Assembly (NCBI GenBank): GCA_002118135.1
Contig: BDIU01000090.1
Location: forward strand, 171,465 to 235,464
From: Trebouxia sp. TZW2008
Taxonomy: Eukaryota > Chlorophyta > Trebouxiophyceae > Trebouxiales > Trebouxiaceae
Length of the DNA: 64,000 nucleotides
Direction of reading: 5' to 3'
Shown in pieces: positions 1-64,000 of the stretch; the stretch's first letter is position 1, and each line of letters begins with the position of its first letter. Position numbers and translations under genes: made by a program. The notes beneath the pieces were generated by a model. The model saw nothing but the letters and a program-made list of their open reading frames with translations. It made no database searches and was not told the origin of the DNA.

Positions 1-606
1 GTTCTTGCGTATCTCACTGACTCTGCATCACCGTGTCCAGCAATTGAGAAACCAAGGCCTCTCACCATGCAGGCTACAGCTATGCCCACATTGTGCCCGC
101 ATACAAGTCCAGAATGGAGCATCTCATGCACATACGGAGACTCAAGGCTTTGATGCTGCAGGCACAGCAATTTTGATGTTGAGACTGTCAGGTCTTCAAA
201 AACACAGGGCTTGCCACTCTGCTGGCCTCATGCAGATGGGTGCACAGAAAGCACGAGGGGCATGGTGCACAGCGCTGCTTTGCAAGCAGACCTTGCAATT
301 AGCCAAAAACAAATCGAGTCAGCAGACTGCTGAATTTCGAATGTGTGCCGTAGTACACTGCAGCAACTGCGATACAGTACATGCCTTAGTGTGAACGCAG
401 CTGTGCATCCCTGTCAGTTGCATTGTCAGCGACCATCAAATGCGCATTTGATTCAGCGAGCAAGGCAGGACCATGCAGATTCTCAAGCTTGAAATGCTTT
501 TGGCCCTTACTAAGCGGTTAGTCACTGCAAGGCAGCACTTGTGAAGTCCCAGTCAAGCTTTGCAGGCGCGGTGCTAGCTGTGTTTTGCAACATTGGGCAC
601 CAGACC
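1..606. other. 5' flank, no gene recognised
   Basis: Only short open frames without recognisable domains occur here. The stretch probably holds the promoter and 5' UTR of the OST3/6 gene that follows, and possibly the 3' end of a neighbour outside the window. I see no repeat, RNA gene or transposon signature. Confidence 0.4.
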
Positions 607-1734
607 ATGCCAATGTCGCCGCAAATATGGCGATATGCCCTGTGTGCCACACTCTTGGCCTGCTCTTGCTTCCACGTGACGCATAGCAAACAGCCGGTCA
701 AAGTAAGATCAACCGATGAACGGGTAAGCGCACGGTCGCCAGAAGCTTGTATGTTCAGTGAAGGTCTGTCCGCAAGTAAAATATGCTGTTGTGTACAGGC
801 GTTTGACCTCAGCAGGTTGCAGCAAAGCAACGCCGACGGCGTTGTAGAACTGGATGTGGATGCCTTTGACAAGTTCACCTCAGGCAGACGGCGTCCTTAT
901 CAGCTCGTGGTGTTTCTGGGTGCCAAACACTTGCTAGACAACCCCAAGCTGCACTTGAGAGAGCTGCGCGAGGACTTTGGCTATGTTGCCAAGGCTCACC
1001 GAGATCGGTTGAAAGGATCAGATAACGAAGGCAAAGTCTTCTTTGCAGAGGTCAACTTTGACAAGACCACACAAGATGTCTTCCGACGGCTCAGTGCTCA
1101 AAGTCTGTTCATCTTTAGACTGCCAGCCACTCAAAGCATCAGCTCTGGTGAACCTATCAAGCTGAAAGACGCTGAGACGCTGAAGCCAGAAACCTTCAAG
1201 CACCAGGCCACAATTGATGACATAGCCAACTGGGTGAAGGAGAAAACAGGCATTGACGTTGGGAAGATTGACAAGCCTACTATCTTCCAAGCCTGGTGGT
1301 TTCCCTTTGTAGCACTGTCATTCCTGAGCAGCTTGGCATACATTGCCTACAAAATGGTTTACGCAGACTTCATGCGGAATTTGGTCATATACGCATTGGC
1401 CACTTTGTTTGTCTACTGGTTTTCTGTCTCAGGTGGCATGCACAACATCATTAGGGGCATGCCGATGGTCACCATTGACCCAAATTCTAAAACTCCCAAA
1501 TACTTTATGCAAGGCCAAGGTCAGCTAGGTACAGAGGGATTTGTCATGGGCACATTATACACGTGTGTAGGCTTGGCTTTTGCGCTGGTGGTATATATTG
1601 CTCCCAAAGCAAAAGCTGTATCCAATCAACGGCTTATAGCTTATGCAGGCCTGTTCATTGCTTACATTTGCGTAACACAGGTTGTCAAAGTATACAGTTG
1701 GAAGACAGGCTATCATTGGCGCAGGTACATTTGA
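607..1734 (+). CDS. OST3/6: Oligosaccharyltransferase OST3/OST6 subunit (TUSC3/MAGT1 family)
   Basis: Known role of the family: ER-membrane subunit of the oligosaccharyltransferase complex, with a lumenal thioredoxin fold that helps glycosylation of cysteine-near sequons. Seen here: a hydrophobic N-terminal signal (ALCATLLACSCF), a lumenal domain with the family blocks RPYQLVVFLGA and VFFAEVNFDKTTQDVF, then four C-terminal hydrophobic segments (around WWFPFVALSFLSSLAYIAY, LVIYALATLFVYWF, MGTLYTCVGLAFALVVYIA and AYAGLFIAYICVTQVV). A 75-nt intron at 724-798 (GTAAGC...TACAG) is a multiple of three, so the unspliced frame stays open; removing it joins STDER to AFDLSRLQQ, which fits the family better. 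The usual CxxC of the thioredoxin fold is not visible. ATG 607 is chosen because a second in-frame ATG at 613 would keep the same signal; either is possible. A TGTAA element, the chlorophyte-type poly(A) signal, lies at 1770-1774. Confidence 0.88.
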   Translation: MPMSPQIWRYALCATLLACSCFHVTHSKQPVKVRSTDERVSARSPEACMFSEGLSASKICCCVQAFDLSRLQQSNADGVVELDVDAFDKFTSGRRRPYQLVVFLGAKHLLDNPKLHLRELREDFGYVAKAHRDRLKGSDNEGKVFFAEVNFDKTTQDVFRRLSAQSLFIFRLPATQSISSGEPIKLKDAETLKPETFKHQATIDDIANWVKEKTGIDVGKIDKPTIFQAWWFPFVALSFLSSLAYIAYKMVYADFMRNLVIYALATLFVYWFSVSGGMHNIIRGMPMVTIDPNSKTPKYFMQGQGQLGTEGFVMGTLYTCVGLAFALVVYIAPKAKAVSNQRLIAYAGLFIAYICVTQVVKVYSWKTGYHWRRYI

Positions 1735-1898
1735 GGTCCATGCAAATTTGTTAGGCCTAGGGAACTTGCTGTAAGACTGACAGTGAAGGTTCAGAATCAC
1801 CAACACGCTGTACTTTCAGACAACCTCAAGCTTGAGCAGTACAATGTAGCTTCTAAATCAGAAATTCAGAATTTGCAGTGTCAAACCAATCTTGACGT

Positions 1899-4800
1899 TC
1901 AGTACAGACTGATGTGGCCCTCTGACGCAATCTGTGCATGATGACGATCCTCCTCAGCTTTGTCATCGCCATTTTGCAGCTCTGTGGGCTGGACCTGTGC
2001 ACTGCTAGCATCAGCAACTGCGGCATCAGCAACTGTGGCGTCTGCTTCCTGAGTTCGCCTATCAGGCATCTCTGGTGCCTCATCTTGTACCCCAAGTGGC
2101 AAATGCCACGATTCTTGTATATGTCTGGCAATGTCCAGAAGTAGCTTGCTCCTGGCTGAATTGCACTCTGGGTCCTTGGGCAGATGCACACGGAGAGCTG
2201 CATTCAGCTTCTCAAGGCGGCTGCATGGACCTCCCACCGGCTGGCAGTCTTGTAGACTGCAACGCACACTTCCAATCGGAGAGCATAATTGGCATCAAGC
2301 TATTTTCACAAGGCCTTTTTGGTTAGCATGCGCAACAGGATTTGCACAATAGCCGATATCACATCACAGTGAGCACTTTTACCCACAGCACCCCTGCAGT
2401 GCTGCATGGTTGACAAGCAGAGAGTGATCAAGCATCAAAGGTCACACTCATTACAACAGCACATATGCTGCTCTGCTTGGAGACTTGACATACAATAGAG
2501 CCCACTGTTACTAGCACTACAGCCTAACTGATGACTGATATTCAGTGCTGCATACCTCTCCCAACCTCCTTGCCGTGATGCTCAGAACAAGCCAGCCTGG
2601 GGAGGTAGGACTTGGGCCACAGACATCTTGCACATGTGCTGAGAAGTGTAAACAACTATTGCTTCATTATACCTTTTCCCACCTGTGTTGGCATAGTGCC
2701 ATTGATGTGCAATACAGCTACAAGACAGATGATACTGTCACTCATGTGAGCTCTTATCACCTGCAGTATGGCCGCCACATGCTAGAGAGGTCCATGCGCC
2801 CGTAGTCATCCTTGACAGCTGTTGCCAGATCCAGCAGCTGCTGAACTGTGCCCTCCTCAGGCATTGCTGTCATGGCCTTTACAGTTTGTCTGATGCTGAA
2901 CGGCGTCAAGTCTCCAGATTTGGTCTGGACCACAAACCATGTGAAGGCTGAAGCCTGCAAAGTCAAAAGACACAGTGACATCATGGTATGGAATGCAATT
3001 TCACAAAATGCAAGTCGCAAACCTAGGCATGCAATCCTGTGATTGGTATGTTGGCTCTGACTGATGCTGTAGCTAGTGTACAAGCTCATTGCTCATACAG
3101 CTGATTTGTAGCTCCGATGCAAGCATTTGGAAGAAATGGATTGACATATGCTGTGCTTGGCATGTCAGACATGCTTACTGAGTTGGATATTTGAATGTTG
3201 CTGTGTTCTTTCTGCAACGTCTGAGAATTTGCCATTTCACCATGCAGGCCAAAGATGCTGTGCATACCTGTGTGGGCAGCTGCATGTCATACGGTCCTAC
3301 AATGGCGCCAATGAAAGGCTCTAACTGTGTGTTTGCGCACCGGAACAGCGCCTGGTAGTTGCGCTGGTTCTCATTGTCCTTCTGTGATGGCTTAGGAGCA
3401 AAGATAGGGTGACTGTGGTACCTGCATGGTGTCATACAGCCTTTCCGCATGGCCTATTGGCAATGAAAAGTGGCATGCTATTGCAGAATCAGTGGCCTGC
3501 TGGCTGTCTTTATAGTGACGTGTCGCCAAACTCCTGTGAGGCAAAGCAAGCCAAAGCAAAACATGCTGCACTTCACCTAGTTGCTGCTGCATGCACAAAG
3601 CGCGCAGTGGATCGATGTGTTGGAAATGGTCAGTGGCGAGCCATGCAGCCTCACACAGCTACAACATGTAATTCACTAAGCACGACTCAGGTGAATCAGC
3701 ATGGCTTGACCAGCACATCCAACTGGACCGAAACATTCTAAGACACAACATTTCAGACCAAAAGTGCCACTGCACTGTAGCATCTACCTCATCACAATGA
3801 GATGATACTGACCAGCCAACAGGCGTCAAGCCCTGAGCGTCCATGAGAGCTCTGGTTTCCACTTCTGCTTCAGGGTCTAGCTCAACAGAAGTGCCTGAGT
3901 GGCTTCCTAACGCTCGCCTGCAAGGGAAGGCTTGCCTGATGCTGATCATCTTCCTGTCACTGTCCCATTGACCGCCTAGCAGCCCAATGATTTCACAGCT
4001 GCTCAAGTGAGCATGAAAATCCATCATCAGATGCACCTGCAAAGCATCAAGCCTATGTTTGCGGCAGCAGGTAGCAATGCATCTTCAGTCATAAGAGCGT
4101 ACTGATAAGAGAGGACTTATATATATATATATATATATATATGTGTATGTATGTATGTATGTATGTATGTATCCCTGTATGCTGTGCATATGGAGCAATG
4201 GTCCATTGAGGCAAGTCATAAGGCAGGTATGGCATGCAGAATTGTGTAGCTTGCTGTAGTGCATGAAGCATCTCAGCGTCAAGATATGGCTTGGCACACT
4301 CCATGCTGCTACTTTGTGAGATGCTACATAGACATACAAACAAGCAATTGCAACAGCGCTCTTGCTGTGGGGACAAGCTTGAGGACTTCTGACAATCATC
4401 AATGATGCTTGGATCTTACAGAGGAAGAAGACCATTATTCACAATGAGGAGGTGATATGCTAGAATTCCCACCTGTGCATCAACCTCAACCTGGAAGGGC
4501 TGTGCCAGAGGGGCCCCTGAGCCTGGGGGCCCAACAAAGTCTGAGCACTTCACCAGCTCTAGCGACTCTGTAGTGTGCCCCAATGACATGGCAGTTCTGC
4601 CAACCTCTCTGCGTGGTCTGTTCCTTGCATACTCTGTGGGTTCTGGAGGAGGCGCTAGATCTGGTGAGCTGTGCACATCATGTGCTTTTGCTGCAGGCTG
4701 GGACACAGGCTTCTGTGCTTTGGCGTCTGCCGGAGTGCGCTTCTGGCGCTTGTTAGAGGGCACCTGTGCTGCAGCAGCTTGCTGGTTGGCGCCTTCAGCT

Positions 4801-6010
4801 GCTGCGCTGCAATTCTCCTTCTCTGATTGGTCTGTAGCTGCTGATATAGGGCAGAAGCCAGCCAATGCTGCACTGCCAGATGCCTGCAGATCTGCAGAAG
4901 AGCCATCATCAGGATTGCGGCAGCGCAGAATGCATGTAAGACATGACGCCGTCTGGCAAATTTCACGTGGTGTTTTGCTATGCCACACAGCAGTGTGCGG
5001 ACAGGAAGTGCCTTGGAAGCTAGGTGTTGTATTGCGCTGCCATGGGCATGTCAGATCAGGCAAAGAAAAGATCCATGTACATGCCAGTTGTATGTAAAAT
5101 GCTCTGCCTCAGCTCCTGTTGCAGGCCCAGCACTCAGCTGATCGTGATCCTGCCAGATCATGTTTGCTTTGCTTCTTGCTGTACATTTGTATGACTGAAA
5201 CATGCACCGTGCATGCACATTCTGCAGACATGACTTCCTAATCACCGCTGATGACAGCGCTGATCTGAGCAAAGCAGAAAGCTCACCATTCAAGACTTCC
5301 GGCTTGAGGCCATATGCTTTGGCCGCTGCAGATGTGGGGTCCAGGGGCTTTCCTGACAGAGTGTAGCCCTGCCCTGTCTCAGCAACCTTGCTAGGCACAG
5401 GCTTGCCAGCTATAGCAAGCTTGATGAAGTACTTCTGTGCATGACTGGTGAAAGCTCGCGCATCTCTGGTTCCCACATGCGCTGCAGCTGCCTTCCAGTC
5501 TCTGCCATGAAGGTCAAGGGCCTCAATGAACAGCCGTTCCTCCTCTTCAGACCAGCCTCTGCTCTGAGTTCTGTTTGTGCCGGTGTCCTTGCGCTTCCTT
5601 CTGCCTGTTGCACTCAGCTCCTGCTCCTGCCCAGTCTCTGGGAGGGATTCTGATGCTTTGGCATCTGGCTTGTAATCCTGCTCTGTGTCAGGTACTGATA
5701 TTGCTGGCTTGTTTGCCTTGCTTTTGCGCCCTGCTGCACCTTCACAAATGCATGCAAGCTGTTGTTGCACAGTTGTGTCAGAGTTCTGAGCGCAAGATTT
5801 GTGTATAACATGCATTGAGCAGAAATGTGTCTATTTTGAGACAAGCTTTGTCCAGCGTTGCATACCCTTCTTGGACTTCTTTTTGGAGCCTCCCCAATCA
5901 TCATCCTCAGAATCTGGCCCCATATACGCGTCATATTCGGTGTAATGATTGTCCTCAGCCAGCATCGAGGCAATGAGCGCATTTGTGGCCTCGTCATTTA
6001 CTTCAGCCAT
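1899..6010 (-). CDS. MYSM1-like SANT/Myb + JAMM (MPN+) deubiquitinase
   Basis: Multi-exon minus-strand gene. Exon 1 (5866-6010) starts MAEVNDEATNALIASMLAED and ends in an acidic, lysine-rich stretch (DSEDDDWGG...KKKSKK). Exon 2 starts at 5733 and carries a SANT/Myb repeat with GWSEEEERLFIEALDLHGRDW and the SHAQKYF signature. A Lys/Pro-rich linker exon lies about 4470-4920. The MPN+ domain is split: SSCEIIGLLGG supplies the catalytic Glu near 3990, then WYHSHPIFAPKPSQKD at about 3370-3420 gives the complete JAMM motif H-x-H-x7-S-x2-D. Later exons (about 2760-2960 and 1899-2232) give MPN-C-terminal sequence and a charged tail. Family knowledge: MYSM1 removes ubiquitin from histone H2A. The SWIRM domain of animal MYSM1 is not visible between SANT and MPN. 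The junction W|YHSHP is in phase. A TA/GTAT microsatellite lies in an intron. Confidence 0.8.
4118..4172. repeat. Compound microsatellite (TA)n followed by (GTAT)n
   Basis: About 12 TA units (4118-4142) run straight into about seven GTAT units (4145-4172). It sits in an intron of the MYSM1-like gene between the linker exon and the first MPN exon. Short open frames here encode repetitive HTYIHTY/IYIYIY peptides and are artefacts of the repeat. Confidence 0.95.
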
Positions 6011-6316
6011 GATCAGTGCGCAAGTATATTTGCACGCCCGCTAGAAACAACAGTAGTTGCAGTCAACCCCTCAGCGCACACAGCCCACCTTATGCACGCG
6101 AGGGCCTTCACGGGGACTCAAGCGCTGGAGCGCTGCTGGCTAATCTCGTCAGTGCCTCTTCTGGATTTGAATCGAGAGTGGCATTCAAAAAGCAAAGGGA
6201 GCGACTAAAGTTGAGACCGGACTAGAGCTTCTGTGAGCAAAGCAGCAGGCAAAGCAGCCGCATACTCCGGGAAACACCATTGTGTAGCAGCAAGGAGTGG
6301 CGCTAGCGCTCGCGTC
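6011..6316. promoter_or_regulatory. Divergent promoter between MYSM1-like gene and unknown gene
   Basis: The two ATGs point away from each other, 306 bp apart, leaving a shared 5' region. I see no clear TATA box or duplicated motif. The frame of the right-hand gene stays open upstream from GTG 6233, but the first ATG is at 6317. Confidence 0.5.
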
Positions 6317-8534
6317 ATGTCAGTGGCGGCAGCAGGGCTCGAAGTTTGCAGCACCCCCGGGGGAGGACAGTCTTCGCCTTGCTTCGCTTTTCCTCTCATA
6401 GACAGGGCCTCAACTCGAGACATAGAGAGGGCTACCTTGCTCAAGGTGTCCTTGACGCACAGCTGTGATGACTCTCTGTTTGGTATAAATGACTTTGGCT
6501 TCTGTCTGTGTTCTGCCACTTGGCCTGAAGCTCAAGTTTTCGCACAGGTCATAGAATCTGAGTACGCTGCCAAGTATCTCGAATTTCTTGGCGCCAACCC
6601 AACGCAAGCTGCTCAAGATCTTGTCCGCAAGGCTCTGCCCTTGACAATAGAGTGCTTGCAGACAAAGCTGAAGGTATCATCAGCCCCAATGGGCCAGCTT
6701 ATTGCAGTGCATGCAAAGCGTGTATTGATTACTTCAAGCTGAAACAGTTGTGTGGCACCAAGGCTGTGACACATGCATGCAGGCTTCAGGTCACAGGCAC
6801 AATGAAGTTCTGGTCACTCCTCCTGCGCTTCAGTATGACATGTTGCCAGTGCACGAGGCAGACCCTCAAGAAGTTGTTCGTCTTGGCTTCATTGGCACAT
6901 TGAATCCAAAGGAGACAAAGGCAGCAGATGATGCGCAGGTATGCCTGCAAATCCACTAGCTGTTTTGCACGTGCCCAGCCCAACAGCCCAAATCAGTCTA
7001 CAAGACCAACTCGGGATGTGCTTGTCTTGGCATTGTGGTTGACATATAAGGCACAAGCAAAGCGCATTCTGCCTGTGTCATAGAGCTATGACGCTGCAGG
7101 ACACTGATGAAGAATACACGGTAGTCTCAAAGACTTTCACAGATGTGGTTGCAGCCTTTCTGGACCCCACTCGCAAGCCAGGCTCTAAACGCAGCAGTCA
7201 GCAGCAGCAACTGAACAGTGCAGGCATCAGACACGCATTTGAGCAAAAGGCTGGTCGTGTTGGGGTGTACTGTCATCTCAATCATATGCAAAGAGAGCTT
7301 GCAAGGCCTTTTAAAGCCTTGCCAGCTTCGTTGAGGCGCATTCAGCTGCACTTTGGCCAGAGTGTCAGTGAGTGGTACAATGCACTGCCTAGAGCTGCCA
7401 AGCGTGGTCATGGACAGCTAAAGGAAAAGGTAAAGCAATCTGTGGCTGATGCTCTCCTTGCACCAGTGGAGTGTCACTTTATACATGGCATGCATCTTTT
7501 ATGCTAAGTAACACGCACTCCTTATTGTCACAGCAGCCTCATCTGGCACATACAGCTTGCAGAGCGGCACATACCCTTTTGCGCTGCAAACATTGCATTT
7601 CATTGTTAGAGAGGTTTTTGAATCTTGAGCTCATCCTCGTGTCTGGCTGGGTATGCAGGATGTTCAGAGCACAACAGATGAGCTTGTCTCTGACGCCGTA
7701 ATCTCGCTCGCGGTGGACACAGTCACCTATCTGTATCATGAATACGTGCTATCAGCCCCAGCATTTCCGTCAGATCAGCTGGCAGCGGTTGTACTGCCTC
7801 CTCAAAATAACCTGCTGTCTCAGAAATCAATACTGAGCAGAGGAGGGTCTGTCTTGAGTTCCGGTCAGTCCCTGCTGGCAAGCCAAATGTCAATGCCAGC
7901 CAGCCTGTCCCCTAGCCGACAGCAGTCATTGCAGCCTTTACCCAGCAGAGGATCTGCCGCACCAGCTTCCACTGCAGCTGATCTTGCAGCTGCTGCAGCT
8001 GTGCAGATTGAGGGACAGCGTACAAGGCTGCTCAGCATTGTGCAGCTGTGGGCGCAATGCAGCAGAGCCTACACTAATGACAGATGGCAGACAAGCTTTG
8101 CTCGGCCTGTGGTCATCTTGTCGCTGCGAGCGCTGGTTGAAAAGGTTTTCACAGACGCTTTCCCGGTTTGGGCTTCGTCGGGTCAAGGTGCAGATAGACT
8201 GAAGAGCATGGACACACAGCTGCTAGAATGGTTTGACCCCCATGGCTTCAACAGTAGCATCAGCCTTTTGCAGTCATTGCATGCAGCTGGTCAGCGTTCT
8301 CAAGACAGCACAGCAGTGCAGCGTACCATGCAGCATAGACGGCGGGAGTTTACAGGCACCACCTCACTTGTTACCACCTTCTTTACTGAGCCCAAAACAG
8401 CAGCATGTCGTAGGCTGAAAAGTCATTCAGGGGCTGAAAATGGTGTGGACCGCAATGCAGGAGCTGAGTTGACCCAGCAGCAGAAAGGCACATTGTTCAA
8501 ATCTGCTGAGTCCCTTCTGTTGCGCAAGTACTAG
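6317..8534 (+). CDS. Unrecognised 572-residue protein, four exons
   Basis: I do not recognise the family. Four exons fit in phase 0: 6317-6673, 6783-6938, 7100-7429 and 7659-8534, with GT donors and CAG acceptors, giving 572 residues. N-terminal half: CFAFPLIDRASTRDIERATL, then FGINDFGFCLCSATWPEAQ and a helical stretch (EYAAKYLEFLGANPTQAAQD). Middle: VVRLGFIGTLNPKETKAADD and VVSKTFTDVVAAFLDPTRKP. The C-terminal exon starts DVQSTTDELVSDAVISLAVD, passes through a Ser/Gln-rich low-complexity region (about residues 330-390), an Ala-rich helix, and ends LLLRKY. No membrane segment or signal peptide is obvious. Mostly helical with an internal disordered linker. It is divergent from the MYSM1-like gene and carries no ghost exons that I noticed. 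Confidence 0.75.
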
Positions 8535-9031
8535 CTTTTCTGCTCCAAGTCCGTGGTCAGTGTCTGTCCTTGTGCAAAATTGCTCTTTATTTCACTTCTC
8601 TGCCAATATCCCGAAATGCTGGCAGTACGTGTGTACGATTGCGTTTGATGCTGGCATTCTGCAGGTCAGTACCCAAAGTTGTCTGTAGCTTGTCGAATAG
8701 ACCAGTTCACATATTAATTTGTGCTGTCTGTGAGGCAGTTGGACTGCATGAAAGCACTTCACATCCATCAACTAAATGGAAATGTTGATGAGGGACCAGT
8801 GATGTGCATGCAATGCACTTCTTGCGGTCTCTCAAGGTCGGATCATTGCGCTTTTGAGTCCGCATGCATGCTCAACAGTAAAATCCTCGAGGATCTGACA
8901 GGAGGTCACTTTCAGAATTCTGGTCTCAGGCCAAAGTCCCAAATTGGTCAACAAACCTTCATTCTGTGTATCCGAGCAAGCAAAGCAGCAGGAGACTGCT
9001 GTGCATCACCCGTGGCAAAGACGTATTAACC
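8535..9031. other. Intergenic, no gene recognised
   Basis: Region between two plus-strand genes; must hold the 3' end of the unknown gene and the promoter of the ALDH10 gene. Only short frames without family signatures. No repeat seen. Confidence 0.5.
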
Positions 9032-12000
9032 ATGGGCATCCCTGAGCGTCAGCTATATATCGGTGGGGGCTGGACCAAGCCATTGAAACAACAGACTTTC
9101 GACGTGTACTCACCATCGGCTGGAAGCAAGATTGGCACCATACCTGCTGCAACTGCCGAAGACGTGGACAAGGCCATCACCGCAGCTCACAAAGCTTTCA
9201 AGTCTGGGTCATGGAGCAAAAAATCTGGAGGTCACAGGGCGAATTATCTCCGCGCGATCGCGGACAAGGTGCTGTACGATCTCGCTTCATATATATATGC
9301 CTTGTACACAAAGGACTGTTCTCGACACTGGTTGTGTTTGCCAGCCCCGCGCTCGGACGGCAGTCGTACTGCTTACAAGCGTGCTGACTGCACAAACCCC
9401 GACATTGAGGTGCACTAGTTGCTGACAGGCACAGTATCTGCTTTCAGGTCAAGGAGAAGAAGACCGAACTGGCCAGGTTGGAGACAACTGACATGGGAAA
9501 GCCAATTCAAGAGGCTGAATGGGACATGGTCAGCGTTCTGCAACAGTTTCCTTTGCATGATCACATGCATTTGTGCCTCGATTGATGACCTGCTGAGCAT
9601 GCATAGCACACAGCTTGCTGCTTGCATCACATGAGTGATCAAACGAGCTGCGCCTACCAAATGACAAACTCCATGACAACATTGCAACATTTGAGCTGAA
9701 AATGCGCTCTGAATTATTGTTGCACTATACTCATGCAATCAGGCTGACTGGCCGCCTATCGCTGCCAAGTGCAGCAACCAGGTGACATTCAGCACACTGA
9801 GAGGCGTTCTGCATGCTTGATGCTTCATCCTGTTTTGCATAAACCTGTCTCATCTTGCATTCAACCCTCAAGTCCTTGTAAAACACCTGGGTTCAGCAAG
9901 TCATCTGCAAGTGAATGATGAGTGTTCTTTTGCAGGATGATGTAGCAGGCTGCTTTGAGTACTATGCAGAACTTGCCGAGAAGCTGGACACAAGGCAGGG
10001 CCAGCCGCTGCAGTTGCCAATGGAGGAGTTCAAGGGAGCTATCAGGCGTGAGCCCTTGGGAGTCGTTGCCCTGATCACGCCATGGAACTACCCCATGCTC
10101 ATGGCTGCTGTGAGTGTCAAATGCCATTCTCAGCAGCCCACCCTGACCAAACTCCCCAATGCAGCAGCACTAAGCTGTCAAGCCCCGGGGTGCTTCTACT
10201 CACAGAGGCTCTCGTCATAATGTTTGAAGGCGTAGAATTTCTGGTGTTTATTTGAGCCTTTTGGATGTCATACCTCTGCAGCTGAAGGATCACATGCATG
10301 CCATGAAGCCATTGCCATTGCATCCATCAGCAAGCATTGCTTTGGGCGCCTCAATCCAAGGCAACTTCAGCACTGACATCTGGGAACAAGTGCGTTTCAC
10401 CCTTCTGCGCACATGTCACGTGACCATGCTGACCTTGCATTTGTGGTGGTCCTCTTGGCAGGTGTTCCCCTTGTTGGCTGAAAGTAGCTGCATTGCCTGT
10501 ACCAGCCATTCACATTGTCCCTTTGTTCATGTCTATGCATGGTGCAGAGCAGGCATTAGGTTTGGTCAGTACCATGAGGGGCTTTGCTTTGCTGCAGCTG
10601 TACAAGCAGACAGGCTGCCGGCAATGATGCTTGTGCACACATTGACGTGTGTACACACTGACCAACCCATACCTGTCAATGCAGTGGAAGGTGGCGCCGG
10701 CCCTAGGCGCCGGCAACTGCTGCATCCTGAACCCCTCAGAGCTGCGCAGCCACAACTGCTGTTCATGCACAAGCTCGACATGATGCGAGCTTACTGTAGC
10801 GGCTGCAGCAACAGTGAGCGTGTGTAAGCTATGATCATCATGAGCTCTTTTTGGTTGCAGTGGAAGGTGGCGCCTGCCCTAGCTGCCGGCAACTGCTGCA
10901 TCCTGAAGCCTTCAGAGCTGTGCAGCCTGACCTGCCTGGAGCTGGCAGCCATTGGCCATGAGGTTGGCCTGCCTGCCGGCGTCTTCAATGTCATCACTGG
11001 TACTGGTGTCGATGCTGGTGCGCCCCTCAGGTGTGTTGCCGCCCCACTCACACTTGCTGACCAACAGGCATGAAGTGATGAAAATTGCTTGTGAGGACCT
11101 CATCGCTCTGGCAGCTGTTGCCAATAAGGCAAGCCAGGTCAGACCCTTGGCTAGACCAGGTGGCCTTCACTCACCTTGTGCCCAATGGTGGAAATTTCCA
11201 GTGAACACGCTGCTAGCAATGCCATCCTTACCATTGCAGAGCTGCTAAGCATCTGTAGCTGTTGAATTGCAGTTCAGACCCTCGGCTTGCCAAGGTGGCA
11301 TTCACTGGCAGCGTAATCAGCGGCAGGAAGGTGAATGCCTGTGCTGCTAGCAACGGCATCCCCACCACTATGGAGCTGGGCGGAAAGTCAGCCCTGCTGG
11401 TTTTTGATGACGCTGATGTTGAGAAGGCTGTGGAGTGGTGCATGGTCAGTTACACACCCACTTGCTCATTTGTTCCATGACCCACTGGCTTGCTCGGTTG
11501 GCTTAAGATAGCAAGGTCTGTCACATGCAGTCGCTGAGCGGGCGCTGGCCAATACAGTCAGTCAACTGGCAGCTGTGTAAGCTTGACATGTCTTTTGTTG
11601 CTGAGTCCAAAAGGCAGTCTACGAGATTTGCCAACTGATGGACTGACTGCTGAACTGATTGATCCACTGATTATGTGAATGATGATTGGTTTACTTTTGG
11701 AGGGTTTGTCCAGTTTGGCATGTTCTGGACCAACGGCAGCAGCTCCATCCCAAAGCTGCTGGTACAAGAGGGCATCGTACACGACTTTGATAAGCAGCTC
11801 AACGCAGCACACATCTTCACATGTGCTGACTGAGCAGGTTGAATGTGTGCAGTTTGGGGTGTTCTGGACCAACGGCCAGATTTGCAGCTCCACCTCACGC
11901 TTGCTAGTGCAAGCAGGCTTCATCCAAGTCTTCTGTGGAACACAGCTCAAGGATGCAGACATGGCCACATGCACTACTGAAGGATGCTGACTTACATCCT

Positions 12001-14063
12001 ATACATATTTGAGATTGTCTGCTGACAATTCTGTTGCATCCCAAAACAGGGAAAATCCGTGGATCGTGTTTGTACAGTTTGGTGTGTTCTGGACCAATGG
12101 CCAGATCTGCAGTTCCACCTCACGGCTGCTAGTGCAAGAGGGCATTGCACCAGCTTTCTATGAGCAGCTCAAGAAGCGGGCAGAGTCCATCAAGCAGTGC
12201 GACCCTCTGACTGAGGACTGCCGCATGGGGCCTGTGGTCAGCCAATCACAATTGGACAAGATCATGGACTTCATTGAGGTAATGTGACGGCCCAGTAACA
12301 GAGCCAGCACTCCATTCGGCTGCTTGTTATCAAGCCTAATCCTGACGTTTTATACATCACAGCAACATTTGGTTGTGCACACCCGCATGAGAGCGCGGCA
12401 TATGCAGGGAATGAAATACAATGACATGTGAAGGTGATTGAGGTTAGCTTTGGGCAGGTTGTTATATGCTGGTGCCTGCTGTTTCTTGTGTGGCCAAAAC
12501 TTGCAAAATTGAAAGCCCTTGTAGCTGCACCTGACAGCTGTGTCATTGCAGGATGCAAAGAGCGAGGGCGGGGAGTTGCTGACCGGTGGTAGAAGGCCGC
12601 CTGGCTTGGACAAGGGCTACTATGTGCAACCCACTGTCTTCACAGGTATGGTACAAAGTAGTAACCCACGCTTACGTACATCTGTGACAGCCAGACACAG
12701 ACCCCTTTGAACAAGCTTGGTCACACAACTTCACCATGAAATGAGTCGTGAATCACTCTGATTGAATGCAGGTGTGGAAACAAGCACATCAACAGCTTTG
12801 ACATAGATGTGGGTTGAGAATCCATTTGTGTGAGCAGATTGACTTTGGACAAATTGGATTTCACTGCTCACATGAGCAGCCAGCAGCGTCATCAAGCCTC
12901 ACCATGAAGCACTCAGATGATGACGCCATTTAAAGCTATTGACAACGCACATATTACCTTGTGTAGGTATGAAGCCTGACATGCGTTTGTGGCGAGAGGA
13001 GGTGTTTGGGCCAGTGCTGGCTGCCATGACATTCAAGACTGAAGAAGAGGCGGTGCAGCTGGCAAATGCCAGTGAGTTCGGCCTGGCTGGCGCTGTCATC
13101 TCAGCTGATGAGCAGGTCTGCAATCATCTGTGCAGTCATCTGTGGTTCCAGATTTTGCAGCTGGCTTGCCTCTTCTGTACAAAGATTGTTGCCATCAACA
13201 CGCTTTCATGTATGACTTGTCTCCAGACTGTAGCTGCGTATGCACCTAGTTGCTGGATTTCAAAGCCTGCCTAGCAAATGCGTGAATGAATGAAGGCATG
13301 ATGCTGTGTGGCAATGCAGAGGTGTAAGCGGGTGGCTGAGGCCATGGAGGTGGGTATCATGTGGGTCAACTGCTCCCAGCCCTGCTTCTGTCAAGCTCCC
13401 TGGGGTGGTAACAAGGTCAGCCACCCCCGCTCGTCTTCACACAACAGCGACTCCTTGAATAGAGTGTGACTCAAGCTTGGTGCATTTGGCACAAGTCATT
13501 GTCCTACAGTCGGATGTTGCCTGCTGCTGCCAGCATATGACAGGCTTGTGATTTTGCGCTTTACAAACGAGCTTGTGATGTATGTGTTGTTATGTGATGC
13601 ATATGAGTCTCTAAAATGGCAGTCATTTTATCATTACACTGTCCCTTGCTCTGCTACAGTCACATCGCACATTTACTGTACGAAAACGCCACTTGTGCTG
13701 TTGCTAGTGCTTGTTGCAACGCCTTTTGCTTATTTGTGGGACTGCCCTGCCATTTTGTCCGCTCTCCTCCTGGCCACACTTGCTTTTGGTGAGTCGTGAT
13801 ACCATTTGATGAGTTTGTGCTGCTGCACTGAATCAACAGGGCAGACTTGGTTTGTTACCTTACAGCACAGCATTGCCTGTGCCCATATGGTTCTGACAGT
13901 GAGGGTATGCTTGATTAAGCTGACATTCAGCCTGATGTTGCAGGCCAGTGGGCATGGACGGGAGTTGGGAGAGTGGGGTCTGGAGGCTTATCTTTCAGTC
14001 AAACAGATCACCACTTACGTCTCAAAAGATAGATGGGATTGGTACCCTGCCTCAAAACTGTAA
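9032..14063 (+). CDS. ALDH10: ALDH10 aminoaldehyde/betaine aldehyde dehydrogenase, peroxisomal
   Basis: Oxidises aminoaldehydes (and betaine aldehyde in some plants) with NAD+. Ten coding exons fit by phase: 9032-9268, 9448-9528, 9936-10109, 10861-11030, 11273-11444, 12078-12278, 12552-12645, 12967-13115, 13320-13415 and 13944-14063, giving about 497 residues, the family length. Seen: start [14 protein letters not shown], substrate-loop Asn in TPWNYP, catalytic Glu in TMELGGKS, catalytic Cys in [10 protein letters not shown], then [17 protein letters not shown] and GRELGEWG. The last three residues, SKL, form a type-1 peroxisomal targeting signal, as in plant ALDH10 isoforms. Three exons (4, 5 and 6) are preceded in the intron by partial duplicate copies, listed separately; only the copies used above keep full phase and length. 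A TGTAA motif follows at 14069. Confidence 0.93.
10685..10762 (+). pseudogene. Ghost copy of ALDH10 exon 4 (5' part with acceptor)
   Basis: Preceded by ATGCAG and then near-identical to the first 78 bases of the real exon at 10861, encoding [20 protein letters not shown] against [20 protein letters not shown]. It diverges after about 78 bases and has no donor to complete an exon. The changed K to N lies in a conserved active-site-region motif (KPSE), so a transcript using it would be impaired. Confidence 0.85.
11138..11178 (+). pseudogene. Ghost copy of ALDH10 exon 5 start
   Basis: About 40 bases resemble the beginning of the exon at 11273 (the stretch coding [11 protein letters not shown]), including the AG-TCAGACCC acceptor context, with several substitutions and a shifted frame. 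It lies in the intron immediately upstream of the real exon. Confidence 0.65.
11714..11812 (+). pseudogene. Ghost copy 1 of ALDH10 catalytic exon 6
   Basis: Starts right after a TTTGTCCAG acceptor like the real exon. It encodes [20 protein letters not shown], so the catalytic Cys segment GQICSSTSR is replaced and the Cys is lost. The frame then stops. Located 364 bases before the functional exon at 12078. Confidence 0.85.
11853..11970 (+). pseudogene. Ghost copy 2 of ALDH10 catalytic exon 6
   Basis: Starts after GTGTGCAG and encodes [20 protein letters not shown], so the catalytic Cys is intact, but the copy then drifts ([16 protein letters not shown]) and terminates. It is closer to the functional exon in both sequence and position than copy 1. 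Confidence 0.85.
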
Positions 14064-14730
14064 ATACTTGTAAACGCAACAGACACAGACACAGTCTGCA
14101 TGGAAAATCAGGCTGTTATATAGTGCATGCTTCAGCAATGAATTGAACGCATTGGCTGATGCATTGAGCATTCCTATCATCAGCAAATTTGGTCAACAGC
14201 AAGCATCTTCACCTGCATGCTTGCATAACAGCAAAGATGTGACACAAAAATATTGTTCGCCCATCACGACGTCAGGTGCTGGATACAGAATGACTCATGC
14301 CTTTTCAGCTAATATTGTTGATGTCATGACTGTAGCTGACTTGCGAGCTGCATGACATGCAAAAACAAATGCCTGCAGTAAATGGTACAAGTGCCTACAC
14401 GGAAACTATTGCCTGCAAACATGTATTTGATCCAGCTTCAAGTCTGTGAAGGCAGTGGAAAGGATGATGCAGAGACAGCAGGTGGGCCACTCCTGGGAGC
14501 GATGCAGTGCAAATCGACAGCCTCAGTTGCACTTTACATATGATACAGCTGGTAACACGTGGATGAGGTCACTCAACATACGAGCTTTTCTGTCAGCTCA
14601 GTAAACAGATGGCATTCACAATGATAAGACTGAAGGGAGACTGCACAAGACTTATGACCAATGAGCACTATGAGAGCAATACACAGTGACAGGCATGATG
14701 AGACAGCGCCTTTCAACATTTCTCACAAGG
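14064..14730. other. Convergent intergenic region
   Basis: Lies between the 3' ends of the ALDH10 gene (+) and the Cu-ATPase gene (-). Short frames only; no RNA gene or domain signature seen. A TGTAA at 14069-14073 probably serves the ALDH10 transcript. Confidence 0.5.
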
Positions 14731-17700
14731 CTAGCTACTGGCCCCTGCAGGGCTGCTTCCTCTTGCTGATGACTGCTGCTGCTGCTGCTGCTCTAGTTGC
14801 TGCTGCTGCTGTTCTATCTGCTGCTTTTGCAGATTGCTCTGCTGAAGCGCTGTTTCTGCTGCTGCTGGCTGTGACAAGTGCTTGACTGAGCTACCTTGCA
14901 GCTGAAGGGTCAGGGAGTTGCCCATCACTGCTAAAGAGCTCAAGCCCATCAAAGCACCTGCACTAATTCAGACTGTGTTACTTGACTTGAACCAATTATG
15001 ATGCATGGGACATTGCAAGGTTGAGTAAGCACCAATCATGCATCCGCCTATGCGCATGAGCTGTTACATTGAAATTATCTTGCATGCATCAAGAAGAACG
15101 CGCATAAGTGTGGACAAATTCAGATCAGTCTCAGCATATTGATATGACTATTCTGTGTTCATGAAGTCAACCTTTCGCAACAGCATCATTGATAACTCAA
15201 CCAGGGCAGCAAGAGTTGCACCTGAGATGGAGGGGGTGAGGGCTAGGCCCATGGAGGGTAGCAGGGCCCCTGCAGCCAGGGGGATGCCCACCAGGTTGTA
15301 GCCAAAGGCCCACCACAGGTTCTGCCGGATCTTGTTGAAGGTGGCGTGGCTCAGCTGAATGGCGTCCAGCACTTGTGGTATCTGCATGCATGTTGAATCA
15401 GCGAATCAGTGTGTGACAAACCTTGACACCGCAGCACTGTACCCTTGCGAGCTGGGGTGTGCCCATAACACCTATGTGTCACCGACGTGTCTGTTGCGGA
15501 GCAAAATTGTAAGGTGAGAGAAGAGTTGACAGATTAGGATACTGCAAACAAACAATTATAGTGACAGCTTCTGAGGCAGCGTTCACCCAGCCAACAAACT
15601 CTTGTCCGGGCAAAAACATCTGTTGCAATGAGAGCAGCAACCCACTTGATCGACTTGATCGCCTAGCAGGACAATGTTGGCCACTTCTGAAGCAGCATCA
15701 ACACCACCAGCCATTGCCCACATTGGTTTGAGCCAGGGCAGCAGCGTCATTCACAATAAGAGTTCCTCAATGGAAAGGATGACTTGCCTTGTCCCCTAGC
15801 AGCACACTGTTGGCCACTTCTGAAGCAGCATCAACACCAGCCATGGCAATGCCTGTATTGACTTGAGCAAAGACAGCAGTGTCACTCACATTGAGGGTTT
15901 GTCAATGGAAAGAATGACTTGCCTTGTCCCCTAGCAACACGCTGTTGGCCACTTCTGAAGCAGCATCAACACCGCCAGCCATAGCAATGACCACATTGGC
16001 TTGAGCCAGGGCAGCAGCGCCGTTAGGTCACACAAACAACAGTCGCATCATGACCAGATTGCACCACAGCACTTGAGTGCCGACAACTTGTGAGGCAGCA
16101 ATCATCCCGCCCACTGCCCTGACCCCTAAATATGGCATAGCAACTGCAAACCATGCCATCTTTCCAAATAACAAAGTATCTGCTGACAACGGCGACTTGC
16201 CTTGTCGCCTAGCAGGACAATGTTGGCCACTTCTGAAGCAGCATCAACACCACCAGCCATAGCAATGCCCACATTGGCTTGAGCCAGGGCAGCAGCATCA
16301 TTGACCCCATCCCCTACCATAGCCACCTTGCGCCCCCCCTGCTGCAGCTGCTCTATCAGCTGCGCCTTGCCGGCAGGCTTCACACCTGAGTACACCTTGC
16401 TGCCATGTATGCCCACAGCTGCGGCAACTGAGCTAGCGGACGCTGCCTGGTCCCCTGCACATGTCAGAAGTCACTTCAGCGCCACTGCACAGCAATCGCA
16501 AGCATTCACTGTGTGCCTGCTGCTGAGACTGAATACAGATGAGGACAACTTGCGCCCCCCTTGCTGAAGCTGCTCTATTGGCTGTGCATTGCCTGAGGAC
16601 ACACTTTGCTGCCATGTATGCCCACAGCTGCGGCAACTGAGCTGGCAGATGCTGCCTGATCCCCTGCACATGTTAAGACTTGACCAATATTGCAACATGG
16701 CATTATGTTTACAAAGTACCATTACAAAGCAGTTGCAATCGTTCATCATTTGTCTTGCTGCTGTACATGGATGCAGCTGCGGCCACTGAGCTTGCAGACG
16801 CTGCCTCATCCCCGGCACATGTTGACATTTGACTGAGCATGAATGCAAAGCAGTGGCACCCTTGATGCTTTGAATTGCCACAGGTGCAGCCACTGAAATG
16901 GCTGATGCTGCCAGATCCCATGCACTCATAAGGGTTTCAGCACTCACTCTAAGCAGCTGCGCCCTTGCTATGCTGTTGTATATCCGCAATGCGAGCAGGC
17001 AACCAGGCCTTCAGAGTGATCCTTGGCATGAAGCCATTTCTTGTTTATACGGCATGATGGGTTTCCAGAAAACAGTTCTCACCTGACAGCAGAATGGTGT
17101 CAATCCCTTGCTGTTGCAAACCCCTGATGGTAGCAGCGGCGTCTGGCCTCAACCTATCTCTGATCTCAAAGCTGCCAGCCAGCTTGCCGTCTACCCCTAT
17201 GTAGACAGTCATCATGCCACTGTCTACCACTTCATGTCTTCCGCTCACTGACGTCTCCTCACTGCCCCTTTGAACAGGGCTGCTGCCTGTTGATGCCCCT
17301 CCACTGCCCTGCTGACTGCTATCTGCCCTGATACTGATGCTGCTGCCATTCCCATGACTGATGCTTATGTCATGAGCCTTAGGGTCAGACGCATCAGCAT
17401 CAGCATCGTGACTACTGTATTGCCTGGCATCATTCCTGCTATGAATGCTGCTGCCGTTGCTGCCATGCTTACTGCTGCTGCTAGGGGACTGATTTGGGGG
17501 TTGTGAGAGGGGGGTGGGGGGGTTGCTGGGGGCGTGAGCTTGGCTGTGTTTGCGCACCCAACTTAGGTTGCCCACAGCCACTGTGTGGCCTTGCACCTGG
17601 CCGCAAACGCCACTGCCTGGCTCTTGCCTGAAGGTGCCGTCTTGCACGTCCAGCTGTAGCTCACCTATAGGAGCAGCCCAACATTTCAACTGCTAGCAAG

Positions 17701-20700
17701 GTACAGCATGCAGTTTGGCCGCTTGCACCAAATATGCCATCAGCATCTGTCAATAGCATGCAGCAGGAGTTGAGGAACAGGGCTAACACCTTGCCTGTAT
17801 ATCACGACTTGATGACTCACCTGAGCCATCACCAAACAATGGCATGAGCAACAGGGTGATAACTTTGGTTGCACATCAAGTTGAGAACCCAGCTGAGCTG
17901 TCACAGCCTGGACAATGGCTCAAGCACTAGCGCTCTGGACCACAACCTGTGCATAGTTTTCACAAACAAGCTCAGCCATCAGCAACTTGTGCTATGCCAT
18001 TGAGCACTGACCTGAGCCATTGGCAGCTTGGAAGATGGCTTGAGCAACAGGGTGGGTAGTGCAGCGATCCACAGCTGCAGCATAGGCCAGCAGGTGGGCT
18101 GCTGAGAGGTGGCCGCCTGGATAATGGCTTGAGCAACAGGGTTATGATTACATGTGCACAATGACTGAAACACTGACCTGAGCCATCAGCAGCTTGGACA
18201 ATGGCTTGAGCAACAGGGTGGGTAGTGCAGCGCTCCACAGCTGCAGCATAGGCCAGCAGGTGGGCTGCTGGAAGGTGGCCGCCTGGTGCTGGCAGCACTT
18301 GCTGCAAACAAGGCTTTCCTTGGGTGAGGGTGCCTGTCTTGTCGAATACCACAGTATTCACCAGTGATGCTGCCTCTAAGACATCGCCGCCCCTGATCAA
18401 TAGGCCCCTGCATCGAGTCACAAAAAGGTCTTTTCGGTCTGTATGTAATCTGGAACTGTGCCAGCTGCATCTGCTGTGCTTGTGTCAGTGTACCCGTCTT
18501 GTCAAACACCATAGTATCGACCTGAGATGCTGCTTGTTACACGTCCCCGCCCCTGATCAACAGGCCCCTGCAGCATGATGTTGAAACAGGGGCTGTTTTC
18601 AATGTGTGCATTGGAGGGAGGAGGTGATGAGGAGTGCATTGCATTGGCAGACTTGAGCTCAAGTGCCTGAGATGTAGCTTCCAGCTACGGGCATACAGTC
18701 TCTGGAGTTGACTTGCAATCAAGCAAATCAACATCAAACCAGCAGCCACAACAGCTGACCTGTTCTCATATGGGCTCTGAGGCCAAATTCAAACTTCACT
18801 TCAGATGGGCAGGAGAAAAAGCTCAAGGTACAAAAACTGGGATAGGAAAGTCCAAGGTGCTGTGCAACAAATCTCCAGAGCGTCAACATAGCACAACGAG
18901 AATGAAAGGGCGCAAAAACCAAGGGCAGTGGCAAGCGTGTGAACACCTGCGGGCTCCTGAAGAAGTTCCAACAAGGACTGCAGTTGGGGCAGCCAGGCCC
19001 AGGGCGCAGGGGCAGGCCACCACCAGCACATTGCACGCCAACTGCAGGCTCAGCAACAGCGGCCCTGCTGCTCCACCCACCGCTCCCCCTCCATACTTGC
19101 TCATCACCTGTTGCAAAGCACTCTGGTCACTCACAAATCTGCTGTCCCGCCGTACATCATGCAGGTTTCCACCAGCACATTGCAGGCCAGCTGCAGGCCC
19201 TGCAGCGGCGGCCCTGCTGCTCCACCCATCGCTCCCCCTTCACACTTGCTCATCACCTGTTGCAAAGCACTCTGGTCAGTCACAAATCTGCTGTCCTGCC
19301 GTACACCATGCAGGTCTCCACCAGCACACATTGCACGCCAGCTGCAGGCTCAGCAGCAATTGCCCCGCCCACTGCCCCTCCTCCATACCTGCTCATCACC
19401 TTGCAGCGCCTAAAAGAGGTCATGTAGAGTCATTGGCCTGGGACCATAGACCTACATGATATTTTGCCAGATGCACAGGACAGGTGACTGGGTGAAGAAG
19501 AGCAACCTGGGTGCAAGCAATGTTAGTTATATAGTTGGTGTAGGTTAGCACATGATCAAAGTGGTTGGAGACGGTTGATTGCTTCTGCACGTACCCAGTT
19601 GGGCCTGCTGAGCCTGCCTAGCCGACGTTTACAATGAATGATTGAATGAATGGAATGTAGGTCAAGAGCAACTTGGGCACAGATAAGTTGGGTGGGGAAG
19701 AGCAATCCAGCCACAGATAATCACAGCCAAGAAAAGCCAGCTGGATTCAAGTGATGGTAACAAAAAAGAGCACTTCAGTTGGAGCACATGAGGTGGAGAA
19801 GAGCAGGACTGGTTGCTTTGAAACCTGGGTGAAAAGCAGTTGATACCTGAGTCAAAAGACACATGTGAAATAGAGTAACAGCATACCTGAGGGAACACTC
19901 GGGTGCCCACAGTTGCCCAGAAGGCAAAAGTCGCCGCTGACACGCCCATGACAGCATATGCAAACTTGCCAGCCACTGCATCTGCCAGGCGCTGCACTGG
20001 GGCTGTTCTAGCCTGGGCTGTTTCCACCAGCCTCAGGATGTCAGCTATGGCAGTGGCATTGCCGCTACGGTGTGCTCGCACCTGCACAATCAGCAGCCTC
20101 AAATCTTTGCCTTGACAGCCTGCATGCTTGTGATGTATGTAGCAAATTTGCCAGCCACAGCATCTTGCACGCGCTGCACTGGTGCCGTTTTGGACTGGGT
20201 TGAATCAGTCACTGGGACAAACTCCGCAGCAGTCATTTGTCACACATTTGATAGTACACTTCAGGCAGATAGCAGACCAAGCCAAAATAGGGCTTGACAT
20301 GACATCAACATAGGGTTAATAGGCAAGGGATATAAGCGTAAGTTTGCCATCACAGTTGACAGTTCCAGCTGTGACTGTTGCATGCTGTGCTTTGCTGACA
20401 GGCATGGGCTTACCAGTCAGCGCTGACTCATCCACACTGCTGCTGTCAGACGTTACAACTCCATATACAGGAATGCAATGCCTTGAGCAAGGGACAACAG
20501 CAACTTACCGTAATTTTGCCATCACAGTTGACAGTTCCTGCTGTGACTGTTTCGTGTTGTGCTTTGCTGACAGGCATGGGCTCGCCAGTCAATGCTGACT
20601 CATCCACACTGCTGCAGCCAGACACCACAACACCATCCACAGGAATGCGATCTCCTGGGAAAAGTACCAGCAGGTCACCTGGCGCCACATTTTCGGAGGG

Positions 20701-23700
20701 AACTTGGCGCCACTGGCCATCTCCCAGTAGCAGCCGGGCTTTTGGCGGGAGCAGACCCTACAGAGCAGCATATAATTGCCCTGACTCAACACAGTGATTC
20801 CATGGCTGAGTCAAGAAGGACAAAGCAGCCTGGCAAGTTACATGTAGACCACATGTAGCCGGCAACTGTCACTGACATGACCACAGTCATGTCAACCAGC
20901 ACCGTTTGTGACAGACATCTGTCATGCATGGCTAGCAGATGTCATATACTGCAGCATTTTCTTCCAAGACAAACACTGGTATCAGGCGAGACAGGTTTGT
21001 AGCTCTAGGGCAGCCGTGTCAGCAGAGGCCTGAAACCTTATGCTGCAGTCCTAGTCAAGAAATGCGATCCAATGCTTTCATACAAGTACTCAGTTCTGCC
21101 AGTAATGAACAAAAGGCTACATGGGCACAGATCAAATAGCTTTGCAGACCTGCCATTTGAGGTCAAAGTTTAAGAGCAGGAATTTATGCAGTTTCAAGTG
21201 TCACCTGAAGGGCAGCCATGTCAGCAGAGGCTTGCAGCTTGGCCCTTTCCTCAAGGGCCCTGCCCACCAGCACAAACCCCAGCAGCATTGCCGGCTCCTC
21301 AAAGAAGGTCTTCCAGCCTAGCTGGGGTAGCCCCGCTGCAATGCAGCTCACCCCAAAGCTGGCAGTGGCCCCAAGACCCACTAGGGTGCTCATGTCAGGG
21401 GCGCCCCGCCGCCAAGCCTTCCACCCATCCACAATCAGCTCCCTCCCAGGACCTGCAACAATTTTGTTGAGAGCAAGGACAGGTTGCACGCAGAACATGC
21501 TGCAGATCCTAAGGAGACCCAGTTGCTGTTTCTGCTGATCTTGACTGGTGGTTTTCCTTCCGTATGTCATGCCCAAGCGCAGCAGCCATGGGAATTGTAG
21601 TAGCTAATTCCTGCCGTATGTCATGCCCAAGCGCAGCAGCCATGGGAATTGTAGTAGCTAGAGGCTGGAGTTGCTCATGTCAGTTGTGGCCCCCCGCCAA
21701 GACCTCCACAAATCAAGCAATAGCTCCTTACCAAGACTTGCATCTCATCTTGATTTAGTTGAAACAGCATACGCTAGTGAAGCTGACTACGAGCTCGTTG
21801 CCAGCAGCAGACCAACAATTGGCAGACAATGAGCTTGTTGCTGCTGCCAGTTGCCTTATAAGAGTCCCCTTGTCGCCAGGCCCGCCATCAAGAGCTCCCT
21901 CCCAGGACCTGCATCTTGCTAAATCCAGGCTTGTTACAGCTTGCAAAGCACTTGTGCATCAAGATACCACAGGTTGTAGCAAGCAGTGAGTTGAGTAACA
22001 CCTACGAGGGCAAGGGCAGACATGGCAGCATGCAAGGAGGGGCGGCCCATGACGTGCAGCCAGCAGGACCCCCCTGCCACAGCAGCTATGCTAGCAAAGC
22101 TACTCTTTGACGTTTACGATAACTGTACTTCATATGTACTTTATGTTGGTGTCAGTGTCATGACAACTTGCAGGGTCATACCTAGGAGGGCAAGGGCAGA
22201 CATGGCACCATGGACGGAGGGGCGGCCCATGGCATGCAGCCAGGGGGGCGCCCCCTGCCACATATGCGCCAGGTGCCCTGTCAGGCAAGCAGACGCCAAC
22301 AGCCAAGCTGTCACCAACCGCCCTGTTGCTTCCTTCAGCCGCCTGACACGCACCACCACCAGTCACAAACACAGTACACAGGTACTAGAAGTACTGAAAC
22401 AACAAGCAATTCTGAGCAGCAGTTGCGGTATGACTCATATTGTCTGCCACCAGCATGACACACACCACGATTGGTCCATCGGCTGTCATGGAACCCGTGA
22501 CAGCAGAGCTAAGAAGTCTGACTGACATGAAAGCCCTATTGTCTGCCAGCTGCCTGGCACACCACATCCACTTGCACAAGCTTGGGCAACAGTCACAGAT
22601 CCAATGACAGCGTGATCTAGGTGCCTGGCTGATGTAGCAGCTCTCTGGCCTGCTTGTTGTTTTGCTTGAAAAAGCTTGGGCAGCAGGTGTGACAGCCCTC
22701 AGAGAAGACGTGTTGCTGTCGCTGACTAACAGAGCAGCGCTTTTGCCTTCTTCACCCGTTTGACAAGTAGAGTCTTTTGCAAGCAAGACTTGCATGGAAG
22801 CAATCCCTCTAAATGGCATTGATGCTTCTTCAGCGTTCCACCAGCAACAAAACTGAGTCACTGGTCAAAACAGGCAAACAATATGGCATGCGTACCAGAC
22901 GACCAGATGTTCAGGATGCGCAAATGTGCCTGCAAAACCTTGCAGGACAAGCAGGCTGGCAGGCTGGAACAGCCATGCACAAGGTGAAGACATGCATGGC
23001 TGAGCTATGACAGCAGGTAATCTGCGCTCAGTGCAGTATATGATGACAGTATATGATGTCCAATATAAATGGTTTAGGTTGATTGAAATAATTGGAGACA
23101 GTTGATTGCTTCTGTACGTACCTAGATGGGCCTGCTGAGCCTGCCTAGCCCACGTTTACAATGAAATGATGAATGATATGATGACATGCCAAGATGCCTG
23201 TGCATCAGCATGAGTATAAACACAGATCACATTTGGTAGCTGGTCAGTCTTACAAGTTTGATTCTGACCCAAGTGCTGCAACGAATGAATCCAGCAGACT
23301 CAAAACAGGCAGGACAGAACTGTCGACAGGACAATGCTGTTGGTCCAACAGAGCAAATGCATCCTGAAATGTTCTGGCAGCACAGATGCAATCAGATGTG
23401 TCCGGGCAGTTGTCAGCTTTGCTGAAAGCCACGACGTCATTTGCACAACCCATGAGCTTTGTGCAGCTTGTGCTGCCAGGTAGCATTGTGTTACTGTGCT
23501 GGTGTCAAGGTTCTCAACGCTGGGACTGTGCTAGCTGCTACACATAAAAGCAGGTTCTGAGCTGGCTGCTGCATGAGCTGACCAGTAAAGCATGTGCAAC
23601 AGAGATGTCGGCGTTGCATTTGCACGGTTTTGCAGAGCGCTCACGATGCTGCTGCAGCCGCTGGCATAGTCAGTGGTAATGTTCACGCTGCTGCTGCCAG

Positions 23701-23763
23701 TGCCGCTGCTGCCGCTGCTGCTGCTGCTGCTGCCGCTGCCGCTGCAGCTGCCGCTGCTGCTGA

Positions 23764-23794
<31 letters not shown>

Positions 23795-25406
23795 AAGGGA
23801 GCCCTTCAAGCATGGCTGCAGAGCAAGCCCATTGCTCAGCAATGTTGCCCCTGCTGACAGTGTGGTACAGACAATAGAGCAAGAGTGACAAACTTGCCTA
23901 CCTTTGTCTTTCTTCACGTTTCTGCCGCACAATGCTGTTAGCTGCGCCTGTTGCATCATCAGCGCTCCTCAAAGTGCTTTTGAAGCCCGCTTGGCTCAAG
24001 GCCTACAGGACAAACACAAGTTTTTATTTGCAGGTCAGGCTAAGTCAGAAGAAGATTGCAGCCACACTTCTGCCAGACTACTGTGGAATCAATGCCGCAA
24101 CAGAGAATGCATGAATGCTGCTGCTGATGTAGTTCAGATGTCAGCGACACTGCAGTCACAATGCCTGACCTCAAACATAGCGGGTCATGGTACTTGCAGG
24201 CCAACATAATCAAGAGAAACAGAGCCAAATGCAGCCACGTCGCCAGGCTGCTGCTGTGTCTCATTATGCTGCATTCAAGCATATCAGTTTGCCTCATGCA
24301 AGCACGACATGATAGTGGCATGCACACCTCAGTCAGCTCCTTGCCCAAAGTTTGCAGCCGCTCAGCGTGATCAGTAGCTTCATCTGCTAAAGCTGCTCGT
24401 ACCAAGGCAGTCTCTGTAGCAAGATTGACAGTGGCCTATGTGCAAGGAAACACAGAGCAGTCAATGACTGCTGTTATCAAGAAGTGTCTGTGTCTCTGGC
24501 ATTGCCAATTGCAAACCAACGCCCAAGTCACTTCTGCTTCTTCGCCAATGTGAACAACAACAGCAATTTTTGACTGGCTAGCGCAGGGGCTACAGGTTGA
24601 GTCATACGTGCTGTCATTAGTCATACAATGCTGTGCATTGAGTATAAGATCAAAAGCTGCTGGATGCTGGGCGCTGAGCGCTGCATGCTGTGCTACAGAG
24701 AGCCTGATGGCAAATGTCTACGTCCTCATTGCAGGGCAGAACTCATCGACAGATGCACACCTGTGTGACGCTGTTGTTTTCTTCCAGGATTCTTTTCACC
24801 CTGCTGACACAGCCACCGCACTTCATGCCTGCACAGCACTGCTGGCAATACAACCTATCTTGCGCGGCAAGACAGTCACAGCAGAGCTCAATGCTGGAGG
24901 TATGGCGGACCTTGAACATCAAGCAGAAGGATGTCTTCAAGTCCTTGCACGTGTTGGGCGTCTTTTATTGGAGCTTCATGCTGCTCAGGCCTTGCGGAAC
25001 TGTGATTGCCGCCCCCTCCGCCACCTGAACCTCCATTTGTGCCATTACCACCTGGAGGACCTGGGCCATCTGTGCTGCTCTGTATAGCTGGTGAGACTGA
25101 GTAGCACCGCATGGCAGGCCTTGTACGCCCGTGCATCGGCCATCTGGCCGCCCTGCGTGGCTGGTGGTATGAGCTGGCGAAGGGCGTTCGGCAGATACTA
25201 CACACTGCTGGCTGCCTGGCGGGTCTGAAGGGTGTAGACTTAACACTAAGGTGCAGCTGGTGCAAAGTACTTGTGATCCAACCGTGGCCTTCATTCAACG
25301 AGCGCTGTGCGAGCTGATGCCTGATAGCTGTGACAGCCGGCTGTCTGATGCCGAGCTTGCGCTGCGGCGAGCCCAACTGACAGGTTGGCGTCAACGAGCT
25401 GTTCAT
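14731..25406 (-). CDS. PAA: Plastid-type Cu-transporting P1B-ATPase (PAA1/PAA2-like)
   Basis: Largest gene of the window, about 10.7 kb. It starts [17 protein letters not shown] with an Arg/Ser-rich N-terminus like a plastid transit peptide and a Gly-rich linker. Minus-strand order: HMA metal-binding domain with [13 protein letters not shown] (about 24800) continuing in exons at 24312-24435 and about 23900-24008; membrane exons about 22180-22340 and 21195-21452 ([20 protein letters not shown]); actuator exon with [12 protein letters not shown] (about 20506-20755); [20 protein letters not shown] (19888-20086); ion-binding [11 protein letters not shown] (about 18940-19115); [10 protein letters not shown] and [10 protein letters not shown] (18178-18416); nucleotide-domain exon with a large Ser-rich insertion (17093-17665); [12 protein letters not shown] (16197-16455); last membrane exons, with Q-rich C-terminus stopping at 14731. 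Family role: copper import into plastid or thylakoid. PAA1 versus PAA2 not resolvable. At least seven exons are flanked by ghosts. Confidence 0.9.
15670..16020 (-). pseudogene. Three downstream ghosts of the GDGVND exon 3' part
   Basis: Units near 15665-15740, 15790-15875 and 15915-16020 repeat the 3' half of the real exon (coding [20 protein letters not shown] and the donor side at 16197) with decreasing completeness. Period about 120-130 bases. They lie 3' of the real exon in the intron, and each keeps the exon 3' boundary. Confidence 0.85.
16541..16930 (-). pseudogene. Upstream ghosts of the GDGVND exon 5' part
   Basis: Units near 16541-16672, 16765-16822 and 16880-16930 resemble the 5' half of the exon, including the acceptor side ([19 protein letters not shown]). 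The nearest unit is the best preserved. They lie 5' of the real exon in the intron. Confidence 0.8.
17820..18140 (-). pseudogene. Downstream ghosts of the DKTGT exon 3' part
   Basis: The unit at 18010-18140 repeats the 3' part of the exon ([20 protein letters not shown] and the donor side) nearly base for base; more degraded pieces occur near 17820-17860 and 17890-17935. The reading frames are interrupted. Confidence 0.85.
18440..18580 (-). pseudogene. Upstream ghost of the DKTGT exon 5' part
   Basis: Starts after ATGCTGCAG with GLLIRGGDV, then a stop, then [11 protein letters not shown], mirroring the real exon start at 18416. The embedded DKTGT phosphorylation motif is therefore duplicated in the intron but out of frame with a proper start. 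Confidence 0.85.
19140..19412 (-). pseudogene. Two upstream ghosts of the CPC-motif exon 5' part
   Basis: Two units (about 19140-19262 and 19285-19412) resemble the real exon start ([20 protein letters not shown]). One encodes [20 protein letters not shown] followed by ACNVLVET, where the real exon has [11 protein letters not shown], so the CPC ion-binding motif is lost. The other is more degraded. Together with the real exon they form a three-unit array with period about 130 bases. Confidence 0.85.
19539..19657 (+). repeat. SINE-like dispersed repeat, copy A
   Basis: Shares GGTTGATTGCTTCTG, ACGTACC, the core GGGCCTGCTGAGCCTGCCTA and CGTTTACAATGAATGA with copies at 23070 and 60754, and more weakly 31339. 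It ends in an imperfect (TGAA)n tail. Lies in a Cu-ATPase intron, opposite to the gene's strand. Confidence 0.85.
20140..20215 (-). pseudogene. Ghost of the VRAHRSG exon
   Basis: About 70 bases resemble the central part of the neighbouring exon (around [23 protein letters not shown]) with substitutions. Located immediately upstream in gene direction. Confidence 0.7.
20335..20475 (-). pseudogene. Downstream ghost of the TGE (actuator) exon
   Basis: About 135 bases nearly match the 3' half of the real exon ([15 protein letters not shown] ... [10 protein letters not shown]) with its donor context. The copy reads [14 protein letters not shown], so the catalytic TGE has become TGK. Confidence 0.85.
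21560..21660. repeat. Exact 47-bp direct repeat
   Basis: A 47-base unit beginning CCGTATGTCATGCCC and ending GTAGTAGCTA occurs at 21560-21606 and again at 21614-21660, seemingly without mismatch and separated by 7 bases. It lies in a Cu-ATPase intron. Identity suggests a recent event, unlike the decayed ghosts around it. Confidence 0.9.
21690..21915 (-). pseudogene. Two upstream ghosts of the [10 protein letters not shown] exon start
   Basis: Near 21690-21740 and 21878-21915, short stretches resemble the first bases of the exon that begins near 21452, including the CAGGACCTGCA acceptor context. Both have substitutions and small deletions. Confidence 0.75.
21988..22085 (-). pseudogene. Downstream ghost of the LTGHLAHMW exon
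   Basis: About 90 bases match the 3' part of the real exon at about 22180-22265 (coding [16 protein letters not shown] plus donor side) with scattered substitutions. Confidence 0.85.
23070..23178 (+). repeat. SINE-like dispersed repeat, copy B
   Basis: Closest in sequence to copy D; shares the whole stretch from TTGATTGCTTCTGTACGTAC through TTTACAATGAA, then a degenerate ATGA tail. Also in a Cu-ATPase intron. Confidence 0.88.
23683..23793. repeat. (CTG/CCG)n trinucleotide repeat
   Basis: About 110 bases of nearly pure CTG with CCG interruptions. It lies in the large intron between the end of the HMA domain exon (about 23900) and the first membrane exon (about 22340) of the Cu-ATPase. On the minus strand it would read poly-Ser; I judge it non-coding. 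Confidence 0.9.
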
Positions 25407-25713
25407 GTTGAATGACTAGCTCACAGACGCTCACGAACCTGCGTAAAACATGTTATGCTTTTGTTTTTCTCCCAGATGTCATCCCGTCCAATCGCCGAGC
25501 GCTGCTGCGCTGCGCTGCAAGCCAGGTTTCGATCAGCAAAACAACTTTGTCAAAATTGCTCTGACTCACCCTATCCGATTTGCTTTTGCACGTGCGCTTA
25601 TGAGCAAAGCATACACAGCATGGCGTTGCACCTGAAGGCTACCGGATGTGTTTGAAGCAGCGCTGCAAGCACGGACAGCAAAGGTCTGTGGGTTACAACT
25701 GTGGAAAGGCGCG
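25407..25713. promoter_or_regulatory. Divergent promoter, Cu-ATPase / SPIDR-like gene
   Basis: 307 bp separate the two divergent ATGs. No copper-response GTAC cluster stands out in this stretch. Short frames only. Confidence 0.45.
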
Positions 25714-27449
25714 ATGGACTCCAGCTTCTGGGACGATGATGAGGAAAGAGTGCAGATCGTATACGAGGACGATCAGCTACAGCGTGTCCAAGCACAGGAG
25801 GCGCCGGTTCCATCGGCAGAGCCAAGTGAGCACGTGCAAACGCGACAATAAAGCTTCTGGTCTTTGTCTCAATCGTATCCTTCATAGACAGGTGGTTGCG
25901 TCGCAGGGCAAAGATTTGACCTTAGAGAGAGGTTCGCTGAAGCTCAAACGAAAGGTCAGACTAGTGTTATAGCCTTTTTACAATATACTTGGTAGTAGTC
26001 GTGTGACTGAGATCTTGCATGGGTTTCATGCTTGCAGCTCCTGTACCCAGAGGTCCTGGTCCTGCAGCAGGGGTGCACAAGGTATGCCAGCAGTTATACT
26101 GCAGCAAGAGCTTCAGTTTTGAATACATGCAGTTTGAAACAGAGCAGCAGCTGGATGCTGGTGCCTTTTAACAGGAGACATTCAGGAGTGGAGAGGACAG
26201 AGAACTGTATGATTGTGCCACCCAAGCCCTGCAAGCAGCTGCAGTTCTTGCAGCTGATCCCTCTTCTCCCATCCTTCCAGCTGTGACCACCCCACAAGTT
26301 GCAAGGACAGGCACAGATGATGCCACTAGCATTCTTCAGCCTCACAGGCATCACAGCATTGCACATCTTCAGGGCTTGCATGGCAGCACTGACAAGAGAA
26401 TGCAGCATGAATATGCAGCACACAACATGCCTGGTGAAGATTCCCCAGGCTGGCTAGCACCAGTTGCACAACCTGCAAGCCAGCAAGCCCACAGCAGGCA
26501 AACATCAACAATACCAAATGCCAAATCCAGCAAGAAGACACATCCCCTGTACGCGTCAACGCCGTCTTACACCAAGAAAGCAACACAACAGAGGAAGCCA
26601 AAAGCAAAAGCCCATCATGGGTTTGCAATACGCTTGCCAGCTACACAAACAAGCTCAACTGTAAAGCCTTTCAGCACTTTAGACGCACTGCGGCAGCTGA
26701 CCGGTGGTTCAGTCAACAGGCCAAGCATCGCTAATGACAGCACAGCTCAGGAACCACGGCCTGGATCCATTGCAGAGCTGCTCGGTGATATCCAAGTGGC
26801 TAATCCTGATGACAACATTGAAGAGGTAGAAGCGCAGGAGGTTCAGCCAGCACTGCTGTCGCCTAGCCGGCAGGATAACACAAGGTCACTACTAGACAGT
26901 ATCATTGATGGCCAGGCACATGCTGAAAGATCTCTAGTGCAAGGGCATGCTCAGACGCCTGTAGTGGCAAGACTGCCGCAACAGAGTGTAGCTCATGCAT
27001 CTGCCAACACACTTAGCATGACATTGCAAAGGCAGTTCATAGCAGGCTTGCAGGACACACCAACTGCTTCTGACAGTCAATTGCAGTACAGTTCAAGCAG
27101 AACAAAGGGCAATGCTGGCGCCGGCTCCCTCACAGGACGGCTGAGCAAAGTTTTGCAGCTGGAGAAAGCGCAACATGCACAATTTGAGGCGTCTGGGTCT
27201 GTGGGCAGGCAGACCATGAATGTCATCATCACAGAGCAATGCTTGGAAGGTCGTGTCATCAAGTGCAGGTGTCATAAGGAACAAAATAGTGCTGATCAGC
27301 TGTTTGTATACTTCAACAGCAAGTTCTGTCACAATGTCAGCCTGCAGACTGGATGCTGTGTGACTCTGCATGCACCCTGGACTGAGCTGCGTATTGAAGG
27401 CTGCAGCATCCCAGCTATTCTCTGTCAGTTTGTTTCTGCTTGCAACTAG
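25714..27449 (+). CDS. Possible SPIDR-like DNA-repair scaffold protein
   Basis: Exons fit as 25714-25825, about 25899-25954, about 26039-26081 and about 26175-27449. N-terminus MDSSFWDDDEERVQIVYED is acidic; then RFDLRERFAEAQTKAPVPRG. The large last exon is basic and Ser/Gln-rich, with KKTHPLYASTPSYTKKATQQ and a Pro/Asp-rich segment. Its C-terminal part has LTGRLSKVLQLEKAQHAQFE, then a predicted beta-rich unit (MNVIITEQCLEGRVIKCRC ... LQTGCCVTLHAPWTELRI). From memory this order, a short helix followed by an OB-like unit ending in 'PPW'-type residues, recalls SPIDR, a scaffold for homologous recombination. The match is by eye only and the gene is shorter than animal SPIDR. It may instead be an unrelated low-complexity protein. 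Confidence 0.4.
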
Positions 27450-28099
27450 CTATTGTGTTTTTCCTCACAAGTGGTGCTGTACAGACAGATGCTTTTCTGT
27501 TGTTTATACCAAATTTTGTGTCTACACATGACGTCTTGTGGACCACGCAGCATGGCATAAATTTTGAGGTCATATTGGCTGCAGAGCTGTGTTATAAGTT
27601 GCAGGAGTTGTGTATCATTTGGGCTCGGTGCACCCTTGCCAATTTCTAAAGCAGCTGCAGCACTGATGCATTCGCAATTCATGCAGCAAACATTGATGTG
27701 TTACCTGTACCCGGTACTTGATATGTCTATGACCTCTGGAAGATTTCAGCTTAATTAGCCATGCTTGTACAGCTCGTGCAGTGCAAAGCGTCTTTTGTTT
27801 TAGGTGCTGATGTCAGAAATTGGGCTTGCAGGTAAGTCACAGGCATCATTTTTGCTACAGCCTTGCTCAATGTACTTGGCAGCAGGACACTCTTACAGTA
27901 CAGTCCAGACCGTGGATAGGCTAGCAAAGGACAGGTAGCGCATATTTTTTTTTGGTCACCTTTTGCGCTCTGCTCATGCGTAGGGCATTGTGTGCAGTGA
28001 CCCCAGAATGTATATCTGCTATGAGGTTTCATGTGATGCATTAAGACAACGTCGCTCTTCTTGCATACATTGGCATGTGCATGAGTTCAAATAGGAGAA
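27450..28099. other. Convergent intergenic region
   Basis: Between the stop codons of the SPIDR-like gene (+) and CSA (-). Contains a run of nine T at about 27945-27953 and only short frames. Nothing recognisable. Confidence 0.5.
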
Positions 28100-31000
28100 T
28101 CAGTCACTCCAGGCATCTTCATCATTCTTGCCAGTTGTCTCCTCAGCCTCAGCTACAGGCGCAGGAGGTGCCCATACAATGATGTTGCAGTCGTTTCCAC
28201 CACTATACAGCTCCTGCTGATAGCTGTTGTAGCAGCAGCAGTTGACAGAGTCCAGATGGCCTCGCAAGGTCCCAAGAGACTGGCCAGTCAGGCGGTGTAG
28301 GCATTGAATGATGCTGCCAGAAGGGTGATAGACAATGTTTTGATCACCAGCGACAGCCATCTGGCGTGCCTGCAAGACATGAGTTACACTCAATGCTTGT
28401 GATGATTACACATGCTAGCACAAGTAATGAGTGCATGCAGCTCAAGGTATATCTTGCCAGGCCAGCTACGTTCAGGTGCCTGATTGCTGCAACTTTTACC
28501 TCAACTTGTCTGTGCAACCTGATGCACTTTTGCTTCGAATCGTCTGTTGACAAGGCCAGGCATGAAGTGTCTTGTGTTGTCTGCAACAAAGGTTGAAGGC
28601 TGCACACTGCATGCAGTTTGTACGCACATGCACACCTCTCCAGTTACTTCAGTCAGTGATCAGAGGCCCTCTGAGAGTCTAAGGGTGTGGATTACAAACT
28701 GGATATGGGATATTCCCTATCAGACCAGGATTGTATGCAGAAATATGCTTGCGCTACTGATGTCTACCTTCATTGAGCTGTTGAATGTCTGTTGGTAATT
28801 GACTAGCAGGTGGTAGTTGTGCTGGGCATCCCACAGACGCAGCCTGTTGTCAGTGCCAGCAGTAAGCCAATGGAGGCCGTCTGGAGTGGGCAGCACGCCT
28901 GTCACCCGCCCATCATGCGCAACTGCTGATGACTCCTTTCTGGCACCAGCACTTCTGGCTCTTTTCCTGGCACAGGACACAAATTGAACAATTGCTGCCT
29001 TCAAATGACTGCCAGATGAGCATTCTGTCAAGTGGGCAGCACGCTCACCATGGGTCTTTAAATCCCACACTTCTCACGTCTTTCCATTTTCCCAACATAC
29101 AGAAGTGTTGTCTGAACGCAAGTGCCAGACAATTCGCTTGTTGATTAATGGCAGTTCTTGCGCTGGCCATCCCACAAATGCAACCTGTTGTCAGTGTTAG
29201 CTGTCAGCCAATAGAATGTCTGGATTGTGCAGGACACCTGTCACATGCCCATTGTGGGCTACTGCTGTTGACTCTAATCTGGTCCCTTTCCCCATGCAAA
29301 ATGTATCTTGAGAGGAAGTACTGCCCTTATGACTCCAAAGAGCCTGCACTCTGAGGTAAAAAGCAAGATGCGACACATTCAGCTCTCTGGGTTGAAGACA
29401 CACTTTGTGACCGCCAGGCTACAAGCCAGAAGCTGGAACAAAATAAAATCATGTCAGATCAATGGCAGAACTTGTGACCAGCCCTTGATATTGTACAAGT
29501 GCAGACTGTACACATGAACTCTTGCATATACTGTCACAGGAACGCTTGCCAGAACACATTGTCATTTGGACAACACCAAGGGCCTGTTGCCAGATGCATC
29601 TTGTGATCTTATGATTCTGTGTAAGCACCAGGGCAAAACGGTTGTCTGGTTGATTGACAGCTTTCCGATATACAGAGACCTCAAAGGCATCTGGCGGACA
29701 GCAGGAATGTTTTGCCATCAATGCTGCAATGTTCTTCACACTGCAATCATGCAATTGTGCTTCCCATGCTGCTCGAAGGAGGCAAAGGCCAGCCACACAC
29801 AGACAAGGACGCATCTCACACCTCTAGTGCTGGTGTTCAAAATGACAGGACAAGTTCCGAGAAGACGCTGATTGCAAGCATGCAGCAAATGCATCACTTC
29901 ATGCTGAAGTCAGTAAGTGACCTGCTTCCTGCTGACTCAGGTCTGGCAGGTTTTGGCTTCTGGGTGACGTGCTCATCAAACAGGCGTAGACAGTTGTAGG
30001 TCCTGATGTCCCACATCCTGACCTGCAGAAGCATGTCATAGCTTGAGAAACATCCTCTGTCTGATCTACAGAACATGTCATAGCTTGACAATTGCTGATT
30101 GTCCTGACCTGCAGAACACATCATACCTTGAGAAGTGCTGTCTGTCATGCATCATGCTGCAGGCCATTGAAACAGGGTGGCACATAACAAGCGCATGCAG
30201 TTGTAAGTCCTGATGTCCAACATCCTGCCCTGCAGCACAAGCTATTGTGTCTGTTATTCATCATGCCGCAGGCTAGTGTAACAGGGCAGCACATAACAAG
30301 CGTGGGAAGTTGTAGGTTTTGATATCCCACATCCTGACCTGCAGGACAAATTGGCTGATCATTGGGCATTGCTCTCTGTGGTTCATCATGCTGCAGGCCA
30401 GCATGGCACATAACAAGACTAGGCAGTTGTAAGTCCTGGTGTCCCACATCTTGACCTACAGGACAAGTCACAGCTCAAGAATTGCTGTCTGTTATGCATC
30501 ATGCTGCAGGCTCGTGAAACAAGGTGGCAACTAACAGGCATAAGCAACTGTAGGTCCCGATGTCCCACATCCTGACCTGCAGGACAAGCCCTAGCTTGAG
30601 CATTGCTGCCGTTCGTGCATCACGCACCAATCCCAAATGCTGAGCTGCAGCACCAGCTATACCTTGAGCATTGCTGCCTGTTGAGCATTGCGCTGCAGCC
30701 TTATGCAACAGGGTGGCACACACCCCAGTGGTGACAAACGCCACTGCTTTCAATACCTTTAGCGGCAGGATATGTGATGAGCATGTGATAAGCAAGTTTC
30801 CATTGCAGACATTACACCTGATCATCAAAGGTCCCAGTCACCGAGCGGTACTCAGAGTCAGTGCCTATGCAGGCCATGTAGCAAACGGCACATGTAGTAG
30901 TCTCAGCAAGCCTCTTAGTCTATCAGCTAACAAGTTTACCTGACCATCACAGCCTCCAGTCACTAAATGGAACTCAGATTCAAGGGACCAGTGAACAGCC

Positions 31001-31953
31001 CACACAGGCTCCCTGTGTCCGACCAAGGAGTGTGTGAAGCCGCCTGTGGCTGGATCACACAGCTTCACGTGAGGGTCGCCTCCTACTACTGCTACAAGAC
31101 AGTGTGTGGCTGCCACTGCCGACATGGCGATACCATACACTCGGTCTGGCAATGTGAAGCTGCAGGCAACTTGACCCAGGTTTGCATCCCATACCTGCAA
31201 TGCACCTGCGTAATGAGTCAAGTCAAACCTTGTTGACCCAGAGACGCTTGACAGACAACTCTGCACTTCACATTCAGCACAAATGGTCCAGATTAGTACA
31301 TGACCCGACTGGTTGGCGACACTGAACTGTGCCAAAATGTGCCTAGCTGGGCCTGCTGAGCCTGTCTAGCATGCATTTGAATGAAAATGAACGAATCATG
31401 AAGACTTATCGTGAAATGGCTGATGTTTTGGCAATCAAGTACAAGATTTGGTGGCGTACCTTGACCTGATTGTCAAATGAGCCAGTCACAAACAGGCCTG
31501 TGTCTACAGGGTACCAGGCAACGCTAGATATGCTGTACTGATGGCAGCCTGGAGTTGCTGTTGTGATTTTCAAAACGCTGCCATAGTCCTGTCCAGTACT
31601 GCTGCTCTGACCATCTGCTGAGACAGGCTGGGCAACGTCGTAGATAGCTACTGAACAATCTGCACCGCCAGCTAGCAGATAACGGCTCTCAGCCTGCTCA
31701 AGGTCAAGCCAAGTGATGCCCTTTTTATGTATGCTATTGATTTGCTTGTTTGTGTCAAAAACCAGCGAGCTTGCTCTGCAACGCAGAGTCTGAAGTCGGC
31801 AACGCATTTTGGACATGCAGCGTGAGCAGTTGAGATGTCGTCATCAGACAAAGGCGCCTGACTTTACCTGCTTAGCTCGAGTTGTCTGAGGAACTTACGT
31901 TGCGTCTGATCATATTGTCGCTGCAGCAGTCCAGAGAGAAGCGGTGGACTCAT
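28100..31953 (-). CDS. CSA: CSA/ERCC8 WD40 protein of transcription-coupled repair
   Basis: WD40 substrate receptor of the CUL4-DDB1 ubiquitin ligase that acts at stalled RNA polymerase II. Exon 1 (31899-31953) encodes MSPPLLSGLLQRQYDQ, matching in position the N-terminal DDB1-binding helix of CSA. Next exon (about 31450-31790): GITWLDLEQAESRYLLAGGA, CSVAIYDVAQP, YSISSVAWYPVDTGLFVTGS. Then VWDANLGQVACSFTLPDRVY, HCLVAVVGGDPHVKLCDPAT and GHREPVWAVHWS (about 30945-31195); VRMWDIRTYNCLRLF (ending upstream at 30022); AHDGRVTGVLPTPDGLHWLT and GTDNRLRLWD (about 28770-28935); and the last exon with NSYQQELYSGGNDCNIIVW and the acidic end NDEDAWSD, as in animal and plant CSA. Several introns hold ghosts of the WD exons. 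Divergent from the AhpC/TSA-like gene. Confidence 0.9.
29150..29290 (-). pseudogene. Upstream ghost of a CSA WD40 exon
   Basis: About 135 bases resemble the 5' part of the exon at about 28800-28935 (SSAVAHDGRVTGVL and GTDNRLRLWD). The copy reads SSGLRQ-like and STAVAHNGHVTGVLHNPD before drifting. It lies 5' of the real exon in gene direction. Confidence 0.85.
30095..30600 (-). repeat. Array of ghosts of the CSA exon VRMWDIRTYNCL
   Basis: The real exon begins at 30022 (CTGCAG|GTCAGGATGTGGGACAT). Copies of its acceptor plus first 40-45 bases recur at about 30189-30236, 30301-30345, 30421-30461 and 30541-30584, with a more degraded acceptor copy near 30100-30118. Intervening spacer (containing CATCATGCTGCAGG) is also repeated, so whole units of about 110-125 bases are tandem. 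Individual copies encode VRMWDIRTYNCLCL-, VRMWDIGTYSCLCL- and QDVGHQDLQLP-like peptides in different frames. Confidence 0.9.
30834..30885 (-). pseudogene. Ghost of the CSA exon VHWSLESEFHLVTGG
   Basis: About 45 bases resemble the real exon segment at 30951-30995 (cttccagtcact..gaactcagattca context). Here it lies on the downstream side of the exon in gene direction. Confidence 0.6.
31339..31398 (+). repeat. SINE-like dispersed repeat, copy C (degraded)
   Basis: Core GGGCCTGCTGAGCCTGTCTA is shared with copies A, B and D; the following TTTGAATGAAAATGAACGAA is an eroded tail. The 5' part is missing. In a CSA intron, plus orientation. Confidence 0.7.
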
Positions 31954-32100
31954 TGCTCATCCTGAACGGTTGAATCAAGTCCAAGCAAAATACCACACAT
32001 GGACTTTTGCGTGCAATCGCAGGTGCATGTCGGCATATCAGCTCGTTAGGTCAACTCGCAGCATGCAAAGCAGCTCTCTTGTCGACCTCACGAAACTGGC
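31954..32100. promoter_or_regulatory. Short divergent promoter, CSA / AhpC-TSA-like gene
   Basis: Only 147 bp separate the two ATGs, so the two 5' UTRs and core promoters must be compact or overlapping. No obvious TATA box. Confidence 0.5.
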
Positions 32101-34893
32101 ATGACCAGGCATAACACGCTATTGCGCTTACTTCGCACAGCACAGGGCTCGAGATACTCTGGCGTCGTCATCTGTGGTAAGTGGGTGATCTCAGTGCGCC
32201 CGGCGCAGCACGTCATGTCGCAGCTGATCAGATGCTCATATGCCGCTGGAAGACTGGACCATAGCAAGCTCGCTTGTCAAGGCGTTGTTGCTTTCGGACA
32301 GCAACTTGCCACTCAGAAGTTCAGCAAAGCTTGCGTTCACAAACAAAAGACATCCAGGACACTCCGCAAGGTGCAGTCTGTGAGCGGTGCGAGTGCCTTT
32401 ATCGGCTAGGTCAACCCTTGCAAAGTTGTGCTGCGAAGCTTTCACTTTACAAGCTGAGTTCAAGCGACATGCTGCTTGCTACAGACACAAATCAAAACAG
32501 ACAGCTTGCAACGACCCCAAGTTCAGCAGCTTCTATCCCTGAATTTGACATCCTGAGGCCACTTTCGGTGGTCAGAGCGAAGAATGGGGAGACGATACCA
32601 TTAGTGTCCGTCTTCCAGGCAAGCACCTGACTGTTCCCTATGCAAAGTTGTCCACTTCTGCAAAGCAATGTGAAGCACAGCGCACAGGGCAACACACTCA
32701 ACTTGCTGTGCAGAACTACGGACCAAAGCATGTCTGCTTACTGCCTTTCCTTACCCATTTTGCAGACCTGAGCTCATGGGAGTATGCCAAAAAGCTGAAG
32801 GCAATCCTCCCTCAAATTGAGGCTGCAGGCATCCAGGTGGGCCTTGTTGCATTTCAGCCATTGCCATGCATGTGATCATGCTCAGACAGAGAGACCACAA
32901 AGTACTTGCAGCTCTCTCGCATTCAACAGCAACACATTGCTCTGTATGCACATTTTCGTTGACAGCGTAATGTCAAGACGCCGCAGCCATGTGTTGCTGC
33001 ACAAATGATCATGCTCAATGATCACACAAAGCATTGGCAGTGTTTCTACACTCCACAGCAACTCACTGCGTTATGCGCAATGCACTTGCCTGCTCAAAGC
33101 TCAAGGCCCTGGTATTGTTGTGTAGGTGGTTGTTGTGGGTCTTGGCAGCAGGCAAAACGCCTTGCAGTTTTCCAAGCTGCTGGACTTCCCCTTGCGCCTG
33201 CTGTATGCAGGTCAGCCCATGATAGAAGTGACATTGACTTTGCAACCTGACAATGTTGCACATGCACTGGCCTCTTTTGCCCGCAACACCTGATGACTGT
33301 TACAGTGCCGTCAGATGATTGTGCAGTTCGCAGCAGGCAGGCAACACAATTTTGCCAACAGTGCTATGCCCAAGTTGGGCTTTGCACGCTATTGACTGCC
33401 TCTACTGTCTTCTTCTGAGCCATTAACTGTTGCTTTTGTCCAGATTGAGACTTGTTCGTGCTGCAGATCCTGAAGGGGTCTGTTACAAAGCTCTGGGATT
33501 CTCACCTGGCTTTGCTGCTGATGCACCAGTCTCTGCCTACCTGAAGCTGCTGCCCATGCTGGCTGGCATTGGCTCCCCCGGCACCATACAAGAGGTGACA
33601 GTAATGATAGTAACATCAACAACTTTCAGCGCATGTGCTAGGTATGTGTGGCCCAAGTCCAGTCTCGCCAGACCAGAGGTGATGGCGACAATAGGCATCA
33701 TCAAAATGACATCATCCCATTGACGTTGACAATCATGATAAGTATTGCATCTAGTCACACAAAAGTAATGATGATGGTCATAATCAATGTCATGATGATG
33801 TTGATGGTCTTTCAATTGCTGGCACAAGCGCTAGGTGTAAGTGGCTCAACTGCTGTCTTGCTAGGCCAGCAGAAACTCATTAAGTTTTAGGGGCACAGCA
33901 ACAACAGTGTTCGATTTGCCAGCCTGCATGCCGTGAAAGCAGACAATGCGTGCTCTGGTCGTACACATTGAGCGCTCAATGTTTAGCTTGCAAAACCATT
34001 GACACAGGATCTGTTTATGCCTGCCCTTGCCAAGGATGCATGTATGGACTGTAGGTTCTGAGAGGGTATGTGGGAGATAGATCTAGCAAACCTGTGTGGG
34101 ATGGAAATGTAGCTTTCAGCGCAGAAAGCTAGCTCCAGAACTGCAAGATGCTGACTATTGCATTGCTTATGCATTGTGAGCGCTCGTAAATGAGCTTGCA
34201 CGACCATTGAACAAGAATTGTGCCGGCCTGGCTGTGGCAAAGATGCATCTATGGGTGCGCTGTAGGTTTTGAGAGGGTATGTGGGAGACAGATCTAGCAG
34301 ACCTGTGTGGGACGGAAATGTAGCTTTCAATGTGCTGGGCAAAGGCTATCAGCGCCCCTTTGAGCTTGCCACCTTGCGCCTCAACCACATGGTCAACATA
34401 CTGCCAAGATGTGGGTCCTTTGCTTTGCCTCCACACTTTTTGTAGAGAAATATCAATCACAGGGTCAACATATTGCCAACTCGTGCGTTATTTACAATGC
34501 CAATATGCTTCTGTTTGATACTGTCCAAAGTGGATTGACAGTATATACTTATTGCACATGAGCAGCGTGTCGACAACCACACATTGTTGTTGTAGCATTC
34601 GTCCAGTGCAACACAATGTCTGCTTGTTCAGGCAAATGTATCTGCAAATGTTGGTTTCTTTTGTGACCCTGCAGTATACTCAAGCAGCGTTATGGTGCTG
34701 TGCAGGGAATTCTTTGTGCCCGGAAAATACAGCTTTGCTGACTCAGCAAGGGGGCACCCTGCTGTTTCAGGATGAGCAGACAGTGTTCAGACAGAATGAT
34801 GCTGGCATCTTGAAATACACTAGTATTGCAGATCTCATTGCAGCTATCAGCAAGCTGCAACAGAAGACCATAACCAGCAAAAGCCAGGTGTAA
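32101..34893 (+). CDS. Thioredoxin-fold AhpC/TSA-like protein, probably plastid
   Basis: ATG 32101 gives a basic, Ser-rich N-terminus (MTRHNTLLRLLRTAQGSRYS) suited to organelle import; the exact first splice is not resolved. Coding blocks in order: PEFDILRPLSVVRAKNGETI (about 32540-32620); LPFLTHFADLSSWEYAKKLK (about 32740-32838); VVVVGLGSRQNALQFSKLLD (about 33130-33213); PEGVCYKALGFSPGF and LAGIGSPGTIQE (about 33445-33594); VLRGYVGDRSSRPVWDGN and KGYQRPFELATLRLNHM (34266-34391); GGTLLFQDEQTVFRQNDAGI (34706-34893). This order matches a cyanobacterial and plastid AhpC/TSA-like family that differs from true peroxiredoxins. No Cys is seen at the peroxidatic position (THFADLSSWEYA replaces a TxxC-type loop), so peroxidase activity is doubtful. 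Confidence 0.75.
34055..34125 (+). pseudogene. Ghost of the VLRGYVGDRSSRPVW exon 5' part
   Basis: After a CTGTAG acceptor, about 70 bases closely match the exon at 34266 (copy has a few substitutions) and then diverge. The surrounding intron sequence (CATTGA.CA...TGCC...TGC.AAGGATGCAT) is also duplicated, so the unit is about 211 bases. Confidence 0.88.
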
Positions 34894-34917
34894 CAGAAGC
34901 ATTAGCTGTCTGTACTG

Positions 34918-35036
34918 CCAGTTTAGAAGACCTGTTCTGAGGTGGTATTGTTGCCAGCATTCTGAAGTATGCCAGTATTGCAGATCTGACTGCAGCCATT
35001 GCCCAGCTGCAACAGAAGTTGATAGCCAGGTGTAGT
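34918..35036 (+). pseudogene. Ghost of the terminal exon after the stop codon
   Basis: About 115 bases copy the 3' end of the last exon (GILKYTSIADLIAAISKLQQ region) and flanking GTGTAACAGAAGC 3' sequence, beginning 25 bases after the stop. There is no splice site to copy here, showing that duplication does not need one. Confidence 0.88.
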
Positions 35037-35383
35037 AGAAGCAGTAATTGTTGATACTGTCAGTCAAGGTACTCAATTTTTTACTGGTGATATTCCCAAT
35101 GCTGTTGGAAATGTTCACATCACAGCTATCGATCTCGATTTGGTTACAGTAACATTAGCGTTAGCGTTCCGTTATCTATTCATGCGTTCGTGTTGAAGTC
35201 TATCATAGTGAATCTATCACAGATGATGATGTTTGATGCACTGTCAAGCATTAATGCCGTCCATGGTTGCTTGTGTTCAAGCTGTGTGTCGTCTGCATGT
35301 CTCTTTGCACGCCACATGCAGCAAATGTCTGAGCAAATGTGCTTCTCGTCCGTGCGGAAATCACGTTTGAGCGCGGGAGTGCG

Positions 35384-35405
35384 CACGTGTGGGAGCCCGC
35401 ACGTG
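35384..35405. promoter_or_regulatory. Paired G-box (CACGTG) elements
   Basis: Two palindromic CACGTG hexamers (35384-35389 and 35400-35405), 16 bases start to start, about 110 bases before ATG 35515 in a short GC-rich stretch. In plants such boxes bind bZIP/bHLH factors; light or stress control of the metallo-hydrolase gene is inference. Confidence 0.55.
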
Positions 35406-35514
35406 CCTCAACGTGCTAAGAGTTTGCAGCTCTGGTTGTAGCTTAGACGCGCGCAAGCGCGTCGTCACCAATCTGAGGCTTGCAGTCCGTACTTGACATC
35501 GCAAATCTTCCGCC

Positions 35515-38500
35515 ATGGGTCTGATTTCAACTCGCCGCCTGGTTTGGCTTTTTGTGGCTCTGCAGATCAGCTCGGTTACAAGAAGTGCACCTTATCAAGA
35601 CCCTTCGTGAGTCCTACCAGGAGAGGCGGTGCCTTCCGATTCAATCCGCCTGATAGCGCTTGGAACCGGTACGCCAAGTGTGTACAAGGAACAGGCAAGT
35701 CGCCACACTGCAACTGAAACGACTGGAAACGACCGGAAGTTGTGCATTCTGTAGGCACCTGCTTGCAGTGCGGCTTGACGGGTTCTCGTGGCTTGCTAGG
35801 TCTCGACAAGCTATCTTGTGCAAACCGGCGATGGCCAGAATTTCCTTTTCGATGCTGGGACGGGATCTATTGTCAATTTGTACGCGACAGTGGTTGACCT
35901 GTCGACCATCAACAAGGTACGAATATAGTACTCTTTCGTGACTTGCACCACGTATCGCATCTGGAGGGTCGGAGTAAGGGGTAAATTCAAAATTTACAGC
36001 GCGTATCCCGGCCGCAGGGACAGTGTATGGCGCAATTTTCTGACTGCAGCTGCTTGTGCATGCAGGTCTTCTTATCGCACCTGCACAGCGACCACATTAC
36101 GGACTTGGCGCCGCTGTATGCGATAGCAAGCGGGCACACCCAGCCATTGCAAGTCTGGGGACCATCAGGCGCGACTCCTGCAACCGGAACCAACGCAACA
36201 GTTGCCGGTTTGAGAGCGGTAGGCCTCTGCAAACCGACTATGGCGCACAAGCATCTTGCGCTTCTGTACCGTATCTCATCGAAATGCTGGGAGTCATGAT
36301 CGTTGGCACTTTCTGTGACAGGGTGCACTGCAGCTGAGACTTGTTTCCTGCTGCAGTTTTTGGGTTGGGACCAGGTGTCTCGCAACCATGTCAGTCAGTT
36401 CCCAGCCAACTACACTGGCAACACAATTGTTGCAAACGAGTTTGCCTATAATGTCACCAACCAGACCATCTACAACGCCAATGGAGTGCATGTAAGCATT
36501 GCTTTTCACCTTGCAATGTTTGGCAGCCAAGTGCAGGCATATGCATTGCAAAATCTTGCATGCATGCTGTGTTCTGAAGCAGTATGAGCATATTGTTGAA
36601 AGAAGCTGAACGCAGTACAGTCCGCATTGAGCATGACCTGCACTGGCATCAGCAAAGCAATGTGTCAAGTGAAAAGCCGTGACCCGCCCATAATGCAAAA
36701 TGTCAACATTGCAAGCAGGCCCAGTTATCGTCCCGAGTCCGAAGTTGTAACACACCACTCCGTTTATTTGCATATGCATTACTCCGGCTTTGTTTAATGT
36801 CTGCAGACATTTTCGTGCCCAAATTTTGATCCCGAGTCTGAAAAGTGTGACTCCATTTTGTGCTGTTTTAGGTCTGGTCAAATCCAGCATTCCATTACGA
36901 CACTCCTGGGCCTGTGTCTCTGAAGCTCAAGTGGAACAACATCACTGTGACATACTCAGGTAGCCTAATACACTGCTTATGTCTCAAAGCTCAAGGCAGT
37001 CTGCAAGTTGCATTTGAAAGACATTGGCGTACTTGATGTGGCAGAGATCAATGTACAGGAAAGAATTGTGCTGCCACCAGTATGGTCTTTTAAGCTTGTC
37101 TCCAATATGGCTCTGTACCGTGCTGACTGGACTGCAGAGCAATTTTTCATGAGCAAGAGCAGTCATCATGTTCCACATGTCTGTCCCTGACAGCCTTGAC
37201 AGCAGCTTCTTAAATCTTTGCCTTGCTTATATTGCATAGCAAGCCCATACAGCATTCTGCTGTTGCGCTCTGACCTGTGTGACTGCTCAGGTGACACTGT
37301 GCCGCTGGATACATTTGTCAACTTTGCTGGGGGTAGTGATGTAGTCATCCATGAGTCAGTGGGGCCTGTCTGGAACTTCAGCACTTCAGGGGTGGCTGGC
37401 ATCAACATTCTGCTGGTAAGTCATGGCTTCGTGCTGCAGCTTGCTGCTTATGCTGCAATGTGCTGCTTCGAAGAACCGTTAGGAGTGTGAACGCTGTGAC
37501 CCGTGTTAAGCAGTGCATTGCATATCATGACAGGCTGAGGTCGGCATTCTGCTATGTGATGCCTTCATGCTGCAGCATTGTGCTCAATGACACCCTTGTA
37601 CACACCGTTGCAATGCTTTTGTGCGATGCATTGGATTTCTGGAGTGGCTGGTAGCAATATACCACTGGCATGCCAGCACAGCTTCATGCTGCATCATCCT
37701 GCTTGTACAAGTCTTGACACTGCAGCATTGCAATTGTAGAGTCCTTGATACTGCGACGTACTGCTTGCAAGAGTTGACAGTGAATGCCATTGCTGCAATC
37801 CTTGTTTGCGCTGCATTGCGTTGTCTGGTCAGCTACGCTCACTGAAAGCATGCTTAACATGTTGATCGCAGTCTGAGAGCAGACAGATGCAGCTCCTTGT
37901 CTTGAAAGTGTATGTTTGTGCTGCAGAATCACACATCGCAGACTCAGGTTGGTCAGGTGTTTGCTGCGCTCAACCCAGGCCCAAGACTGGCCATTGCTAC
38001 CCACTTGAGCGTGAATGAGTACAGCATTGTGCCAATTCTCACAGCCATCAGGTCTACATATCCTAATGGACCCTTGGCAATTGCGCAAGATCTTGTCGCA
38101 TGGGATATCTCTCCTACCAACATCACTCAAAGAAGGTATGCGCCCTTCATTACAGGAATAGTCACAAGTCTTGCCCCTGCATACATTTGCATGCAGGCAT
38201 CTGTATGCCATGCAGCTGCTGGTGGAAATCTGTTTATGTATCATGGTTCTGGAAAATTGTGTGCTGGTCACCAGAGCTGCTGTGTTGTCCTGAATGTCCA
38301 CAGCGTCAAGGTCAGCTGGACCTTTGCAGCAAAGTGACTGCACTCACAGCCATGCATGCACACGATTGAGAGACATCACAAGTCTTGTAAGCCCCAGCTC
38401 TGCATGCTGAGCCTCACTGATATCTTCACTCATGGCACTTATGGATGCAGGTTCCTGGTGCAGCCAAACATCCAAGGAGGAATCTTTGTGCCCCAAGGCG

Positions 38501-38643
38501 GTGTGCCAAATCCCCCTGGCTACCGCCTGCCAGTGTCCTCTGCGCAGAGTTGGCCATTCCCAACTGTGACTGACACAGGCTTGACCTTGCTAGCTACAGC
38601 TGTCAATGCAAGCAGTACACCCCCAACCAGCACAGCTGGTTGA
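35515..38643 (+). CDS. Metallo-beta-lactamase-fold hydrolase with signal peptide
   Basis: Starts MGLISTRRLVWLFVALQISS, a clear signal peptide, so the protein probably enters the secretory pathway. Exons: 35515-35606 or so; RLIALGTGTPSVYKEQ (about 35640-35693); VSTSYLVQTGDGQNFLFDAG (35799-35915); VFLSHLHSDHITDLAPLYAI (about 36065-36217) with the zinc motif HxHxDH; FLGWDQVSRNHVSQFPANYT (about 36358-36491); VWSNPAFHYDTPGP (about 36872-36959); GDTVPLDTFVNFAGGSDVVI (about 37291-37412); NHTSQTQVGQVFAALNPGPR and IATHLSVNEYS with a further His ligand (about 37926-38134); last exon from about 38451. N-glycosylation sequons are numerous (ANYT, VTNQT, NNIT, NHT). The closest family I know is the arylsulfatase/RNase Z-like MBL group that includes GntH-type proteins; substrate unknown. 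Confidence 0.82.
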
Positions 38644-38850
38644 TACAGGCTTGACTCCACAGACGCGAGCAGCCAGTGCCAGCAAGATATACACTCCCTA
38701 TCAACACAGCTGGCTGATTTAGGATGTGGTCAGAACAGCTGGGTTTGCCAGTGTCTTCTGCACAGAGTCGCCATTGCACACTGTGATTGAGGCATTGACA
38801 AGGGCTAGCTGATTGAGGTGGCAGTCACAACGGCTGGCTGATGCAGGAGG
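38641..38850 (+). pseudogene. Ghosts of the metallo-hydrolase terminal exon
   Basis: Unit 1 (38641-38713) repeats the last 70 coding bases from GACACAGGCTTGACC to CACAGCTGG. Unit 2 (38735-38840) repeats an earlier start point (TGCCAGTGTCTTCTGCACAG against the real TGCCAGTGTCCTCTGCGCAG at about 38529). Both lie after the stop codon. Confidence 0.8.
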
Positions 38851-39652
38851 CAGTCAATGCAGATGGGATTGAACCATTGCAGCAGTGAACTACAAGTTGC
38901 CTGGGTACACATAACTATAAGTCAGCGGCATGCTGCAGCAGTAAACTGTTGTTCTGTATCAATAGCAGTGTTGTTTGCACTTGTACTGACCACAGACCGA
39001 GTTAAGTCTGGTGCAATCTGCAAGGAATTGGGCACACAGTCTGTTGTCAAGAGAGCAATAAACTGTACATGTACTGTTGCTGTGCAGAAGCTATGGCCTC
39101 TCAGATGTGACTGAATTGTAGTCAAGCTGGCTGTAACATGACACACTGTGACGCACTCCATTATGCAACAGGTTGCCATGCAAGTAATCTTTGCTACTTG
39201 CGAGGTGTGGCAGTTTGACCACATCTGATGAGCTTGCCAGACATCAACACACATGACTGCAGCATTCAGGGCAGTACGTTCAACATCTTGACAAAGCCAC
39301 CATACGCATGGCAATCTACTGCTTCTGGTGTCGATCCAAGTTTTAGCAGTCTACACGCTATGCACTTGTGATGGAAGGGATGTCTGCCTAGGCTATAGTA
39401 ACAGGGCCAAGGTTCTGTCATGTCCAGGTACCAGCATTACCACACTGTTTTGAAAAGCGGGTCTTGTCACCACGTGCGCACATTTGCTCTGATATTGCTG
39501 GACTGCCAATGGCCTGATGAATTGCCAGATCTTGGACATACAATCTCAAACCAATGATGAAACTTCGAAGTCGATCATCAATCCTGGCCTGGTGCAATGC
39601 CAGATCTTGAACACGCAACTCAAAAGCAATAAGAACAAGGGAAGGACATCAA
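38851..39652. other. Convergent intergenic region
   Basis: Lies between the metallo-hydrolase (+) and ADC synthase (-) 3' ends. Only short frames without signatures. An inexact repeat of CAATGCCAGATCTTG... occurs near 39520 and 39595 (AATTGCCAGATCTTGGACA / CAATGCCAGATCTTGAACA, about 75 bases apart). Confidence 0.45.
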
Positions 39653-42600
39653 TCAGTTCTTGCCAACATCTACACTTGCTATGGCTGCAGCAGGATCTTG
39701 CCCTTCGCTCAGGCTCACGGCCTTCAGTAGTGCCATAGCTTTGAGTCTCATTTCCTCATACTCCCCTTGAGTGTCAGATTGCACCACAATTGCTCCGCCA
39801 GCACCAATGCGAGTCAAGCCTCCATGCACCACCGCAGTCCTGATGACAATGTTGAGGTCACATGTGTCGTTGAACCCGAGGAACCCTATAGAGCCTGAGT
39901 ATATCCCGCGGGCCTCCCGCTCTAGGGTATCCAAAATTTGCATGCTGCGCACTTTTGGTGCCCCAGTCATGGAGCCACCAGGAAAGGCTGCCTTAATTGC
40001 GTCAATGAGGGAGATGTCAGCTCTTCGCTTGCCTCTGATGGTGCTGACCAGCTGATGAACTGTGGCAAAGCTTTCTACTTCCATCAAACCAGGGACATGC
40101 ACACTGCCCACCTGCATCAGCATTATGCATTTTCGGTTCTTTGCTGCAGTGACCTTTAATGGTGACCAGCTGATGGCCTGTTGCAAAGCTTCCACCTCCA
40201 TCAGACCAGGCACATGCAGACTGCCCACCTGCAGTCATGTACTTCACTCCTGTGCTACAGGGTCTTGACAAAACATTCAGGTGGACCATGACAAAGATTC
40301 CCGCTTTCATCAGACCTGGGACGAGTACATTGCCCACCTGCATTGACATATGCATTTCAATCCTACGCTGTAATGATCTCTGATCATACTGACCAGCTGA
40401 TGAACTGGTGGCAAAGCTGTCTACCTCTGTCAGACCAGGAACATGCTCACTGCCCACCTGCAGTCACATGCGGCATTGCAGCCCTGTGCTGCAGTGGTGC
40501 TGACCAACTAATGAACTGCTGCATAGCTTTCTAGTTTTGTCACACCAGGGACGTACATGCTGCCGATCTGCATCAGTGGGATGCTTTTTGAATTCTGTGC
40601 TACAAAGACCTGTGACTTCGCTCCTGTGGTACAGAACTTCTGTATTGAACGCTTGGAGCATGCGGTGCATGGTCAGGTATTTGGACATGCACTGACAATT
40701 GGTTCATATGCCTCATTTGCCATAAAGAGGTCAACAAATGACCAAACAGCATCAGCGAAGCAGAAACAGCTGTTATTCTAGGCCGTGTCAGACAAGCCTC
40801 TTGCTGACATGTTCTACCTGCCAATTCCTGATCAATGCACACACAGAAGCTTGTATACACGTTTGCAAGAAAACACAAAGCCAATGTGATGTAGCTCAAG
40901 TCTTACCTCACCGGTCTGGTCCAGGTCATTGCACAGCAGGCCAAACCGTTGGCAAAAAAAAAAGCAACAGCAAATGGCCCCACTGTGTGATGATAACTTA
41001 CCTCACACACTCGCCCCAAATCATTGCGCAGCAGGTCAACAATCATGAGGTTCTCAGCCTGGTCCTTCTCAGAGTTGGCCAGGGCTACTGCAGCTGCCCT
41101 GTCAGCTTCAGGGTCAGCTAATCGAGGTGCAGTGCCTTTGATTGGTCGTGCCTCCAATATTCCGCCTCTACCACCTCTAAGAAACCTGCAAATACATGTT
41201 GCAACAAGTTCAAAGGCTCGTCAATACAAGTCGTATACATTGATTTGAGTTGGCTTGTAATCGACAGAGGTGCAGCAAAGAAGAGATTCAGCTGCGACTG
41301 GACAGCACTCCATAAAAGGAGATTTGGTATGTATGTCAGAAGAAGCAGCAGCATGTCAAAGCTCATGCACAGCTGTGCAGAGGCCAGAAGGCACGGTGGC
41401 ATTGCAGAGGACAACAGGCAAAAGCAAATGCAGGGAAAACAGGCAAATAGCAATTGCAGAGAATCATAGGCAAAAGTAAATGCAGGGGAAAGCAGGCAGA
41501 TAGAAATTGCAGGATAACACAAACAGGCAGCTGGCAACTGCACAGAAATGCAAGCAAGCAGAAAGCAAACCTCTCAGGCGAGGAGCAGCAGATCCGAAGC
41601 TCATCTGCACCAAAAGACATCCACGCCGCATAGGGCGCTGGGTTGACTTTCTGCAGGGTCCTGTACAGGTGCAGGGCATTGACTGGATGCTGCCTGACCA
41701 GGGCCGTTGTGAGGCAGATCTCGTAGCTTTCACCATCGTACAAAGCCTGCTGACATGCTGCAACGTCTTGCAGGTACTGCTGTTTAGACCTGGCCAGCCT
41801 GAAAGTAGGAGGCTGATGCTGAGGCTGATGCTGAGTCAGATGTCGAGTCACAGCAGGAACTGCACCTGAGTCAGCCCTTGCACCTGTCACATGGCAGGGC
41901 TGTTTGATGCAGCCCTGATTGCTGCGCTGAGCTTCCTGCTGTTGCTGGGATAGATGCATGCTGTGGTCTGTCAAGCGGCGCGGTTCAAAATTCTGCTGGT
42001 GCTGAGGTGAATGTATGCTGTAATCTATGAACATGCTCTGCTCCGGCCCCTGCTGTGCTTTTTGCTGTTGCCCTTGCTCTTGCTGTCGCTCTTGATGCTG
42101 CTCTTGCTGGGCTGACCGCATGCTGTGATCTGTCAAGACACTGTCAAGCGATGCAAAGGAGCCACGCTGGTCTCTGTGGCTCCAGTCATCGTCAGACATG
42201 GCAGCGTCAGAAGAGGTGGCGTCCATGTGTTGGTGCGTCTGACTGCTGCCGGCTAGGCTGCTAGTGCTGCCCATGCCTGGCTCAGCCCTGTGGCTTGCCA
42301 AAGTGCCCTCCAAGGGCTGTTCAACAGCAGAGCTGTCACCAACACCTGATGTCCTACTGAGTTGCTGTCCAGTAAGGTGTGCTGTATCTTCACCATGTGA
42401 CCTTGGCTGCTGTGGCGTCTTGTGGTGGAAAGGTGATAGCTCAGCTGCTTGAGCTGTCCTTTGAACTGCATGCTGGGCAACAGTGTGGGAGTTTGGGATG
42501 GGTCCTGAATGTGTGCTGTTGCAGGGCTGTGCAGCATTCGTGACTGGAGTGGGTGCCATCTCTGATGACGTAGGTTGCATCGCCTGGATTGAGGCACGTG

Positions 42601-45600
42601 TGGTCTCAAGCCATTGCTGTGCAGCCGCCTCACTGGCAGCAGAATCTGGCTGGGTGAGTGCAACCAGGAAGATGTTGTTGTGGTGATGGTCAATTGCAAT
42701 CAGCCTGCAGCATAAAGCACACAGCTGAAGCCAGCTGTACTGAATGTCGTCACGCCATCAGCCTGGTTCATCTTAAACCGTGATGCATTGTCAACTTACA
42801 TGATGCACATGACAGCATGACCAGCAATGAGTTTTGACACATCATGGACTTTTGATGAAACATCAAGTGAGGCCCTCTCTACAGGTGACAACAATTTGGT
42901 TTATGACACAGCATAACCTCAGAGGCATCTCACTTATTGATCAGAAACAGAATCAAAACCAGACCCAGGAACATGGCAGCATCTAATGCCTGATGCACGT
43001 CATGAACTTGTTACAAGACGTCAGGCAAGGTTCTGATTTTACCTATCAGCCAGAAACATGGCAGCATCTGGTGTTGCTGCCTGATGCACGCTGTCTCCCC
43101 CACACTCGGCCTTCAGTTCGTACCCCAAGTACCCCACAAAACCCCCCCAGAAGTCAAAAGGCAGCTGCTGCGCTGTCTCTTCATCCAACTGCATCTGATG
43201 ACGGCTCATCTGATCTCTGAGAAAATCCCAAACTGAGGTTTGCTGCTGTGTAATGTGCCCTGTGGCATCTTCTATTGTCAGTATGCCTGGCTGATTGGCA
43301 TTGTTACTGGCCTGATGACTGTCAGCACTTTTGGGCTGATGAGTGTCAATGCTACTGGGTTGATGTCTGTTGACACTGCTGATCTGATTGCTGTGAACTG
43401 ATGGAGAGGTGTTGCTGGCAGTTGGTGCATGTTGCTGCATAGGTGATGGAGCATGCAAGTCAGAGCCTGTTGCTGCTGACATCTGCTCTTGAGGCTGTAC
43501 ACAGCTGTGTGTCTGCTCCCATTGTATGTGTTGAGGTTCATATCGGGAGGGAGCAGCTTTAGTGGATGGCGGTGGTGGCAGCCGATAAGAGATACGCTGC
43601 CAGTGGGGACCGCCACGTCCACCCATGTAGGAGAAACGGCCTCGGTCAGAAGCCGAGCTGCAGCAGAGCCGTAATCTTAGGTCAGCATGACGTCATTGAC
43701 GGCGCACATTGCTTGCAGTATAGACAAGATTGATGACTCTGTGGTGTTCAGAAAACAGGTGACAAACCATGCATACATAGCAGAGGCATTGTGCAGCTGC
43801 ATGCAAGTCTGACATACAACAGCTGCAACCATCTGACAAGTGAATTCTTTAGCCCAAAGGCTGTTTCAAATATGTCGAAATGCCGGATTGCCATTGGTAT
43901 CAAAAGCATGGCTTGCATCACCGGACACGTGCAATACCCAGCTAGACTACATTGAAACCCACAGACATAGCAGGGCATCAGAAGAGCATGACAACACTGT
44001 TTGCAGTGCACAGCATGCATTCAGACCCCAGGCCAAGCAGAAGCATACAGGCTGGATGTCAACTGAAAGGCAAAATAACCAACCGGCAGGAGAAACAGGT
44101 GCAGCAGCGATGTTTCTTTAAATCCCCCCACAGCGACAACAGTCAGTGCCAAGTAGGTATTCAGAGGCCACCTGTCAAGCCAGAAGGTGTCCTGAGCCCC
44201 TTGCTGGCCGTACAGCTGCATGAACAGGGCTTCTGCCCCATTCACTTTGCTCAGCTGCCCTGCTAGCTTCTGCCACCTGACTGACAGCTTGCCTGATCTG
44301 CTGACTTGCTGCTGTGAAGATGACGGCAGGGCTGCTCTGGCTGGCCCTGCATATGTACATAGCAATGACGACATCAGCACAAGCAGCTGACACAGGAGCA
44401 ACAGCCATGCTCATGGTAAGAACAACATCATTGCACAATAAAAGCAAAACCACAGCTTTACAGGTTTGCCAGCCAGGCACCATGCAGGTAGCTTTTGCTG
44501 CTAGTATGCATGAATGCGAAGCATTGCGCCTGACTAAGGTTTGCCCTGATCACCCACATGTCACCCCAAATGAGCATAAAATTAGGTGCCCTTACATGCA
44601 GCAGCTTTCTCCAATCTCTACTTATGGTGTTTTGAGTCAAACGCTTGATGATCAATTGTGCTGCAGCTGTTGACAGGGAGGGAAAAACTCCTGGGCTGCC
44701 TCTATAAACAGAGGCTCCCAATATGATGTCTGACAGTGTACACTTTTCTATATTCTTAGCAGGAAGAGAAAGAAGGTGAGACCTGATGGTATGAGCGTGG
44801 CAGGAGGACCAGGCATCTGATAGCCATGCCACTCAACAGTCATGTCACGGAAGTTCTGCATGAGCTGCCGCCCAAAGCCGCTGCCAATGCTTTCAGGGTG
44901 GAACTGCACCCCATAGTGTGGCAGGCTGACATGTGCTATGGCCTGTAGCACACGGTGTGCTGCTGCACTCTCTGGCTTTGCTGCTTGTAAGGCAGCATTG
45001 TCCTGTGCATGCAGACAGGTGTTGTCACTCCCCAAGACAGTGTAGATGGGGTATGGGGAATCATGATACAACCAGCACAGCTGACCTGTGACTGTTGCTT
45101 GCTGGTTGGCAATATAGCTATTGCTGGTGTAGGCCAGTTGGCAACACCGCAGCACATTCAGGCAAAACAGCTAGCAACCTCATGCAAAAACATGCACTCC
45201 AATATTGACTATAAGGTGCAGGGTGAAACAGACCTGTGACACTTGATGCATCTTACATGGAGATTCAGAATCATTTGCAAGGTGCATTGTGTACCACACC
45301 TCTGTTGCTGCAGCAGCTCGGAGGGCCTGGTGGCTGCCACAGGTCCAGGCTATGGGCTGCAGGTGGGCTGGCAGGGACTGCTCATCTATGGTAAGGGAGT
45401 GGTACCGCACCACAGCAAAGCCAGCACCCACCCCTGCAGAAAAAGAGGAGTTTGATGAGCAATGACCATGAATGCTTGCTTGCTCTAACATGGATGCTAG
45501 ATGTGTGGCTAATGTCTTGTTCTGCCAGACTGGCGAGTTTTGACATTGGTCACAAGCTGACTTTGTATACAACGACAGCCTTTGGTGGCTTGAGTCTGCG

Positions 45601-46534
45601 ATTTGTAGCATGTAAGATCTGTCCGCTGGTCACAGGTTCTCGATTCCAGCATTACAAGAGGCAATGTACATGAGGTGAATGCTGTGTGTGATGCAAAGAG
45701 CAGCTGTTTGCAATATAGTTCCAGACATGCTCATGGCATCAGCTAAAGGGATTTGATTGACCTTTGTTGAAACTACAGATTTCGCTGTTACTAGAGTCAT
45801 TATTGAGATCAAGCTCCATGCACAATCTGCTGATTGCTGTGAGCACAAGCAGCCAGCAAGCACATGTTGAATTGAGGGCCGCACCAGAGGGAATGTCCTG
45901 AAACAGTCTGTGGTTGGTGTGCTGAATTTGGCTGAGTCGGCCATGTATAGGTTCAGGAGCATGCTGAACAGTAGCTCCATTTGCCACTGCTAGAGCTTGC
46001 ATGCCCATACATACACCAAGAAGCGGCAGCTGCACATTAGCCTTGAGCAAAGCCGCACAAACACCTTCAAAGGTAAGCACACCCAATAAGCACATCCAAT
46101 TGATCATGTTAAGGTGATACGATTCATGAATCAGGCAATATCAGCAGCGTACAGAGGTATGACACTGACTGCACAGCAGTGCTTGTATGGTCCAGCACGG
46201 GCTTTTACCTATGTCAGCAGGGCAGTCTGGCGTGCCAGGACCCGGAGATATGACGATATTGTCGTATCTGCCAACTGATAAGAGCTCAGAAAGCTTTGGC
46301 CATGTCATTTGATCGTTGTAGATGACGTCTGGGGCAACTACACAGCACAGCTCGAGCTATTGCGGCTGTTCAGATATGCAACAGTCTGTTGGCAAGGAAG
46401 CCGGGAGCATGGTACAAGACGAGAGCGTGCAGGTCACCTCCATTGACTTCCGCAATGAGTTGAAACAAGTTGTACGTGTAGCTGTCATAGTTGTCGATAA
46501 GCAGCGTTCGAAGTGTAGGTGAGTGATCTGCCAT
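39653..46534 (-). CDS. ADCS: Aminodeoxychorismate synthase (fused PabA-PabB)
   Basis: Makes 4-amino-4-deoxychorismate from chorismate and glutamine for p-aminobenzoate and folate. N-terminal PabA glutaminase: [20 protein letters not shown] (exon 46438-46534), [17 protein letters not shown] (about 46220-46330), [17 protein letters not shown] with the catalytic Cys and [10 protein letters not shown] (about 45890-46075), [20 protein letters not shown], and [15 protein letters not shown] with the catalytic His-x-Glu (about 44780-44945). Pab[21 protein letters not shown] (about 43100-43200), [20 protein letters not shown] (about 41690), [10 protein letters not shown] and [16 protein letters not shown] (about 41000-41170), and [20 protein letters not shown] in the last exon (39653-40111). 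Two unusually long low-complexity insertions, Ser/His/Gln-rich near 43250-43560 and Gln-rich near 41880-42600, separate conserved blocks. No clear transit peptide precedes PabA. Confidence 0.92.
40145..40575 (-). repeat. Four ghosts of the last ADCS exon start
   Basis: The real last exon begins at 40111 with [20 protein letters not shown]. Copies of acceptor plus about 60-80 bases lie at 40145-40231 ([18 protein letters not shown]), about 40280-40340 ([16 protein letters not shown]), 40374-40462 ([17 protein letters not shown]) and about 40490-40572 ([16 protein letters not shown]). Period about 110-115 bases. Each keeps a CTGCAG- or ATGCAG-type acceptor; all break down after the copied part. 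Confidence 0.92.
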
Positions 46535-47170
46535 CGTCGTGAACAAGCCGCAGCAGAGCCGACGCTATGATGATGCGACCACACAAGTATCCTGCTATTT
46601 TCAAGCTTACTCTGCGCACAACAGAGAAGCGGCAACGAACCAGACGCAGACGCGCCTTTACCACAAAGTTGGCACCACGGACAAGCAAAATTGCATGTGA
46701 CGTGTCACGTGCAACAATGTATGCCTTGTGCTGCACTGAACTTGTGCAGCAAGTTGTGCTGCTCTGATATTGCCCTGAGCAGTGCTCTCAGCAACATTGC
46801 ATACAACCAGCAGAAATACCTGTCAAATGCCTACATAGGTAGCAAGCAACTGTAGTAGGCATGCAGTCATAATAGCAGAACACAAGCCACATTTAATCTG
46901 CACAGGCTAAGCCTCCTTACGTCTCAAGAGCTTTTCAAGCAAGGAGTGCACAGACTCAGGGTCAAAATATATGCCAGTTCAACTTTGCATTTGCTATTGA
47001 GCCAACCCCTCCCGCTATGTTGACACTCTGAGATTGCAGAAAAGGGTCAATCTCATGATATCTGATATGTAGAGCAGCAGTCTATTTGCTGTTTAACCTG
47101 CAGGCTGACTTGTATGTCTTGCTTGGCTGCAACCAATCCGCACAAATATGACTGTGTTGGCTTCGCCTTG
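46535..47170. other. Intergenic, no gene recognised
   Basis: Upstream of ADCS on the minus strand. A short basic frame at 46567-46767 (RTTEKRQRTRRRRAFTTKL) has no known signature. The ADCS promoter should lie near 46535-46700. Confidence 0.4.
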
Positions 47171-47950
47171 TCATGCCTGCATCTGTTCATGCTGCTGCTG
47201 CTGCCGGTGCTGCTGCTGCTGGTCCTTGACAATCTTGCTACGCCTGTCACAGTCAACTCTGCAGCGGTAGTACGCGCTATTCAGCAAAGCATGCATTGTG
47301 CCCACATGCTATGACAGGCGCAAGCTATGACAGGTATGACAGCTTGCAATCAGCAGCAAGATCAGCTCACCTGCTGTTGTCCTGTCTTATAGGCCACGTC
47401 TATATTCAATGTCTAATATGGCCGGCGTACAGCTCCTCATCCCAACCTGCATTACTCTGGACTGGTGTCATGCTGAGTACTTGATTGCTGAAGTGCCGCC
47501 TGAGCGTCTGACATGTCTGCAAGTCAGACCTTGCTTCAGAGGTGCTGTGTTGCTTTGCTTGATGAAGTAACAAGAGACAACGAAAATGAGTTGTATCAAT
47601 AAACTTGGAAGCAAAAATTGCCCCATGGTGCAGCCTGCAGCCTCAAGTGACAGAGGCAGGCAAGTCACATGCTCACTGCAGCAATGTGCTGTGGTCTGCA
47701 GAGGCAAGTGCCCCGTCACACCTTACTGAACAGCTCGCTAGCATGATGACTGCAACTGACCTGCAGCTTTGCGCCAGGACTTGCAAACCAGCTTGAAAGC
47801 AAGCTGCCTCTCATGCTTGTGCCTCTGTACTTCTTGCACAAACTGCTTATGGTGCCTTGCCTTGATGTGAAAGCCCTGGTAATTCTTGATCAGCGAGGCT
47901 GCATAAATTATGCTGAGGAATGCTGGGGGGAGTGAAGACCAGTCTTCCAT
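47171..47950 (-). CDS. Tentative F-box-like gene
   Basis: First exon, about 47758-47950, encodes MEDWSSLPPAFLSIIYAASL followed by QLAFKLVCKSWRKAAGQ, which resembles an F-box (Leu-Pro start, then V-C-K-x-W-R). A donor GTCAGT follows. A possible last exon ends at 47171 with a Gln/His-rich tail (KIVKDQQQQHRQQQQHEQMQ) in one frame. I could not connect the two with confidence, and the substrate-binding region is missing, so the gene model is weak and may be longer, shorter or a fragment. Confidence 0.3.
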
Positions 47951-48697
47951 TGCAGTGCCTACGGAAAGAGCAGATCACAGACGAGCGTCAGTTCTACTTT
48001 CGCCGCTGAACCAACTGCACACTGAGCTTATCTCCCAGCGCGATGTTTGCACTACAGAGGACCTGTCAGCTTGGCTCAGGTTGCTTGAGTGACTTATATT
48101 TTGAAGACAGAGCATCGCTTACCTGACCCATTCACTTTGATCTGCATGCTGTCACAAGGAGGCAGACGAGCACCTAGTGTGTAATCTGGCTGCCGGCTAG
48201 CAGCAGCAGAACCGCATTCCGCAGCACAAAGTTGGTTGTTGAAGCTCGACACCGCGAGTAGTAAGCGCACACCACTGCGCGTGAAGTCCCTGAAAGAAGC
48301 TAAGGAAGCTGGGCAGGAAGCCAGGAAGGTGACCATGTGTTGGTGTTGGCGCATACTTTGCCTACGCATGTTGGACATCATATGCAGAACAAAACTGGCC
48401 GTGCAGGTCCTGTTTGGTGACATTTTGGCACAAACATCATTTCTGGACGCCATCATCACGTTGTGCAGACTTTGTGAAGCAGATGCATCGTGCCATGTAA
48501 TTGATTGACAAGCGCAAGAAGCGCAATCCATTTTACCCACTGAAACACAGCCTGAAAACACTGACAGAATTTGCTGCATGAAAGTCGATCGAGCTGCAGG
48601 CTGCTATACAGATGCATGACAAATGCTGCAAGGAGCATCAAAGTGATGCTCCAACATGAACTCATTTCACAAAACCATCATCAACAGCGCTGAGCGT
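47951..48697. other. Intergenic, no gene recognised
   Basis: Frames on both strands (plus 48236-48508, minus 48094-48579) have no recognisable domain and overlap each other. Nothing else seen. Confidence 0.4.
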
Positions 48698-51600
48698 CTA
48701 CAAGTACACATCCTGCTTTGCCGCCTTCTTTTCTGTTGTGCTGGCTTTGCCATTTGTATCTTTGCTAGACTTTCCAGACTTTTCAGACTTTCCAGATTTG
48801 CCTTTTTTTAGAACCTCCACTACAGCCTCCTGCTCATTTAGCTCAGCTACTTGAAGAGGGATGCTGCCATCTTCATTTTTCAGGTCTGTTTTGGCGTCAC
48901 TGCACATCAACAGCAGCCATCATCAACAACGATCCACCTTCTGCTCTATGCTTTGCATGCGGTAAGTGATAGCTGCATCTGCTGCTCTGGGCTTCAAATG
49001 ACGTGACATCAATAGATGCAACTTTTGCTCTGTGCTAACAGGACAGCATGACGCATTTCAAAACGCCCTGTGCAGCTGCTATCTGCAAGACTTGACAAGT
49101 CAAGCACTTCCTAGTTGAGGTGCAGTCAGCTATCTTGTACATCAGACATACATTCCATGCTGCAAATGGGACAATCAATAGACCAGGGGCATGGGGCAGG
49201 CGTTACCTGTCAAGCAGCAACTGAATGGCTTCTGCCTGCCCATACCCTGCTGCGTAGTGCAGAGGGGTGTTCTTGTCACCATCCCTTGCATCCACATCGG
49301 CTCCAGCCTTGATGAGCTCCTCCGCACAGGCAAGCTCCCCATACCCACAGGCAAAGTGCAAGGCAGTGCGGCCCTCGGCATCCTTCTCATCCTTGTCAGC
49401 GCCGCCCTCCAACAGTTGCTTCAGTACGTCCACATCTCCTGCAAGAACAGCACAAAAGGTGACTTGACTGCGCTGTCAGCACCAAGCTGTTGTGCATAGG
49501 CAAAGCTCCCCATACCCACAAGCAAAGTGCAAGGCAGTGCAGCCCTCAGCAACTGCTTCAGTGCATCCACATCTCCTGCAGGAGAAGCACAACATGTCAC
49601 TGAACTGGGCTTGCAGCATCGCCCTGTCATGCACAGGCAAGCTCCGCATACCCACAAGCAAGGTTTAAGGCAGTGCAGCCCTTGGCATCCTTGTCAGCGC
49701 CGCCCTCCAGCAACTGCTTTAGTGCGTCCACGTCTCCTGCAAGAAAAGCACAACAGGAGACTTGCTTTGCACTGTCAGCATCGCACTGTAGTGCACAGGC
49801 AAACTCCCCATACCCACAAACAAGGTGTAAGGCAGTGCAGCCCTCAGCGTCCTTCTCATCCTTGTCAGCGCCGCCCTCCAGCAACTGCTTTAGTGCGCCC
49901 ACATCTCCTGCAAGAGAAGCACAACAGGGAACTTGAACTGCACTGTCAACATCACTGTGTAGAGCATAGGCAAGCTCTCCATACCAACAAGCAAAGTGTA
50001 AGGCAGTGCTGCCTTCAGCGTCCTTCTCATCCTTAGCAACACCACCCTCCAGCAACTGCAACTAGTGCATCCACATCTCCTGCATAAGCACAGCAGGAAG
50101 CGTTACTTCATTTGCTTGCAGAGCAATTTCGAATGACTTCGTCCATCTGGTTCAACGCATCCACATCTTGCGCATGACAAGCACAGCATAAAGTACTTTT
50201 CTCTGTCAGCACCACGCCTTAGTGACTGCCTTAGTGCATCTTCACCTCCTGCACAAGAAGCACAACAAGAAGGATGAATTTACTGTCAACACCACCATCC
50301 AGCGAGTGCTTCAGGGCATGCACATCACTTGCATGAGGCCACAGCAGGGATTGTGACTTTTTTTTGCCCTCCACGCACATGCACTGATAACTTTGCACAC
50401 AATGTCAGTCACGATGACAGGGTATGTAGATGATGATAACACTCGTTGAGACAGAGTTGAAACAACAACACACGTTGTTGTTGTCACATCACAAGCCTCA
50501 AGCAGAGGCTGCGCCCAAAGTCAAAGCATAGAATGCAAACCATGTTTGAGCAAGAGCCTCTCTGGCTCAGATATACATGCATGGATGCGCGCATGTTGAT
50601 GCATCAGCACTGCCGATGAAATGTGAGATCAGTAGAAGTCGTTGTGCATCAAACATGAGCTGCACTGCACATGTAGGAAGCTTTTTGTCTGCGCTTGACA
50701 GGCTTTGCTGGCGGCATGAGACATTATGTTGCAGTGCGTCATCATCTGTGACATCCAATATGCAGTACATAGTGTGCATTACGCGAGCAATTTAGGACAT
50801 GCACCAACAAGATGCAGTGTGAAGTGTCAAATGCCTGATAAATCGGCGCCAGTGAGCAATATGCAAAATCTAAACATTGATCACTAAAAAACAGAGTGTA
50901 GTCATGCATTGTTGTGCTGGCTACTGGCTCACCTGCACTGGCAGCAGCATGCACATCCGTTTCATCCTCTTCTGCTTCGCCGTCACCAGCACCCTCTGCA
51001 GCTGCTTGCATGGCTGCTGGGTCAAATGTGTCACCCATCACAGCACTCAGCTTGCTGAGTACTTGTGGATCTGACCAGTACCTGCACACGACATGCGCTG
51101 ATCCTGCTTGCTGTTGCCATAGCCAAGTTGAGCCAGCAATCATTGCATTTGCTGAGTGGAACGGCGCATGCATGCTGAGCATTATGCCGCTTATACAGCA
51201 GTGCATGTATGTCTGTACCTATGAGGAGACATAGCCTCCAAACTGACAGAGAATTGCAGCTGCAGTAGCAACGTGCAACAGCAGCAGCAATAAGCAACAA
51301 CAGCAGCAGACATGCTTGTGCAGGTATGAGCTATTAGCCAAGCCAGAGTGACGGTAAAGCTCACTTTGTCATGGCTGCTGGGCCACCTTCCTCTATCTCC
51401 TTCATAATGTCTGCAAGTTCTGGATCCTTCTTCAACTCCTCCAGCTTCTCCTCAATGTTTGTTCGGTAGCTGGGGTTGTTCATGCTTTGCATGAAGTTTG
51501 CCATCTGGGGATCTTGCTGTTGCAACACAAGACCAAGTCAGTTACAGCGTGCATTTCGTGTTACACACATGCAACGGTGCGGCCAAATACCATCATCTGA

Positions 51601-52325
51601 AGGTTGCATGCATTTTCTGTCACGCATGCACGAGTCCCAAGTCCAATTGCAGTTGTCTGAGAGGCAGTGGTGCTGGATCAGCATCAAGCGACACGCATTG
51701 ACTTGAATTTAATGCTGTTCAAGCAGCATGTACAAGGCATATACAGAGCAGAGACCTGCATAATCTGCTGCCCAAGCTTTTCTGCCATTTCCACAAATTG
51801 AGGATTTTGCAAGACACCGCTCATCATGTTGGCGTAGGCGCTGGGGTCCATGCCAGGCATTCCAGGCATGCCACCTGGCAAGCCTGACTCATCTGCTGAG
51901 GCACCTGATGCACCTCTACCAGTTGGGGCAGGTGGTGGACCTCCAGCACCTCCCACCATAGCTCCCATGTTCGCTTGCATGGCCTGAGCCATTTGTGCAA
52001 AGCTGGGATCCTGTGCGATCTTCTCTGCCATTTCCTTAATCGAGGGATCCTGTAAAACGCGACTTTGTATTGAAGCATGTGCGTTTAGTGGTACACAATT
52101 CTGTTCAGAGACGCGCATGATGTCGCTGGACTTGACAGGTCATGCAAGCTTCCAGATCATGACGCTAGTTGCGTTGGTACGGCAATCTTCACGCGAAATA
52201 GCTGTGATAGGGCTCGTGACACGCACATTCAGGATGCCTTGCAGCGCGGAGAAGTCGAAAGGCGCCCCTCCAGCCCCTCCAGGGAGACCAGGCATTCCAC
52301 CGCCGCTGTCTTTGTTTCCGGCCAT
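48698..52325 (-). CDS. AKR2: AKR2 ankyrin-repeat chaperone for chloroplast outer-envelope proteins
   Basis: Known role: cytosolic chaperone that carries tail- and signal-anchored proteins to the chloroplast outer envelope; binds clients through its N-terminal region and lipids/ribosomes through the ankyrin part. Exon 1 starts [17 protein letters not shown] and ends [10 protein letters not shown]. Exon 2 (about 51755-52050): [20 protein letters not shown], a Gly/Pro/Met-rich linker and [17 protein letters not shown]. Exon 3 (about 51371-51520): [20 protein letters not shown] and [14 protein letters not shown]. Exon 4 (about 50935-51080): [19 protein letters not shown] then an acidic stretch. 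Exon 5 (49206-49439): ankyrin repeats [20 protein letters not shown] and [20 protein letters not shown]. Last exon: [20 protein letters not shown] and a Lys/Ser-rich C-terminus. All blocks are in the family order. Between exons 4 and 5 lies a large array of ankyrin ghosts. Divergent from the JmjC gene. Confidence 0.92.
49480..50340 (-). repeat. Array of about five to six ankyrin-exon ghosts in AKR2
   Basis: Upstream of the real exon (acceptor near 49440) the same acceptor plus 5' exon part recurs with copied acceptor sites near 49575, 49735, 49906, 50080 and 50245; spacing about 140-175 bases. Copies encode [40 protein letters not shown] and [20 protein letters not shown]. Three adjacent units (49627-50061) are open in one frame across both exon-like and intron-like parts, with a unit of 171 bases. 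Units farthest from the exon are the most eroded. Confidence 0.92.
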
Positions 52326-52608
52326 GTTGCTTGCGATGGAGATACTTCGATTGTTCGGTGACTTGGACACTAGAGTGATCTCGGAGAAACCCCAAGTCTG
52401 TGTGGCGGTCAGGTTTTGAACCCAACGCGCAACGAAGCCGATCACGCTCGCCGTGGTTTGCGCCAAGTCGAGCCACAACCTGTGACGCTGGGCCATCAAC
52501 GGTGAACATTGTGTTGATCAAAAGCTTTTTGAAGGGTTGCTACTTGGTCCCAACTCGACGTTTTGTGCATAACATTGTGAAGATTGCGGTGAAAGCTGTG
52601 CCTGGTGC
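52326..52608. promoter_or_regulatory. Divergent promoter, AKR2 / JmjC gene
   Basis: 283 bp between divergent ATGs. Somewhat richer in CpG than the surroundings. No specific motif identified. Confidence 0.45.
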
Positions 52609-54305
52609 ATGGTTGCATCTGCTCTCAGAACAGCTAACAGCTTCTTGCAATCTGAATCGGCCAGGCAACGGATCATCCCCTGTTCTAAGTCTCAGCGTGC
52701 ACTCCGAGGTAGTCTGCGCTGTCAGCTTGTGACGTGTGGGGTGTCTCTGTCCAGCAAGATTACACTCCCCATGCCCCACGTGCAAAGTCCTTTGGAGCTG
52801 GGGGCAGCAGGTCTCCCGCCTCCATCAACGGCTGACATCAAGTACGACAGAGCAGTTTCTTTACCACAGCCTTGTCACACACTATATACTACTAATGTCC
52901 AGCTTCTCTGGAGCGCAGGATCAGTGATCAAGTACGCATATGCAACTGGCAAGACCCACAGCAGCAGGGAGCAGCAGCATCAGAGTTGCAGGCCTTTTGT
53001 GCTGCCAGTATCCAAAACTTGGGCCTGCAGTCCTTCACACCTCTGCTGTTGAGAGGTGCTGTAAGTGGCTGGCGAGCTGTTGACAAATGGAGCTTGGATT
53101 ACTTAGTTGATCAATATGGCGAGCAGAGGTAGCACATAACAACTTCTGTGTCTTTCTCAGGACATTGCCCTATTGTTGTCACCATTGTCAATAGGCTGAG
53201 AGTACAAACCTGTCATGGATGATGCCAGCTTATTGTTTTCAAGTCAAGTGTGAAACAAAGACAAAAGGAAGTCAACACTTGTGCAGAGTGCAGGTTCGTG
53301 CAGCACCCTCCATGAACTTTGCATATGTGGAGCCGCGACTCATGCCTATGTACCTGAAGTTCAAGAAGCCACAGCAAGCACCTAGCATGGTTGCAGCAAT
53401 GACCTTGAGGGACTTCGCCATGAGGGCTCAACAAGACAGCAATCAAAGCCCGCTGTTCTATCAGAATGGAGAGTTTTACTACATGCAGTCGCCAGTCACG
53501 CGTGACATGAGGAGCTCAGGCGACTTAGATTTTGACCAGGAACCATTTTCAGCTGTCCTTGCACCAGGTACAGTAGTAATGCACAGTGATAATGCACAAT
53601 TTGCGAATGCACATAGCAAGTGACTTGCTGTTTTGATTGCTGCATGTCTGGGCAAGGCTTGCAACTACATGCCACAGGAGCACAGACGTAGGCAGCATTC
53701 ACATGTCAGATTGATATGGACCACTTGTTGCTTGCACACGTTTGCATCATGATTGCTGTGTGAACAATTGCCCGCTGCTTGCTTGTTGCGCAGACGGAAG
53801 TGCACCATTCGCCGCTTGCATGGAAACGCATCATGATTGTTGTATGAACACGTGCTTATTGCTAGCTTGTTGTGCAGATCAGAACGGGGAAAGAAAGATC
53901 ATCCCAGCAGCAGCAGCCAGGCTGTGGATCAGCCCACAAGGCGCAGTGTCGCCTTTGCATTTTGACTGTCATGATTCCTTCCTGATTCAAGTGAGGGGAA
54001 CCAAGAGGATGCTGCTCTGGAGCCCAGATCAGCTGCACAGGATATACCCTTACAAAAATTGGCATATACTGAGGAGACGAGGCAAAGTGGATCCAATCAA
54101 GCCCAATCTCAAGAAATTCCCTAAATTTGCTGAGGCTCATGCAGTAGAGGTTGTGCTGGAACCTGGAGATGTTCTGTTCTTTCCTGGTTACTGGGCGCAC
54201 TATACAGAAAGTTGTAGCTTTTCTGTATCAATTACCTGCAGATTTGGGCTTGCTGAAGAATTGTATAAGAGGAGATCTTGGTTCAGTCTGCTGTTGAGGC
54301 CATAA
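52609..54305 (+). CDS. JmjC/cupin-8 Fe(II)/2-oxoglutarate oxygenase
   Basis: ATG 52609 begins MVASALRTANSFLQSESARQ. Conserved blocks: FTPLLLRGAVSGWRAVDKWS and LDYLVDQYGEQR (exon about 53027-53130); APSMNFAYVEPRLMPMYLKF and MTLRDFAMRAQQ (53294-53564); then RLWISPQGAVSPLHFDCHDS, FLIQVRGTKRMLLWSPDQLH and VLEPGDVLFFPGYWAHYTES (last exon to 54305). The iron triad is visible as H-x-D in HFDCHD with the distal His in YWAHYTES; K in RGTKRMLL could bind 2-oxoglutarate. The architecture resembles small JMJD/cupin-8 hydroxylases (JMJD5/FIH type) rather than histone demethylases with extra domains. Substrate unknown. The intron before the last exon holds a duplicated acceptor. Confidence 0.82.
53740..53878 (+). 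repeat. Tandem copy of a splice acceptor in the JmjC gene
   Basis: The segment GCATCATGATTG...GCTTGTTG.GCAGA occurs at about 53745-53794 and again at about 53828-53878, the second directly before the real last exon. The first copy leads into GGAAGTGCACC instead. Unit about 84 bases; a multiple of three, so the frame remains open across it. Confidence 0.8.
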
Positions 54306-54541
54306 ATGCCTCCTGACTGGAGTGTTGACTGAATAAGTTGGTTTAATCGTGAACAGCGCAGTTGAGCTACTTTGAGGCTATCTCAGCCACAAGAGAGAAA
54401 TCCAGAAGTACACTGTCAAGTATGCAAAATTGACTGTCATGTGCTGCTTTGCCGTCACAGCTCAAGTATGTTCAAATCCTGCACTGACGTAAGGATTCTG
54501 CATATGACAAAACAGATACCACTAGAAACACACAGCACAAC

Positions 54542-57500
54542 TCACTGCTGCTGTGGCTGGACCAGTGAGGTATTACCAGACACATCAACCGGTGACTGCT
54601 CCTGCAAATTGGTCTTATCTTCCTGCAAACCATGCTGCTTCTTATGCTGCAGCTGTGAGACAAGGCTCTTTTCCAGACCCTGGATCCTGGTCTTCATGCC
54701 AGACAAAATGCCTTCAATGGTTTGTATCTTATCCTCCTTGAAGCTCAGTGGCAACTCTGGCTGCTGCACTGCTGCTGGCTGAGCCTTGCTTCTCCGCTTA
54801 GCTGCAATTGAGCGAGTCATCTGATGGAAATGAGGCGTTGTCTGTAAGCCTTCGTCTGCCTCAGTTAGTGGATGCTCCAGAGCAAAGTGCAAGGCTGCAA
54901 CTGCCGACGCAGAATCTGTGCCCTGTCGCCCACTGTAGATTGTGAGATGCTCAGGACTCAGACCAAGGGCCACTGCCAGCCTGACTGTGGGATCTGTGAT
55001 GTGGCTGTAATCTTCTGCAAGCAACACAAGCGTGTCAACAATTTGCTGCATGCGGCAACTTTCACAGGTCCTTGGGTTTGCAATGACAACGCAACACACT
55101 GAGCTCCTTGCAGAATCAGAATGCATGCCTCCTGATAATGTGACTTACTGACTACGCGCAGATGCCAGCACTGAAGGGCCGGCACACTGTTACACAACAT
55201 GACAAAACATGATGTCTGGCAGAAGCTGCCGCCGCAGTGTCCAAGTCTGTGGTGCTGCTTTGAGCGCTTCAAGTAGATATAGCATCATGCAGCATGTTAT
55301 CCTCTCACCTGTTCTCTCAGTTGATTACTCACTTGGTGATCTGAAAGCAGATTCCCAAGACCGCACTGATGAGCAAGCTTTAGGAAATTGCAGAGATCAC
55401 ATATTGTTGCAACATTTCACCATTTGTGCCGCAAACAAATTGTTGGTGTCATGATGCAGCTGAGTACACTTCAAAGATTCATGTTACAGCAACTTCTCTT
55501 TGTAAGGACACTCAACATAAGGACGTCCTTGATGTAAGGACAATGCAATTGGGAACCAAGCACTGGAGTCTGACTGCAGTGGCCCCTCTGAGTAAGGACA
55601 ACTCGATGTAAGGACAATTTTCTCAGGAAGCAAAGCAATCGTCACAAAGAGAAGTCACTGCACAAATGGCTGTCCGCTTACCTGTTTCACTGCAGCCAGC
55701 ATCAGCCTCTGCACTGCCTTGCTCAGATGCTGCTGTCTGCACCTCAACCACATTAGCTTGCACTGCTATCGCATCAGCCTGTTGCTGCAGTGGCTTCACA
55801 TCAGCTAGCCCATCTGCAGGACTCTCAGGATCTGGACTATCTGCCAACATAGTACTCCACTGCTTGATGTCATCGTGCAATTTGTCAAAAGCCTCTGCAA
55901 TCTTGTCGTGCGAGAATTCAAAAGCTAGAGCTCCAGGAATGACGTCCATGCCTTGCAAGGGCAAGTCTGCAACTTGAGGAAGCTCAGGGGGAAGGAACTG
56001 GGCTATGGAGGGGGTCTGGGTGGGCTCAGCATGTAATTGGATTACTAGCAATGGGGCTGTACCAGGTTGCAAGGTGCTAGCTGCAGCATTGCGACCAGCT
56101 TGCCTGTCAATAATGATTTTGCTGCCTACACAGCTTGCCTGCAGACAGGCCACCAAATAGACCTGTTGATGAGCTGCATGTGCGGCTCATGAGTTGGGGT
56201 ATGTTGAAGACAAGCAGGCCTACCAGAAACTATCTTGCTGTGGCATCAGGCAGACATGGCGATTGTCAGTAATCACTTCTGATTCCAGTGCAGGCCAGGT
56301 GCAATCAGTCTTCATGCTGTGTGACAGGTACATGTCAGGACAAACTGCTTGGGCTTGAGATAGGAGAGGACATTACGCTAAAGTCTGTCCATAAGCATAC
56401 CTGATATAAGGACCAGGCAGTTGGCCACCAACCACTGCATTTTGACAGAAGTTATCCAAAACGACAGTCCAGAGTAAGGATTGTTTTATTGGTGACCAAT
56501 ACAGTTGTAATAAAGAGAATTTACTGGACCCACATTGCTGATGGTCTTGGTAAAAGCTGCAGAGCTGACAGCGACTGGGTTGTTGAGCAGCATCACATGC
56601 TGTAAGCTGGACAAGCCAAGCAATGGCTGAATGCTGCTGACGGCTGCAATCTTGTTGCTGGTCAGGTCCATCATCTGCATTGACATGAAAATAATCTGGC
56701 TTGATGGCAGGATAGGCCCAAAACCACCAAGTCCCAAGTTTCTCACCATGCTTTACACGCATATGTGCAGCGCAACGCACAAGATCCTTTGCTTTGGCTG
56801 ATGGATGGAGCAATGCTTCTGCCTTTCATGATCGATCAACCTTGCCAGGCAGGCAGCATGATACACGCATCCTATTGACAGCTCAGATTGCCTATCGTCA
56901 CCCGCAGTGCAGGGAGGCATTGGCCTTGTATCCAATTTGCCCTTTGATTGTGGTCTATGCAGTGTGCATGACATTAGCCATGCAATATTGCAGGCAGCAA
57001 CTCTCAGACTGCCCACCTGCAGTTGCCTGAAGGGCTTGCTGCCAGCACTTGCAGCCAAGCCAGGGACCTTAGTGATGTGATTGCTGGCCAGATACAGCTC
57101 AGCCAGGCTTGGCAGGGTGCTGAGCTGCTGCAGGCAAGCTTCCTGAAGACTGCAGCGCCCTGCCCTTAGCACCCTCAGCAATGGAAAGCTGCCAGCAGGG
57201 GCGTGCCACCTTGCAAGCTGGTTGCCTGCAGATACACAAATGCTTGTTGATGATTGTTGATGGTAGCAAGAGGCGAACAGGCTTGGCAGGGTGCTGAGCT
57301 GTTGCAGGCAAGCTTCCTGAAGACTACAGCACCCTGCCCTTAGCACTTGTAGCAGTCAAAAGCTGCCAGCAGGGGCAATCCACCTTGCAAGGTGGTTACC
57401 TGAAAGTCCAACAAGCAAGTAATCAGCTTGCTGTTCTGGCGTTGTGAGTCTCATTGCTTGTCTGAAGATACTGGGTGGAGACATGGCAAACAGGTGGGGC

Positions 57501-59617
57501 AAGCGCTGCTTAGAACAACAGCAAGCTGACTGAGATCTGTTGAGACCATTTTACTTGCTGATAAGCGCAGCATGCAGAGCATTGTCTGATGTCAAGCTGC
57601 AACCTGTTACACAGCAAGCGTATTGGCAGCTGCTGCAGCAGTGGTGGCCATGTCTGCGTTCCAAGCAGTGGCGTTCCAAGCAAATGTTCAATTTTTGCAT
57701 GCAAAACATGAACAATGAAAAACAGTCAGTCCCATAGCACTTCAACAGGGTCATAACATTGTATCAAGAAATCAGAGCCAGGGCAAGCTGATTTGGCTTG
57801 CCATGTGATGCAGATTACCTGACATGTCTAGCTGCCGCAGCTGTGGCCACTGCCCCAGCTGTGGCAGGCAGTCTGGCTGCAGGCTGTTGAAGCTCAAGTC
57901 CAGTACTTCCAGTGACTGGAAGCAGCCTGTCATGCAGTCTGTCAGGCTAGCTATGCAGTTGCCTGACACCAGCAGAGTGTGAAGAGCAGGCAATGCGGTC
58001 ATGGCCTGCAGAGAGGCCAGCCTGTTGCCGCTCAAGTCCAGATGCCTGCAGCAACAAAGCTTGCGTTCAGAAGCTGGCAGCCATTGCAAGCCTGATGAGC
58101 ACATTGTGTGCATGCAAACCGCAACAACTGCAGTTTGCATGCAAGCAGCTGAGATGCAGCAGTATTGCACTGAATACAGAGTTTTGCCAGGTCAGAGCAG
58201 CTGACTCACTGCTGCTTACAATGACGTCTATGATTCAGATCATCTAGTTGCATGCACTGCATGTGCTGCATCAAATCCAAAAGCATGTGGATTGCATGTG
58301 CAACAGTCAAACAACGCTGGAGGTGACGGACCTCAAGTTGCAAAAGCCTGGTAGATGCTCAGCGGGAAAGCAGCTGATCCCTCTGCCTGGCAACTTGACA
58401 GCTCCGACCTGATCTGGTGAATGCGCTTGAGCAGCTTGCAGCAACAAGGACTCTGCACAGCAGCACACAGACAGCTGCAAAAGCTGTAGGAGTATTGGCC
58501 AACTCATCTTGCATGTTTTGCTGTGCATCACATCAGTCATGGCAACAAGCCAATGGTGTTCCCTGGTGATAACCTCATGTGCATCTGTGCTGTTCCAGAT
58601 TGAGGATAATTATGTGCACACAGCCGATCATTTGCTCAAGAAGCGTCTAACTGCGGCATGCAGGGTCTAGGGATGGGTTGCCATTTGCATCAAAAGCAAG
58701 AGCTGGGCAAGCAGCCATATTACATGAGGAAAGCAGCACCTGAAAGGGGTTCAGGAGCTGCAGTTTGCGGTCGCGGTGGAACTTTGCGAGGCAGCATCGG
58801 TAGTGGCCCATGCATCTGGCGTGTGCGTGCTGCAAGCGCTGCCCTGGCTCGCCGCATACGGCCCGCAACAGCTTGTGCTGCATTAGGCATTGGAGGCACC
58901 AGGGTTTGAACCGTCACACCATCTTCTGTCACACGCTTTGCATACAAATCAGGCTGCACTGCTGCTGCTGATGCTGTGGATGCTGCTTCTTGCCTTGCAG
59001 AAATCTCAGGCGTACTGTCCGCTGTTGACTGCACAGTAGCAATGGCAGACTGCTGGTGAGCAAGCGCTGTGGAGGCAGTCTGTATGATTTGCACTGAGGA
59101 GCTTGTCTGCTTCAGAAGGGTTGGGTAGCGCTCACGCTGAGAGAGTGGTGCTTCCCGCCTTGATGACGGCTCAGGTGTGGCACTTGAAGATGGCAGTGTC
59201 GCATCTGACCTGGGCGTTGGGGACTGCAATGGCTGCACTAACAACCCCCACTCTGACACAGACGCTATTGGCTCGCGCTGCGTAGATGGAGCGTTTGACC
59301 TGAAAGATGGCTCTGAGGACGATTCCAGCATGTCACGCACCTGCCAGGGTTTGTGGCAGGAGTTCAGTCTTGAAAAAGCGTTGTTGAATGCAAGTCGCCA
59401 AGACAATAATCAAGATAACACAAGACCTTTTTCAGGTATGATAACCAAGTCTGCAGCTGTTCATTTTGCAAGCTTTTGTTACCTGAGGAAGAATCTCTGA
59501 GTCTATGGGGGTGATGCAATGCGACGTTATATGCATGCTCCTTTCCGGTCCCAGCTTTTCTCGTGAGGTCACTTGCTGTAGCTGCATGACCAGCGGGCTT
59601 CGACGCTTGTGCGGCAT
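54542..59617 (-). CDS. XRRA1-like leucine-rich-repeat protein
   Basis: N-terminus probably MPHKRRSPLVMQLQQVTSRE at 59617 (the frame stays open further 5' without an ATG). Exon 2 (about 58700-59330) is long, Ser/Thr/Pro-rich, with RRARAALAARTRQMHG. Then VGAVKLPGRGISCFPAEHLP (about 58330-58460), LDLSGNRLASLQAM ... FQSLEVLDLSFNSLQPDC (about 57820-58045), LLRVLRAGRCSLQEACLQQL and AELYLASNHITKVPGL (about 57025-57230), MDLTSNKIAAVSSI (about 56540-56670). The order of LRRs and the wording LEVLDLSFNSLQPD resemble XRRA1, linked to X-ray response in animals. The C-terminal part has AFDKLHDDIKQWST (about 55690-55990) and a coiled coil KIQTIEGILSGMKTRIQGLE, ending LVQPQQQ. LRR-only proteins are hard to classify, so another LRR family (for example axonemal) remains possible. 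Confidence 0.6.
55496..55620. repeat. Dispersed fragment with repeated AAGGAC motif
   Basis: Contains TAAGGACA/AAGGACG five times in about 120 bases and the stretch GGGAACCAAGCACTG..TCTGACTGCA, which recurs at about 60370-60400 in an ABCD intron. A weaker relative lies at about 56385-56490 (GATATAAGGACC, CCAACCACTGCATTTTGAC, GAGTAAGGATTG). Likely remnants of one transposable family. Confidence 0.55.
57282..57403 (-). pseudogene. Ghost of the XRRA1-like LRR exon 5' part
   Basis: About 120 bases repeat the segment at 57106-57227 with roughly ten to fifteen differences: same ACAGGCTTGGCAGGGTGCTG start, same GCTGCCAGCAGGGGC and GGTTGCCTG/GGTTACCTG end. Frame reads LRAGCCSLQEACLQQLSTLP. Lies 5' of the real exon in gene direction. 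Confidence 0.9.
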
Positions 59618-59895
59618 GCTGAAGCCTGTGTCCCAAATCAAAACACCTCCTGCCCGTGAGGGCTGACTGAATAGGCTGCCGCCACGAGGCGGTGTCAAGC
59701 AACGACTCGAGCTTCAGTGTGCATATATTCTGCCTGCTGATGTGCTATGCGAACTGCTAAAGCATTGCAAGGTCCCATTGCAACTTGCACTTGCAAGTTT
59801 GACCGGCCAGAAAGTCAAATGTGTTACATCGACCGACTAGAAGTTCAGAGGTCTCACGCCAGGTCTCACGCGCAGCAGTAGCACCAATCTGACGC

Positions 59896-62800
59896 ATGTC
59901 CGCAACGAATACGCAATCCGAATGCATACATGATATAGGTCTGCACCGTTTTTGCAAGTTGTTATGGCAGCTGTTGGTGCTAGTGAGGCCTTTTCAAGCT
60001 GTTTTGCTTGTGCTTCTGTCTATTTTGGAGGCTTTGCTGGTAGCTCAAGGTACCTGTAGCAAGACAGCGATGCATATCACCAGGCATGCATGACACTGAC
60101 ACTGTTTGTGTCACAAGTGGGCACAAGATTTTCTCTTGACTGCAGTTGGCAGGGTCGCTGGACAGTACTACCTGATCATTGTAGACCGGCAGGCTTCAGC
60201 TTTTGTCAGGACTACATTGACCTCATTGGCATTGTACATCTGCAACACTGCTGTCAAGTCCACAAGTCAGTGGCTGTCAGAGCTGCTATCATACAGGTTT
60301 CTTACTATCATGTTTTCATGTTGCAGTGACACTTGATACAGTGACATTCTCGACAACACAACAATTGAAAGTGGGAACCAAGCACTGCATTCTGACTGCA
60401 ACGCTACATGTGAGTAGTGACAACCTGATGTAGTTGCTAAATGTCTTGGTGGCAAATGCAGTTGCTACATGTAGGGCTCTGTACAGCCAGACAGCAACTG
60501 ATTGCTTTCACTACCAGATAGCTTGGCTTGTTACGGCTGATGGTCAACATGCTGATTGCAGATGGCGAGGAAAGCTGACACGTGTCTTGCACGAACGCTA
60601 TTGCAACCAGGAGTCGTTTTACTGGCTCCCTGAAGGGTGTGACAATCCAGATCAGCGCATTGCCCAGGATACCAGCATTTGCTGCAACTGTCTTGGCTCC
60701 ATTGCCAAGGTTGTGGCTGCAGCACCGTTCCAGGTGCAATGCAACCCTAACACAACCCAACATTTGATTGCTTCTGTACGTACCTAGATGGGCCTGCTGA
60801 GCCTGCCTAGCCCACGTTTACAATGAATGAATGAATGAATGAATGAATGAATGCAACCCTGGTCCCTGTGCAGCGTGCATGGTATAAGGTGCCGCAACTT
60901 TGCCATCACAGTGTTCCAACAGTGTCCATCAGCTAACAAGCTGCAACTGAGCTTGGTTCTGAAACCTGTTCCGACTGTGTTGCTGAAGCTGAACAGACGT
61001 ATGCTGTGTCTCAGGTGATGTACTATACATACTGGACTTGGCAGATCACCTCAGGCTATATCGTCTTGGCTGTCTACGCCTTCTTTCTGATAAGCTTGGT
61101 GCTGCAAAGGTCAGTAGCCTCTGCAGCTGTTGTGTTGGACAAGACCCTGCTGCGCACATGCTTGTTAGACAGGCTGCTGTGGCAGGCTGACTTCAGCACA
61201 GCTGTGCCATACCTCCGTCTGACCAAGTGACAGCATGTGCTGCAGTTGTATCATACGGCCTGCTGCAAAGATAGTCTTCACACAAGAGCGCAAAGAGGGC
61301 AATTTCAGGTTTGCCCACATGCGTTTGCGCTCTTTGCTGACAGAGATTACTCTGTATGGAGCGGGCGCTGCAGAACAAAGAAATCTTGAACACAATCTTG
61401 AACCTGTATTGAGCACTCAGCTCAGCCTTATCATGTGGCGCTTCCTGCTTACTGCCTGCACCATCGCCTTGGAATATGCTGGAGCGCTGCTCAACTATTC
61501 CTGCCTAGGCCTTGTAGTGTTTACAGGTCAGTCTTGTCAGCTGGCCATATTGCACTGACTTGTGGCTTTGTCGCATTGACTGTTCACTACCTGCACTATT
61601 GCCCTGGAATATGCTGGAGCGTTGCTCAACAACTCCTGCCTGTGTCTTGTGGTGCTTACAGGTCAGTCCTTCTGGTTTCAGCTTGCGCATAGTTGCCGTA
61701 GCACTATTGCATTGGCTGCTCACTGCCTGCATCGCTGCCTTCAAATATGCTGGAGCGCTGCTCAGATACTCCTGCCTAGGCCTTGTATTATTTACAGATA
61801 GTCCTGCTAGCCGCACAGCGTGAGCTCACTTCCACAGCAGCACCTGTCAAAGGCTTGAACTGCATGCCTTGCTGCCTAAGAGCCATCATCTGATTGCACC
61901 CTGCATTCACAGCTACATGGTCAAGCTTGCCATTCTATCAGCTTGCACAGCCATACAGCGCGTTTGTGGAAATAATGTTGCACTCCATGATATGTAGCAT
62001 GACTAACATCACATCTCGCAGCACGATGCAGGCATGACAACAACTCAGGCAGCTGTTTTAGACTACCAAACATTCTGAACAAGCAGTGTAGGTTATTCAA
62101 ATTGTGTTTTGCATCAGTTCACTCCTGTTCCACACATTGCAGACCCAGTCAGGTTTTTGACATTGCGTTCTTGTCAAACAACAATATATGGAATGGTTGC
62201 ATTTGCAGGACCTGGGACACAGACACGTAGCACATGTGGTGGAACATGTAATCATTGTTGTTGTTGCCGTTGTCGTTGTTGTTGTTGTCATTGGTGTTGT
62301 CATCAGTATTATAAACATTATAATTGTGTTTGCAGAGTCAGTATCAACAACGTTACAATTGTGTTCGCAGAGTCAGTATCATCAACATTATAGTTGTGGT
62401 TGCAGAGTCAATGCCGACTGGCATGGACAGCGGGCAGCTAGCCAAGTGGGTTTCCAATGCCAGCTTTGCCACCCTAACTCTCATCTATAGCTTCACCCAG
62501 ATGCTAGACTTGGCCACCCAATTCTCGACTCTGGCTGGTGTCACTGTGCGTGTTGGCCAGCTGCTGCAGGTGAGTCATTGTATTTGTCCAGCAAGGCAGG
62601 TGAGTCACTGTGCGTGTTGGCCAGCTGCTGCAGGTGAGTCATTGTATATGTCCAGCAAGGCAGGTGAGTCAGCATGCGTTTTGACTGAAATTAGCAAAAT
62701 GAATGCGCTGTTGGTACAGGAATTGGAGAAGCTGAACAACAGGAAAAGCCAGCCCTTGCAGAGCTCTGCCATGTTCAGCGCATTTGAATCATTGCATGTG

Positions 62801-63938
62801 CCCTTGCTCAGCATTGATCCTGAGCACACTGAAGACGATAAGCCTCTCCTCAAAGCACAGTCGCCTGGATCATATACCCACAGCCCAGCAACACAATCTC
62901 CACCTAGAGGGTCAGCTGCTGGTCTCTTCAAAGCACTGTTGCCCGCTTCACATACCCAAAGCTCAGCACAACTGTCACCGAGAGGTTCAGCTGTCCAGCA
63001 CAAGCAACAGAATGCAGGCCAGCTGACTTCTTCTGAGCAGCAGGTGTCGCCACAGTCTACTTCACAGCAGCAAGCTACTTCAGCGCAGCACTGTCAGGAT
63101 CCATCACAGTCTGCAGCGGATACAAATCTACATTGGTCAAGTGCAGATCCACCTGTGGACAGTAGTCAGCTCGCTCAGCAGACAGTGATGTCTGATCCCA
63201 AATGCGTTCTTGCCAGAATCCAAGGCTACAGCTGTCACAGGCCAGACGGCAAGCTGTTGTTCGAAGGCCTTGAATTTCAAGTATGTGAAGGTGAGGCAGA
63301 GTGTCACATATTCATGCCATTGCATTTGCCAAGCGCTTGATTGTGGTTCATTCTTAATGCATGCCCTTGTGGCAATCAGTTGCAACAATTTTGCCTGAAT
63401 CTGCATCTTCTTGTTTGCAATTTTGCCGAGCCACATTTGCATAAGAGCCGCATGTACAACAGTGATCTCAGATCTGGTGCCACACCCAAGTCACACTAAA
63501 CCACTCCACCTGAGTCTTGAGTGGTTTAGTGTGACTTGGGTGTGGCACTCAGGTGTGAGTCAGGTGAGTGAGCTCACTCAAGCATGTCATGTGGCCAGGC
63601 GCCTAGTCATGCCACCCATGAGATTACCCAACCCCTTGATTTACTTTAGCCCCAGATCTGGTCTTGGCAGCATCTCAAACGCACAAACAGATCACAGTCA
63701 ATGCTGTCTCAGGTGAGACAGTGTTAGTGGCAGGAGCTAGTGGATGTGGCAAATCTACCCTAGTAAGTGCCCTTGCAGGGCTTTGGCCATGTTGTCAAGG
63801 CCAATCTCACTTGCCGCCTGACCCTCAGGTAATGCTGTCTGCTAGCACCTGAATCAGGCGGCAGCTGTTGGTTTCTGTCAAGCATGGACATAACAGCTGT
63901 CATGTTTGGTTTTCTAGTCCAAGAGGTTGTTAATAATC

Positions 63939-63999
<61 letters not shown>

Positions 64000-64000
64000 C
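59896..64000 (+). CDS. ABC subfamily D half-transporter (partial, continues past window)
   Basis: Reads in phase from ATG 59896: a hydrophobic first exon (LVRPFQAVLLVLLSILEALL), then GQYYLIIVDRQASAFVRTTL and ALYICNTAVKSTSQWLSELL (60149-60296); WRGKLTRVLHERYCNQESFY and CDNPDQRIAQD, the family's EAA-like loop (about 60562-60737); VMYYTYWTWQITSGYIVLAV (about 61015-61110); KIVFTQERKEGNFRFAHMRL (about 61245-61525); WVSNASFATLTLIYSFTQML and LAGVTVRVGQLLQ (ending 62569); a long Ser/Gln-rich linker exon (about 62720-63282) leading into PDGKLLFEGLEFQ; and Walker A GASGCGKST (about 63735-63762). The signature motif and Walker B lie beyond the window. ABCD half-transporters dimerise in peroxisomes or lysosomes; the membrane part looks more like ABCD4/SbmA-type proteins than ABCD1, but this is by eye. 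The long linker is unusual. Confidence 0.85.
60370..60440. repeat. Second copy of the AAGGAC-family fragment
   Basis: Shares GTGGGAACCAAGCACTG..TTCTGACTGCA and ...TGATGTA with the fragment at 55496-55620. In an ABCD intron. Confidence 0.5.
60754..60853 (+). repeat. SINE-like dispersed repeat, copy D
   Basis: Shares TTTGATTGCTTCTGTACGTA, the core GGGCCTGCTGAGCCTGCCTA and CCCACGTTTACAATGAATGA, followed by a clean (ATGA)n tail of about seven units to 60853. The pure tail suggests this is the youngest copy. ABCD intron, plus orientation. Confidence 0.88.
61560..61806 (+). pseudogene. Two downstream ghosts of an ABCD membrane exon
   Basis: The real exon ends near 61525 with LEYAGALLNYSCLGLVVFTG and its donor. 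Copies of the 3' part plus donor region lie at about 61565-61665 (LEYAGALLNNSCLCLVVLTG, with the donor GTCAGT kept) and about 61690-61806 (FKYAGALLRYSCLGLVLFTD, donor destroyed). Period about 125 bases. Confidence 0.9.
62302..62405 (+). repeat. Three tandem 35-bp units each ending in a splice acceptor
   Basis: Units at about 62302-62335, 62336-62370 and 62371-62405 each run (A)GTCAGTATCA.CAACATTATA.TTGTG.TTGCAG (last unit acceptor just before AGTCAATGCC). Any of the three GCAG sites could serve the following exon; the 35-bp period is not a multiple of three, so choice would change the frame. Confidence 0.85.
62545..62669 (+). repeat. Tandem copy of a splice donor region (four GTGAGT sites)
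   Basis: Two units of about 63 bases (62545-62608, 62609-62669) each contain the end of the exon (GTTGGCCAGCTGCTGCAG) and a second CCAGCAAGGCAG. Consensus donors GTGAGT follow at 62570, 62600, 62634 and 62664. The first gives VRVGQLLQ joining to ELEKLNN at 62721; the sequence between stays open in frame. Confidence 0.85.
63478..63547. repeat. Perfect 29-bp inverted repeat with 12-nt loop
   Basis: Left arm 63478-63506 begins TGCCACACCCAAGTCAC; right arm 63519-63547 is its exact reverse complement; loop 63507-63518. It lies in the intron between the linker exon and the Walker A exon of the ABCD gene. The arms could form a stable RNA hairpin or be a small foldback element or recombination product. 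Confidence 0.95.
63938..64000. repeat. (CAA)n trinucleotide repeat reaching the window edge
   Basis: At least 20 CAA units, apparently uninterrupted, running off the window end, inside an ABCD intron. True length unknown. Confidence 0.97.

What the first reader, a model, noticed from the sequence alone, without database searches (positions are those of the whole stretch)
9032..62700. A rule-governed system of 'ghost exons': tandem partial exon copies anchored at splice sites in most genes
Ten of the fifteen genes (ALDH10, Cu-ATPase, CSA, AhpC/TSA-like, metallo-hydrolase, ADCS, AKR2, JmjC, XRRA1-like, ABCD) carry tandem degenerate copies of exon ends. Copies upstream of an exon hold its 5' part with an acceptor; copies downstream hold its 3' part with a donor. 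The copy joined to the rest of the exon is the intact one, and copies generally decay with distance. This is what recurrent tandem duplication across exon/intron borders would leave, but so many arrays in 64 kb is far beyond what I know from green algae. Consequences could be decoy splice sites, regulated non-productive splicing, or new exons.
Basis: partly seen in the sequence, partly recalled or inferred. Interest (0 to 1): 0.88.

Follow-up and report, generated by a model that had tools for sequence, protein, structure and literature searches.

The report
Tandem-duplicated exon ends littering introns
This green alga's genome is full of short (about 100-200 base) side-by-side DNA duplications that fall without regard to genes; where one crosses the edge of an exon, selection keeps one copy as the real exon and the other decays in the intron as a 'ghost', so the striking pattern is mostly a by-product of duplication and selection rather than a dedicated splicing system.

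Summary
The ghosts are real, and genome-wide. The window holds 62 local direct repeat pairs; 15 of 17 stretches taken blind from other contigs hold at least one. Direct pairs outnumber inverted 214 to 4. Nearest-copy periods cluster at 100-199 bp, 63 of 87. The side rule held in 35 of 35 one-border pairs, plus 8 of 8 in a further 60 kb.

The rule follows from tandem-duplication geometry plus selection for one intact exon. Contiguous tandem pairs show no preference for splice sites: 18 of 34 cross one, 19.6 expected. Pairs of which only part is still recognisable do: block ends within 12 bp of a splice site in 21 of 53, 3.7 expected. So the anchoring mostly arises after duplication, because the parent exon is frozen while introns decay. 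Ghosts drift at about the parent's silent rate (inferred); 37 of 77 have a stop or frameshift.

Left over: 14 exon-bearing gapped pairs at least 85% alike, against 3.9 expected under the best neutral fit; exon-to-ghost gene conversion is my inference. Dedicated splicing regulation is not supported, although ghost acceptor AGs are kept in 40 of 43.

The parts
10680..10759 (+). ghost of the 5' part of ALDH10 exon 10861-11030: TGCAG plus 75 exon bases, 89% identical; parent block 10856-10935, period 176
   Evidence: residual similarity of the intron tail z 4.1
11704..11913 (+). two upstream ghosts (11704-11802, 74%; 11846-11913, 90%) of ALDH10 exon 12078-12278
   Evidence: homology shows the second is extra to the protein
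15654..16160 (-). Cu-ATPase array downstream of exon 16197-16454: ghosts G1 15916-16018 (93%), G2 15781-15879 (86%), G3 15654-15754 (92%) and a faint G0 (16020-16160)
   Evidence: stretch absent from the HMA4 homologue
16546..16833 (-). upstream (acceptor-type) ghosts of Cu-ATPase exon 16197-16454
   Evidence: extra GDQAAS copy relative to HMA4
17770..18142 (-). downstream (donor-type) ghosts of Cu-ATPase exon 18178-18407; 18005-18120 is 94% identical and keeps the donor GTCAGTG
18473..18572 (-). upstream (acceptor-type) ghost of Cu-ATPase exon 18178-18407, 79%
19012..19401 (-). Cu-ATPase tandem array, period 149, about 2.3 copies, overlapping predicted exons 18947-19064 and 19156-19295
20337..20479 (-). 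downstream ghost of Cu-ATPase exon 20509-20757, 87%, period 172; donor GT not kept
29158..29282 (-). ghost of CSA exon 28768-28994, 78%
30102..30720 (-). CSA array of upstream ghosts of exon 29922-30022, period about 109-121
33969..34118 (+). upstream ghost of exon 34266-34410 of the plus-strand AhpC/TSA-like / metallo-hydrolase model (second-pass gene model)
34797..35064 (+). direct pair containing predicted small exon 34844-34887 (second-pass model) and its downstream copy
38528..38790 (+). copy (38746-38790) of an interior piece of predicted exon 38451-38638 (second-pass model), 83%
40289..40611 (-). ADCS upstream ghosts of exon 39676-40228, period about 118-120; the predicted 5' end of that exon may itself include a ghost (pair 40042-40116 / 40160-40233)
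49494..50359 (-). AKR2 (ankyrin) contiguous array of upstream ghosts of exon 49207-49438, period about 170
53744..53878 (+). 51-bp direct pair ending at the predicted acceptor of JmjC exon 53878-53990 (second-pass model)
57278..57402 (-). upstream ghost of XRRA1-like exon 57017-57225, 88%; begins at CAG|G and carries an in-frame stop
61445..61808 (+). ABCD tandem array, period 135, overlapping predicted exon 61527-61661
62540..62683 (+). ABCD fresh tandem duplication (period 64, 98% by TRF) across the donor of exon 62371-62569: two nearly identical donors 64 bp apart
   Evidence: the extra exon predicted at 62634-62663 was dropped

Best explanation
The genome undergoes frequent short local tandem duplications (period mostly 100-200 bp, direct orientation) that fall without regard to gene structure. 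When the duplicated unit spans an acceptor, the downstream copy stays joined to the exon and the upstream copy is left in the intron; when it spans a donor, the reverse. The side rule is therefore forced by geometry plus selection for one intact exon. The parent exon and its splice consensus are then frozen by purifying selection while the ghost and the intron tails drift neutrally, so recognisable similarity shrinks to the exon part plus a few splice-site bases. A minority of ghosts look refreshed from the parent exon by short-tract gene conversion. Shown: local direct duplication, the side rule, random placement of contiguous pairs, near-neutral decay of ghosts. Inferred: the mutational mechanism (staggered-break fill-in or replication slippage) and the conversion step.
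For: Direct against inverted local pairs 214:4. Side rule 35 of 35 and 8 of 8 in a further 60 kb. Contiguous pairs, n=34: exonic 13 (null 17.6), crossing a splice site 18 (19.6), end within 12 bp 3 (2.4). Gapped pairs, n=53: 44 (26.8), 37 (17.9), 21 (3.7), each p 0.001. Further 60 kb: gapped ends 4 of 12 (null 0.8, p 0.009), contiguous 0 of 11 (0.6). Nearest-copy periods 63 of 87 in 100-199 bp; 19 of 23 in 88-186 bp in the further 60 kb. In pairs that belong to arrays the intron tail expected under tandem duplication is recognisable (z 3.8 against 0.9 for a control flank, n=21, p 0.001). Codon-position differences in pairs >=85% alike are 0.100/0.084/0.143, which I read as a ghost rate about equal to the parent's silent rate. 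A neutral simulation with free age mixture and large indels expects 11.1 (near a splice site) and 20.1 (exon-bearing, not near) gapped pairs below 85%, against 12 and 19 observed.
Against: The same fit leaves 14 exon-bearing gapped pairs >=85% alike against 3.9 expected and misses two other classes (contiguous exonic <85%: 9 against 15.5; gapped non-exonic <85%: 7 against 12.8), G2 26.6. In 3 of the 14 (22000, 40042, L017 1196) both copies overlap predicted exons, so parent and ghost are unresolved. Beyond block ends no more flanks than chance showed similarity: 2 of 37 tails and 2 of 49 interior flanks at p<=0.05; the 15 simple exonic pairs show no tail excess (p 0.85). Fresh contiguous pairs are scarce (6 of 87 against about 29-32 under a steady rate), so ages must be humped or fresh copies lost or collapsed in assembly. 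Contiguous and gapped periods differ somewhat (medians 123 and 160, KS p 0.009). Ghost acceptors keep AG more than expected. In the further 60 kb, exon enrichment of gapped pairs was not significant (7 of 12 against 6.2). Conversion has only patchy support: the faint G0 and overdispersed mismatches in 12 of 69 alignments at p<=0.05; contiguous arrays show little homogenisation.
Confidence: 0.66

Rival explanations
1. Exon-limited copying: a process (template switching, or RNA- or cDNA-guided repair) copies exon ends with a few splice-site bases into the neighbouring intron, so the spacer was never duplicated.
For: Sharp block ends, no more similar flanks than chance in simple pairs; in gapped one-border pairs the block runs 0-18 bp past the splice site in 22 of 29; 14 exon-bearing gapped pairs >=85% alike against 3.9 expected under neutral decay.
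Against: Free insertion should place some ghosts on the far side of the exon; none of 43 are. Gapped and contiguous pairs lie in the same 100-200 bp range (though medians are 160 and 123, KS p 0.009), and block length and gap are negatively correlated (rho -0.35, p 0.016). Array pairs do keep a recognisable tail. Splice-consensus bases are part of the copies, which argues against spliced RNA as template.
Confidence: 0.15
2. Ghosts are maintained as decoy splice sites or regulatory (poison) exon pieces.
For: Ghost acceptors keep AG in 40 of 43 (expected 29.7 at the exon-part rate; about 33 by my own rough correction for parent changes); TGCAG identity 0.91 against 0.83 in the exon part (Wilcoxon p 0.0009); ghost sites score near their parents (median 5.9 against 6.8 for acceptors, 4.4 against 5.9 for donors).
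Against: Donors keep GT in only 20 of 31 (expected 22.2). Exon parts differ from the parent at all codon positions; 37 of 77 have a stop or frameshift. Ghosts in an array share ancestry, so counts are not independent; parent TGCAG is itself conserved, which raises expected identity at these bases.
Confidence: 0.08
3. Assembly artefact (collapsed or mis-joined alleles or read errors).
For: Not checkable here; raw reads are not held. Scarcity of near-identical copies could reflect collapse.
Against: Copies show graded divergence from 66 to 98% identity, differences at all codon positions, and occur in 15 of 17 independent stretches. A divergent allele would show third-position-dominated differences.
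Confidence: 0.04
4. Intron gain by duplication of AGGT-bearing exon segments (Rogers/Hellsten type, as described in PMC4974935).
For: The 62540-62683 pair looked like this in the first-pass gene model: donor in copy 1, acceptor at the same place in copy 2.
Against: In the one-border pairs the copied site is the parent's own acceptor or donor with the ghost beside it in the intron. At 62540 the extra 'exon' adds ten residues; I read it as a donor-crossing duplication, a judgement resting on recalled ABCD sequence.
Confidence: 0.05

Closest known systems
Tandem genomic duplication across an intron-exon border, potato RdRp (Ma, Lan and Niu 2016, PMC4974935; abstract and results section read)
   Same: A duplication spans the 3' part of an intron and the 5' part of the next exon, with splice signals inherited by the copies.
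   Different: There one recent event made a spliced new intron, supported by RNA reads and outgroups; here the copies look like decaying remnants, often several per gene, without RNA or outgroup.
Duplications at staggered breaks: natural insertions in rice (Vaughn and Bennetzen 2014; paper not held; seen only as described in the review PMC7407515, passages) and small tandem duplications by Pol alpha-primase fill-in (PMC8355091, passages)
   Same: Short direct tandem, partly tandem or near (within 200 bp) duplications.
   Different: Those are described as mutations at breaks; here the accumulated, ageing products are seen, and the mechanism in this alga is inferred, not tested.
Novel intron positions by tandem duplication or sliding in Drosophila (PMC2891723, abstract read)
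   Same: Duplication of exonic sequence with one copy becoming intronic.
   Different: Those cases are new intron positions; here pre-existing introns are lengthened by ghosts.
Introner-like elements (PMC4457414, search listing and start of abstract only)
   Same: Sequence that carries splice sites spreads in introns.
   Different: Ghosts are local copies of their own exon; the one array used as query had no match elsewhere in the genome.

Membership tests
Tandem genomic duplication spanning splice sites | local copies in direct orientation | tested here: met
   214 direct against 4 inverted pairs within 1 kb, >=45 columns
Tandem genomic duplication spanning splice sites | ghost on the side of the copied border | tested here: met
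   35 of 35, 8 of 8 in a further 60 kb; 9 borderless and 3 two-border pairs not counted
Tandem genomic duplication spanning splice sites | whole unit duplicated, copies adjacent | tested here: inconclusive
   34 of 87 nearest pairs contiguous, 53 gapped; tail similarity found in array pairs (n=21, p 0.001) but not in simple pairs (n=15, p 0.85)
Tandem genomic duplication spanning splice sites | outgroup without the duplication | not testable with these tools
   no relative of this genome is held
   contiguous pairs: 18 of 34 cross a splice site against 19.6 expected, 5 of 11 against 5.2 in a further 60 kb; gapped pairs are enriched, read here as a later effect
Decoy or poison-exon regulation | ghost splice sites conserved beyond neutral decay | tested here: inconclusive
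   acceptors 40 of 43 kept, donors 20 of 31 kept; in the further 60 kb 11 acceptor ghosts (A 1.0, G 0.91 identical) and 6 donor ghosts (G and T 1.0)
Decoy or poison-exon regulation | ghost sites used in transcripts | not testable with these tools
   no RNA data
AGGT-type intron gain | donor in copy 1 and acceptor at the same position in copy 2 | tested here: inconclusive
   62540-62683 fits in the first-pass model but not on reading the protein, partly from recall; other first-pass models with both sites were not followed up one by one
Introner-like element | dispersed near-identical copies in many introns | tested here: not met
   one array (15654-15981) used as query: 2 matches, both at its own locus

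The most novel reading that the evidence does not exclude
Exons act as lasting donors: short-tract gene conversion (or exon-limited copying) repeatedly rewrites decayed ghosts from the conserved exon, with its reach set by where homology ends, at the splice consensus. Introns in this lineage would then carry a self-renewing halo of exon-end copies with live acceptor sites.
Probability: 0.22. Interest if true: 0.72.

Novelty: new variant of a known kind. Interest (0 to 1): 0.46.

Why it matters
About one predicted exon in six here has a detectable ghost (66 of 419), so this genome is a natural laboratory for how the spliceosome tells a true splice site from a duplicated one, for how introns lengthen, and for the size spectrum of spontaneous short tandem duplications. 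It also warns annotators: a self-trained gene finder takes ghosts for exons (48 of 376 predicted exons dropped as ghost-like or under 18 bp). The scarcity of fresh copies and the well-preserved ghosts without intron tails are testable puzzles.

Tried and rejected
Simple tandem duplication with neutral decay at a steady rate, small indels only: rejected. It predicts contiguous high-identity pairs (7% gapped in the >=85% band); observed are 34 of 40 gapped counting all pairs, 15 of 21 counting nearest copies. Adding large indels raises gapping but not exon bias. Only a free age mixture brings most, not all, classes into line.

Intrinsically faster mutation of intron-derived sequence: not supported overall. 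Ghost-to-ghost mismatch is 0.177 in exon-derived and 0.206 in intron-derived columns, although the three longest AKR2 alignments show 0.09-0.13 against 0.22-0.24.

Purifying selection on ghosts as coding exons: rejected by the codon-position pattern and broken frames.

The LHC family search gave places but no DNA.

Corrections found on re-checking: the observed counts typed into searches had one gapped pair <85% in the wrong class (18/8 instead of 19/7); refits with the right counts and the result stands. One search counted 39 of 81 broken ghost exon parts with a crude codon register and with the 13 second-pass exons set to phase 0; the careful recount is 37 of 77. The phase-0 exons also entered the simulations; one search used first-pass models only, which are wrong at about 31.8-39.6 and 52.3-54.5 kb.

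Literature: nine searches; no listed title or abstract start described a genome-wide survey of partial exon copies at splice sites in algae. That does not show there is none.

Full report
WHAT WAS CHECKED. The window is G000:C87:171465-235464 of a 68.5-Mb, 527-contig assembly with no relatives held. A self-comparison gives 62 direct pairs within 1 kb; far or inverted pairs are few. As a control I took 20 stretches from other contigs without looking at content; 17 existed (165 kb). Fifteen of the 17 hold at least one local pair, with 0-25% coverage against 11.4% in the window. The window is ordinary for this genome.

GENE MODELS. No annotation or RNA was available, so I wrote a two-strand gene finder, self-trained on these 229 kb. 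It converged on acceptor TGCAG|G and donor CAG|GTRAGY and predicted 376 exons. I removed 48 that were ghost-like or under 18 bp. Homology confirms parent against ghost in the two genes checked. In ALDH10, reference residues 301-320 align twice. In the Cu-ATPase several predicted exons are extra relative to HMA4, 8q75. The finder missed plus-strand genes at about 32.8-38.6 kb and 53.3-54 kb; a second pass recovered them at low score, and the main test was redone with them.

THE PATTERN IS REAL. In 43 of 162 pairs a block ends within 12 bp on the intron side of a predicted splice site, against a mean of 11.2 and a maximum of 25 in 400 circular shifts; 93 cross a splice site against 64.6 (maximum 90). 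Where one copy is exonic and one kind of border lies in the block, acceptor-type ghosts are always upstream (19) and donor-type always downstream (16), with no exception; 9 pairs without a border and 3 with both were not counted. A further 60 kb, read with the frozen model, gives 8 of 8; it comes from three contigs of which other stretches had been used in training. Orientation is direct in 214 of 218 local pairs. Nearest-copy periods cluster at 100-199 bp, 63 of 87. The fall-off above 200 should be real, since longer units (searched up to 1 kb) are easier to detect; the lower edge is partly a detection limit.

IT IS NOT DUPLICATION TARGETED TO SPLICE SITES. I split the 87 nearest pairs into contiguous (gap <=25 bp, n=34) and gapped (n=53). 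Contiguous pairs ignore gene structure: 13 exonic (null 17.6), 18 crossing a splice site (19.6), 3 ending near one (2.4). Gapped pairs are exon-bound: 44 (26.8), 37 (17.9), 21 (3.7), each p 0.001. For block ends this holds in the window alone (7 of 18 against 1.4) and in the loci alone (14 of 35 against 2.4); crossing in the window alone is borderline (11 against 7.3, p 0.051). In the further 60 kb the end-at-splice-site excess repeats for gapped pairs (4 of 12 against 0.8, p 0.009) and is absent for contiguous ones (0 of 11), but the exon excess does not reach significance (7 of 12 against 6.2). So the duplications fall blindly and the splice-site edge develops afterwards.

WHY AN EDGE DEVELOPS. 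Ghost-parent differences by codon position in pairs >=85% alike are 0.100, 0.084 and 0.143; less similar bands show the same order. I read this as a drifting ghost plus a roughly silent-site excess in the parent. Of 77 ghost exon parts of at least 30 bp with first-pass parents, 37 carry a frameshift (29) or an in-frame stop (12) in the parent's frame. The parent exon and its splice consensus are conserved; both intron tails drift. Around 45 ghost acceptors identity is 0.83 in the exon, 0.91 over TGCAG, and about 0.5-0.7 further into the intron, without allowing gaps. In arrays the tail expected under tandem duplication is recognisable (z 3.8 against 0.9 for a control flank, n=21, p 0.001).

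WHAT THIS DOES NOT EXPLAIN. I simulated random duplication and neutral decay on the gene models. With a steady rate and small indels, pairs >=85% alike should be contiguous (7% gapped); observed are 34 of 40 gapped counting all pairs, 15 of 21 counting nearest copies. Large indels raise gapping without exon bias, and a steady rate predicts about 29-32 fresh contiguous pairs among 87 where 6 are seen. With a free age mixture and 0.04 large indels per substitution the best mixture has ages 0.08-0.25 and reproduces the main exon-bearing classes below 85% (12 and 19 against 11.1 and 20.1). It overpredicts contiguous exonic (15.5 against 9) and gapped non-exonic pairs (12.8 against 7) below 85%, and leaves exon-bearing gapped pairs >=85% in excess, 14 against 3.9 (9 of them ending within 12 bp of a splice site); G2 26.6. 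In 3 of those 14 both copies overlap predicted exons. Flanks of gapped pairs show no more similarity than chance just beyond the block (2 of 37 tails, 2 of 49 interior flanks), and the 15 simple exonic pairs show no tail excess. Either such ghosts were rewritten from the exon after the tails had decayed, or copying was exon-limited. The side rule and the common 100-200 bp range argue for an ancestral tandem duplication, although gapped periods are somewhat longer (median 160 against 123, KS p 0.009). In the Cu-ATPase array of regular period the place nearest the exon holds only a faint copy while three farther ghosts are 86-93% identical, as uneven rewriting would leave. Mismatches are overdispersed in 12 of 69 longer alignments, a modest and non-independent signal. 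Contiguous arrays show little homogenisation, so conversion cannot be frequent. I hold conversion as an inference only.

FUNCTION. Ghost acceptors keep AG in 40 of 43 (expected 29.7 at the exon-part rate; about 33 by my own rough discount for parent changes), donors keep GT in 20 of 31 (expected 22.2). In the further 60 kb, 11 acceptor ghosts have A 1.0 and G 0.91 identical, and 6 donor ghosts keep G and T throughout. Copies in one array are related, so this is weak evidence for maintenance of acceptors and none that is consistent for donors. Whether any ghost site is used needs RNA.

RELATION TO KNOWN THINGS. A duplication across an intron-exon border is documented in a potato gene (PMC4974935, abstract and results read), intronisation after duplication in Drosophila (PMC2891723, abstract), and short tandem or near duplications at breaks in rice (as described in PMC7407515, passages) and mammalian cells (PMC8355091, passages). 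What differs here is density and the ageing record. I file it as a new variant of a known kind.

LIMITS. Self-trained gene models, no transcripts, no relative, 289 kb of 68.5 Mb examined, copies within arrays not independent, simulation parameters of my own choosing, species not identified.

Noticed in passing
window 19529-19651, 23092-23176, 31284-31396, 60764-60845: A dispersed repeat of about 125 bp, same orientation in the four window copies; a 13-kb query returned 41 matches to it (40 at 87-92% identity, one at 78%) from 39 scored of 1018 first-look candidates. Three window copies lie inside predicted introns and do not coincide with their splice sites.
   Followed up: partly
window 16020-16160: A faint copy sits one period from its parent exon, while three farther copies are 86-93% identical to the parent: the nearest ghost looks oldest.
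   Followed up: partly
window and loci L003-L019: Few near-identical contiguous tandem pairs (6 of 87 at >=85%) compared with a steady-rate expectation of about 29-32: an old burst, rapid loss of fresh copies, or collapse in assembly.
   Followed up: partly
ghost acceptors, window and loci L003-L019: The last intron base G of the acceptor is kept in all of 45 ghosts and A in 93%, more than the exon part, whereas donors show no such excess.
   Followed up: partly
G000 places listed (e.g. C222:74998-76418, C412:29742-29918): Several light-harvesting-protein exon matches carry stop codons inside the match, possibly more ghost exons or read-through into introns; the DNA could not be cut out.
   Followed up: no
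window 63939-64000 and 23687-23792: Long trinucleotide runs (ACA type; GCT type, read as poly-alanine in a weak gene model).
   Followed up: no
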